In this document: one piece after another, positions 1-64,000 of the stretch
Layout: every line of letters starts with the position of its first letter
How positions within the stretch are numbered: position 1 is the first letter of the stretch
Position numbers and translations under genes: made by a program
Assembly (NCBI RefSeq): GCF_947623445.1
Contig: NC_135246.1
Span: 16,103,856 to 16,167,855 of the forward strand
Direction of reading: 5' to 3'
Source: Clavelina lepadiformis
Lineage: Eukaryota > Chordata > Ascidiacea > Aplousobranchia > Clavelinidae
DNA: 64,000 bases
Notes under the pieces: model-generated
Database searches by the model: none
Told to the model about the DNA's origin: nothing
Seen by the model: only the letters and a program-made list of their open reading frames with translations

Positions 1-290
1 ACGGTTGGGCAACTAGTAATTCAACCCGTCTCGCACACTTACGAGCCCGTTACGCCAACCGTTTTGTCACCGAACCGACGATAGAAAAGTCAACAGAAAT
101 GAGACCATCAGAGAAAAGTTAGGCGTAGAAGACGCCATCACTGAATATACAAAGAACAAAGTTAAGTTGGTTGGACACGTTGCAAGATCCACCTACAACT
201 GATGGACTTGCGCAATGGTTAATGGAGAATGATTTTTCGGAAGGCCTCCAAAAAGGTGGAACGATGAATTGAGAATTATAAATGAACTAA
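1..290 (+). mobile_element. LINE 3' relic (C-terminal end of a reverse transcriptase ORF)
   Basis: One forward frame from about 92 reads a degraded C-terminal tail of a non-LTR retrotransposon polyprotein. It shows TIREKLG, then KLVGHVARS, then GRPPKRWNDEL, the typical 'GH(V/I)xR ... GRPPxRW' ending of LINE proteins. At least two in-frame stops (after STYN and after NGE) show that it is dead. Upstream parts lie outside the window. It differs from the LINE at 33837-36930, whose equivalent ending reads GKRKRGRPKETW, so this is another family or subfamily. No tail or target-site duplication could be fixed. Confidence 0.6.
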
Positions 291-896
291 AGTACATGCT
301 TGCAAGATTAAGACTAAAATTGAAGAAATACTGTAACCCGCGAATCGACACGCGACAGATTGGTCGATTAAAGTGAACAGATATAATCTCATCACTGGAA
401 GAGAATTCAAAGTGGGTTAGGTAATTGGATAAAAAGATGAAGTTTACGTACATTTTTCAATTGTTAACCCTCGAGATGCCTATACAGTAATGTTGGTCAT
501 ATTCGGTGACGGCCTTACTTCTGCATCTAAGTGTTTCGATATGATATAATTTGGTTGATGGAATTAATATAGACGCCGTATAATATTTTAAAGCGTGAAG
601 GTTATATTTTTCATTTATTTGCGCAAGAAATAAAAAAAAATAAAAGACACGGGCGTAAGACATACACGCAACATATTTCAGATTTAAAAGGCAAGAAAGC
701 AATTGACTAGTTAGCTTGTTTTTTTAAACAGATTTTAATCGAAATTTTCTGGGAATTTAAACGGAGTTAAAAATCATCAGGAATTCGACACTCTGACTAC
801 TTAACTACGCAAGCGAGCCGAAAGTACTAAATGTCACGACAGATAAGAGTAACAGGAAAAATATATCTAACACACAATTAACAGTTTAAGACAAAT
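291..896. other. Intergenic stretch downstream of ST1
   Basis: I see no supportable gene here. It is AT-rich DNA between the LINE relic and the stop codon of ST1. Short open frames lack any recognisable domain. It should contain the ST1 3' untranslated region and polyadenylation site, which I did not pin down. Confidence 0.4.
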
Positions 897-3800
897 TCAG
901 GTGAGTGACGTCTCTTTCTCCCAACCTCCCGCCGTCAGAGTCGTTATGTTAAAAGTGTAACCAAAGGTTTCCATATCGACTTTGTAGATGCTCAAAATAC
1001 GCTCAATCACGTCCGGTTCAAGTTGAGAGTAATATTTCTTTATAAATAAAGCTGGATCTCTAGATTGGTTAATGACGTTTAGAGGAGATATGACGTCGGA
1101 TGAAATGTTTAGTTTATTCTCAGTGATCCATCTTGCATCTTTGAAAAATAAGATGAAACAAAAGAAAGACGAATTAGTTTTGAATTTTAACCACTTACGT
1201 TTTCAAAATGAAAAATGTACAAGATTGAAATAAATTCATTTCGACAAAATATCGTTTTATATATAGCTATAGTTTAAGTTAGTTCATGATTGTTGATTAT
1301 TTTGTCGTCACCTGTATTAAATGTTTCTAGCTTAGTGATGTAGTTGAAGGGAAATTTGCACGGGTCGCAGAGGCTCAACATGGGTTTAAAATGGGGGTCC
1401 AAGTAACCCGAACTTTTTGTGCCATAATCGGCAACATAATGGGCAAAATCGACAAACTCCATAAAATGACCATCTTCTGACCTAAAAAGAAAAAAAATTT
1501 CAACAAAAAGTACATTTTTAAATTTGACTTCTCTTTGCAATATAAGATAAGGTTAAAACCAACACAAGTAAGTTCTCACCCATTCCATTTTCCATACTTG
1601 TTTGGATAATTTAACATCGCCGGAAACCAGTTAAACCAAGCGTGGTAATAGAACTCTTTGGTGAACTTATTCGCCCAACCAGATGCCAAACGAGCCAATG
1701 GGTGACGCACGTTTATTATTCTAACAGCATTGTCATCCTTAGACATAAACAAATTTTTAGTAAAATTCCTTTCACAGGTTTTTAATTTTTCTGGACATAG
1801 ATTGTTCTAAAACCAAAGTTCAACGTGCAGAAGGCCTAACTAACGATTTTCAGTTAACAAAAAAAAAACTACAGAATTAGTGTTGAAGCATTTTGGCTGA
1901 AAAGTTTTGAACGTACAGTCATTCAATTTTATATACAGTACATATCACTTTTAAAATCAATTCAACAAAGAATTATAATCGTGCTTGAAACGAAGGAGAA
2001 AAGTAAAAAAATAGCATCAGAAGAAGTTTTCGGATTTGTTAACTGCATGCATATGGTACATTATTTGCTTCAAATTTTATGAACATGTCCATTTTGACAT
2101 CATCAGCATGTGCAAAAAAAGAAAAGTTCATTAACTTTAAATGGTCCCGATTCACAGCGGAATTTCTTATTTTTTCGTAAAAAGACCTCTATACATTTTT
2201 TTGTAAAGGGTTTCACATAAAAATGAATTTTATTTACTTCTGTACATTATAGAGACCAATATACATGCTGCCGACTCTTTTTGATGAAGTTACGTTCAAG
2301 ATTATGTTAGTTTATCACTTATTTTTCGTTTAAAACACACAGTCAAATACGCAATTCTTTGACAAAGGAATAACTGTGTACTTCGTCCATTCAAAGTTAA
2401 TTTGTTAGTCGGCTTAATAAAAACTATCGGTAACCTTTAATAGTTCTATTTTCCTCTCGCGACTAATTGCATTGAATGCTGCGATTTGACTTCTTTCAGC
2501 CTTGTCGAAAAAACCGTGATCTTCTGCCTCTTCTGGAGCACGAATCCTCCAGAAGAAATTGTTCCAGGTTTGACTTCCAGACTTCAGCACGAGACAGATC
2601 ATGGCCCGGTGCTCGTAGCTCGCCACAAAATTGCCGAATATGCCACCTGTAAAAGCGAACAGTAAAACATCTACAGTATATCCAACCTAATTTTACGTTT
2701 TAATTGCAATCTCGTAATTATACTTGTCGTAGATCCCTATCAACAATATCTTTAGTTAGTTAACTTTCTGGCAAGATTACTGAAAACTTCATCAAGTTTC
2801 TAAAATACGACGTGTGTTTTATGTCTATCATTTGGCCAATCTTCGATTACATGTAGCATATCCTAACTAAGAGGTGCAGGGTATAGACTAACTAATTAGA
2901 CATGCAAATAAACGCGTTGCACGCTGAATACGTGCGACAGGAGGGCATGTAATTCGGAAATTACAATAGATGTTTAATAACCTGTTTGCAACCCAAGAGT
3001 GCATCATATCTTCTGTATAAATGGATTTACAATAAAAATAATGCATTCTTGAAACCACATAACCATGTTAATTAATATGTATGTAACATGCATGGCGATT
3101 TTTCAATAAAGGCCTACAATATTCCAACAATACTAAACCTGTATCTCATATCACACAACAACAATTAGGGCGCATGAAATGCATCTTTGCGATTGTATAC
3201 CGGTTATGATACTGTAAAATGTCTCATGCAATTATTCAGCATTTTATTTTAGGCAGTTTTAAGACAATTAGTATCAAGTAAGATTTTCGTTGAAGTATAA
3301 ATTGAAATCATGATCTACCAGAGGTTTTGATATTTTTCCAACTTTGCTGATAATCTTTTCCATGTGCCTTGCACATCTTTGTAGCATTGGTGAGCCTGTC
3401 TTTAAACCTCTGCTCGATTTCGTGGTCATTTTTGACATCATAACTTGAAAGAGGTAAAACTGACAACCCAATTTCCTTGAAGATCTTGTTCATATACAAA
3501 CATACAACTTGATTACTTTGGGTTTTCTATTGAACTGAATGAGTTCAAATTAAAATGTCTACATCAGCTGCTTGGCTTCTGCGCCAATCAGTAACCTCGT
3601 AAACTACCACTATTAGCCTTGTAAATGTTTTTACTTATTATTTTCATCTACAAAATGACACAAATAAAATTCTGCAAATTCAAAACTTTCGACTGTTCAT
3701 CTTCCTTTTTAGACTTACCCGGTTAATTGAAGTTGATTTCTTTCTCTCTATGGTCTCGGTAAAAGGAGATAAGCCTGTATGTATTGAAGTTTTCGATTCT

Positions 3801-3919
3801 ACTTCTTTTTCCTTCGGCAGTGATTTTAAACCGACCATGAAAATGTTTGTTTGCAAAATGGCAAAGTAAAAAGCAGCAAAAAGCAGCAAGCAAGCCGTAC
3901 GCCGCTTCTTTATTCTCAT
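897..3919 (-). CDS. ST1: carbohydrate sulfotransferase, alpha subtype, intact, six exons
   Basis: Predicted Golgi type II membrane enzyme that moves sulfate from PAPS to a sugar hydroxyl; the acceptor cannot be read from sequence. Exons: 3919-3719, 3475-3319, 2646-2435, 1737-1580, 1481-1312, 1138-897, all with GT/AG borders and matching phases, giving 379 residues with no internal stop. The anchor is at about residues 8-32 (TACLLLFAAFYFAIL). The 5'-phosphosulfate motif LVLKSGSQTW is at 138-147. The 3'-phosphate motif NVRHPLARLASGW starts at 199, with Arg201, Arg206 and Ser209. CDPC is at 281-284, followed by KLETF. These match the HNK-1/chondroitin-4-O-sulfotransferase family in order and spacing. 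The start was chosen at 3919 because exon 1 then matches family length. The frame stays open upstream to 4063, so a longer N-terminus is possible. Its 5' side faces the transposon nest. Confidence 0.85.
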
Positions 3920-4182
3920 GTTTTTGCGCTTGCCGATATTCTCTGCTTGTGTAGCATGTAATGCTTGCACAATTGTGACGCCGTCGACAACACGGAAATG
4001 AAATACAAAGGTTTTAAAGAAGGCTATTGTTTTTGCATGTGATATTTGAGTAACGTGTTCCAAATTATATGATCTAATGCCTACAACAACATCACCGTTT
4101 GAATTAACTTTGAAGTGGCTCAGACGCCAATTGGTGTTACGGGTCTTGTATCAGTGTTTCTTTGTGTGCCTCTGTGTAAAAT
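3920..4182 (-). promoter_or_regulatory. ST1 5' flank with in-frame upstream extension
   Basis: This is sequence directly upstream of the ST1 start. The coding frame stays open for 48 more codons, up to an ATG at 4063. The same stretch is nearly identical upstream of ST5 (18160-18303) and partly upstream of ST4 (to 15882). It is either 5' untranslated sequence and promoter or an alternative N-terminus. No TATA box or other core element could be assigned with confidence. Confidence 0.35.
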
Positions 4183-4524
4183 GTATAACCCAGTGGTTCT
4201 CAAACTTTTTTCACATTCCTCTCTTACAAACCCAAACACTGTCAATTCCTCCCCAACAGAAATCATCAAACAACAATCAGTCCATATTAGCCAAATGATC
4301 TTTGGTTTTATGTCAAAGGTACTGCAGTAGTCGCCACTTAATAAACCCACCTCGGCCACGGGTCATTTTGCGCTTATAAAGCGGAATGTGTGTTTTCTTC
4401 AAATTAGAGCCTATAAATGACGGCACACAACGTCCACATACCACAGGCAAGTTTGTTGTCGCATGCAACAACTTTATTATTTGACTCTTGGAAGCACAGT
4501 TCGCTAAGTTTTCACGTTACTGTA

Positions 4525-6345
4525 GTTCTTAAAATTCTGAGTTATTAATCTTTTTGGACATGTATTAGGGCAGTTAAAGATTTCCATGCAGTTCGGTCCA
4601 ATGCGACATCTTTCACTTTTCGGTAGGTGGCATTAAGCTCCTGTAGATCCATACGGAAAGTGGCTTGCCAGGTCTTCTTTGATCTTCTTCGTTTGCGTTT
4701 TCACCTGATGAATCCCAGTCTACTGCAATGTTCAGGTGCCGGTAGTCTGGCATTCTGAGCACATGTCACACAAAGCGCATTCTGCGTTCAGTTATTTAGC
4801 TATTCAGGGTCAGTAAGCTACTTTTGTGTAAAATTGGATGTGGACATTGGCTTGTTGAGAGTTTCGCTGAAATGTTCTAAACATCGTGCGTTTTGCTTTT
4901 TTTTCAGTGAGCAGGGTGTCTCCATTCTTGTCTTTGGTTGGGATGCTTTTGTTGGACTTGGATTTAGTTAGTTGTTTGATAATTTTATGTAATACTCTTG
5001 TATCATTTCTATGAGACGCCTCTTGTGCTTCAGCGTTTTTCTTTTGTAACAATTTTTTTTATCTTTTCTGCATTTCCGTTTGACTTGTTGATGGTGTGAC
5101 TTATATACAGATTCTTCTCCTTTTGTTGTTCGTTTTCTGCTAGATCACGTCGACATTTTGCTTATTTCCTTTTGTCAATAAGTTTTCATGTTCTAGCTTG
5201 TAACCAACATTTCTTTTCAGTACCCGTTCGTTTCCCTATAGTCTCCGCTGCACAGAATGTTATTGCTTCTTCGAAGTGCCCCCACTGTTCTTCTATGTCG
5301 TCCGAATGCTGTAATATTTCGAATTCGCTTCTGAGCTTGAGTCGAAATTGTTTTGCAGTGTCATTATCTTTCAATTTTTTAGTTGCAAAAGGTTTGATTT
5401 GGGTTGATTTTTGGATTTTTCCTACTTCAATTTTAATGATGCTTTTGCCATGTAGTGATCAGATCCTACATCTGCACCTCTAAATGTTCCTACATTTTGC
5501 ATAGCTGATCTCCGTCGTTTACCGATGCAGATATAATTAACCAATCTCGCTTTTACTGTCTTTTTGTGGATGCCTTTATGATCAAAATAACTGTTTCCTA
5601 TGCACGGGCTGTTTGCGCTGCAAAACAAAAGAAGTCGCTCGCCATTATCATTTGTCTGTTCAGCTGATCCATGTGGCGCAATGACATGTTCTAGGCCTTG
5701 TCTGTTTTGGTCAATTTGAGCATTCAGGTCACCCATAAGAAGTTTTATGTCCTGATTGGGAATTTGGTCGATAGAGTCTTGTAATAGTTCATAGATTGAG
5801 TCGTTTTCATCTTCATCTGCCTCTTCTGTTGAAGCATACACTTGTATGATAGTAGTTTTTGCATACCTGGATTGCAATTTTGCTGCGAGTTTTCGATCAC
5901 TTACAGGTTTCCGTCCAATTAGTGCTTTTGCAGTATTGCGATTAAGTATAAGACCAACTCCGCTAACGTACAGGTGTTCGTGTCCAGAATACAGAATTGT
6001 CGTTCCGTTATTATCCTTTTTTCCTCTTTCGGTCCATCTCATCTCACTTATGCCTAGCACATTCAGTTTGTAGTTTCGGAATTATCTAAATAACTATGGG
6101 AATTTTCCAGGTTGATAAAGAGTTGGCACATTCCATGTTCCAATATTCACTGTTGTTTTAGTATTTAGAATCGAGTTCTTCATCAGGATCTGGGCGTCCT
6201 TTAGGCTTTGGCCCAGATCTGTCATATCAATTGCCGAACCGTCTTCATTGTACCGACATTGGTTTCTTTTACTGTTTCTGTAACAGTCAGGTATTTTGAC
6301 AAGGTCGGAGTGCTAACCCGCCGCCAAACCCACATTTTACAGCCC
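4525..6345 (-). mobile_element. APE-type LINE copy with the reverse transcriptase domain deleted
   Basis: On the reverse strand the order is: N-terminal part near 6130 (NIGTWNV-like), AP-endonuclease-like domain at about 6060-5422 (LGISEMRWTE, IIQVYAST, LLMGDLNAQI, GSDHYM), a linker at 5374-5186 (KDNDTAKQ) and 5052-4820. The sequence then jumps directly to the C-terminal tail at about 4818-4560. Compared with the LINE at 33837-36930, the segment equivalent to about 35310-36617, which holds the polymerase, is missing. Several stops and frameshifts also interrupt the ORF. Both LINE boundaries are approximate: the 3' end is placed where the paralogous ST5 flank stops matching (about 4525), and the 5' end is not sharply visible. 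Confidence 0.75.
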
Positions 6346-6362
6346 TAACCCTAACCTAACCA
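6343..6362. repeat. Short telomere-like repeat (CCCTAA)n
   Basis: Three imperfect CCCTAA units lie in the LINE 5' region. The paralogous place near 33820 lacks them, so this is a small local insertion or expansion. Confidence 0.4.
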
Positions 6363-7235
6363 ACAGCCGGTTTTGGTAGCGTCCTTGGCGGAGTTTTCGA
6401 GTTGACGAGTCCTTGCATATAATGTATAGCCTACCGTAGTAGGCAAACCATCATGATCGATGTACTCACGCTCATATTATGCGGAATCACTCCGAAAATG
6501 GGATTATTAAACGGAGTTTTAGGTTAATAAAGCGGAGCATTTTACTACAGGAACAAATGGAGTAAATCGTGACCGTGCTGAACTGGGCTTAATAGGCGGC
6601 CGGTCTTATTAACCGTGGGTTTATAAATCGGCGACTACTGCATAAATAAAAGTAAGCTTATAATGTCTGCAAATAATTTTCAATAAACTTTTGAAAGACA
6701 TTCCATTCATATTCCTCCCATAACGATCTTTCCTTCCTTAACATTACGAATTCCTCATAAGGGAGCCAAGTTGCTCAGTTTGAGAAGCACTGGTATAGCC
6801 TATAGTCTCTGTTAATCAACGTAACTTAAAGAGAGCAGTTTTAGGTGGTTTTAACAAAACGTAACACATCGCATAATTAAAAAAGCTGTTTTATTTTTGT
6901 TGTAATTACCGAATTTATTGGAAGCCTTTCGTTTGTAAACTTAGAATGAATTTTTATTTTTCCTATTCCATATCATTCAAAGCAATGGATGTGACTTACT
7001 GGCTTTCCTGATCAGAAGCAATGTCTCGTCTAAGGCTACCTTGCTACAACGAATGCTTATTATACCATCAACAATCAAACACAGAAATCTCTTAATTCGC
7101 GTCCCATGCCCTTTAGCTCTCATTATAGACACACAAGACTGACAAGTGCACTTACCATTCAATTTGAAATAAATATAGGCTACGCAAGAAGAAAATATAT
7201 TTTATCTAACACACAATTAACAGTTTAAGACAATT

Positions 7236-8210
7236 TCAGGTGAGTGATGTCTCTTTCTCCCAACCTCCCGCCGTCAGAGTCGTTTTGTTAAATGTGTAAC
7301 CAAAGGTTTCCATATCGAGTTTGTAGATGCTCAAAATACGCTCAATCACATCTGGTTTAAGTTGAGAGAAATAATAATCTTTTATCAGAGCAGCCGGATC
7401 TTTTGACTTGTTAATCACGTTTACAGACGATATGACATTGGCTGAAACGTTCAGTTTACTTTCGATGATCCATCTTGCATCTTTAAAAACAACAAATTAA
7501 AATTTAAAGAAAATAAAGCCCTGTTCAAAATTTTTCATAAAACGCTTATCTCGAAATAATCTTAAAATGTGTTTTCAGAGTTGCTCTTTTAATTATATAA
7601 TTGAGTGAACAGATTAGGCTGAAATATCTAGGGGTCAGTGTACCTGTATAAAAGGTTTCTAGTCTGGTGATATAATTGAAAGGAAATTTACACGGATCGC
7701 AATGAGACAAAATCGGTTTGAAATGTTGATCCAAGTTTTCTAAGCTCTCCGTTCCGTAATCTGCCACGTACTCAGCAAAATCAACAAACTCCATGAAATA
7801 ACCATCTCTTTCCCTGTGATCAAATTTTAATTTCTCACAAAAATCCGCGGTTTGAATCGTCCGCGGGTTGAATCGTCTGGGAGTTGAATCGTCCGTGGGA
7901 TGAAACGTCCAATGTTGAATGTTCCTGGGTTGAATCGTCCGCAGGTTGAATCGTCCGGGGTTGAATCGTCCGTGGGTTGAATCGTCCGACCACCACTGGT
8001 TCCCTTTTAAATGCTATTGCTAACTTGACTTACCGTCTTCGTCTTCGTCTTCTGTTGGCGCGTTTTCTTTTGCGAAGTCGGTCGAGAACTGCCGGATACA
8101 ATCTTTCGTTTAAAATTTTTACGTAAATCACTACGTTTAAGCAGAACTATTACAGCAATCATCGAGTAAGAAACACGAAACAGAGTCGAACGCCGGTAGC
8201 TTGCTTTCAT
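7236..8210 (-). pseudogene. ST2: beta-subtype sulfotransferase remnant lacking exons 2-4
   Basis: Recognisable parts are exon 1 (8210-8034, MKASYRRSTLFRVSYS with the membrane anchor), exon 5 (7813-7644, with ERDGYFMEFVDF, CDPC, RLETF) and exon 6 (7480-7236, ending GGWEKETSLT). Exons 2 to 4, which carry both PAPS-binding motifs, are absent, and a 16-base minisatellite (7841-7990) sits where they should be. Compared with intact ST9, exon 1 has an extra A after the anchor, a deletion of about 20 bases and another small indel, so the stem region is read in a changed frame. Exon 6 has one additional Tyr codon. It cannot make an active sulfotransferase. The lost exons have close relatives in ST5. 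The gene sits head-to-head with ST3. Confidence 0.8.
7841..7990. repeat. 16-base minisatellite inside ST2
   Basis: About nine imperfect copies of a unit like GGTTGAATCGTCCGCG run in tandem with no spacers. The array occupies the place of exons 2-4 of ST2. It borders exon 5 on one side and a short piece of intron before exon 1 on the other. No similar array is in the intact paralog ST9. Confidence 0.85.
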
Positions 8211-9306
8211 TCTTGCCGATTTCGTTTAAGGTATGAGCTTTCATACAAACACAACAACTCTTTGAGAAACCTTTCTCTTCTAGTGTTTTAACTTTGTATG
8301 CTCATGTTGTCTTCAACACTAGGCTGTTTGAAACCTGATAAGCCTAACACCTTTGTGGTATCTTTATCACTGGAATTCGATCATTCGTGGACGAAGTACA
8401 TTGAGGTATATTCCGTTAGAACTGGTCAGTGCGACCAAGTTACAGTATATTATTACAACAAATTATCTCAAAAAACTTTACTGTCATGTCGATAAGGTTT
8501 TCATTTCGAGACAAGCAAGAAAATAGTGATCAATTATATTGTTTAGCGGAGAAGCAAGCCGACCGGTTAACCGATCATAAGTATGGTTGTATTAAGTCCT
8601 TCTTCCGGCATTAGAACACCACGACCTGGGATGCAGCGACGCTAATGATTAAGTTGCTGTTTTGCAAGTTTTCTGGTTCCTTGTTATAATGAGCTTTGTG
8701 TATTATCCTCGAACGAAGAACGTTATCTCTATATAGCACGCTTGTGTAAGGTTTTTCTTTTGGCAGGTAGCTACAGTGAGGAAAAAACGTTTTTTTCCCT
8801 GTCTGTTTAAGCCCAACTATTAAATAAGTAACCAAGCAACTGGTAACTATCTTCACTTTGAATCAGTTAAGAGCCATGAGGTAGAGTAATATTCAATTTT
8901 CGTATAAACAGTTCTGTTCTTCCAGTAAACAGCCGATTATTCCAAATTTAAAAATCTTGCGGTAATGTGTTAGGCTGCCACTATTTCACCAGAAAACATT
9001 GTAGCCTACGTCCAAAACTTTTTTCACAGATTTTGGTTAATCTAACGTTAATTTTATAACATAGTAACCTAAACCTAACCTGAATCTTCCTTCCAGCTTA
9101 AATCTGATTACAGCTAAATCATAAATAACTAAAATCAACTTTTTGCATGTCAATTTTCCTAACCTAATCCCCTATCTTTAACTACGAAACGCTTGACTTA
9201 CTTTCGGTCACTCTCTACGTTTTAACTACATGAAATTAACCTATGACAAATTGTTTAGGTTTTTGCTCGTGATTTGATTTCTTTAAACTGAGGTCGATAT
9301 CTTTAA
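8211..9306. promoter_or_regulatory. Shared divergent intergenic region between ST2 and ST3
   Basis: This 1.1 kb separates the starts of the reverse gene ST2 and the forward gene ST3, so promoters for both should lie here. The sequence is paralogous, inverted, to the region between ST8 and ST9 (27848-30889). Similarity covers about 8300-8440 (to about 30680-30840) and 8440-9300 (to about 27900-28890). That both flanks are kept suggests a shared control region, although recent duplication alone could explain it. No core promoter motif was assigned. Confidence 0.4.
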
Positions 9307-11820
9307 ATGAAGCGGTTTAAGAGATTAGTTTTCGCTTGTGTTATATCGGCATTAATCTTTTTATATTTTGATGGAATCTACATCGATGAATACATTGCCG
9401 AATTCAAAACCAAACGGATTGTACTTCCAACATTGCCGTACTCTTCGCAATTGCAGCTGTTTGAGAATAATATGACCAGAAAGGTTAGTGTAGGCCTAAG
9501 CACAAGATCGTTAATCTTCTTGGAACAGTTTTACTGCTGAACGGCTTCAGTTACAGATTTCTTAGTTACTTATCAGTTACTTATTTATTGTCTTCAGATA
9601 GTTTCATCTATGCAAATAACCAAAGAAATAAATAACTGTACACAGTAGGAATAGTCAACTACATGTATGCTAGTAAGTAACTGATTACAAAACGCTTAAG
9701 TTTACCATCTTAACGTTTCGAATACATCAGCAGTAGCCCGAATAACCAATTTTACGCAGGTGTTGAACTGACTGTTGTTATAAACTGATTTGAATCAGTC
9801 AAAACATAGATATCCTATAAAACACAGGATTTTTTGTGAAAACACAGGTGTTTTATAGGATATCTATGATCAAAAAGTGTACGATTGTCGTTTTCTGGTT
9901 TGATTTTCACAGTCCAGATAAATGTTTCTTGTCAAAGGTTATTGACGCCATGAACAATGACGTAACTGTCACAAAACCTCTGCCACCTGCTGTTGTCGAA
10001 AAAAGGTTTGGAAGAAGACTAGAACAAGCAGAAAACGCCTGCATGAAGCGTGGCATTAGCTACTTAAAAAACTGGGAAATTATGAAAAAATACGGTATAA
10101 GTGGACTTTACAGTACACTATGCTAATATCATATATGTGTCATATCATATATCATTGCAGTGTATACGTCGACACTTTTCAAAGCGAAATAATCTGCTTA
10201 AAAACTATTCTGCTTTCCAATTTGTTGTTTGCAATGCGTTCAGGCAATACACCAGTTCGTTACTTTGTGGCTAGCCACTCTCATGGTGCCATGATGTGCC
10301 TTGTGCTCAAAGCCGGCAGTTCAACTTGGGATAATTTTTTTTGGAGAATTCGAGCTCCCGACGAGTCAAGGAACTCTAACTTCTGGGCAAAAGCGACGAG
10401 CAGCAACGCGGAAGCGTTTCGCGCGCTTAGTCGGGAAAAAAAGATGGAGATATTGCAGGTTAACAGTTGTTACTGAGAATGCACATTCTGTACATCTGTT
10501 GTGTTTAAGAAACTGTCGCGGCATTGTTCCGGGTATTTTAAGAAACTCTTATATTGAACCAGCGCAAAGTTAAAAGTATTTTTTCGTTTGTTTTTCGCAC
10601 AATTGGTTGTTTCCTGCGATAATGTTAATTGCAACAAGCATACAATTGTTTGACTTAAATTCAAAATTTTTCTGTAGTTTTCACAAATGAAAATGCCAAC
10701 TTGACCTTTGATAGGTAAAGATTGGTTTAAAATTAATTTATGTCTTCATAGATGAAGAAACTTTGTCAAAAACTTGTTATACAAAACTTGTACCAACACT
10801 CATGTACAGGACGAGAATGCTACTAGATTAATGAACGTTCGGCATCCTCTGGCGCGGATGATATCTGGCTGGGGAGACAAGTTCACCAAACAATTTTATT
10901 ACGACGTTTTGTTTAAGCGCTACCCTGGCATGTTGAAATATCCAAACAAGCACAAAACGTGGAAAGGCTGGTAAGGAAGCTTTTCAAGGTAAAATTTGAC
11001 GTTTGTGTCAACTGCATTGCGTTTTACCATATCTGGTCTCTTATGCAATTTTAACCAAATAGGCCAGAGGATGGTCGTTTCATGGAGTTTGCCGATTATG
11101 CCCGTTATATGGCAGACTATGGGACAAGAAGTTTACGTAACTTGGATGAACATTTTCTCCCGATGCTGAAGAGATGTGACCCGTGCTATTTTCCTTTCAA
11201 TTACATCACTAAATTAGAAACGTTTGCCACAGGTATGGCCTACATCAAACTGCAATTTAAGTTCGTACAGTGACCTTTTAGGCGTATATCGGTAAGAGGA
11301 CCACGTAGCCTATGTACCGATATCGATATAATATAGGCTCACCACTACACACGTGGTAGGAACGCAAAATGAAAAGTTGTTTGAAAAATTTGCTATTTCA
11401 CAGTATAGAATAGTTTGGAGTTTCGTTAGTTTTAGAAGTAGTATTAAATAAAACTTAAGAAATTGCCACTATTTTGTGTATGGGCATCATAATTCTTGTT
11501 CAGTATTTTGGATTAATCTTTCGCGGACTTGATAAGAGGTGAAGAAGGAATTGTCATTTATCATTCGTTCGTTTATTGCACTTGTAGATGCAGCATGGAT
11601 AGTTGATAACAAACTGAATGTCACTATTGACACCATAACCTCCCAAAACGTGTTCCGCAAGACAGAAGACCCGGCTGCTCTGATAAAGAAATATTTTTCT
11701 CAACTTGAACCGAACGTAATTGAGCGTATTTTGAGCATCTACAAAGTCGATATGGAAACCTTTGGTTACACTTTTAACATAACGACTCTGACGGCGGGAG
11801 GTTGGGGGGAAGGGACTTAG
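9307..11820 (+). CDS. ST3: carbohydrate sulfotransferase, gamma subtype, intact, six exons
   Basis: Predicted PAPS-dependent Golgi sulfotransferase. Exons: 9307-9483, 9938-10094, 10244-10458, 10810-10970, 11063-11232, 11588-11820; all borders are GT/AG, phases agree, and the product is 370 residues. The anchor is at about 7-22 (LVFACVISALIFLYF). Exon 3 holds LVLKAGSSTW at 131-140 (5'-phosphosulfate site) and exon 4 holds NVRHPLARMISGW with Arg194, Arg199 and Ser202 (3'-phosphate site). Exon 5 has CDPC at 275-278 and KLETF from 287. Exon 6 ends with TLTAGGWGEGT. Exon 3 is three bases longer than in its relatives and reads GNTPVRYF where ST6 and ST8 read GPPVRYF. Intron 1 holds a 64-base foldback insertion at 9805-9868. 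ST3 is divergent from ST2 and converges on ST4. Acceptor sugar unknown. Confidence 0.88.
9805..9868. mobile_element. Tiny foldback insertion in ST3 intron 1
   Basis: A perfect 21-base inverted repeat, starting CATAGATATCC and ending GGATATCTATG, surrounds a 22-base loop. It is flanked by TCAAAA on both sides (9799-9804 and 9870-9875). The paralogous intron of ST8 (near 27345) has a single TCAAAAA and no hairpin, so that is the empty site. A matching filled site is in ST6 (19115-19178). Confidence 0.75.
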
Positions 11821-12926
11821 TCATGGTGAGCGTTTGATTTGACATGTTGAATTGGTTGCTCCTTGTGGTACGTGCAAGCCAGAAGGCATAGCACCGCTGT
11901 TGAACGCAAAAATAGTGTCGTCACTGAAAGAAACGCTCTCATTCATTCATACGCTACAATATTGCACTGTTTCAATTTTTAGTCACTAATATGTCACTAT
12001 GATGTGCCCTTAGCATCCAACTGGAATATAAATATCGCTTCACTTTTGTTTCTTGTGTGCTATAGGTTGTGGTCGTCAGTTTGTTTCTGTATTGTATCGC
12101 ATAATACCGGATTTAGGCTATTAGCCATATTTTGTTCATCTTTGTTGTAATTGAGCTTAAGCTAAAATCTTTCCTATTTCCAGCTCTTCATGAATTGCGG
12201 CTGTCTGCTCGTCGTTGTTTGTCTGCGGATACGTTTTTGGTATTTTATAAACATTTTATTTTCATGTTTATACGCATAATAGCTTCCAATTTGTGGTGAA
12301 AACTTTTGAAACTCCGTATAGGAAGATTTTGTAAGGTCGTATACAACAGTCTTGCTACGCCGTATACTTGCCGCCTATCATATATGTTTTCCATTGGTTA
12401 AAACTAATAAATATAATCACATACAAGGAAATGCGATAAACGAAAATGAATGAAGACGTAAAAAGGACTATGGACCAAAAAGTTGGATTGGTGAAGTGGG
12501 GAAAGGTTCAATGCCAAATAAATATGAAACAAATAAACACCAAAAAGAAAAAAATCAAAACGAAAAACAAATAACGACTGAATAAAATGTACACTTGGTT
12601 AAATGTGTTTTACATACGAGGTATAGTAATATGGGAAGCCTCAATAACATTCGTTTTAAGCAACGTCATTTGCCGAGAACGACTTTCGATCAACTCAACG
12701 TATAGGTTGAGCTCTTTTGATAAACTTTATGTGTGTGGAGAAGCTTTGAAAATTTTCAGTTTATAAAAACGTTTAAACTATTACAGCTATAGTGAAAAAT
12801 AAAACAGTACTTGTTAGTTTTAAATGAGGTTTAATAAGATTTCAATTGTTTCCGAAAATTCTTTGAAGAACAACCGCAATAAATTCGGCAACATGTGTGA
12901 AGATATATTTATTCATAAACCAGTTG
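11821..12926. other. Convergent intergenic region between ST3 and ST4
   Basis: No gene seen. The left part (about 11830-12330) is paralogous to the downstream flank of ST6 (21170-22345), but lacks the equivalent of about 21605-22300. The right part (about 12390-12926) is paralogous to the flank after ST7 (23522-24060). It should hold the two converging 3' ends. Confidence 0.5.
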
Positions 12927-15831
12927 CTATTCCACCCACCCTCCAGCTGTTAAAGTTGTCAAATTAAAACTATAACCGAAAGTCTTCAGGTCATTTTCGT
13001 ATAAACTATAAATTCTCTTCGTCACGTTGCGGTCTAATTTTGAAAAATATTCTTTGATGAGTTCGACGTAATCTTTACTTCGCTTCGAATTGACGTTTTG
13101 TGGCTTGAGCATAGCTGTACTCAGGTTCAACTTAGCTTCAATCAACCAACTTGCATCTAAAATAAAATTATCAAGTATTACTACATGATTTTAAAAGCTG
13201 AGAAGTTGCTGATTTCTCGTTCTGTTTTTATATGTTTACGGAGATCTATAGGAATTTATGGTGTCATCCATCAATTGGTTTCACCAATGTGAAGTAATAA
13301 GCATATAAATCAAAGGACAAGAACATTAGCTGAAAAAATTATTTATTATCATAAAATTTGTGATACAAACCCAATTAAATAAATTGAGAAACAATTTTTG
13401 TGTCCATGAAGTAAAGAATTTTTAAAATATGATGACCTTATAATTACACTTTCGGTGTATTAAGCTAAACATAATGAGTGATGCTATAACCTATAACAGA
13501 CTACATTCGATTTTGCAATAATTACGTTACAACATAATTAAGGGAGTTCAAACTTTTCTTTGTCACCGAAACTGCCACCTGCATCATAGGTTTCCAATTT
13601 TGTGATAAAGTTGAAAGGAAACCTGCATGGATCGCAATGAACAGTGGCCGGGTAGAAATGAGCGTCTATATTGGTCAGGTTATAACCGTGGTCGGCCAAA
13701 TAACTGGCAAAATCCACCCATTCCATAAAGTGACCTTCATGTGGTCTGTAAACAAGAAAAATCTTAGAGTAAAACACGAAACAAGATACTTAGGCCAATG
13801 ACATTTTATGTGTCATCTCCCCCACTTGTTGGGATAGTTTAAAAGTTTGGGAAAGGTCTTGAACCAGATGTTGTAAAAATACATTTTGTCAAATTTGTCG
13901 CTCCAGCCTGAAATTATTCGAGCAAACGGGTGGCGGACACCAACTAATCTCAAGCCGTTAGGATCCTGCAAAAACCATTATTCTTTTTGCTACATTTTGT
14001 CTCTGTTAATGCAAATAAAGTAAAATTTCATATCACTGCCTCCATTATGGACTGTACTTTAGCGTAGTTGACTGCTGGTTATCTATTTACTGACATAGGC
14101 CTAGTAATTACAAGCAAATTACTTTATCTACGTCTAAGCAAAGAAATTAGCAACTATCTAGCATGTGCCCTTTTTTTTGAAACATTTTTGTTACAATTGT
14201 TGTTTCAAGGAATGTTTTCCTTTGTAGTTATTATAAATGTTGTTGAAGTGTATGGTAAGGAGCCTACCAGGGTCATTCAAAAGCTCTAAGATCAGCATCG
14301 CCACCTTTGCATGTACCCAAATTCATTTGCCAAAAAATATCAAAATAAGAAACGAAGTATCAGGTAATAAGCTACTAAGTTAGTAACCAGGGAACCTTCG
14401 CCAATCTTATAGAAACGTTTGATCGACAGAGCAGGACGAAAGACGAAGCAGGGTTTTTGTTGTGACGTCATTAGTAGTTCGATCGAACCGACAAGTGTAG
14501 CCTATTCTTTCTATGCGTTACAAAAATTACGCAAAACGTTCATTGTCGTTCGAGTACTTTTTACAAAAACTTTTTTGGCCGAATTCTGTAGAATTTTCTG
14601 GAGAATAGTAACCTGTAATCAGTAACGTAAAAAACATCTTCTAAGAATTTAAGACTTTAAGTAAACGAAAAGGTAGCTTCAAAGAGCAAATATAAAGGTT
14701 AAAAATATCCATAATAATTTTTAAAAAACGAAACGTACAAAACAATGTTGTATGTTAAAAGAGATATTTGCAAGCAGGCAGGTTAAACCTCAATACTCTG
14801 CATGGCTTGTTAAAAATTATATATATTTTTACCTGCAGTATTTCCTTCTTTTTGTCTAGGCTCAGAGATTTGAAAGCATAGGCGTTGCCATGGACTGCCC
14901 TCTCCTAGAAGTTGTACTTCTCTGCTTCTTCCGGAGCCCGAAGTCTCCAGAAGAAGTCGTTCCAAGTTGAACTTCCAGCTTTGAGCACGAGACACATCAT
15001 CGCGTGGTGAGACTCACTGGCTACAAATCTATCAGTAGGAGGCCCTAAACAATACAATGTACAACACGGTGTACGTCACTACAACAGTTAAATCTGCTTC
15101 TCAGTTGCGTTGTAAAATGTTTTTTATTCTTCAATACCGTTTTCAATCACCGCTTTCCACTTTTCATTGTAGTTCACTCCACGTTGGAGACAAACGTGTT
15201 TTGCTTCATCGAGTCGGTCTTTGAATCTTTCCTCTACTGGATGTAGTGGAGGAGACTTGTTCGATTTTCCTGTCACCGTTACGGGAACTTGAACCTTTAA
15301 TAGCAAAAGTGTCAACGATAACAAACATTAAGAGTCAAATTACTGACACCTAAGTTGCTTCATTCATACGGTTAGTATTCTATACTTTGTTATAATTTGT
15401 GGTAATACGTTGTTTCTATACAAGTGAAAAAGCTCAAATTAGAACGCCTATATCAGCTGCTTAGCTTCTGTGCAAATTAATAACGACGTAAACTACCACT
15501 ATCACCCTAATAAATGCTTATGTTTATTTTTTTCGAATGCAAAATCACACAAATAGAATTCTGCAATTTCAATACATTCGACTGTTCATCTTTCTTTTTA
15601 GACTTACCCGGTTAATGGATTAATTAATTGACTTACCCGGTTAATTGATTTCTCTCTCTCTATGGTCTCGGTAGAATGAGATAAGCCTATATGAATTGAA
15701 TTTTCCAATTCTATGTTTGTTTCCTTCGGCAGTGATTTCAAACTGACGATTAAAATCTTTCTTTGAAAAATGGGAAAATAAAAAGCAGCAAGAAGCAGCA
15801 AGCAAGCCGTACACCGCTTCTTTATTCTCAT
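12927..15831 (-). pseudogene. ST4: chimeric sulfotransferase pseudogene (alpha exon 1, delta exons 2-6)
   Basis: Exons by homology: 15831-15637, 15294-15138, 15044-14833, 13965 to about 13820, 13745-13579, 13156-12927. Exon 1 with its upstream and intron-1 sequence (about 15420-15963) is alpha subtype, like ST1 and ST5. Everything downstream is delta subtype, like ST10 and ST11. Two lesions: a TAG at 14905-14907 replaces the Trp codon of the motif NFWERA in exon 3, just after the 5'-phosphosulfate site. A 14-base loss between two GAGATG repeats (near 13825) removes the end of exon 4 and its splice donor. The exon 1 donor region carries a duplicated ACTTACCCGGTTAAT block (15602-15616 and 15631-15645). 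The remaining reading frames are well kept, including CDPC and TLTAGGWVE, so the decay looks recent. Confidence 0.82.
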
Positions 15832-15963
15832 GTTTTTGCGCTTGCCGATATTCTCTGCTTGTGTAGCATGTAATGCTTCCACAATTGTGACGCCGTCGAC
15901 AACACGGAAATGAAATACAAAGGTTTTAAAGAAGGCTATTGTTTTTGCATGTGATATTTGAGT

Positions 15964-18159
15964 TTGTCCAAGTTTTCTAAGCTCTCCGTTCCGTAATCTG
16001 CCACGTACTCAGCAAAATCAACAAACTCCATGAAATAACCATCTCTTTCCCTGTGATGAAATTTTAATTTACTACAAAAGTAAGTGCCTTCCGTTTTCGG
16101 CATGTTCAAACAATTTCTGGCAAATCAATGTTTAAATAAAACCAATTTTATTGGTGTACCCTCTCCATTTGCCGTATTTGTTCGGATATCGCAACATGCC
16201 AGGATATTGCTTGAACCAAAGGTAGTAAAAGTATCGTTAGTTGAACTTGTTTCCCCAACCGGATATCATTCTTGCCAAAGGATGTCGTACGCTCATTATT
16301 CGAACAGCGTCGTCGTCCTTAAGTAAAATATCTCTTTCTAACTTTTCATTTTTAAGCAGTATTCGTCAAGGAACCGTCAATGGATTTTGTAACCTTTAAT
16401 AGTTCCATTTTCTTGTCAAGACTGAGATCATAAAAAGCTTGTCGTTGGCTTGTTTCTGCTTTTTCGTAAAAGCCGTACTTCTTTGCCTGGTCCGGAGATC
16501 TAATCCTCCAGAAGATGTTGTTCCAGGTTTGACTTCCAGCCTTCAGCACGAGGCAGATCATGGCCCTGTGGTCGTAACTCGCCACAAAATTGCCTGTAAT
16601 TCTACCTGGCAATTGAATTGGTAATGAAAAACCTCATAACAACCCTTGCTGTAAATTTTCTAACAACTGGAAATTCACTTTGACACACAATGTATAGCAC
16701 CGAGAAATGGTATTGCTACGATGCACAGTACATATGCAACAGTCGTTTTACCCGAATTTTTCAGGTTTTCCCAGTTTTGTTTATAATCTATCCCACGTCG
16801 TTCACACATCGTTACTACCTTGACTATTATTTCGTTAATTTTACGTTTTAATTGCAATCTCGTTATTATACTTGTCGTAGATCCCTATCGAAACCATCTT
16901 TAGTTGGTTAACTTTCTGGCAAGATTACTGAAAACTTCATCAAGTTTTAGAAATATGACGTGTGTATTATGTCTATCGTTTGGCCAATCGTCGATTACAT
17001 GTAGCATAGCCTAACTAAGAGGTGCAGGGTATAGGCTAACTAGTTAGACGTGGAAATAAACGCAGTTGTACGCTGAATACGTGCGAAAGGAGGGCATGTA
17101 ATTTGCAAATTACAATAGATGTTTAATAACCTGTCTCCTAAAATTAAATTTATGTGCATGTGCGTTGCAATATTATTCCTACGAGGGGTCTGGTACAGTT
17201 TTAATTGTATGGTGCACGATAACATATCTTCAGCAACCCAAGAGTGCATCATATCTTCTGTATAAATGGATTTACAATAAAAATAATGCATTCATGTAAC
17301 CACGTAACCATGTAATATGCATGCAACTTGCATGGCGGTTTTTCAATAAAGGTATACAACAATCCTACAATACTAAACCTATATCTCACATCACACAACC
17401 ACAATCAGGACGCATGAAATGCATCTTTGCGGTTGTATACCGGTTATGATACTGTAAAATGTCTCATGCAATTATTCAGCATTTTATTTTAGGCAGTATT
17501 AAGACAATTAGTATCAAGTAAGATTTTCGTTGCAGTATAAATTGAAATCATGATCTACCAGAGGTTTTGATATTTTTCCAACTTTGCTGGTAATCTTTTC
17601 CATGTGCCTTGCACATCTTTGTAGCATTGGTGAGCCTGTCTTTAAACCTCTGCTCGATTTCGTGGTCATTTTTGACATCATAACTTGAAAGAGGTAAAAC
17701 TGACAACCCAATTTCCTTGAAGATCTTGTTCATATACAAACATACAACTTGATTACTTTGGGTTTTCTATAGAACTGAATGAGTTCAAATTAAAATTTCT
17801 ACATCAGCTGCTTGGCTTCTGCACCAATCAGTAACCTCGTAAACTACCACTATTAGCCTTGTAAATGTTTTTACTTATTATTTTCATCTACAAAATGACA
17901 CAAATAAAATTCTGCAAATTCAAAACTTTCGACTGTTAATCTTCCTTTTTAGACTTACCCGGTTAATTGAAGTTGATTTCTCTCTCTTTTTGGTCTCGGT
18001 AAAAGGAGATAAGCCTATATGAATTGAATTTTTCGATTCTACTTCTTTTTCCTTCGGTAGTGATTTTAAACCGACCATGAAAATGTTTGTTTGCAAAATG
18101 GCAAAGTAAAAAGCAGCAAAAAGCAGCAGGCAAGCCGTACGCCGCTTCTTTATTCTCAT
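15964..18159 (-). pseudogene. ST5: chimeric sulfotransferase pseudogene (alpha exons 1-2, beta exons 2-5)
   Basis: Exon 1 (18159-17959) and exon 2 (17715-17559) are nearly identical to ST1, as is the first part of intron 2. At about 16815-16840 the sequence switches in mid-intron to beta type: a 5'-truncated exon 2 (VVTMCERRGIDYKQNW, donor near 16752), exon 3 (16605-16394, LVLKAGSQTW), exon 4 (16317-16160) and the start of exon 5 (16050 to about 15967). Exon 5 breaks off after ENLD and runs straight into the upstream flank of the alpha exon 1 used by ST4. Exon 6 is absent. Exon 4 has a TAA at 16237-16239 where ST9 has AAA for Lys, right after the 3'-phosphate motif. Alpha exon 2 could still splice in phase to beta exon 3, but the product would stop early. 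Confidence 0.8.
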
Positions 18160-18428
18160 GTTTTTGCGCTTGCCGATATTCTCTGCTTGTGTAGCATGTA
18201 ATGCTTCCACAATTGTGACGCCGTCGACAACACGGAAATGAAATACAAAGGTTTTAAAGAAGGCTATTGTTTTTGCATGTGATATTTGAGTAACGTGTTC
18301 CAAATTATATGATCTAATGCCTACAACAACATCACCGTTTGAATTAACTTTGAAGTGGCTCAGATGCTACTTGGTGTTACGAATCTTGTATCAGTGCTTC
18401 TTTGTGTGCCTCTGTAAAATGTATAACC

Positions 18429-18806
18429 CAGTGGTTCTCAAACTTTTTTTCACATTCCTCTCTTACAAACCCAAACACTGTCAATTCCTCCCCAACAGAA
18501 ATCATCAAACAACAATCAGTCCATATTAGCCAAATGATCTTTGGTTTTATGTCAAAGGTACTACAGTAGTCGCCACTTAATAAACCCACCTCGGCCCGGA
18601 TCATTTTGGGCTTACAAAGCGGAATGTGTGTTTTCTTCAAACTACAGTAGAGCCTATAAATGACGGTACACAACGCCCACATACCACAGGCAAGTTTGTT
18701 GTCGCATACAACAACTATATTAACATGCAACTTTATTAACTTGCAACAACTTATTTATTTGACTTTTAGCTGCACAGTTCGCTAAGTTTTCTCGTTACTA
18801 TAGTTG
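18429..18806. mobile_element. Left half of the hAT/Tigger nest upstream of ST5
   Basis: The hAT-like end CAGTGGTTCTCAAACT starts at 18429, preceded by the same gtataacc target site as at 4183. The Tigger-like end (TA, CAGTAGTCGCCACTTAATAA) starts at 18564. Similarity to 4191-4525 ends near 18806, after CGTTACTATAGTT. The LINE and the right half are missing, and a short tandem repeat follows. Confidence 0.7.
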
Positions 18807-18856
18807 AATGAGTTAAAGTTGAATGAGTTGAGATGAATGTAGTTGAATGAGTCGTA
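18804..18856. repeat. Short tandem repeat, GTTGAATGA-like units
   Basis: Several imperfect units of about 9-18 bases (GTTGAATGAGT, with a diverged unit GATGAATGTA) lie at the point where the hAT/Tigger half-nest ends. It may mark the repair scar of the deletion. Confidence 0.5.
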
Positions 18857-19248
18857 ACTGCCAACACCTTGCTTCTAAATTTTGTTATCTTTGTTCTTGT
18901 TCGGATGATTGGTTTTCTGATCTTGTCTTTTGCTTAACTTTGAAGAAACTTTGTTTCATTTTTTCATGCTAGGTAATGTTGGGTAGTTGGTTGTCCGAGT
19001 ACGCTTAAGTTTACCATCTTAACGTTTCCAATACATCAGCAGTGGCCCGAATAACCAATTTTACGCGGGTGTTGAACGGACTGTTGTTATAAACTGATTT
19101 GAATCAGTCAAAAACATAGATATCCTATAAAACACAGGATTTTTTGTGAAAACACAGGTGTTTTATAGGATATCTATGGTCAAAAAGCGTATGATTGTCG
19201 TTTTCTGGTTTGATTTTCACAGTCCATGTAAATGTTTTTTTGTCAAAG
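18857..19248. other. Junction between the ST5 flank and the headless ST6
   Basis: Similarity to ST3 intron 1 starts abruptly near 18999 (CGCTTAAGTTTACCATC, equivalent to about 9696). Before that, 18857-18998 matches nothing else that I recognise in the window. The expected gamma exon 1 is not found here. Confidence 0.5.
19115..19178. mobile_element. Tiny foldback insertion before ST6 exon 2
   Basis: Same 21-base inverted repeat, loop and TCAAAAA flanks as the insertion in ST3 intron 1 (9805-9868). It is absent from ST8. Confidence 0.75.
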
Positions 19249-21160
19249 ATTTTTGACGCCATGGACAATGACGTAACTGTCACAAAACCTCTGCCACCTG
19301 CTGTTGTCGAAAAGTCGTTTGGAAAAAGACTGGAACAGGCAGAAAACGCCTGCGTGAAGCGTGGCATTAGCTACTTAAAAAACTGGGAAATTATGAAAAA
19401 ATACGGTATAAGTGGACTTTACAGTACACTATGCTGATATCATATATGTGTCATATCATATATCATTACAGTGTATACGTCGACACTTTTCAAACCGAAA
19501 TAATCCGCTTAAAAACTATTCTGCTTTCCAATTTGTTGTTTGCAATGCGCTCAGGCCCGCCAGTTCGATACTTTGTGGCAAGCCACTCTCATCGTGCAAT
19601 GATGTGCCTTGTGCTCAAAGCCGGCAGTTCAACTTGGAATAATTTTTTTTGGAGAATTCGATCTCCCGACGAGTCAAGGAACACGAGCTTCTGGGCAAAA
19701 ACAACGAGCAGCAACTCGGAAGCGTTCCGCGCGCTTAGTCGGGAAAAAAAGATGGAGATAATGCAGGTTCACAGTTGTTACTGAGAATGCACTTTCTGTA
19801 CATTTGTTGTTTATAACAAACTGTCGCGGCACTGTTCCTGGTATTGTAAGAAACTCTTATATTGAACAAGCTCGAAGTTAAAAGTATTTTTTCGTTCATT
19901 TTTTTGCACAATTGGTTGTTTCCTGCGATAGTTTTAATTGCAACAAGCATACAATTGTTTGACTTAAATTAAAAATTGTGCAGTAAACTTTAATTCCGTA
20001 GTTTTCACAATTGAAAATGCCAACTTTGCTCGGTAAAAGAAAACTAATTTATGTCTTGATAGATTAAGAAACTCTGTCAAACACTTGTTATACAAGTATA
20101 ACATAATTTATATATAATCTATATGTATAAAACTTGTGCCCACACTTATTTACAGGATGAGAATGCTACTAGATTAATGAACGTTCGGCATCCTCTGGCG
20201 CGGATGATATCTGGCTGGGGAGACAAGTTCACAAAACAATATTATTACAAAGTTTTTTTCAAGCGCTACCCCGGCATGTTGAAATATCCAAACAAGCACA
20301 AAACGTGGAAAGGCTGGTAAGGAAGCTTTTCAAGGTAAAATTTGACGTTTGTGTCAACTGCATTGCGTTTTACCGTATATGGTCTCTTATGCAATTTTAA
20401 CCAAATAGGCCAGAGGATGGTCGTTTCATGGAGTTTGCCGATTATGCCCGTTATATGGCAGACTATGGGACAAGAAGTTTACGTAACTTGGATGAACATT
20501 TTCTCCCGATGCTGAAGAGATGTGACCCGTGCTATTTTCCTTTCAATTACATCACTAAATTAGAAACGTTTGCCACAGGTATGGCCTACATCAAACTGCA
20601 ACCTAAGTTCTTACGGTGACCTTTTAGGTTTATATCGGCAATAGGACCACGTAGCCTATATACCGATATCGAAATAATATAGGCCCACCACTACACACGT
20701 GGTAGGATTGCAAAATGAAAAGTTGTTTAATAATTTCGCTATTTCACAGTACAAAATAGTTTGGAGTTTTGTTAGTTTTGGAAATAATATTAAATAAAAC
20801 TGAAGAAAATGCCCCAGAGTTCTTGTTCAGTGTTTTGGATTATTCTTTCTCGGGCTTGATAAGATCCCATGGTAGGAAGTGAAGGAGGAATTGTCATTTA
20901 TTATTCGTTCGTTTATTGCACTTGTAGATGCAGCATGGATAATTGATAATAAACTGAATGTCACTATCGACACCATAACCACCCAAAACGTGTTCCGCAA
21001 GACAGAAGATCCGGCTGCTATGATAAAGGAATATTTTTCTCAACTTGAACCGGACGTGATTGAGCGTATTTTGCAAATCTACAAAGTCGATATGGAAACC
21101 TTTGGTTACACTTTTAACACAACGACTCTGACGGCGGGAGGTTGGGGAGAAGAGACCTAG
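19249..21160 (+). pseudogene. ST6: gamma-subtype sulfotransferase lacking exon 1
   Basis: Exons 2 to 6 are complete and in phase: 19249-19405, 19555-19766, 20156-20316, 20409-20578, 20928-21160, together 310 residues without a stop. All motifs are present: LVLKAGSSTW in exon 3, NVRHPLARMISGW in exon 4, CDPC and KLETF in exon 5, TLTAGGWGEET at the end. Exon 1, which gives the start codon and membrane anchor, is missing; similarity to ST3 begins inside intron 1 at about 18999. Unless an unrelated upstream exon is used, no anchored enzyme can be made. The 5' part resembles ST3 (same foldback insertion), whereas exons 3 to 6 resemble ST8, so it is a mosaic. It forms the left arm of an inverted repeat with ST8. 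Confidence 0.75.
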
Positions 21161-22354
21161 TCATGGTGAGGGTTTGGTCTGCCATGTTGGATTGGTTGCT
21201 CCTTGTGGTAAGAGTAAGCTAGTAGGCATAGCACTGCTGTTGAACGCAAAAATAGTGTCGTCAGTAAAAGGAATCACTGTCATTTATTCATGCGCTACCA
21301 TGCAGCACCGTTTAAATTTTTAGTCACTAATATGTCACTATGATGTGCATTTAGCATCCAACTGGAATATGAATATCGCTTCTCTTTTGTTACGTTTGTT
21401 TCTTGTGTGCTGTATAGGTTGTGATCGTAGGTTTTTCTGTATTTTATCGTATAATGCCGAATTTAGGCTACTAGCCATTTTATTCATCTTTGTTGTTACT
21501 GAGTTCTGGCTAAAATCTTACCCATCCCCAGCTCTTCATGCATTGCGGCTGTCTGCTGGTCATTGTTTGTTCGCGGAAATGTTTTTGGCATTTTATTAGC
21601 ATTTAATTTTTGGCGGTTTGTTTCGCGGGGCGTTCATGCACAAGTACTTGATGGATACGTTATATATTAAGGTATTGCCCATTTACTGTATCGCATTCAT
21701 TTGCCATTGTCATTTGGTTTGGTTTGATGGGAACCATATATGCCAGGAAGCTGCTAAAAGTAATTAAGTTGCTATTGAGCGGTTAGTGATGTACCAGCAG
21801 TTTCTGTGGCCTGAGGGTATAAGTGAAAAGTGCGTTAAACATGTTCTGTATAGTGGCTTACATATTTCAAAGCCTTGTGTTTGATACACAACACTTGATT
21901 CCTTTCAATGACTGGTTTTGTGACTTTTCTGTCCTGATTTCGGCGATTCCTCGTGAACTTTGCTTATATAGTGTATATTTGTATAGTAGTGGTAATTATG
22001 CTAAGCTATAGGTCAATGCGGCAAATTATGCAAGTCTAATTGTGATGAGGACATTTTTTTCCAATTTGATTCATTGCTATTGCTCAAACACTCAAATTTA
22101 TAACAAAATATCGAAATTATGGAGACATTAGAATTTTTACCTGCTCTTTCTTGCAGTGGATTGCATTGGGTGGGGTAAAAATTTTTAACAGCTAGGTCTA
22201 AATTTCCCGTGTACTTCCACCTCGTCCAAAATTTTTGCAGTTTTACGTCTCAAAAACCGCTTTGAAACGCCTTGAAATGAAATGTATTCACATATTTATT
22301 CGTAAAATAGCTTCCAATTCATGGTGATCACTTTTGAAACACCTTTATACAGAA

Positions 22355-23521
22355 GATCTGATGCACTCTTGCGTTGCTGAAGATATGTTACTGTGCACCA
22401 ATCAATTAAAACTGTACCAGACTCCTCGTAGGAATAATATTGCAACGCACATGCACACAAATTTAATTTGAGGAAACAATTTATTAAGCATCTATTGTAA
22501 TTTGCAAATTACATGCCCTCCTTTCACATGTATTCAGCGTGCAACGCGTTTATTTACAAGTCTAATTTTCCACGTCTAGCCTATACCCGGCACCTCTTAG
22601 TTAGGCTATGCTACATGTAATCGATGATTTGCCAGATGATAGACATAATGCACACGTCGTATTTTTAAAAGTTGATGAAATTTTCAATAATCTTGCCAGA
22701 AAGTTAACCACCTAAAGACACTTTTGATAGGGATCTACGACAAGTACAATTACGAGATTGCAAAGAAAACGTAAAATTAACGTTTTGTAAATATCCGGCT
22801 GCTCTGATAAAAGATTATTTCTCTCAACTTAAACCAGATGTGATTGAGCGTATTTTGAGCATCTACAAAGTCGATATGATGGCGAGGGTGAGATGACACA
22901 TAAAATGTCATTGGTCTAAGTATCTCGTTTCGTGTTTTTCTCTAAGATTTTTCTTGTTTACAGACCACGTGAAGGTCATTTTATGGAATGGGTGGACTTT
23001 GCCAGTTATTTGGCCGATCACGGTCACAACCTGACCAATATAGACGCACATTTCTACCCGGCCACTGTTCATTGCGATCCATGCAAGTTTCCTTTCAACT
23101 TTATCACAAAATTGGAAACGTTTGATACAGGTGACTCTTCACTTTTGTTGACAATAAAACCTTACACGTGAAAGTTTGACCTTTATTGTGCTGTAATATA
23201 ATCCGGAATCCTCGCTTACTCAGTCTGGTTTGCAAATGCAAGGAATAAGTGCATTTTATAAGTAAGCTATTATTTTGTAATTTTATTTTAGATGCAAGTT
23301 GGTTGATTGAAGCTAAGTTGAACCTGAGTACAGCCATGCTCAAGCCACAAAACGTCAATTCGAAGCGAAGAAAAGATTACGTCGAACTCATCAAAGAATA
23401 TTTTTCAAAATTAGACCGCAACGTCACGAAGAGAATTTACAGTTTATACAAAAATGACATGAAGACTTTCGGTTATAGTTTTAATTTGACAACTTTAACA
23501 GCTGGAGGGTGGATGGAATAG
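22355..23521 (+). pseudogene. ST7: sulfotransferase mosaic fragment in the palindrome spacer
   Basis: Three pieces are fused. First, 22355 to about 22781 is alpha-type intron 2 (reverse complement of about 17290-16860). Second, about 22793-22879 is a beta-type exon 6 piece reading AALIKDYFSQLKPDV and on to YKVDM. Third, from about 22877 comes the last bases of delta exon 4, its donor and intron, exon 5 (22964-23130, with CDPC and KLETF) and exon 6 (23292-23521, ending TLTAGGWME and TAG). The last two delta exons are open and correctly bordered and resemble ST11 most. The PAPS-binding exons and exon 1 are absent, so it is a relic. The beta/delta junction lies at a shared ATG triplet. Confidence 0.78.
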
Positions 23522-24127
23522 CAACTGGTTTATGAAAGCAATTATCTACTCATACATTTTGCCGAATTTTTTGCGGTTGTTCTTCAAAGAACTTTCGGAA
23601 ACAATTGAAATCTTATTAAACCTCATTTAAAACTAACGAATACTGCTTTATTTTTCACTATACAATAGTTTAAACGTTTTTATAAACTGAAAAATTTCAA
23701 AGCTTCTCCACACACATGCAGTTTTGTTAAAAGATGTCAACTTTATGTTGAGTTGATCGAAAATCGTTCTCGGCAAATGATGTTGCTCAAAACGAATGTT
23801 ATTGAACCTTTCCATATTACTATACCTCGTATGTAAAACACATTTAACCAAGTTTACATTTTATTCAGTCGTTGTTTGTTTTCGTTTTGAGTTTTTTTTT
23901 TTGGTATTTATTTGTATCATTTTTATTTGGCATTGGGCCTTTTTTACCCACCTCACCAATCCAATCTTTTAGGCAATAAGACTTTTTACGTCTTTATTCT
24001 TTTTCGTTTATCGCATTTCCTTGTATGTGATTATATTTATCAGTTTTAACCTATAGAAAACATATATGATAGGTAAGTATACAGCGTATCAAGATCGTTA
24101 TATATGCAACTACAAAATAAATGTACA
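23522..24127. other. Palindrome spacer, flank of ST7
   Basis: No gene. The stretch is paralogous to the flank left of ST4 (12390-12926), and its first part to the flank left of ST10 (36950-37146). Confidence 0.55.
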
Positions 24128-27100
24128 CGAAGTTTCAAAAGTGATCGCCATAAGTTGGAAGCTATTGTACGAATAAATATGTGAATACATTTCATTTCAA
24201 GGCGTTTCAAAGCGGTTTTTGAGATGTAAAACTGCAAAATTTTTGTTTGAGGTGGAAGTAAACGGGAAATTTAGACCTAGCTGTTAAAATTTTTGCTCCT
24301 CTCAATGCAATCCACTGCAAGAAAGAGCAGGTAAAAAATTCTAATTTTCCATAATTTCGATATTTTGGTATAAATTTGAGTGTTTGAGCAATAGCAATGA
24401 ATCAAATTGGGAAAAAATGTCCTCATCACCATTAGACTTGCATAGTTTACCGCATTGACCTATAGCTTAGCGTAATTACCACTACTATACAAATATACAC
24501 TATATAAGCAAAGCTCACGAGGAATCACCGAAAACTGGACAGAGAAGTAAAAAAAAACAGTGATTGAAAGGAATTAAGTGTTGTGTATCAAACACAAGGC
24601 TTTGAAATATGTAAGCCACTATACAGCACATGTTTATCGCACTTTTCACTTATACCTTAAGGCCACAGAAACTGCTGGTACATCACTAACCGCTCAATAG
24701 CAACTTAATTACTTTTAGCAGCTTCCTGGCATATATGGTTCCCATCAAACCAAACCAAATGACAATGGCAAATGAATGCGATACAGTAAATGGGCAATAC
24801 CTTAATATATAACGTATCCATCAAGTACTTGTGCATGAACGCCCCGCGAAACAAACCACCAAAAATTAAATGCTAATAAAATGCCAAAAACATTTCCGCG
24901 AACAATGACAAGCAGACAGCCGCAATGCATGAAGAGCTGGGGATGGGTAAGATTTTAGCCTGAACTCAGTAACAACAAAGATGAATAAAATGGCTAGTAG
25001 CCTAAATTCGGCATTATACGATAAAATACAGAAAAACCTACGATCACAACCTATACAGCACACAAGAAACAAACGTAACAAAAGAGAAGCGATATTCATA
25101 CTCCAGTTGGATGCTAAATGCACATCATAGTGACATATTAGTGACTAAAAATTGAAACGGTGCTGCATGGTAGCGCATGAATAAATGACATTGTTTCCAA
25201 TTACTGACGACACTATTTTTGCGTTCAACAGCAGTGCTATGCCTACTAGCTTACTCTTACCACAAGGAGCAACCAATCCAACATGGCAGACCAAACGCTC
25301 ACCATGACTAGGTCTCTTCTCCCCAACCTCCCGCCGTCAGAGTCGTTGTGTTAAAAGTGTAACCAAAGGTTTCCATATCGACTTTGTAGATTTGCAAAAT
25401 ACGCTCAATCACGTTCGGTTCAAGTTGAGAGAAATATTCCTTTATCATAGCAGCCGGATCTTCTGTCTTGCGGAACACGTTTTGGGAGGTTATGGTGTCG
25501 ATAGTGACATTCAGTTTATTATCAACTATCCATGCTGCATCTACAAGTGCAATAAACGAACGAATAATAAATGACAATTCCTCCTTCACTTCCTACCATG
25601 GGATCTTATTAAGCCCGCGAAAGAATAATCCAAAACACTGAACAAGAATTTTGATGCCTTTTTACGAAACAGGGGCAATTTCTTCAGTTTTATTTAATAT
25701 TATTTCCAAAACTAACAAAACTCCAAACTATTTTATTCTGTGAAATAGCGAAATTATTAAACAACTTTTCATTTTGCAATCCTACCACGTGTGTAGTGGT
25801 GGGTCTATATTATATCGATATCGGTATATAAGCTGCGTGGTCCTATTGCCGATATAAACCTAAAAGGTCACCGTACGAACTTAGGTCGCAGTTTGATGTA
25901 GGCCATACCTGTGGCAAAGGTTTCTAATTTAGTGATGTAATTGAAAGGAAAATAGCACGGGTCACATCTCTTCAGCATCGGGAGAAAATGTTCATCCAAG
26001 TTACGTAAACTTCTTGTCCCATAGTCTGCCATATAACGGGCATAATCGGCAAACTCCATGAAACGACCATCCTCTGGCCTATTTGGTTAAAATTGCATAA
26101 GAGACCAGATACGGTAGAACGCAATGCAGTTGACACAAACGTCAAATTTTACCTTGAAAAGCTTCCTTACCAGCCTTTCCAGGTTTTATGCTTGTTTGGA
26201 TATTTCAACATGCCGGGGTAGCGCTTGAACAAAACTTTGTAATAATATTGTTTTGTGAACTTGTCTCCCCAGCCAGATATCATCCGCGCCAGAGGATGCC
26301 GAACGTTCATTAATCTAGTAGCATTCTCATCCTGTAAATAAGTGTGGGCACAAGTTTTATACATATAGATTATATATAAATTATGTTATACTTGTATAAC
26401 AAGTGTTTGACAGAGTTTCTTAATCTATCAAGACATAAATTAGTTTTCTTTTACCGAGCAAAGGTCAAGTTGGCATTTTCAATTGTGAAAACTACGGAAT
26501 TAAAGTTTACTGTACAATTTTTAATTTAATTCAAACAATTGTATGCTTGTTGCAATTAAAACTATCGCAGGAAACAACCAATTGTGCAAAAAATGAACGA
26601 AAAAATATTTTTAACTTCGAGCTTGTTCAATATAAGAGTTTCTTACAATACCAGGAACAGTGCCGCGACAGTTTCTTATAAACAACAAATGTACAGAAAG
26701 TGCATTCTCAGTAACAACTGTGAACCTGCAATATCTCCATCTTTTTTTCCCGACTAAGCGCGCGAAACGCTTCCGAGTTGCTGCTCGTCGTTTTTGCCCA
26801 GAAGCTAGAGTTCCTTGACTCGTCGGGTGCTCGAATTCTCCAAAAAAAATTATTCCAAGTTGAACTGCCGGCTTTGAGCACAAGGCACATCATTGCACGA
26901 TGAGAGTGGCTTGCCACAAAGTATCGAACCGGCGGGCCTGAGCGTATTGCAGACAACAAATTGGAAAGCTGAATAGTCATAAAGATTGACATATGTTTGC
27001 AAGTAACGTGAACAATTTTTAAGCAGATTATTTCGCTTGGAAAAGTGTCGACGTATACACTGTAGTGATAAATGATATGACACATAAATGATACAAGCAA

Positions 27101-27430
27101 CGTGTACTGTAAAGTCCACTTATACCGTATTTTGTCATAATTTCCCAGTTTTTTAAGTAGCTAATGCCACGCTTCATGCAGGCGTTTTCTGCCTGTTCTA
27201 GTCTTCTTCCAAACCTTTTTTCGACAACAGCAGGCGGCAGAGGTTTTGTGACAGTTACGTCATTGTTCATGGCGTCAGTAACCTTTGACAAGAAACATTT
27301 ACCTGGACTGTGAAAATCAAACCAGAAAACGACAATCGTATGCTTTTTGACTGATTCAAATCAATTTATAACAACAGTCAGTTCAACACCTGCGTAAAAT
27401 TGGTTATTCGGGCCATTAGTTATTTATTCA
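24128..27430. repeat. Right arm of the large inverted repeat
   Basis: Mirror of 18999-22345. It contains ST8 exons 2-6 and their 3' flank. Beyond about 27430 ST8 continues with intron 1 and exon 1, which the left arm lacks. Confidence 0.85.
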
Positions 27431-27847
27431 ATACGTTAAGATGGTAATTTTAAGCGTTTTGTAACCAGTTACTTACTAGCATATATGAAGTGGACTATTC
27501 CTACTATGTACAGTTGTTTATTTCTTTGCTTATTTGCATAAATGAAATTATTTACCGACAATAAATAAGTAACTGATAAGTAACTAAGAAACCTGTAACT
27601 GAAGCCGTTCAGCAGTAAAAGTGTCCTAAGAAGATTATCGATCTTGTAGCCTACTTACACTTACCTTTCCGGTCATATTATTCCCAAACAGCTGCAGCTG
27701 CAATTGCGAAGAGTAGTACAATGCTTGCAGTACAATCGGTTTGGTTTTGAAATCGGCGATGTGTTCATCGATGTAGATCCCATCAAAATATACAAAGATT
27801 AAAGCCGCTATAACACAAGTGAAAACTAATCCCTTATACCGGTTCAT
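25308..27847 (-). CDS. ST8: carbohydrate sulfotransferase, gamma subtype, intact, six exons
   Basis: Predicted Golgi PAPS-dependent enzyme of 371 residues. Exons: 27847-27665, 27282-27126, 26937-26726, 26331-26171, 26078-25909, 25540-25308, with correct GT/AG borders and phases and no internal stop. Exon 1 encodes a short basic tail and the anchor (LVFTCVIAALIFVYF). Exon 3 carries LVLKAGSSTW, exon 4 NVRHPLARMISGW, exon 5 CDPC and KLETF, exon 6 TLTAGGWGEET. It differs from ST3 by a two-residue QL insertion in the stem and a three-base shorter exon 3. Intron 1 lacks the foldback insertion seen in ST3 and ST6. It is head-to-head with ST9, as ST2 is with ST3. Confidence 0.88.
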
Positions 27848-30800
27848 TTAATTTTTTTCACAAAGCTGATTAAACAGATCAACCTCAGTTTAAAGAAATC
27901 AAATCACGAGCAAAAACCTAAACAGTTTATCACGGGTTAATTTTATGTAGTTGAAACGTAGTAATTAAGTGACCAAAAGTATAGGACCTATACTATAGGT
28001 CAAGCGTTTCGTAGTTGAAGATAGGCGGTTAGGTTACGAGAATTGACATGCAAAAAGTTGATTTTAGTTATTTAGGGTTTAATTGGAATTGGAATTAGAC
28101 TGGAAGGAAGATTTAGATTAGGTTTAGGTTACTTTGTTATAACATTAACGTTAGATTAACAAAAAACTGTAAGGAAAAGCTTTGAACGTACTTTTCCGGT
28201 TTTCCGGTATTACCGCAAGATTTTCAAATTTGGAACATTCGGCTGTTTACTAGAAGAACAGAACTGTTTATACGAAAGTTGAAGATTACTGTACTTCATG
28301 GTTCTTAACTTATTCAAAATGAAGTTGGTTACAGTTGCTTGGTTACTTATTTAACACTTGTGCTTGTTTATTGGTAATGTGATGCCTTTTCTTGCTACTT
28401 ATTCGAAGATGAAGTTGTGTACCGATAATGAACAAGTAACTGAAAACGTATAACCAAAGAATCGAAAACCAACCCTGCGCATATTCAGTCAAGCGTTATA
28501 AAGCAAAACGGACAAGAAAAAATAACGTATTTTCCTTCCTGCAGGTACCTGTCAAAATAAAAAGCTTACGCAAGCGTCCTATAAAGAGATAACGTTCTTA
28601 GTTCGAGGATAATACATAAAGCTCATTATAACAAGGAACCAGCAAACTTGCTATACCATAACTTTATAATAATTATATTCATTAGCGTCGCGGAATTTCT
28701 AGGCAAGGTCGTGATGTTCCACTACTGACTACAAGAAGAAGATCTTAATACAACGATACTTAAGATCGGTGAACTGGTCGGTTTACTTCTTCGCTAAATA
28801 ATAATTGCTTCTTTTTTCTTGCTTGTCTCGAAATCAAAATCTCATCGACATGACAGGAAAGTTTTTTGAGAAAAATTCTTGTAATAATATACTGTAACCT
28901 TAAATTTCTTTCAGGTCTTACACCGTTAACGGCCAGTCACATCAACTAAAACTTTATAAACTTAAGTCATTGATCGCTAAACAACAGTATACAACGACCT
29001 TCCCGGTCGGAGACCAAACTCGGCTAACTAAAACTTCTTACAATGACATCATTTTTCTACAGCGAGTCAAAAGGACGCGGCGTTTCATACCTAGGGTGAG
29101 GGAAGATTAAAAAAAAGTGCTTAAAAACATGTGCAAACAAGCGATACCTGGCTTGAAATGGGAAGTAATAAATTCTTCGTAAAAGCACAAAACGTTACAT
29201 AACGTGACACGTCTATATACATATAGGCGACGCGGTGTTGCAGGCTTTTCCATCTTACGTGAAAAATAATATTACCGGGTGAAAATACTTTATGTAGGCT
29301 ACCAGGGGCGGAGATAACAAAATAACACACAGCTTGAAGCGACTTTACCATGCAAATCTGATATACAGCCTAATTGTACAAGTGCAAAATTCCGTTACAA
29401 TACTTTGTCTGCATTCACTACTTGCTTTTTGCCACTGCTCTACCTTGCTAAAATAGAGAAATTTGTACGAAGTTTTTATTAACAGCTTGTCGACAAAATT
29501 TGACTTTTGTAAGCTAGTGACGCGATTGGTTGAAACATTAGTTTACGCAAAATCTATCAGGTTTTTAAATTTTACAAAAATGCATTTTTCCTCGAATGTT
29601 GCCGGCAAAAACATTCATTTCATGGCGTTTATGTAACTTTTGAATTTTGACTGAACTCTGTTTCACTTACAGTACTTCAAATTCAAAATAATACTGTCAA
29701 AAACGTCATTAACTTTATGTATTTGCGGTGAATGAAATCAAATTATTTCAGATTTTCTTGGAAAGTGCGCTATTTTTAAGAACGCAACCACTAAAAGGAC
29801 GGCAACGCCATAAGCTATAAATCATTGCGAATACTATTAAATTTTCGCAAAAAGTTCATATTTGTACCAAGAGTAATTGCAGCCTGAGGGAATTTACTCA
29901 CAGCATTGTCAAATTGTCCATTCGCTTCAGGCGTTTAAATTTGATACTTCGTGGTGTTTGAAAAGCCGGTTCATCCCTCCCCTCCTTACATATTTTTTGA
30001 TTCAAAGAGCATCACGGTCGATTGAATGCCGTGTGTTTGCTGGTATCTCGTAGCTTTGTAACTATCTGTGGATAGTTACTATGTATATCCCAGACATTAG
30101 ACAACTCTTTTGCTACAAACAGTGGTTTCTATAGCTGATTTAAAATATTTTTTTTGACTTGTAATTTTGGTTTTAGTTTTAGCATGACTCCTGAAAATCT
30201 TAAAGCGACCCACAAGACGAAAACCCCAGTTTGCGAAACTTTGCTATAAAGTACAACAACGACAAAGAAATCTCAATAAACCGCAACATAGCGGCCTTTT
30301 CCTACTCTGTATCAAAGTATCGAAATAAACTTCAAAATAATTTACGACATAGAAATCTTATATCTAAAGGACCGACTTGTGAAGTTGTAATAAAACTGAA
30401 TAAAACATTTACCGGATTTCTATGGTCCTTGCTCTCTTTCTCCCATATGAGAACCTGAAAAACAGCCATAGACTGCAACACGCGCTTGCTGTGAGTGGCG
30501 GCGCCTCATTTCCGTAATACCAGAACAATGACACGTTTTATTCTATAGATCTGGATTGTTAAAGAAATTATAAAATTTCTAATCAGAAAAAAAACTTTTT
30601 AAATTTAAGCCGTTATAATGACTGTGTTGTGTGGTGGTATAATGCTGACTTTCCCTGCGGCTATTATATCGTCGTACGGACCAGTTCTAACGAATATACC
30701 TCAATGTACTTCGTCCACAAATGATCGAATTCCAGTGGTTAAGTTAAAAGGTGTTTGGTTTGTAAGTTTACAAAGAGGTTAGTGTTAAAACAACATGAGC

Positions 30801-30889
30801 ATACAAAGTTAAAACATTGGAAGAGAAAGGTTTCTCAGAGAGTTGTTGTGTTTGTATAAAAGCTCATACCTTAAACGAAATCGGCAAGA
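27848..30889. promoter_or_regulatory. Divergent intergenic region between ST8 and ST9, with extra DNA
   Basis: The outer parts (27848 to about 28890 and about 30680-30889) are paralogous to the ST2/ST3 intergenic region and should contain promoters of both genes. The middle, about 28891-30675, has no counterpart there, so about 1.8 kb was gained here or lost in the other copy. I found no clear terminal repeats and no recognisable coding domain in the extra DNA. Short open frames at 29121-29351 and 30231-30458 resemble nothing I know. Confidence 0.5.
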
Positions 30890-32863
30890 ATGAAAGCAAG
30901 CTACCAACGTTCGACTCTGTTGCGTGTTGCTTACTCGATAATTGCTGTAATAGTTCTGCTTAACGTAGTGATTTACGCGACAAATTTGAAATGGCTGCGT
31001 AAAGACTTCATACCCACTAACAAAGGATTGTACCGGCAGTTCTCGACTGAATTCTCAAAAGAAAACTCGCCAACGACAAAGACGGTAAGTCAAGTTAGCA
31101 ATAGCATTTAAAAGAGAGCCATTTAACGAAATTGGAATATTCAAATGATTTCGATTAACGCCCAACTATCAAGTGAGTAATGTAGGAACACCTCAAATAG
31201 ACCTATATAGACAGGGATAAAGTACTCGAAATGAGACGCAATAACGATAAGTAAGTCTGTATATATCATGAATTCACTAAAACTTGTCAACTGATTACCC
31301 TATTCACATTGTATTGGACCCTTTGAATATATTCAATTCGATTTCCTGTGTTTTAATAAGTGTCAATAGAGGTTAATAACATGTCAAAATGTTGCTTCGA
31401 GGTTCATTTTGTGATACCTTATATCACTTTTTTAAGCGAATCCTAAGCTCAGGCTCAAGCTTTAATTCATCACATGACGTAATCGAGAAAAGATTTGAAG
31501 AGAGACTTGTCAACGTAGTAACGATGTGTGAACGACGTGGGATAGATTATAAACAAAACTGGGAAAAGCTGAAAAATTCGGGTAAAACTACTGTTGCATA
31601 TGTAGCCTACTGTACATCGTAGTAATCCCATTTCTCGGTGCTGTTTACATTGTGTGTCAAAGTGAATTTCCAGTTTTTAGAAATTTTACACCAAGGGTTG
31701 TTATGGAGATTTTCATTACGAATTCAATTGCCAGGTAGAATTACAGGCAATTTTGTGGCGAGTTACGACCACAGGGCTATGATCTGCCTCGTGCTGAAGG
31801 CTGGAAGTCAAACCTGGAACAACATCTTCTGGAGGATTAGATCTCCGGACCAGGCAAAGAAGTACGGATTTTACGAAAAAGCAGAAACAAGCCAACGACA
31901 AGCTTTTTATGATCTCAGTCTTGACAAGAAAATGGAACTATTAAAGGTCACAAAATCCATTGACGGTTCCTTGACGGATGCTGCTTAAAAATGAAAAGTC
32001 ATAAAGAAATATTTTATTTCAGGACGACGACGCTGTTCGGATAATGAGCGTACGACATCCTTTGGCAAGAATGATATCTGGTTGGGGAAACAAGTTCAAC
32101 AAACGATACTTTTACTACCTTTGGTTCAAGCAATATCCTGGCATGTTACGATATCCCAACAAATACAGCAAATGGAGAGGGTACACCAATAAAATTGGTT
32201 TTATTTAAACGTTCATTTGCCAGAAATTGTTTGAATATGTCGAAAGCGGAAAACGCTTAGATTTGTGAAAAATTAAAATTTACTCACAGGGAAAGAGATG
32301 GTTATTTCATGGAGTTTGTTGATTTTGCTGAGTACGTGGCAGATTACGGAACGGTGAGCTTAGAAAACTTGGATCAACATTTCAAACCGATTTTGTCTCA
32401 TTGCGATCCGTGTAAATTTCCTTTCAATTTTATCACCAGACTAGAAACCTTTTATACAGGTACACTGACCCCTAGATATTTCAACCTATCTGTTCACTCA
32501 ATTATATAATTAAAAGAGCAACTCTGAAAACACATTTTAAGATTATTTCGAGATAAGCGTTTTATGAAAAATTTTGAACAGGGCTTTATTTTCTTTAAAT
32601 TTTAATTTGTTGTTTTTAAAGATGCAAGATGGATCACCGAAAATAAACTGAACGTTTCAGCCAATGTCATATCGCCTGTAAACGTGATTAACAAGTCAAA
32701 AGATCCGGCTCTTCTGATAAAAGATTATTTCTCTCAACTTAAACCAGATGTAATTGAACGTATTTTGAGCATCTACAAAGTCGATATGGAAACCTTTGGT
32801 TACACATTTAACACAACGACTTTGACGGCGGGAGGTTGGGAGAAAGAGACGTCACTCACCTGA
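30890..32863 (+). CDS. ST9: carbohydrate sulfotransferase, beta subtype, intact, six exons
   Basis: Predicted Golgi type II sulfotransferase of 373 residues. Exons: 30890-31084, 31437-31581, 31735-31946, 32023-32180, 32290-32459, 32622-32863, with GT/AG borders and consistent phases. Exon 2 is 145 bases, 12 fewer than in the other subtypes; its acceptor (TTTAAG before CGAATC) is the least certain border. The anchor is at about 10-30 (LLRVAYSIIAVIVLL). The 5'-phosphosulfate motif LVLKAGSQTW is at 132-141. The 3'-phosphate motif SVRHPLARMISGW has Arg195, Arg200 and Ser203. CDPC is at 275-278 with RLETF after it. The tail GGWEKETSLT is shared with ST1 and ST2. This is the only whole beta gene; ST2 and ST5 carry pieces of two others. 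The hAT/Tigger/LINE half-nest lies downstream. Confidence 0.87.
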
Positions 32864-33500
32864 ATTTGTGTTAAACTGTTAATTGTGTGTTAATTGTGTG
32901 TATACTAAATTGAATGGTAAGTGTACTTGTCACTGTTGTGCATGTATAATGAGAGCTAAAGGGCATGGGACGCGAATTAAGAGATTTCTGTGTTTGATTG
33001 TTGATGGTATAATAAGCATTCGTTGTAGCAAGGTAGCCTTAGACGAGACATTGCTTCTGATCAGGAAAACCAGAAAATCACATCACACATTATTTCCATT
33101 GCTTCGAATGTTATAGAATGAAAACAATAGAAATTCATTCTAAATTTACAAACGAAAGGCTTCCAATAAATTCGATAATTAGAACAAAAATAAAACACCT
33201 TTTAGATTATGCGATACTTTACGTTATGTTAAAACCAACTAAAACTGCAGTCTTTAAGCTACGTTGAGTAACAGAGACTATAGGCTATACCGGTGTTTCT
33301 CAAACTGAACCACTTGGCTCCCTAACGAGGAATTCGTAACGTTAAGGAAGGAAAGATCGTTATGGGAGGAATATGAATGGAATGTCTTTCAAAAATTTAT
33401 TGAAATTTCTTTGCAGACATTATGAGCTTACTTTTATTTATACAGTAGTCGCCGATTTATAAACCCACGGTTAACAAGACCGGCCGCCTATTAAGCCCAA

Positions 33501-33555
33501 TCGATCCCAATCGATCCCAATCGATCCCAATCGATCCCAATCGATCCCAATCGAC
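33501..33555. repeat. 10-base tandem repeat TCGATCCCAA
   Basis: Five exact units and a degenerate sixth lie in the Tigger-like part. The paralogous DNA near 6580 has no such array, so it expanded after duplication. Confidence 0.85.
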
Positions 33556-33582
33556 CCCGATTTACTCCATTTTGTTTGCTCA

Positions 33583-33637
33583 TTCAATTCAATTCAATTC
33601 AATTCAATTCAATTCATTCAATTCAATTCAATTCAAC
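33583..33637. repeat. 5-base tandem repeat ATTCA
   Basis: About eleven units of ATTCA with one interruption, absent from the paralogous place near 6560. Confidence 0.85.
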
Positions 33638-33836
33638 GATTCACTCCACTCCAACTCCGCTTTATGCACCTAAAACTCTGTTTAATAAGCCCATTTTCGG
33701 AGATATTTCGTATAATTTGAGCGTGAGTACATAATGATGGTTTTCCAGTAGTGTACTACGGTAGGCTATACATTATATGCAAGGACTCGTCAACTCGACA
33801 ACTCTGCCAAGGACGGTCCCAAGCCCGGCTGTAAAA

Positions 33837-36800
33837 TGTGGGTTTGGCGGCGGGTGAGCATTCCGACCCTGTCAAAATACCTGACTGCTTCAGAAACAGT
33901 AAAAGAAACCAAACAATCTCGGTACAATGGTGACGGTTCGCCCATTGATATGCCGGATCTGGCCCAAAGCCTAAAGGACGCCCAGATCCTGATGAAAAAC
34001 TCGATTCTAAATACTAAAACAACCGTGAATATTGGAACATGGAATGTGCAAACTCTTTATCAACCTGGAAAATTGCCATAGTTATTTAGATAATTCCGAA
34101 ACTACAAACTGAATGTGCTAGGCATAAGAGAGATGAGATGGACCGAAGGCGGAAAATGCATAATAACGAAACATTTCTGTTCTATTCTGGACATGAACAC
34201 CTGCACGTTCGCGGAGTTGGTCTTATACTCAATAACAATACTGCAAAAGCACTAATTGGACGGAAACCAGTAAGTGATCGAATTCTCGCATCAAGATTGC
34301 AATCCAGGTATGTAACAACTACCATCATACAAGTGTATGCTCCAACAGAAGAGACAGATGAAGATGAAAACGACTCAATCTATGAACTATTACAAGATGT
34401 ACTATATCGACCAAACACCCAATCACGACATAACAGACAAGGCCTAGAACATGTCAGCATTGGACCACATGGATCAGATAAACAGACAAATGATAACGGC
34501 GAGCGACTTCTCCTGCTTTGCAGCGCAAACAGCCCGTGCATAGGAAACAGTTATTTTGATCATAAAGGCATCCACAAAAAAACTTGTCGTACTCCGGATG
34601 GAAACAATAAAAACGAGATTGATTATATCTGCATCAGCTATGCAAGGTGTAGGAACATTTAGAGGTGCAGATGTTGGATCTGACCACTATATGGTAAAAG
34701 CATCATAAAAATTGAAGTTGAAAAAATCCAAAAATCAACCCAAATCAAACCTTATGCAACTAATAAATTGAAAGATAATGACACTGCAAAACAACTTCGA
34801 CTCGAGCTCAGAAACAAATTCGAAATATTACAGCACTCTGATGACATAGAAGAACAGTGGGCGCTCTTCGAGGAATCAATAACTTCCTGTGCAGCGGAGA
34901 CTATAGGGAAACGAAGCAGTACTCAAAAGAAATGCAGGGTACAAGCTAAAACATGGAAACTTATTGACAAAAGAAAAGAAGCAAAATGTCGACGTGATCG
35001 AGCAAAAAAACGGACAACAAAAGGAAAAGTATGAATCCGAATATAAGTCACCCCATCAACAAGTCAAACGGAAATGCAGAAAAGATAAAAAAATATCCTT
35101 ACAGAAGAAAAACGCTGAAGCACAAGAGGCATAGAAATGATTCAAAAGCAGTATATATAATTATCAAACAACTAACTGGATCCAAGTCCAACAAAAGCAT
35201 CCCAACCAAAGACAAGAATGGAGACACCCTGCTGATTGAAAAAAAGCAAAACGCACGATGGGTAGAACATTTCTGCGAAACTCTCAACCAGCCCATTCCC
35301 ACATCCACCTTCAAATTAAAAACGACGCCCCACACAATGAACTTGATGTTAGGTTGGATGATTTAACAATAGATGAAGTGGCAAATGCAATAAAATTAAT
35401 GAAAAACAACAAAGCCCCCGGTCTAGATAAAATCTCAGCAGAACTTCTGAAACATGGAGGCATTCATGTGGTTGAAGAACTAACTCACCTATTCAATACC
35501 TGTTGGAATACTAAACAAATCCCTCATGATTGGAGAATCGGATCAGTTGTCAAGATAACCAGAACAAAAACTACCACAGATTGTAACAACTGGAGGGGCA
35601 TCATACTTTTATCAATACCTGGGAAAGTATTCTGTGCTGTTTTGCTTCATCGAATTCGAGAGGAGATTGACAAACTCCGTAGACAGGAACAAGCGGGGTT
35701 CCGAAATGACTGCTCATGTAGCGAACAGATTTTTGTCCTGAGTAACATAATTCAACAAAGTCTTGAATTCCAAAAGGAATTATTGGTAAATTTTGTCGAC
35801 TTCAAAAAGGCATTTGACAGCATTCACAGGGACACTCTATGGATCATTGCACAAGCATATGGCATCCCAAAACACTACATCAACATCTTTAAAAATATCT
35901 ACCAAAATTCAAGATGCTGTACTCTTACTGAAACAGGAACCACCGACTTTTTCAGTGTCAACACAGGTGTTCGTCAATGATGTATACTCTCACCACTTCT
36001 ATTCTCACTAGCAGTAGACTTTGTAATGCACAAGTTAATGAATAATGAAAATAATTATTGAATAATATTATAATAATAACAATAATAATAATAAATAAGT
36101 CACTGGTCCAAACATCTAGATTTCGCTGATGATATAGACGTCGCACTACTTGGGGAGATTAAAAATGACTTACAAAATATGACATTTGCATTACAGGATA
36201 CTGCAGCCAAAATTGGTCTAAGTATAAATGGAAGCAAAACAAAAACTATGCAAATCGGGAAACAACCAGATGGTAACATATTGATCAATCAACAATCTCC
36301 AGAAGGGGTTGACCAGTTTACATATCTTGGTAACATAATATCAAATAATGGATCCACAGAACCGGATGATATTTGCAAGATTGGAAAAGTTTCATCAGGT
36401 TTTCAGAAAATGAATTATATCTGGACTACTACTGCTATAAAAATTGGAAACTACAACTATACAGCTCATTAGTTCTATCAACTTTGACACATGCGAACAC
36501 CAGCGAAACGTGGACAATAACTGCAAGAATAACCAAACGACTAAACGTATTCCATCAGCGTTGCCTACGGAGGATTCTTGGTGTCAGCTACAGAGAGCAC
36601 ATCACAAACGATGAAATTTTACAAAAAAGTGGCTTACTGACCCTGAATAGCTTAATAACTGAAGGCAGAATGCTCAGAATGCCAGACTACCGGCCCCCGA
36701 AAATTGCATTAGACTGGGATTCATCAGGTGGAAAACGCAAACGAGGAAGACCAAAGGAGACCTGGCAAGCCACTTTCGGTAACGATCTACACGAGCTCAA

Positions 36801-36930
36801 CCCCACCTACCGAAAAGTGAAAGATGTCGCATTGGACCGAACTGCATGGAAATCTTTAAATGTCCTACGTGTCCAAAACGAGTACACAAGGACCTAATGA
36901 TGAACGATGATGAACTGCAACTGTTTTATC
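33837..36930 (+). mobile_element. APE-type LINE, near full length but broken
   Basis: One ORF in pieces. 33837-34081 ends NIGTWNVQTLYQPGKL, the usual start of an AP-endonuclease domain. 34090-34700 gives RWTE, IIQVYAPTEE, DYICIS and GSDHYM-like endonuclease blocks. 35258-35980 gives the polymerase fingers (KAPGLDKISAELLKH, WRGIILLSIPGKVF, QAGFRND, FVDFKKAFDS). 36100-36472 gives LDFADDIDVALL with the catalytic Asp pair, and SINGSKTKTM. 36373-36897 gives the tail GKRKRGRPKETW. Breaks include TGA at 35978-35980 where GVRQGC would continue, an AT-rich TAA/AAT microsatellite at about 36050-36100, and several frameshifts. No separate ORF1 is visible. The clade (RTE, CR1/L2-like or other) cannot be settled by eye. 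The end shows short ATGATGAACG repeats, typical of LINE tails. Confidence 0.82.
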
Positions 36931-37146
36931 ACAAACTTGATTGTTGGTCGTTATTCGTTTATGCGTGTGGAGAAGCTTTGAAAACTTTCAGTTTATAAAA
37001 ACGTTTAAGCTATTGTATTGTAAAAAATAAAGCAGTACTCGTTAGCTTTAAATGAAGTTTCAATTATTTCCGAAAATTCTTTGAAGAAAAACCGCAATAA
37101 ATTCGGCAAAATGTGTGAGAAGATAATTTCTTTCATAAACCAGTTG

Positions 37147-40100
37147 CTATTCCACCCACCCTCCAGCTGTTAAAGTTGTCAAATTAAAACTATAACCGAA
37201 AGTCTTCATATCATTTTCGTATAAACTATAAATTCTCTTCGTGACGTTGCAATCTAATTTTGAAAAATATTCTTTGATGAGTTCGACGTAATCTTTACTT
37301 CGCTTCGAATTGACGTTTTGTGGCTTGAGCATAGCTGTACTCAGGTTCAACTTAGCTTCAATCAACCAACTTGCATCTAAAATAAAATTATCAAGTATTA
37401 CTACATGATTTTAAAAGCTGAGAAGTTGCTGATTTTTCTTCCTGTCTTTAAATGTTTCCGGAGGTCTAGGAAATCATGGTGTCATCCATCAATTGGTTCC
37501 ACCAATGTGAACTAATAAGCATATAAATCATGAGACAAAAATATTAACTGGAAAACCTAAATATCATAAGAGTTGTGATTTAAACACAATTAAATAAATT
37601 GAGGAACAATTTTTGTGTCCATCAAATAAAGGCTTTTTAAAAAATGATGACCATATAATTTCACTTTTGGTGTATCAAGCTAAACATATTGAACGATGAT
37701 GTAACCTATAACAGGCTACTTTCGATTTTGAGCTAATTACGTTACAACATAATTAAGCAAGTCCAAACTTTTTTATAACACCGGTCAGTTTTCTTTGTCA
37801 CCAGAACTATCACCTGTATCAAACGTTTCCAATTTTGTGATAAAATTGAAAGGAAACCTGCATGGATCACAATGAACAGTGGCCGGGTAGAAATGTGCGT
37901 CTATATTGGTCAGATTGTGACCGTGATCGGCCAAATAACTGGCAAAGTCCACCCATTCCATAAAGTGACCTTCAAGTGGTCTGTAAACAAGAAAAATCTT
38001 TAAGAAAAGCATGAAACGAGATACTTAGGCCAATGACATTTTATGTGTCATCTCACCCTCGCCATCTCCCCCACTTGTTAGGATAATTTAAAAGTTTGGG
38101 AAAGGTCTTGAACCAGATGTTGTAAAAATACATTTTGTTAAATTTGTCATTCCAGCCTGAAATTATTCGAGCAAACGGGTGGCGGACACCAACCAATCTC
38201 AAGCCGTTAGGATCCTGCAAAAAAGTTTATTCTTTTTGCTACATTTTGTCTCTGTTAATGCCAATAAAGTAAAATTTCATATCATTGCCTTCATTGCAGA
38301 CTGAACTGTAGCGTAGTTGTATTATGATAATTCTAAAAATTCGAAACCAGTTTTTATTGCAAACTTATTGCAGTTAGAAACACAACGCCGACTTGAAGTT
38401 GGTTACTTTTTGACTGCTGGGTATCCATCTAGTGACATTGGCCTAGTAATTACCAGCAAATTACTTTATCTATGTTTTACAAACAAACTAATTTTTGTTT
38501 CAAGGTATGTTTTCATTTGTAGTTACTACGGGTTCAGCACTAAAGCGAAAGCCACCTGGAAGGCCTCGTGGGGCGCCACCTACATCTCGAAGGCGCCACC
38601 TACAGGATGTAATCTTTAAAACATAAATACATCAAATGGTAACCTTTTCACTTTCAGATGAGACAATAAATGTTGTGATTGCTTATAAATTTTGTCTCTT
38701 TTTCCTAGTTTGAAATGTGGTAGGTTTTTCTGCCCCACCCTGTATAAATAACGTTGAAGTTTAAGGTAAGGCAGCCTACCAGGGTCATTCCAAAGCTGTA
38801 AGGTCAGCTTCACCTTTCATGTACCCAAATTCATCTCCCAAAGAGTATCAGAATAAGAAACGAAGTATCAGGTAAAAAGCTACTAAATTAGTAACCAGGG
38901 AACCTTTGCCAATTTTATACTGTACAGTAGAAACGTTTGACCGATAGAGCAGGTCGAAAGACGAAGCAGGGTTTTTGTAGTGACGTCATTAGTAGTTCAA
39001 TCGAATCGGCAAGTGCAGCCTATTCTTTCTATGCGTTACAATAATAGCACAGAACGTTCATGGTTTTAGTCGTTCGAGTACTTTTTACAAACAGTTTTTT
39101 GGCCGAATTCTGTAGAATTTTATGTAGAATAATAACCTGTAATCAGTGACGTTAAAAGCATCTTTTGGGTAATCGAAAAGATAGCTTCAAAGAGCAAATA
39201 TAATGGTTTTAAATTATCCATAAGAATTTTTATAAAACTAAACGTACAAAAAATGCTATATCTTAATCGAGATATTTCAAAGCAGGCAGATTAAACCTCA
39301 ATACTCTGCATGGCTTGTTAAAAATGATTGACATTTTTACCTGCAATATTTCTATCTTTTTGTCTCGGCTCAGAGATTTGAAAGCATAAGCGTTGCCATG
39401 GACTGCCCTCTCCCAGAAGTTGTACTTCTCTGCTTCTTCCGGAGCCCGAAGTCTCCAGAAGAAGTCGTTCCAGGTTGAACTTCCAGCTTTGAGCACGAGA
39501 CACATCATCGCGTGGTGAGACTCACTGGCGACAAACCCACCGGTAGGGAGCCCTAAGCATAAGAATCTTCAATTGTACAACATATTATTGTATTATTAAA
39601 AGTTGCTGTTTCGGGTGCACTAAAAATGTGTTTTAATTCTTCAATACCGTTTTCCATCACCGCTTTCCACTTTTCATTGTAGTTCACTCCACGTTGTAGA
39701 CAAGCGTGTTTTGCCTCATCAAGCCGGTCTTTGAATCTTTCCTCTACTGGATGTAGTAGAGGAGACTTTGTCGATTTTCCTGTCACCGTTACAGGAACTT
39801 GAACCTTTGATATCAAGAATATAAACAATTACTGAAACGTAGGTTACTTTATACATACAGTTAGTATTCTATACTTTGTAATTTGTAGTAACTCAATTCA
39901 TTTTATGTCAACTCAACTTCGGTCAGTTTAACGCCGTCCAGTGCAACCCTTGAAATCACAACATCAGTCAATTCTAATTGTTGGTTGAATATAACCATAT
40001 TTGGGAACGTTGAGTTAATTGAATAAGCTACCTATAGAGTTGACTGGATTGAGTAGACATGGAAATGTTTGGTATCAAACAAATGCCCTGCACGTGCTGA

Positions 40101-40304
40101 TTTTACACTGACCTCTTTCGTAACATCATCTGAAGTTGCGCCGAACAGATTAGTTGTAAGAGCCTGTGACGTTTCTTCCTGGTTAGCCTGGTATTTGACA
40201 CCGTCACGACTTAGCCACAAGTAAATCTTTCCAAGGTAAATGTAAGCAGGTATGACCGTTGTCAAAAGAAAAATGAAGCCCAGATGCAATGATTTAATAG
40301 TCAT
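37147..40304 (-). CDS. ST10: carbohydrate sulfotransferase, delta subtype, intact, six exons
   Basis: Predicted Golgi PAPS-dependent enzyme of 371 residues. Exons: 40304-40113, 39804-39648, 39552-39341, 38214-38057, 37980-37814, 37376-37147; borders and phases agree and no stop interrupts. The anchor is at about 8-28 (GFIFLLTTVIPAYIYLG). LVLKAGSSTW is at 135-144, GVRHPFARIISGW carries Arg198, Arg203 and Ser206, and CDPC is at 277-280 with KLETF behind it. The C-terminus is TLTAGGWVE. Intron 3 is 1.1 kb and holds a 214-base insertion at 38529-38742 that is absent from ST4. ST10 and ST11 are tandem, same strand, and share upstream DNA. Confidence 0.88.
38529..38742. mobile_element. Small insertion in ST10 intron 3, possibly at a TA target
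   Basis: The intron matches ST4 intron 3 on both sides, but ST10 has 214 extra bases starting CGGGTTCAGC and ending CCCACCCTG, each bordered by TA. Read from the right, the end is CAGGGTGGGGCAG; pairing with the left end is weak. It may be a truncated mariner-like non-autonomous element. Confidence 0.45.
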
Positions 40305-42362
40305 TCGATATTTTTTGTTTAGAAATTTTCAAATTAGTTGACACGTTCAACTCTGATGATGCTTATAGGTTTATCATGGAAAGGCAGCCTGGTGATGCGG
40401 AAGAATTCGTAGCTTAATTTCAACTTTATTAACATGTCGAAAATGTATCATCGTACAAGATATCAGAGTTCGATTTCTTAAAGTAGCCTAAGTTTGGGTT
40501 AGAGGCTCTGGTAACCTCATGTTTAGGTTTTTAAGTTTGAGCACAAATTAAATTATCTGTAAAATTGTTTAACTTAACAGAATTTGCAACATACACTCGA
40601 GAAAATTTACCGAAAATTTAATTTGATAGGTATTTTAATGTAAAATGAACATATTGTACACAAAAGCATATATATGTTAAAGTTCAGAAAACAATTTATT
40701 TATGCAATAATAGGCCATGCAATACGTTCTTTTGTTAAGTTCGTGACTTGCAATATTCTTTTTTCATCCACTTTTGCAATATGGCGTTAAAACTTTCTAA
40801 AACTTCCCTTCTTTTTATGACAAACAAAGAATGAATTATTAATACAAATGGCCTAAAGCTTGTTCCTAAACATTTACGTCGAATGTCAATTACTTGAAGA
40901 TAAATACTTTTGACGTTCATAACTTCTGGTGAAATTTGGCTTGCTTCAGTTTGACCTATTTCTTGATTATTTTATCACCTGTACTTTAATCAACCTTAAA
41001 ACATTACTTGTGACCACTTTTATTAGCGCAGAAGCTTTTCATTGTTCAGAAAAATCTTGAACATTTTTACAACCTCTTCAGCTGAACCTAAACAGCTATC
41101 TAAACACTTGGTTTTCAACTTGTGAACAAAGAAAGACACTTTTCAGCGATACATTTGGTACCAATGTTCAGTAATATAACAATTAATCAAGCATAGCGTG
41201 CAAGTGTACATTTAGCTCGAGGCGATATTTTGAACACATTCAACGCAACTCAAAGTATAACTTAATCGATACTGGCAGAATTCGTCAACAGCAGCCTAAC
41301 ACATACCAAGTTCACTCATTCTTACGTAATGGGTTTTCGAAGCTTTAAGTTAGCAAGCGTTCACTATAAATTGCACCAAGTCCAATTTTATTAACCAGCA
41401 TAGCCAGCCAAAGCATATAAAAACCTCGTTTTGTTTTTATTTTTTATTCAGATTACAGAGATTCGCCTTTTCATGCATCAACCAGTATAAGTAGTACAGT
41501 ATAGGTGCAAATCAGAGATATGTCCTCGACAAACTCCAGTTTCAGAAACAACAAAACAACAAAACAATAAAACGTCAAGTGAAACTAACTGATTGATTTT
41601 GATTTTTTTTTCATAATAAAGGTTCAACTTGTGGTCTTTGCAGCACGCGTTTGGACAGTAAGCCCACTTTCTATGGCACTGTTTAAACGTCAACTAGCGG
41701 GAGCTGATTATTGCAAGTTTTGCACACTATTCAGCGCTGCTGCTCAATTGATAACCTCAGAAAAGGGATGTAAGAATACCTGTAGGAGAAAATGTATTAG
41801 GGCACTTACAGGTTTAAAATTTTTTTTTAAAGAACATTGTTCCAATAATTACGCCATTGTTTATGTCCTTATAATGTCATTCAGCGTTCCCAAACCGATA
41901 CCTTAGTATGAAGTGAAAATTTACTGCCTACCGCTTCACGTGTGGTTTGAGATATTTGTGTTTACAAAGGCAAGGAGTTCAAGTCCATTCAAAATCATTA
42001 TAAATAGATATTTGAGAAAGGTTGTATTTTAAATACAGTTAGGATCTCTTTGAATGTTATAACTCATAACAAATTATTTGCTTTAATATAGTAAGCTAAT
42101 GTTTTTAATGATTTGATGTGTATGCCAGCACTCCAAAATGTTTAAACATATAGGAAAACAGATATCTGAAGACATTTTGTAGGTAATTGAAGTGTTATTA
42201 GTAAATACGGTTAATAAAAACGTTTAAAATACAGTGAGGAACTTTCTTGTTTCTTTGGAAGCAAAGAGAGAATATTTAAAGATTTACAAAAACTCTTTGA
42301 AAATGAACTATAATAAGTTTGGAAATATTTAGATGAAGATAATTTCTTTCATAAACCAGTTG
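40305..42362. other. Upstream region of ST10 and downstream of ST11
   Basis: No gene. About 40305-41900 is paralogous to the ST11 upstream region (44657-45900) and, further out, to 49200-49560. The stretch 41900-42300 shows nothing recognisable. The ST10 promoter should be here. Confidence 0.5.
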
Positions 42363-44656
42363 CTATTCCACCCACCCTCCAGCTTTTAAAGTTGTCAAAT
42401 TAAAACTATAACCGAAAGTCTTCATGTCATTTTCGTATAAACTATAAATTCTTTTCGTCACGTTACGGTCTAATTTTGAAAAATATTCTTTGATGAGTTC
42501 GACGTAATCTTTTCTTCGCTTCGAATTGACGTTTTGTGGCTTGAGCATGGCTGTACTCAGGTTCAACTTAGCTTCAACCAACCAACTTGCATCTAAAATA
42601 AATTACAAAATAATAGCTTACTTATAAAATGCACTTATTCCTTGCATTTGCAAACCAGACTGAGTAAGCATGGACTCCGGATTATATTACAGCATAATAA
42701 AGGTCAAACTTTTTAACACGTGTAAGGCTTTATCGTCAACAAAAGTGAAGAGTCACCTGTAGCAAAAGTTTCCAATTTTGTGATAAAATTGAAAGGAAAC
42801 TTGCATGGATCGCAATGAACAGTGGCCGGGTAGAAATGTGCGTCTATATTGGTCAGGTTATGACCGTGATCGGCCAAATAACTGGCAAAGTCCACCCATT
42901 CCATAAAATGACCTTCACGTGGTCTGTATGAAACAAGAAAAATCTTTAAGAAAAGCATGAAACGAGATACTTAGGCCAATGACATTTTATGTGTCATCTC
43001 ACCCTCGCCATCTCCCCCACTTGTTGGGATAATTTAAAAGTTTGGGAAAGGTCTTGAACCAGATGTTGTAAAAATACATTTTGTCAAACTTGTCGCTCCA
43101 GCCTGAAATTATTCGAGCAAACGGGTGGCGGACACCAACTAATCTCAAGCCGTTAGGATCCTGCAAAAAGATCGGTCGCGTTTCTTGCATTCTACCATGT
43201 TTGCATCATGGCATTCAAGGATCCAAATATTAATCATTACTGCCCTTCGTTCCAAAATTGTTCATCACAACCTACTTTATTGTTTTTACGGTATGAGCTT
43301 TAAGGTAACCAATTGCTGATGGGACCTAAGTTTTAAATGCGAAAGAAGAAATTAAAAACTTGTAGGGTCAGCTGCATACCTCTAATTTAAAAATAAAAGA
43401 TATTTTTACCTGCAATATTTCTATCTTTTTGTCTCGGCTCAGAGATTTGAAAGCATAGGCGTTGCCATGGACTGCCCTCTCCCAGAAGTTGTACTTTTCC
43501 GCTTCTTCCGGAGCCCGAAGTCTCCAGAAGAAGTCGTTCCAAGTTGAACTTCCAGCTTTGAGCACGAGACACATCATCGCGTGGTGAGATTCACTGGCGA
43601 CAAACCCACCGGTAGGGGGCCCTAAGCATAAAAATCTTCAATTGTACAACATATTATTGTATTCGTAAAAGTTGCTGTTTCTGATGCACTAAAAATGTGT
43701 TTTTATTCTTCAATACCGTTTTCTATCACCGCTTTCCACTTTTCATTGTAGTTCACTCCACGTTGGAGACAAACGTGTTTTGCCTCATCAAGCCGGTCTT
43801 TGAATCTTTCCTCTACTGGATGTAGTTGAACAGACTTGGTCGATTTTCCTGTCACCGTTACGGGAACTTGAACCTTAGATATCAAGAATATGAACAATAA
43901 CAAGCATTAAAAAGTCTAAATTGTAGGCTATTTGCCCACTTGATACAATTGTTAGCCTATAGGTGTTTATGTTGATTGTGTAATTGTTTGTGTGATTTGT
44001 ATAATTGTTATTTTATACTTTGTAGTCTGTGGTAGCTCAGTTCATAATACGTTATCTCAAATTCGGTCAGCTAAACGCCGCCCAGTGCAACCCTTGACGT
44101 CACAGCATCAATTAATTCTTACTGCTGGTTGAATATAACCATCGTATTTGACCAAGTTGTGCCAAATGAGTCCGCTACTGAGTTCACCTGATTTAAAGGT
44201 GTCCTTTAACTGAAGACGCACTAAGTTATTTTAATAAAAGAAAGCGCTTTTGATTGTAAAAAGGCGCTTGAAATCTTGCTAACATATTATCCTAAATGAT
44301 AATATGTGCAATAATATAACTTGCACACTAAATGCTTTAGAAAACAGAAGCCTTATTCTCTTATTCGAGTAAACACGGTACCTTGTAGATCTGGGTTTAA
44401 GTGGCATGGAAGATTTTCACAACGAGTATAGATGATGTCCTGCACGTGCAGTTTTTATACTGACCTCATTCGTAACATCATTTGAAGTTGCGCGGGTTGA
44501 GGTGTAGGTTAGAGCTTGTAACGCTTCTTTCAGAATGGAATGGATTTTTACATTGTCATGGTTGTGACGGAAGTAAATCTTTCCAATGTAAACGTAAGCA
44601 GGTATGATTGTTACCAGAAGAAACATGAAGCTCAAACGAACTTTTTTAACTGTCAT
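42363..44656 (-). CDS. ST11: carbohydrate sulfotransferase, delta subtype, intact, six exons
   Basis: Predicted Golgi sulfotransferase of 371 residues, tandem sister of ST10 with the same exon lengths. Exons: 44656-44465, 43873-43717, 43621-43410, 43160-43003, 42923-42757, 42592-42363; all borders and phases agree and there is no stop. The anchor is at about 7-28 (LSFMFLLVTIIPAYVYIG). Motifs: LVLKAGSSTW in exon 3, GVRHPFARIISGW in exon 4, CDPC and KLETF in exon 5. Exon 6 ends TLKAGGWVE, with Lys where every other copy has Thr. Intron 3 is only about 250 bases, against 867 in ST4 and 1.1 kb in ST10. Its exon 5/intron 5/exon 6 block is the closest relative of ST7. Confidence 0.88.
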
Positions 44657-47600
44657 TTGATAAACTCTTTGTGAGATTTCCGGGTTAATGGTGATAATGA
44701 TGCTTATACAGATTTGTCACAGAGAAAGTTTCCTGGAAATACAAAAAATCGTAGCCTAGTTCCAAATCTACAACAAATAGAAAATGTACAATCATACATA
44801 AATAATCAAGCCTTACAAGCTCATTTGTTTGTAAGCAACTTTAGGTTAAATCCTGCAGCAACTTGACCTTTTAATTACTAAATTTGAATACAATTTTTTA
44901 GTAAAAATATTTGGCAAGATTTTCAATTTACCAAAATCATGATTGGTTTCATTAAAACAAATTTCACTGAAAACAGCTGAATGGAAACCAAAATTTGCAA
45001 GCAACATACTCGAGAAGAATTTCCTAAATTTCAATTTGATATAAGTTTGTTGTGAAAAATAAATGCATTGCGAAAAAAAGCATAAATCTTAAAGATCAGA
45101 ATACAAATTTATAAACTCATGACTTCCATCAATACTTTTTTTATTTACTTTTACTTTGTAGCTTTTGCACTCTCTACTGCCTGGCGTATGCCTTCCTTTA
45201 TGACAAACAAAGAATGAATTATTCGTTCAAAAATCCTAAAGCTTGTTTGTCCCTAAACATTTACGTCGAAAGTCGTTTACTTATCTTCACGATTGTTTGG
45301 AGTTTACTTTTTGGTCTTTTACAGCACTTGGGGAAGTTTGGTTTGCTTCAGTTTGACCTATTTCTTGATTATTTTCTCACTTGTACTTTAATAAACCTTA
45401 AAACATTACTTGTGACCACTTTTATTAGCACAGAAGCTCTTCATTGTTCAGAAAAATCTTGAAAATTTTTACCTCTCCTTCAGCTGATCCTAAACAGCTA
45501 TCTAAACACTTGGTTGTCAACTTGTGAAGAAAGAAAGACACTTTTCAGCAAACGGGCCGCGATAAATTTGCTAGCAATGTTCAATAATATAACAATTACC
45601 CAGTCCAGCCGGTGGCGTATAGCAAAACTTAAAACAAGTGAATATTTTGCCCGTTACCGGCAGAAATTCGCAGTAATAACATTTACATAACAACTTGGAA
45701 AATTTCATTGCAGTTTGAATGGGATTTTTCAGCTTCAAGTAAGTATTACTTTCTACTATAAATTGCACTATGTTTCACTTGAATAACCAGCACAGCCAAC
45801 CAATGCAGACAAACCATAATTTTTGATTTGTTTTGTTCACATTTCGGTAATCGAACTTTCTGCATTAACCTTCTTTCATGGTAATATATGTAGCATTATC
45901 ACGCTAATCCGCCACAACCAGCGGTTTCGATCATAGCCTATTACGCAAATGGAGTTTTGTTTCTAAACAGGCTACGTAAGCCTAAATGATGTGAGACAAT
46001 TACCTTGTTTGTAATCACCAAGCTGTAAACTATATGTAACACCAAAACACGTGTTTCTGGTATTAAGGGTTGAATTTTTAACCCTATAATAACCTTCTAT
46101 AATAAGAAGACAAAGTGACATGTCACTTCTTATTATATAAAACATCCTTTTCTATGTTCTGTGCTTCACCTGTTTTTCTTTTGCTGTGATCACTGAACTC
46201 GAAAAGTAGTTATGTACAGTTATACTACAAAGACTATAGTTCACTACAGATGTACAATACAGGTTGACAACGATTCGGACGAGTTTCCAACTATTGTTCT
46301 TAATTTCCTACAAGCCTATACATTGGTGTTGAAACAAATATGTAAAAGTAGTGAAATGTTAGTAAAATGTCCCGCATGACTGCTGGTCGCTTTCCTGTAT
46401 TTTGGTTTGTAACAACCGGCATTAATTATTCAAAACATCGAATTGCCTTTTGCAACTTCCATCATTGCGCACACAAATGTTCGAATGTTTGAACATTTAT
46501 GCATAGGTGTCGTCAGACGTTTTTTACGTCATGTCTTAATTAGTCTCATTAAATTGTAATCTTGATACCGCAGTTTTGTTTGCAGTGTCGCTATCTCGAG
46601 CTAAATATACTTTAACTGTGTTACTTCTATACCACGATTTAGAAGAAACACTTTATGAGGAACAGTGATGAAGCTTTCTGTTTTGGAACAGTGTTTTTGC
46701 AAACAGGAATTTTACATTTCGTCACAATAACACAATTTCACTTGGGAACAAGTATTTAACCCTATACACGGAATAATCCCATCACACAAAGCAAAGCATC
46801 AGTATAAAAATATAGATTTGCCAATAGCCGGACATTTTTGAACAATTTTGAGAGTTGGGTTAGTTGGAGTTATTATTTAATGAAGTCAAAGAAAACGCCA
46901 AAAACAGTTATTAATGAGTTTTACTGAAGAGTTTGGATGATTTCAGCGTGAGGCATTTAAGTAGAAACCCATTTAGTTTTTCATTGCATCGATTTCACAT
47001 TTCTGTGCTATAGCAATATGAATGTTTCGCAAACTTTTTTCACGCGCTATACACACTTATAAGCCAATCGAAGTTATCGTCTATTACCATTACCAGCGAG
47101 AAATTTGTTACCGATTCTTTGGTTATATATTCGGTTGTTTATTCAACAATAAATATCTTTTATTTACAAATAATTATAAATATAACTAGGTCTACATGTA
47201 CCACGTAAACAACTTCATTTGCAAACAAGTAACTGAGAAAAGAAACCACATGATAAGCATAACTACTGTAAATTCATATGTTGAATAAGTAACCAGGTGT
47301 TACACTTTTGGGTTATCATCATTGTGAGCCTCTTTTTCAACAACTACCGGCACTCGGATAGAGAAAAAAAGAGATATACCAATTAGGCAAATAAAAGTTG
47401 TGCAAGAAACTTGGTATGCGTAAGAATCTTAACTATCAGATGTGTTGTTTTGTGCTTCTTAAGTTGTTTTATTTTGCACTAAAAGGTTGAAAAGTTTTCT
47501 CTATTAGATTTTCTTTAATTGATCAATAGACAACATACTTTAATGGTTGCAATGCAAGTACCATCATAATTGAATATCGATTTATCGACACATTTGTTAA

Positions 47601-50600
47601 TTACCGGTATTTTAGGAAGGACTGGAACCATCTCGAGTTACGATATTACTTTACCAAAACTGACCTCTACATCAACACCTATAAGCAGCCAGAAAGTAAT
47701 ACACTGATATTTATCTGCGGAACTAAACACAAAGCTACAATATATGTTGAATAAGAGAAAGAATGTGCTTTGAAAAACTGAAATGGAGTAAACAAGAAGT
47801 TAAGCTACACATCGATACACCATCATATGTCATAGTGGTTTATCCTTACAAATTTTTTGGTAGGCTACGCAATAATAGGCCCTGTGGTGCACTATAGTTC
47901 ATTCCTGGTTGACAACTACTCTTCTAGCGAGAACAGGGTTAACCATAAAACTTAACAAACACGCCCATGCTTAGCACAAAAGCGCACTAACAACGCTATA
48001 CTTTGGGTTTCTAAGTAATAAGAGGCACCACACGACATCTTTACGAAAAACGGATCCTAGGGCATGAAGATTCCAGAATCAGTTACGTATAATTTGTAAA
48101 ATCTTGACACAAATTATATATCTTTCGCTAATGTCGGTTACTGTATACACTAGAGTACTAGACTGACAAAAAACACAACTGGTATTATCAACTGCTGGAG
48201 TTGCAATAAATCCTTTCCAATAGTCTCCCACGGCTTTGAAATTTGACTTGCCATTGCATGCATCCTGCTCTGATTTCAATTGTAGCAACACACAGCAACA
48301 CAGACTGTAGACAGTTTTCCCATGGGAAGCAAGACCCAGCCGTAGAAGGTCAGTGGTTCTGAACAAGCCAGAAATTTTTTTGTTTTTAATAAGATTTTAA
48401 ACAGAAGTTATATTAACGAAGAATAAGATGATATTAAATGTAAAATTGAATGCAACGAGACGTCGAACATTAACCAAAATATATCATATAAAGTAAATCA
48501 AGCTACGGTGCACGAACAATATTATTCAAATTTTCTATTTTATTTTTACCATGCCATTCAGCATTCATCCAAGTAATTCCTTCTACTTATGAGCCGATTT
48601 TGAGTCGGTAATTGTCAAACTATTTTGTTAATCTCATAGGCCAAATTAAACTTATGTTCTTGAAAAATGTTATAAAACCTGTTATTAGCGATCAGCCGAT
48701 CATCGTCGCGCTAAAATTCGAAGAAATCGCAAAAATAAAATGTTCAAGCAGTAAAATGATAATAATAATAATAATCAGAACCCGTTGTATTTCCATGGGC
48801 AGATGGATTACAAGCGGTTTTGGCCCAATCTTTCTTATAACTGTACATGTTTGTTTTCCAGTAATAATGCCTAACAAGCCTTTTTGTCGCTTGGAGCTTT
48901 CGCCGCTAAGCCGAATAATATTTCCAAAATTTTCATAGCCTAAAAACGACTGACTGAGGAAGGTCTCCAAGCCTGTTGTTAAAGTTAGGTCTAGCTCATA
49001 GATCTATAAATTATAGGTAAGTGTTATGTTATGGTGATATAAGGAATGGTATATTAACAAAAAAGCGACAAATATCTTCATGTTAACAAACAATTTTTCC
49101 GATGATACAAAAACGGAAACCAGTTCAACAGTTTTTCCGGTTTAACAAATAACCACCGACCATTCTTAGTTTTTATGCACGGTTTTGCTCTGTACCGCTG
49201 GTGCATTATTCGTTTCTTTTCAATCATTTGCAGTGTCAAACTAAAGTTTCAGAAAACAACAATGCAACTTCTAGTAAAACTATCCGACTGGTTTCCATTT
49301 ATTTGTTTAAAAGAACGCAACGACTTGTGGTAACCCTTGCACTTACACAGTAGGCCCACATACCACAGTACGGCGTTAACGCCAACAAGCGGAAGTGTAT
49401 TGATATAAGTTTGCACGCTGTAAGCGCTGTTGCTCAGTTTTTAACGCCAAAGAAAGAGATGTTAGAAAAGTTAAGTGTGTAACTTGCTTTAAACACTGTT
49501 TCAATCATTACCCCATTGATAGTGTCATTATACTGTCATCCAGTCGTCGCCGTCACCTGTCATCGTCTCTTTAAAGAAGCAAATTGAGATGCTTTTGTAC
49601 AAGAGCAAATGGAATTCCGACTCATAAAATTCCTTTTAAATTCAGATATGATAAACGTTAAATTAAATTCGGACAAGAAGGTCATGTTCTTAGTGTAGTT
49701 GAGATCTTTTCTGGTAATGAAAACGCATATCAAAAACATTTCTTTTGACGAGACGTGTAAGATTAAAAAGAAATATGCTCCTGTAGTGACGTAAAGTTAT
49801 GTCACCTTGTCTTAACCAGATTCCTGATTTGGAAGTTGGGCGTAATGACTTTGCCCCTTTGTATAAAGTCACGTAGATCGACGTGTTTTCCCTTCCGCAG
49901 CTTAAGAATTCGGCCACACAGTTGGTAAGACATACGGAACGCATGTAGTTGTTTGTTTGTGGTGGTCATATGTTTATTGTTCAATCATAATCAACGCCGA
50001 AGTGCCGCTAATTCCTGGTGACATTAAGAACTATGATTTATCACACTTGCTTTCGTGGCAGCGTAATTAAATGAAATTGTTCGTGCATCTTCTTTGATGC
50101 GATTGATATAACATCATAGTAAGAAAGGAAATAGTTTAAGTCTCTGGTAAACATGGCAATTGAAGAGCGTCAGTCACCTTAACATGGTTTGTTATCCTGT
50201 GTTATGAGCAATGCGGTTTTTACAGGTCGGCTTAACTCAAGTTCAATTACTTGACTCTACTTGAATTATGTCAGCGTAATTAATAAGCAAACAATTTCAA
50301 ATCGTATTTCTTTAAATTTTAATATTTGAATATACTATAGGAGAAAATAAGGTGGTTTTTTTGTTTTAAGCGGAAAAAGATAAACTTATCTGTTCTTATA
50401 AACACACTTTGTGAGATTTTCTTATTAATGTGCAGTACATTTTTGATAAACTTTTTGCAAACGATAAACCTTCCACCATGCAATCAAAGTTTTAAATATT
50501 TATGCTCCATAAAAAAAGTTTAAAAACGCAATATTCAAAATAATATAAGCTTTGTTTATTGTATAACATTTCAAACAATCCAACTTCTATAAATTTTGGT

Positions 50601-53600
50601 ATGAATTTTAATAAATCTTTGGCAACGATTAATTTTTTTGCATTATTTTTGATTCCTTTTCCTAAGCTTTTTATAACAGTTTAAGCAATCGGTGTTGTCA
50701 TTTATTTTCGACGACCCCCCACGTTATAAAAACATATTAAGCATATAGGTCCTTATTACCAGTACATGGCCGCATCACCTTTAAGTCTTTAATGTTCAGA
50801 GCATTCTAATAAATTAGCAGTAGTGACCAATTCAAAGGACATGTTTAGGTCTGCTCAGCGGCTGTTTTCGATGAAAGGGTAATCAATCAAGATTTGCTGA
50901 GACATGTTGAAATGATAAACAGCACGCTATTGAAAAAATCCTGCAACTTTATGATTTGGTTTTCAATGTGAAACGCTTTGTTGACTTAAATAAAAACATG
51001 AATTTTGTTCAGCCTATTCCCTAGAACCAGTTTTTGACACGAGAAGTTTTCGCAATGAACATTCGCTTAATAGTCTATGTAATGTATGCATGAAATGTGT
51101 TTAAATACGTTTAAATAAAATGAATCCTTTAGAAGGTATATGCTTAAGAGTTTCATAAGAAAAAGTTATCATTTTTTGTATGAACGAAATTAAATTTAAA
51201 CGAAACTTGCACTACATGTGCATAAGTATAGTGAGTATATGTGTACGTGTAAGTAAGAACGGGATTACGGCATCCAAAGAGCAATAAGTGTTTTGCAATA
51301 ACATAATATTATTTTGCAATAACAATGGCTTAAAAACCGCTTAGTCCATTGATGTAGCTCCAGCTAGACTGAATAAGGGAATGGTTCGCCTTGAGGCAGG
51401 CTTTCAAGCAAGGCGCGTATTTGTGAAAACTTTTAATCTTTGCTGATTTGTCACCTTGTACCTCAAGCTGAACCAAGTTTAATCGCCGTTAAATTGTGCT
51501 GTTAAATTTAAGCGTTAAGTAATGTTGGCTGTGCGGTTAAATTTAAGCGATAGCTCTTAAACGTCGGATTATCTGTGGCAAGCAGCACCTGCTGGTATTA
51601 TGAGGTGACGCGGCGCTTACTTTCGTTAAAACGAGACGTGTTGTTGAGAAAACATGTCAGGCCAGTAGCGTACGTGAGACTATAAAGTATTTCGTTCAGT
51701 CTATAAATTGAAGAATCTCAAAAATTGAAACCTTTTTCCTTACAGATGTCTGACTTTTCCCAAAAATATGACTGTAACATAATCTATAATAAAATAACAA
51801 AGTATCACATTTTAATTACAACATTTTGTTGGATAGAAATAAACTTTAATTGATAACTTGTCATCACTATATAAACAGAAAGCTTGACAGGGGGTTATCA
51901 AAAAGACATCAGTTTTATTTTTAAAAAACTTTTTCAAGTTTCTAATTGCGTCTGAGATTACAAAGTAACGTAATTAGAAATTTTGTCTAAAACCCAGATA
52001 ACTTTCATTACAAATGGAAATATTAACCGCAAGTTTTCTTCTCTATGTAAACGTTGTTATCGCATTTGATTGGTGAGACTGTAAGGCTATGATTACTCTG
52101 TACAATATATGGTTGTTAACATATAGAATGCCAAAATTTAATTATTCATATGTGTATCGAACGCTTTTAAAACTTTATTCCGGAAAATCTGACGTACTAA
52201 CCGAATGTTATTTTCCTTTCAATTTTTGAAAAGTGTAACATACGAGTACTTTGTTTTTAACGCAAAGGCTTCTTTGTAAGATAAACTATAGATCAATGAT
52301 GCTCACCGTACAAGTCACTCATTTTAATGTGTTGTGAGTTGCAAATTGTCTCATAAGCGACCGTTTTCGAACTCGTATAAATCACTCTCGTGCCCCAGCA
52401 AAAATAATCGGTCGTGGACAACCAATAATTAGGTCAGTTTCTGGACAGCTGGTTGCCGCCCCTGAGTTGATTGCGTTGGCAAAACTGCATAATTATGACA
52501 CATTTCCGAGTTAAATTGATCAATTGTGACTTGGCCACACCAAAGTCCGTATGGAGAAAAACATCGTAAACGCGAAAATTGCATTTTGGCTGCTATATAA
52601 TTTATGCTTTATTGCTTACATTATTAGGTTGTAACTCTTAAAATGACGATTGCAAAGAAGTAGCTAACCTTGTCGAACAACTTTGAAAAAATATGCATAG
52701 TGCATGTAATGTAATACCGTCGTTCCTATTAGTTTGTTTCTGTACAAGAAACGAAACAAATGTCTTATAAAAGCCAATATTTGTTTCTCTAATTAACACG
52801 AATCCAGTCGCAGCTAGTGAACTGCCTCAAACCTTTAGCTATGAGTCAGTTTAAATATATGTTGTTAGTGTATAAGCGCCATGTAAGACTTAAGCACTTT
52901 CTTGTCGTTATCTTGTATATAACCAACCAAAATTAACCCAAAACAATTGCGGTTTGGCCTTAACGAACTTCATCTTAATGAAGTCTAAGTTGTTCAGTCC
53001 TTGATAGATAAGGTGGTTCTGGTTTTTGGTCCTTGGTTTTTTTATTCATTGTGTACAGTATAATCATCGCCCTTTTGTTACGATGATGTGCAGTCTTGGT
53101 GGTGTTTAATATACTGACTATTACCTTGCTTCAACATGAGCAACATCTGTCTTTTGTTTTTAATTTATTTTTATTTTTTTGCTGAAAGGTTTAGATCAAA
53201 GTATTTTATTTTAACCATATTTACGCATTCTTCACATCTTAAAATATCCTTTCAATTTTTCAAAAGAGATCAGAAAATGCGTCATATTTGATAGTTCAAA
53301 AACGGCAATTGTATAGTTCATTTGGTCTTCTTTTAAGTTTTTCATAAACGAGGTGTAATTGTCATACGAAATCGTATGTGAGACAACATAAATAGGCTAC
53401 AATAATTCCATCTCTTTCCATCTCTTCAAATTTTCTAAGTTTCCTGTTACAGTTGACCTTTCAACGAAGTATACAACATGATAGATAATTCCAAAATTAT
53501 CAAAGGAAAGAAAGTCAGTAATAGTACTAAAGTTTCAAGTCTGAATGTGAAATTATACATGTTAGTTCTTTACCTACGTATATAACGGTGGGCGCTATAT

Positions 53601-56600
53601 ATACTTTAAATCTCAACGACGAAATATCGCAAATTTCCTAAAAAAAATCTTAACTAACATTTTCAAAATTTCAAAATTACCCAAAAGTGTCAAAATTATT
53701 GAAAATGGTAGTTTCTTGATGCCATATCTCTTGTGTAGCGTGATGGTGAGATTATCTCGGCGTAAGTATATTTACGCGTTTTCTTTCAATGTGAATTTTG
53801 AGTGTTGAAATATACGTGTCAATATTAGCAAAGAAAGATACCCAATGCAGGGCTATATTTAATAATAGCGGTTGCCGGGTAAGTATAGCGAAACAATGTT
53901 AAAAAATTTTTACAATTCATTTGTAATTCAAAACTATTCTCTTTACATATGCATTAGTATCGAGTATTCAAAAAAACGACTAAATATCAATCGTAAGTTT
54001 TGAAAACTGCAGGCACTAAATCTCACCGATGCTGGCATTACAGCCGCTCGTCCAAGTTCATTACATCTGCCTTTTCGCTGGACGGCAAGTTTGAGATAAG
54101 ATCAAAGTACCACTAAGCACGCATGTAACGATCAGAAGTATCAAGTCGCGCTCACGTGCTTAACATTTTCTCTACAAAAATACTTGTAATAAGTCCAATT
54201 TGATTACAAACGCATAGATGTAATATAAGCTGTCTGTAACCACTGTAAATTCGCCTTTAAAACGACAAGGAAATTACACTTCAGATGCTAAAAAGTTTAC
54301 TTAGAAATGAATTCGGGTAACCTTTTTATAATAGCTTGAATATCTTTTCTTGTAATAGGCGTAAAACTACCCTGGCTTGATAGGCTAAACTTAACCTGGC
54401 TTAAAACTTACAAAATTTTATTTTACAGAACGTTTTTATCTTATTCGGCAGATTGAAAACTGATAAAAGATACTGTGCAAGCTAGTTCAGAAGTGTCATA
54501 CGGAGCATACTAGTTTAGCTTTTCCGTAGAAAACATGAATTCAATTTCTTGTAAAACTCAAGTGGATTTGTTATTGCATGTGTTAAAACACTTAAAGACG
54601 AGAATTAGACCTGGCACTTTAAGTATCTATATAATTCGCATGACCTTGTAAATAATGCATTGCCTGAATAGTCCCGCAGCATGCAGGAACGCACAGTTCT
54701 GTTGTTTTTAATACACAGATGTGTCACATAAAAACACGGCAAAACAACAGATGAAAAATTGGCATCGCTAATTTCATAGCATACTTACAAAAGCGATATC
54801 AAAGGGCAGTTTCTGAAGGCATAACTCATAATCTCATCCGCACTAAACCGCGTTGATTTACCTTAAACTCAGTCTTACATTGACCAAATAAACGTTCCAC
54901 CTTTCGCTAAGGCATCCTTGTGGTTGCACGTAAGCACTGATGGGCTGCATAGGGCCCTATAAGCTTTCACAGACGCTCAAGTAAGTTTGTTTCTCTTAAT
55001 AGCACTCATTCGTGCAAATCTTAAGGTGAACGTCCTCTGCGTTCGGCATTATTTCCTTCACATTACATGTTGAACGAAGTCAACCGGTTCTGTGTGAGTG
55101 TAGCCTCGTCTTAAATACAGCTTTTGTACAAAGTAAATCTTTTATTAATTAACAGAATCAAATTATGGAATAAATAAACAAAAAACTTGGAAACTAAAAG
55201 ATCAGCATTAAATAAGGTTTGCGGGATAGGTTTTATAACCGACTGAACACAATTTACTCTTGCGATACACTGAGCTCATTAATTATATCATAGTCAAGAT
55301 TATAGGGAAATCAATGGACGAATTTCATTTCAACTGCTCTTCTGTAAACCAAAAAATTATATTACGTCATAATTCATTAGTCATTCTCAGAATGTGTTTC
55401 CTAATTTTTGAGAAGGCCAACGACATAGCTGTGAAATTAGCCCCTACAAACTTTTTAATTATCCGCCTGCTTGTCACGCGTCACAATGGCACTTGGGCGA
55501 CGTGACATTTTTGTTTATTTCTTTGCCGATAAACACAACATGTTTGCCTACTTCAAACGCAGTCACATGGTCTCGTTTCTCAATTATTGTCTAATTACCC
55601 TTTCTCTATACGGCGCCCATCATTGTTAATCGTAACGCTCGTACATCACCGTTACATCATAACAAATGATATACATACCATGTCTGTGTGCTTATGGCAG
55701 TGTAACAACCCTATTGGTTCGACAAAGGACAAGCCCACTTAAAAGCGCTTGTATCGCAGCAAAGTTTACAAACATAACACAGTTTTTACATGCAAGGTTT
55801 ACAAATGTTTCTTGTAATATTATAAGCTTAAAAGCATAAAAAGCATTGTTATACATTGTTTCATACATGGCATTGCTACATATTAATCAAAACATTGTAT
55901 GGTAACAGGGTCATCGAACTGTTGTCATTGGATAAAAAAGTTAATTAATTGTAAAAACTTTTACAGTTTAGGCTAACTTTGAAGAGATCCAAGTTAAATA
56001 TGCTTTGCGTTAAATTTATTTCTGTCTATTACAGAAATTCTGTCTAATTACATTTTTGTCTAATTACAGTATTTATAATGTCGTTTAAAAACTATTGATG
56101 TGTTCTCGAAAGATAAAAACAAAACTTCCTCTATTCTATTATGACACTTAAACAAACCGTGAGAGAGACGCGTAATGAAAAGTAACCGTGTCCATAAACT
56201 TCCTAAATTAATTACCAGTCTTGCTTTTATATTTATGATGACAAGATAGCGCGTTACCGTTTTCATTGTTTTTGTAACAATCGAACACCGTTCAAATCGC
56301 ATTGTTTCTTCCCAATTGAAACGCCGTCATGACAGCAACAATTTTGGCATCTAATTAATGACAAAAACGAGGTTCCTTACCGGATAATTATAACGACAAA
56401 TGAAAGCCATAAAAATCTGTCAAGATTATTTCGATGCTAGAACCTGCACTTAAAGGCTAGAACATGCAAACATCTGCCAAACTTTGTGTTACGTCATTGG
56501 TCGCCCCTGTATGACAACCTTACTTAATATGGCGGTCTTCGTATTCGTTGTAGAATAACCAAGGATGCTGCATACGATTTACAGTGTTCTTGGCAACAAT

Positions 56601-57189
56601 AAATGTTAATTTGTTAATCTCACAACTATTAACTTTAAAATCATCAAAACCTGCTTCGTTAATTGCTCTTTGATACAAATATAGCAATTTTACAGTGACA
56701 CTACGATGCATTAAAATATGAGACACAAACTTTCAAAAAGAATTTATAATTTGCTAATTAAGCTATTTGCCATGAACGAGTACCTGCGTTTATGAAAACA
56801 AGTGCTTTTTTGATATTACTCATGAAGTTTAGATTTGCATCGAAGGTGCAAAACTGCTTCCAGAAATATTTTAAAATATTCGGACCACATACTGTAAATA
56901 TCTTGCGTACACATAATTTAACCTTTGACATCAGGCTATCATAGAAGTCAGCATTGACGGATCGAAACTGCTGAAGTAGGGAGTAGTCTTCAAACTGTCT
57001 CATAAAACAACGTGGATTGTTTGTAATTATCAGGTTGTCGGAGAAAAAAAGCGACCAAAGCGCGACGGTCTCGCTTTTTTTGCTTTACGTTCAGCGCCCC
57101 GCGTATCGGCAGAGTCATTTCGGTAATATTGACGCTCATTCGTGTTACATGTACTGGCTATATCTACTGAAAATCTTTAACTCAGACCA
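44657..57189. other. 12.5 kb without a recognisable gene
   Basis: The first part (44657 to about 45900) is ST11 upstream DNA shared with ST10. About 45900-49200 separates this from 49200-49560, which continues the shared ST10 flank. A short imperfect palindrome lies at 46098-46137 (TATAATAAGAAG and its mirror). Open frames at 48079-48366 and 48612-48970 show no known domain. The rest, about 49600-57189, is AT-rich DNA upstream of the homeobox gene and probably holds its cis-regulatory sequence. I could not define enhancers, and I saw no tRNA. Confidence 0.45.
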
Positions 57190-60100
57190 ATGTTAGCGAT
57201 GGAGAATCGTGTCGACATAGGGAAGGCCGAAGGGTTTGGACGTGCTGCCCCATGTCTAGAGCAAGGATCTAAAGAAGACATGTTGACTGGCACAGCAAGC
57301 TCCAAGCATGTTCAAAGTCAGTGGAAAGACAAAATATTTTCACCCGCAAGAGACTTGCAGCAAAGGGAAACACAGTCTAAGGAAAGCGCGGATCGCCAAC
57401 CTGACCCCAGCATCAAGTTTTCGGCTTATCAGCACGGGCAGAGTGGATCAAACGCTGAAATGTTCCGGCATCTAATTCCTTATTTCCCGCCAAGCATTAT
57501 TTCCGGCCCACAATGTCAGGATCTGAAAGGCGATCAAACTGCATCGGCGCCTCCATTAATGGTGTCTTCGAGCGGATTTTATCCTCATTTTAAAAACTCT
57601 TCCGATGAGGACGATGCAAGAGTGATGAGAAGCAGGTTCCTGAACGAAGAGGAGTCTAAAAGTGAAGAAAGCAGCGATGATCGGGATACCCTGTTGGCAA
57701 TCAAGCAAGAAAATCATAAAATGGCTTCCGACGCTAATGGGAACTCAGAAGGGGAAAGGGATGAAAGCAAGACACCGGTCCAGCAGCGAGGTAATTATAA
57801 TGACAACATACTGTTTTTATAGAAGATATATTGAAAACTGTTATTCAATTAATGTATTCGCAACACGCAACGTAACTTTATTGACTAATAATTACAATCT
57901 TCAAGGCGCTAATAGCTCTACAAACCCTTTAATTTGATGTCAGAAATAATTTTCTTTTGTTTAACTACTTGCCTTACGCGACTTAATATACTTCGTGTTT
58001 CCAATGCGTTAATCAATGAGTTGATTACGGGGTGTCCAAGTTAAGCCACTTGAATAAGCCAAAAGTATACTTAACGATTTCCACTGCCAAACGATTATCC
58101 AACTTAATCAGTTTAAATTATGCTAATATAATAGCATGTATAACAGAGAGAAGTTTTTCAAAATGCAAGTTTAGCTCTTTGTAAATTTGAAAACAGAATT
58201 TTTGGTAATTTTCAAAATATGGAGTTCAAAGGCGTTTTATAATGATATGCCTCGAAATGGATTGACGATAAATCGAATTGATTTTCTTTGTTAGTCACGA
58301 AATTGCTCTGATGTCCTGTGTAAGTGTAGGTGCGAGAGTTATTCGATAGAAAAATTGTTTTGTCAATATCTTTTTCAAATTGAACCGGTGACACGGTATG
58401 TCTTTGTATTTTCTTCATTGAAATTACGTGGGCGTTCGTGAGCTACTTATTGTAAGAATACTATAAACTATATTCAGGAATAATTCAACTCGTAAATGTA
58501 TGTATGTATCGATATTTTCTGGATAAAAAAAAACAAACAATTTAATGAGTTGGTGATCAAGAAGCTATCAGAATTATTTCTGATCAGCTGTTAATTGTTT
58601 TCAAGCTCAACATTTCAATTGTGCGTTTGATTTGAAATTGAAAAGAACGTAACAAGAATAACACTACATCGAAGCACGTATAGCATCTTGCAAATATTCA
58701 TTAAGAAACACGAGAAAAATTCCAATTGAAAAAACTCAGAATATTCCAATTTAGAACTTAACATGAAAAGATAAACTGAAGAGGTGAAGATTGGCGGACG
58801 TTGCAGAAAAACCTTGTTCGTTGAAATTTCGCCAAGCCTTTAGTTTTGCTGAGTACCATTTAATTATGATATTGAGGCCAAACTTTCCAATGAATTACAA
58901 GATTTTAATTGGTTTTTCGCTGCTCGAACGTGCCGTCATTTTGTGGCAACAATTTTTATGGTCTTTAAGTGTTCTAAAATTACCTGTTACTATGATCAAA
59001 GAAGCGATGTCAAATCGTTGATAAGCGGTGGTTTTGTACAATTCTATATTTCACTGGAAGTGCGATTAAACACGCAAATGTCATGATTATGTCATCATAA
59101 CGTATTTTCATACAGCTGTGTGTTTTTCAATTATCGTATAGTCGCGTTTTTTTGTTTTTACGGACGAAATTGCACGTTTAACTTAAGTTTTTCAGACCTA
59201 TTTTGCTCTCATTAAGATTAACCTGATCACGTACTGCAGGCGAACGTTTCTTTTGTCTTCCTAGGCGTGATTGGCTTTGTAATAATATTTGAGAATATTA
59301 ATACATTCCACAGCCGTGTAATTGCAGAAACACTCACAAACAAAGACCTTTGTTGACGCGGAATACAATATAAAAAAAACAATATCAACACCGCCCACGT
59401 CATATAGGGTCATTATTTTCGATATACAAATGATATTTAACTGTGATTAAAACCACTTTGTACCAAGTTTAAAAGCCGAAATTTCAGTCATTATACGCAA
59501 GTTTCTAAACCTCTCAGGAAACTCGGCCGCTCGTCTGTGTAGGTCTCTCGGCGGCGACTTGCAAAATGGCGTCAGCTGTGTCGTGCGTCATGTCAGAAGT
59601 CTGTGACAATGAACTCGGGAACTTTAACATCAGAATCCTGTTTTCGTAGAAGATTTTGACGTTTTACATTTCTTACATCGATCAAATTAATAAGATTAAA
59701 AAACCTGTATAGACACAGTTCAAAAAGCTTATGACGAATTAGGAATGGAATTTGCTTGTTTATTTGACCACTTTTCAAACTGACTTTCATTTGCGTACTG
59801 CTCATCCTCGTGAATCCACACCGTATCTATAGGCCTATATAGCGGAAGCATTAATTTTTTTTAAAAGATCGCTTTTATAAAATCAGAACCAAGCGCTTGC
59901 AAGTCCTTTGGCTGGGGGTAGCATCGATGTTTCTTAAAACTTAATTTATAGTGTTGCGATGTAATATTTTTATACCTTTATCCAGTGGACTTGAGTTTAT
60001 ATAAAGACAAATGGTTTGTTGTTATTGTTCATGTCAAAGATAGGTTATATGGCAAAAACGGTTCATGAGGTTTGCATTTGTATGAAGGCTGAAATGGCTT

Positions 60101-63100
60101 AGCCCTTACAAGAGATGCAATATTCATGAAAGCTAGGTGATGAAAATATTGCTTCGCCTACAAAAGTAGCTTTTGCTATTCTGAAATAATAGCGATGTTA
60201 GAGTTTATTTGCCACGTCATTGATCATTTTCGTGTGTTTACGTTTGTTTTGGGCGAAACATTTCTTTGTTCTCTGTTTTTCATGATATTCTTCGATCGTA
60301 ATAGTTGTGAGTATGCTGATACAAAAATGCCGTGTCATCAATTAGAGGTGGAACAATATGCCGCAGGTGCGCGTTGCCGCGCTCTTTAGGCCTTTGTCGT
60401 GGTCCATGAGTCGACCAAAGTGTTATCACCCTAAAACTACACTTTTTCAAGGCACGCGGGAAGACCCACTCTTTAGCAGCAGTATCTCTTACTGCTTGAA
60501 TCCGAATTCCTACGAGCTCCAACGGTGCAGTTAAAACACTTCTGATATGCCATTTACGGTCGATGGGAGCTATTTGAAACTGCATCACTGCTTGGCACTT
60601 AACGACGAAAACTATCTCTTGTACAAGAAAAGTTTCTTAATACGGTTATACTGGAGATCTTATCAGCAATTACGAGCAATCTGTAACTTGCGCACTTTAC
60701 ACAGACAGGTAATCTGTTTTGACGTTCACCGATGGTGTCGTCATAGAATGTGTCCGAATTCGTGATAATTTGTTAACAAATTTTACGTCAAAGTCGTGGT
60801 TTTTATCAACAACACTTTTTCCGCGTTTGATCTTACACCGGGATAACTTATGGCCGATTTTTCGCCCAAATCGCTCAATTCATTTTCATAAACAATTGTT
60901 AATACCTCATAAATCATAACGTAATTCCATGATCGGACCGTGGCGTGAAATTTGTTCCTAACGGACAGGTGCAACAGCATTATACCACCCACATATAGTG
61001 ACTTTAGATTCCAAATTTCGTGACAAAGCGTACACGTTTGATTAGCAGTCTTTGATAGTGTTTAGCTTTATTCTGATCAGATTACATAGACGCGTTTACG
61101 TTGGACATAAAGCTAAACACTTTCAAACTAGGGAATTGAGGTGAACGAAACTTGCGGTAACGTTGAGGAGTATGACAATCCATACTGGACAAAAGTGAAA
61201 ATCGTTACGTGTAAGGTATTGGGTGGGCCAAGTGGGTCATAAAACGCGTTATCGTCCGCGATTACGTGGTAACGACCCCAACACACTACCGTACTATAAA
61301 CTACTACCGCGTTTTCGTCCCACTTGTTCAACCCAATACCTTACTGCACACGTAACGGTTATCACTTTTGTTTAGTGTGGTTTGTCATACCGGAGTGAAT
61401 GCAAATTCCCAAACTGGAAAGCTCTGATTATTCGAGAATAAAGATTGTGATACCGTACCATATTCCAACATTTATATCAAACCCGGTGTTTATAGAACTG
61501 TCACTGTGACTGTAAATGGAATTAGAGATTTTAATTTGACACTTTAATTTAATCCGTATCTGATTATGAGTCAAATTTCCTTGTTAATAGATATCGCGCA
61601 ATTTGTGACCGCTTTATGTACAGCAGCATGCATGTGCACAAGCTTGCTTTGAAATTATAAAAATAAGGGAATATGCGTCAAGCACAATCATCGTAAACTG
61701 ACCAATTGTGATACACTGTTACCCGGGTTTTAGTGATGCGTGATTTATAAACAAGGCCAAAACCTTTATTTTTTACTGTTAGCAAAACATTTGCGAAAGC
61801 GTTCGGTAAAAACCGAGTGCGTGCTGCAAATGGTCTGCTGGTGGACGTTGATCTGAACCCAAAACATTTTAAGAGTTCGAAGAGCTCGTATTTCGGGTCC
61901 ATTTGTAATGACCGCTGTCAAGGCTGACAGCTGTAGCCCATAGAAAACTGGACGCTTGCGGTTACATGGTGGTCGCGTTTCGTAAACAAACTGTTTCCAA
62001 CTTTGCATCTTATTTCAGTTTTGCATCCAAACAAAATGGTCGACGGTTGTTGACACAGCTACAAGTTGTAAGTTTGTGTTTGCAACGACGCGCTTGACGC
62101 TCGCTCTTCGCAAAAGCATACCTTTTATATTTCAAGTGGTTGGATATGATAATATTTCGCTAAATTGCCTATAAAACAAGTCAGCCTTACACTTAACTGG
62201 CAATGTCTAATTATAAACCACCATCGTTCTTCAGACGCGGCCACGACACCGTTTCTTTGAAATGTTTTTGCTGAATTTGCTCATAAACTAGTCAATAACA
62301 GATTTACTAATTGTAGCAGAAAACATATCAATTAAGATGTCTCAAGTTAAGCTTCCGTAGAATTGATAAGACATTTCTTTAAAAGGTTTGCCGGAAAAGT
62401 TGTCCAAACATATTTTCGAAAAAGTAATTCCGTCCTTCTGCGGCATAAGGTTAAAATTCTTCTAATAAAAAACTAACATTGGTATAACTTCAAACATATC
62501 ATTTATCGCCGAAGAGAATTTTGTTTTTAAAACCCCAAATATTGATCTTGTAATTTAAACCACCTCAAATGGACTGTGTTAATGACCAAAATTTTGAACC
62601 AACTGTCTAGAAAGAATCATCAGCAAGGCGCGAATAAATATTTGGCCGTCTTGGACAATTACTTTTATCTGCTTGTATTGGTTTTTAAAAATATATTGTT
62701 ATATATATATGCATATATATCCACAAAGATAGACTACCGTGTACATTCTTACCAGAAATTTAAAATTGATTAAAAATCGACAAAAATGTTGATTTTGCTA
62801 CGAAATTTGCATGTCTAAAATAAAGCTGCTGATGTGTACAATTTTGTTTATTTTTTGAAAGTTTGTAGAAAATTTTTTTTTACAGCCGAAGGTCATTTTA
62901 ACATCAGTCGCATCATCGAACATCGAAGCAATTTCAGCTCAACCGTCGTCACAAAACAATCTTTTACGTCATCAATGTGTCAAAAGAAAACGGACTACGA
63001 TGACGCTGCGGTTGACGTAGTGGGGTTTTCGTCACATGGACTTGAACAGATTCCAATGACGTCACCGACCCCTTCGTACGAGGAAAGTTTCAAGAGGAAA

Positions 63101-64000
63101 CACTCTTGTGAGAAAGGTGGAGAAAACTTTTATTTTGTAACGAAGTAATAGTGGACAAGCTTGACTTCAACGAGGACATTTAAGCCAATTCTAAATAATA
63201 ATGAACCATACAAAGCAAATGGTTAAATGTCGTTGGCTTGAGTTGAAGTGGGTATACAATTACACCATCTTTTAAGATATATTTACGCTCTTAAGAGTAA
63301 ATGAGTCAGCTTTGATTAACTATATACTTTGAACATAATTAAAGTAGTCTTTTTACGGATCACAATAATAACCTGCCTTGTGTTGTTCAGAGGGATCGTA
63401 CACTCCACCTGGTGAAGTGAAAAAACGGCCCAGAACTGCTTTTACCCCAGAACAAATTAAGCGACTCGAAGGTGAATTCCACCGAAATAAATATCTCTCA
63501 GTTAGCAAGCGAATGGAGTTATCAAAGGCACTTAAACTTACCGAGACTCAGGTATTTTGAATTTGAAAGCAATCTGGTTTTGATATAAAACTTGAAAAAC
63601 TAACACCTAAAAATAATCGTATGCAAGATCAACATATTATTGTATATATGCCTGATGGTACAAAATCTAAATCTTTGTTAAAATGCAGTTAAATGTTGAC
63701 GAAAAATTTTCACACTCTTTGGTGTGCTTTTCTCCAAAACAGTGCTTAATGTTCACAAGTCATTCAATTTCAACAATTTAACCGTCAGTGCTTAATTTTC
63801 CGACAGATCAAAATCTGGTTCCAAAATCGCCGAACAAAGTGGAAGCGGGAATATCTGAGCGAATGGGAGGTGTGGGCTCACCAGAATTATTACGCCATGA
63901 ATGGGCTTTACGGGGCCGCAGCAGCAGCTAGTGCCCTGGCTGCCCAAACTCCCATGCCCGGAAGTCACTATTCTCCATCTTCAGCTGCTGCAGTTGTCGA
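57190..64000 (+). CDS. ANTP/NK-like homeobox transcription factor, 5' part (runs off the right edge)
   Basis: Nuclear DNA-binding regulator. Visible coding exons: 57190-57790, 62886-63116, 63391-63551, 63807 to beyond 64000; phases agree (1, 1, 0). Exon 1 encodes about 200 low-complexity, Ser/Glu-rich residues. Exon 2 has HFNISRIIEH, an eh1-like motif that may bind Groucho co-repressors. Exon 3 starts the homeodomain (KKRPRTAFTPEQIKRLEGEF) and ends at TETQ. Exon 4 resumes IKIWFQNRRTKWKRE, so the intron lies at the classical homeodomain position 44/45. After it come YLSEWEVWAHQNYYAM and an Ala-rich stretch. Gln50 and the KRPRTAF arm fit ANTP-class NK-like factors. A relation to the Nedx/lms group is a guess from memory; rough-, BarH- or Vax-like are alternatives. 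The start may be ATG at 57190 or 57199. Confidence 0.88.
57791..62885 (+). other. First intron of the homeobox gene
   Basis: A 5.1 kb intron beginning GTAATT and ending TTTTTTTTACAG. It holds a strong 220-base inverted repeat at 61170-61391 and a GC-richer patch near 59515-59620 with an ATG in good context (AAAATGGCG at 59565). No other gene is evident. First introns of developmental regulators often carry enhancers, but none could be identified by eye. Confidence 0.6.
61170..61391. mobile_element. Foldback (MITE-like) inverted repeat in the homeobox intron
   Basis: The left arm (GTATGACAATCC, then ACAAAAGTGA, CGTTACGTGTAAGG, TATTGGGT, AAGTGGG, AAACGCG) is mirrored on the right, read in reverse from 61391 (GTATGACAAACC, ACAAAAGTGA, CGTTACGTGTGCAG, TATTGGGT, AAGTGGG, AAACGCG). 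The arms are about 80 bases with small differences and a central loop. A target-site duplication could not be fixed, so the transposon nature is likely but unproven. Confidence 0.6.

What the first reader, a model, noticed from the sequence alone, without database searches (positions are those of the whole stretch)
897..44656. Eleven-copy local cluster of Golgi carbohydrate sulfotransferases with four diverged subtypes
Seen: six whole genes and five partial ones within 44 kb, all with the two PAPS-site motifs (K-x-G-S-x-T-W and V-R-H-P-x-A-R-x-x-S-G-W) and a CDPC/KLETF block where exons remain. Known: these blocks mark the HNK-1/chondroitin-4-O-sulfotransferase family, which vertebrates have as a few dispersed genes. 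Inferred: a tunicate-lineage expansion, perhaps tied to lineage-specific sulfated glycans of tunic, blood cells or egg coat. The subtypes differ in stem and acceptor-side regions, while PAPS sites stay fixed.
Basis: partly seen in the sequence, partly recalled or inferred. Interest (0 to 1): 0.75.

Follow-up and report, generated by a model that had tools for sequence, protein, structure and literature searches.

The report
Sea squirt sulfotransferase gene cluster
A sea squirt chromosome carries a local array of about a dozen whole and broken copies of one enzyme type that adds sulfate to sugars; it is a real, locally multiplied branch of a known enzyme family whose sugar targets are unknown.

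Summary
The window is very likely Clavelina lepadiformis chromosome 7. It has six whole six-exon genes (897-3919, 9307-11820, 25308-27847, 30890-32863, 37147-40304, 42363-44656) and five partial or broken copies. All six whole products match Pfam Sulfotransfer_2 (PF03567; E 1.1e-28 to 1.8e-24), have an N-terminal membrane segment and fixed PAPS motifs, and show low catalytic dN/dS.

Corrections: 9 of 11 copies, not all, carry both PAPS motifs. The array runs past the window (a twelfth copy 7.5-8.6 kb to the left), and a second array of nine copies lies about 2.3 Mb away. Divergence is strongest in the membrane/stem part; no acceptor-side focus was seen. In a tree of sampled members of this genome the cluster is one group (89/88, not starred). 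No vertebrate or other tunicate sequences were available, so the decisive tree was not run.

Tunicate duplications in this family are already in print (Ciona). I file it as a new member of a known kind: a tandem, rearranging array of HNK-1/C4ST-like sulfotransferases, acceptor unknown. Boldest open reading: they sulfate Clavelina's tunic galactan.

The parts
897..3919 (-). Gene A (subtype c), whole, 6 exons: 3719-3919, 3319-3475, 2435-2646, 1580-1737, 1312-1481, 897-1138; 379 aa. The exon 1/2 junction is uncertain (two in-phase acceptors, first exon base 3475 or 3484).
   Evidence: PF03567 E 1.8e-24
7236..8210 (-). Copy B (subtype d), partial: first exon 8010-8210 and exons 5-6 only; a 16-base minisatellite at 7844-7988 lies between them
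9307..11820 (+). Gene C (subtype a), whole: 9307-9489, 9938-10094, 10244-10458, 10810-10970, 11063-11232, 11588-11820; 372 aa
   Evidence: PF03567 E 1.2e-27
12930..15294 (-). Copy D (subtype b), exons 2-6, stop codon inside exon 3 and damaged end of exon 4; no subtype-b first exon found
15646..15831 (-). Extra copy of a subtype-c first exon, not followed by other subtype-c exons
15894..18159 (-). Mosaic broken copy (Dp/D2): subtype-c exons 1 and 2 (17974-18159, 17557-17706), then subtype-d exon 2 fragment, exon 3, exon 4 with a stop codon, truncated exon 5
19195..21160 (+). Copy E (subtype a), exons 2-6 open, no first exon found
22789..23521 (+). Copy F, subtype-b exons 5-6 preceded by a scrap of exon 6 closest to subtype d (22789-22878)
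25308..27847 (-). Gene G (subtype a), whole: 27659-27847, 27126-27282, 26726-26937, 26171-26331, 25909-26078, 25308-25540; 373 aa; forms an inverted repeat with copy E
   Evidence: PF03567 E 1.1e-28
30890..32863 (+). Gene H (subtype d), whole: 30890-31093, 31437-31581, 31735-31946, 32023-32180, 32290-32459, 32622-32863; 376 aa
   Evidence: PF03567 E 1.6e-26
37147..40304 (-). Gene I (subtype b), whole: 40113-40304, 39648-39804, 39341-39552, 38057-38214, 37814-37980, 37147-37376; 371 aa
   Evidence: PF03567 E 2.7e-26
42363..44656 (-). Gene J (subtype b), whole: 44465-44656, 43717-43873, 43410-43621, 43003-43160, 42757-42923, 42363-42592; 371 aa
   Evidence: PF03567 E 7.5e-27

Best explanation
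A tandem array, produced by repeated local duplication, inversion and unequal exchange, of genes for type II membrane carbohydrate O-sulfotransferases of the Sulfotransfer_2 superfamily (the HNK-1/chondroitin 4-O-sulfotransferase kind). Shown by computation: family, exon structure, N-terminal hydrophobic segment, conserved donor-site motifs, low catalytic dN/dS, copy number and relatedness. Inferred: each whole enzyme sits in the Golgi and moves sulfate from PAPS to a hydroxyl of a sugar on a secreted glycan; the lysine of K-x-G-S-x-T-W and the R and S of V-R-H-P...S-G-W bind the donor; the subtypes (45-60% identical to one another over the whole protein) serve different acceptors, tissues or doses. 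The acceptor is unknown; galactose/GalNAc-type units of tunic galactan or of dermatan/chondroitin chains are the likeliest classes.
For: PF03567 in 6 of 6 whole products, E 1.1e-28 to 1.8e-24, profile positions 3 to 251-252 of 252. Six exons with the same intron phases 0,1,0,2,1 in all six whole genes, GT-AG introns, no internal stops. Hydrophobic 19-aa segment within residues 6-29 with positive net charge before it in six of six. Catalytic dN/dS 0.21 (C/G, Fisher p 2.6e-5), 0.11 (I/J, 1.9e-8), 0.20 (A/H, 4.3e-20). Profile-profile match to other PF03567 genes of this genome, probability 99.0, E 3.6e-18. One group in the tree of sampled members. Duplication traces: close copies align over gene spans, introns included, at 87-96%, in direct and inverted orientation.
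Against: No sequence match to a solved structure that looks related, no NCBIfam match of note, so active-site geometry was not checked. No activity, localisation, expression or transcript evidence. Identity to other PF03567 genes of this genome is only 22-32% over the C-terminal part, so a changed reaction is not excluded. Cluster monophyly is not starred (89/88, 92/92). Five of eleven copies are partial or broken, and pairs with a broken partner also give low ratios (I/D 0.15, I/F 0.15, H/Dp 0.04), so a low pairwise dN/dS does not by itself show that both partners work now.
Confidence: 0.85

Rival explanations
1. Mostly a graveyard: one or two working genes, the rest decaying duplicates kept by chance, with no functional diversification.
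For: Five of eleven copies are truncated or carry stops. Close pairs within a subtype are near-identical in the catalytic part (C/G 95.3%, I/J 96.4%), which fits dosage or redundancy. Low dN/dS is also seen against broken partners.
Against: Four subtypes at 56-75% catalytic identity all stay open, with low catalytic dN/dS between A and H (0.20); C/G and I/J catalytic parts also depart from neutrality.
Confidence: 0.25
2. Part of the copy number is an assembly artefact (alleles placed as neighbours), especially the inverted pair E/G.
For: Inverted arms 20024-21567 / 24901-26463 are 97-98% alike, in a range that allelic copies of an ascidian could reach (recalled, not measured here).
Against: No N in the window, so no scaffold gap inside it; E lacks a first exon while G has one; the subtypes are far too different to be alleles. 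The genome note reports removal of 9 haplotypic duplications and QV 67.4 (PMC10884593, passages).
Confidence: 0.08
3. The enzymes belong to another PAPS-using branch (heparan/uronyl 2-O-sulfotransferase-like) rather than to the HNK-1/C4ST branch.
For: PF03567 is broad; it also covers 2-O-sulfotransferases (recalled). No vertebrate tree could be built.
Against: They share a CxPC block and a KxET block with most other PF03567 stretches that I translated from this genome (CxPC in 11 of 14, KxET in 13 of 14) and align to five of them at hhalign probability 99.0; that these blocks are typical of CHST8-14 is recalled.
Confidence: 0.1

Closest known systems
HNK-1 / chondroitin-dermatan 4-O / GalNAc 4-O sulfotransferases (CHST8-14)
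   Same: Sulfotransfer_2 family (PF03567 found here; its assignment to CHST8-14 recalled), N-terminal membrane segment, 5' PAPS lysine motif, 3' PAPS R-x-P...S motif, CxPC and KxET blocks (recalled for CHST8-14)
   Different: 3' motif is RHP followed by SGW, where CHST9, 10 and 12 have RDP and the fly proteins RHP (PMC5050403, passages); introns run through the catalytic part; clustered copies; acceptor unknown
Ciona C4ST-like genes (eight, four of them proposed tunicate duplications; Tetsukawa 2010 as reported in PMC3127831, passages)
   Same: Same superfamily by description; tunicate-lineage duplication already inferred
   Different: Whether the Clavelina cluster descends from the same duplications was not tested; no Ciona sequence was available
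Tunicate-only sulfotransferase orthogroups ENOG502CNPV and ENOG502CXMB (PMC8704543, passages)
   Same: Unknown proteins with sulfotransferase domains found in every tunicate compared there
   Different: Identity with this family not tested
Lingula anatina carbohydrate sulfotransferase expansion, 30 copies (PMC4595640, passage)
   Same: Lineage-specific expansion of carbohydrate sulfotransferases
   Different: Different phylum; the CHST branch is not stated in the passage seen
Second array on Clavelina chromosome 7 (C7:18436938-18657588)
   Same: Nine copies with exon 3, five of them with exons 5 and 6 too; same motifs in most; nearest relatives in the tree (86/99, 72/99)
   Different: 40-56% identical per exon; the four copies put in the tree are nearly identical to each other; 2.3 Mb away

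Membership tests
Sulfotransfer_2 superfamily (PF03567) | Profile match above the curated cut-off over the whole domain | tested here: met
   6 of 6 whole products, 87.6-101.4 bits against a cut-off of 22
HNK-1/C4ST-type (CHST8-14) | 5' PAPS motif with lysine and 3' PAPS motif with R-x-P and a serine eight residues after the R | tested here: met
   K136, R196, S204 of gene C invariant in six whole genes; spacing 60 and 8, close to HNK-1ST K128/R189/S197 (those numbers recalled; not found by the search)
HNK-1/C4ST-type (CHST8-14) | CxPC ... KxET block | tested here: met
   10 of 11 window copies, with R for K in two; the status of the block as a family mark is recalled
HNK-1/C4ST-type (CHST8-14) | Type II membrane protein with N-terminal signal anchor | tested here: met
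   mean hydropathy 1.84-2.51 over 19 residues within the first 29 residues, positive charge before it, six of six; a prediction only
HNK-1/C4ST-type (CHST8-14) | Groups with vertebrate CHST8-14 in a rooted tree | not testable with these tools
   no vertebrate or other tunicate genome collection; no related PDB chain
HNK-1/C4ST-type (CHST8-14) | Transfers sulfate to a hydroxyl of a sugar on glycans | not testable with these tools
   needs an enzyme assay
Cytosolic SULT / CHST1-7 type (PF00685, assignment recalled) | Match to PF00685 | tested here: not met
   only PF03567 at E <= 0.001 in 6 of 6
Local lineage expansion | Copies form one group against other members in the genome | tested here: inconclusive
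   12 rows are one side of a branch, 89/88 and 92/92 without two long rows; leaning yes, but not starred, and only a sample of the genome's PF03567 stretches was in the tree

The most novel reading that the evidence does not exclude
The two chromosome 7 arrays are the sulfotransferases, not assigned in any paper passage I saw, that decorate the tunic's sulfated galactan (a sulfated galactan is reported from Clavelina sp.), with subtypes setting different sulfation positions or patterns; rapid stem divergence and copy turnover would then be how tunic glycan chemistry diverges between ascidian lineages.
Probability: 0.15. Interest if true: 0.6.

Novelty: new member of a known kind. Interest (0 to 1): 0.3.

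Why it matters
Ascidians make unusual sulfated polysaccharides (galactans in the tunic, dermatan sulfates whose sulfate position differs between orders; PMC8747265 and PMC3127831, passages). A compact set of related enzymes, with several whole subtypes, gives concrete candidates for a bench test of which enzyme makes which pattern. It also shows local turnover (mosaic copies, inverted repeats, a second array of near-identical copies) in a glycan-modifying family.

Tried and rejected
Tunicate check by the GH6 family (PF01341) gave no match, nor did it ring in the controls, and the tool warns this does not show absence; the species rests on contig lengths instead. PDB gave rows only at E 0.68-1 for the window family (an oxygenase and chlorite dismutases, taken as chance) and none for another PF03567 gene. 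NCBIfam gave one weak row (E 0.051). Bacterial and archaeal genomes: 45 pattern matches, none confirmed, so no sign there of a prokaryote source. Positive selection on an acceptor side: not seen; catalytic dN/dS is low and exon-level invariance even. The I/J stem ratio of 0.72 does not differ from neutrality (p 0.26). First splice models had wrong exon 1/2/3 joins (one- to eight-base exons in A, I, J); they were replaced. Pfam, NCBIfam, PDB, genome searches and the hydropathy test used the first models, which differ from the final ones only near the exon 1/2/3 joins. The model of copy K and the C55 relative are rough; a different first exon for K (L009:4973-5200) is as likely.
Full report
Where it is. 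The window is G000:C7:16103856-16167855. Contig lengths C1 28,783,666, C2 26,529,800, C3 25,734,561, C4 25,070,715, C5 24,617,235, C6 20,771,506, C7 20,448,514, C8 19,509,797 and C9 15,725,681 agree to within about 0.01 Mb with the nine chromosomes of Clavelina lepadiformis kaClaLepa1 (28.79, 26.54, 25.74, 25.07, 24.62, 20.77, 20.45, 19.51, 15.73 Mb; PMC10884593, passages). The totals differ slightly (209.06 Mb in 95 contigs here, 210.1 Mb in 102 scaffolds in the paper), so I call the species very likely rather than proven. A GH6 test for a tunicate gave nothing either way.

What is there. tblastn with exon peptides places exons of one family between 900 and 44656; outside, the best row has E 0.095. 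Six copies have all six exons; final models have no internal stop, GT-AG introns and the same intron phases 0,1,0,2,1. Products are 371-379 aa. The exon 1/2 junction of gene A is uncertain, and no transcripts were available to check any model. Five copies are partial: B (first exon, exons 5-6), D (exons 2-6 with a stop in exon 3), a mosaic Dp/D2 (subtype-c exons 1-2 followed by subtype-d exons 2-5, with a stop in exon 4), E (exons 2-6, no exon 1 found) and F (exons 5-6).

Family. Pfam gives PF03567 Sulfotransfer_2 for 6 of 6 whole products, 87.6-101.4 bits against a cut-off of 22, and no other family at E <= 0.001. K-x-G-S-x-T-W and V-R-H-P-x-A-R-x-x-S-G-W are in 9 of 11 copies, C-D-P-C with (K/R)-L-E-T-(F/Y) in 10 of 11. 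All six have a hydrophobic segment within residues 6-29. A profile of the six matches a profile of five other PF03567 genes of this genome with probability 99.0 and E 3.6e-18, from just before the 3' PAPS motif to near the C-terminus. Of 14 other PF03567 stretches translated, 11 have CxPC (the two C4 genes have CSVC, C2_5018 has CNLC) and 13 have KxET (not C8_3762). That these blocks are typical of CHST8-14 is recalled. A paper on the nematode member states that CHST9, 10 and 12 have RDP in the 3' PAPS site while fly proteins have RHP (PMC5050403, passages); the window genes have RHP.

Selection and subtypes. Between subtypes, catalytic identity is 55.6-74.6% and stem identity 16.4-29.7%; within subtypes a (C/G) and b (I/J) catalytic identity is 95.3 and 96.4%, stem identity 85.5 and 70.0%. 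Invariant columns: 114 of 258 catalytic, 11 of 129 membrane/stem. Catalytic dN/dS is 0.21 (C/G), 0.11 (I/J) and 0.20 (A/H), each different from neutrality; stem ratios are 0.43 (p 0.038), 0.72 (p 0.26) and 0.31 (p 1.2e-4). Against this: pairs with a partial or broken partner are also low (I/D 0.15, J/D 0.26, I/F 0.15, J/F 0.18, H/Dp 0.04, E/G 0.40, C/E 0.41; A/D2 0.34 is not different from neutrality, H/B has too few changes). So the ratios show that the family was under constraint, not that each whole gene works now.

How the array grew. Copies are DNA duplicates with introns; summed blastn pieces over gene spans give C/G 90.9% over 2494 bases, E/G 95.5% over 1998, I/J 91.7% over 1512, D/I 87.2% over 2347, A with Dp/D2 93.1% over 1443, and the same broken copy with H 93.8% over 869. 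The last two show a mosaic with a switch near 16.8 kb. E and G form an inverted repeat with 97-98% arms around F. LINE-like fragments lie in inverted orientation at about 4.8-6.3 kb and 33.8-36.9 kb: 35240-35980 matches reverse transcriptase PF00078, the frame at 5422-6081 matches no Pfam family and is linked to the right copy by DNA arms of 88-93%. A further reverse transcriptase piece lies left of the window (L009:9387-9926, PF00078). That such repeats helped the rearrangement is inference.

Beyond the window. A twelfth copy (K) has exons 3-6 at C7:16095268-16096384. A second array at C7:18436938-18657588 has nine copies with exon 3, five of them with exons 5 and 6 (the tool calls its counts lower bounds). 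K-x-G-S-x-T-W is in 9 of 9 of them, the full 3' motif in 8 of 9. One relative in a single open frame of 319 aa (C1:24288671-24289588, 30-31% identity) and one on an unplaced contig (C55) also exist. PF03567 gives 89 exon-level matches in the genome, one of them in the window, with groups near C2:5.0, C3:22.18 and C4:8.02 Mb.

Tree. With 28 rows, cluster 1 (12 rows, K included) is one side of a branch (89/88), joined with the second array (86/99); these 16 plus C55 and C1:24288 are split from the ten others by 100/100. Without two long rows: cluster 1 92/92, with the second array 72/99. The cluster branch is not starred in either, C55 and C1:24288 are long branches whose place is unsure, and only a sample of the PF03567 stretches was used. 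I had no vertebrate, Ciona or other animal genome to search, so the decisive tree is still to be made.

Novelty. Tunicate duplications in this family are in print: eight Ciona proteins close to CS/DS 4-O-sulfotransferases, four of them proposed to stem from tunicate duplications (Tetsukawa 2010 as told in PMC3127831, passages). Two sulfotransferase orthogroups are tunicate-only and shared by all tunicates compared (PMC8704543, passages). Lingula has 30 carbohydrate sulfotransferase copies (PMC4595640, passage). My searches for 'sulfotransferase'+'Clavelina' (2 papers), 'carbohydrate sulfotransferase'+'tunicate'+'Ciona' (5), 'sulfotransferase'+'ascidian'+'tandem'+'expansion' (6, 5 listed), 'carbohydrate sulfotransferase'+'tandem'+'gene family expansion' (7) and a five-term search (54, 20 listed) showed no title or abstract start about this cluster. 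Apart from the passages cited I did not read these papers. So the array seems undescribed in that library, but it is of a known kind.

Function. Best guess: transfer of sulfate from PAPS to secreted glycans in the Golgi. [quoted passage not shown] is listed in a table of PMC8747265 (citing Pavao 1989; passages). Dermatan sulfation at GalNAc C4 or C6 differs between the two ascidian orders tested, Stolidobranchia and Phlebobranchia (PMC3127831, passages); Clavelina belongs to a third order, Aplousobranchia (PMC10884593). Linking the cluster to either glycan is inference.

Noticed in passing
C7:18436938-18657588 (L014-L022): Second array of nine related copies about 2.3 Mb from the window; the four copies put in the tree are nearly identical, others are truncated or carry a stop; c2_3 and c2_4 gave identical gene models 23 kb apart.
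   Followed up: partly
L023:3669-4628 (C1:24288671-24289588): Relative in one open frame of 319 aa without the introns of the window genes, PF03567 E 7.6e-27; could be a retrocopy or an old unsplit member.
   Followed up: partly
L029 (C55:45123-49998): Distant relative on a 56-kb unplaced contig; rough model only; origin of the contig not checked (the genome note's photograph shows the specimen on Ciona).
   Followed up: no
window 4810-6312 (-) and 33752-36897 (+); L009:8969-9997: LINE-like fragments; reverse transcriptase PF00078 at 35240-35980 and L009:9387-9926.
   Followed up: partly
window 57181-64000 and L011:2-745: Homeobox gene to the right of the array: 63372-63557 matches PF00046 at E 4.7e-15 on its own; the piece at 63816-63908 alone gave no match; other exons are guesses.
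   Followed up: partly
window 15646-15831 and L009:8003-8335: Extra copies of the subtype-c first exon away from subtype-c catalytic exons; the second could be the first exon of copy K.
   Followed up: partly
C2:5.005-5.019 Mb, C3:22.171-22.195 Mb, C4:8.019-8.021 Mb: Further groups of PF03567 genes, most with VRxP and CxPC blocks; the superfamily is widely multiplied in this genome.
   Followed up: partly
L011:7759-8055: LIM domain exon (PF00412, E 8e-7) right of the window.
   Followed up: no
window 7844-7988: 16-base minisatellite (TCCGCGGGTTGAATCG) inside the broken copy B.
   Followed up: no
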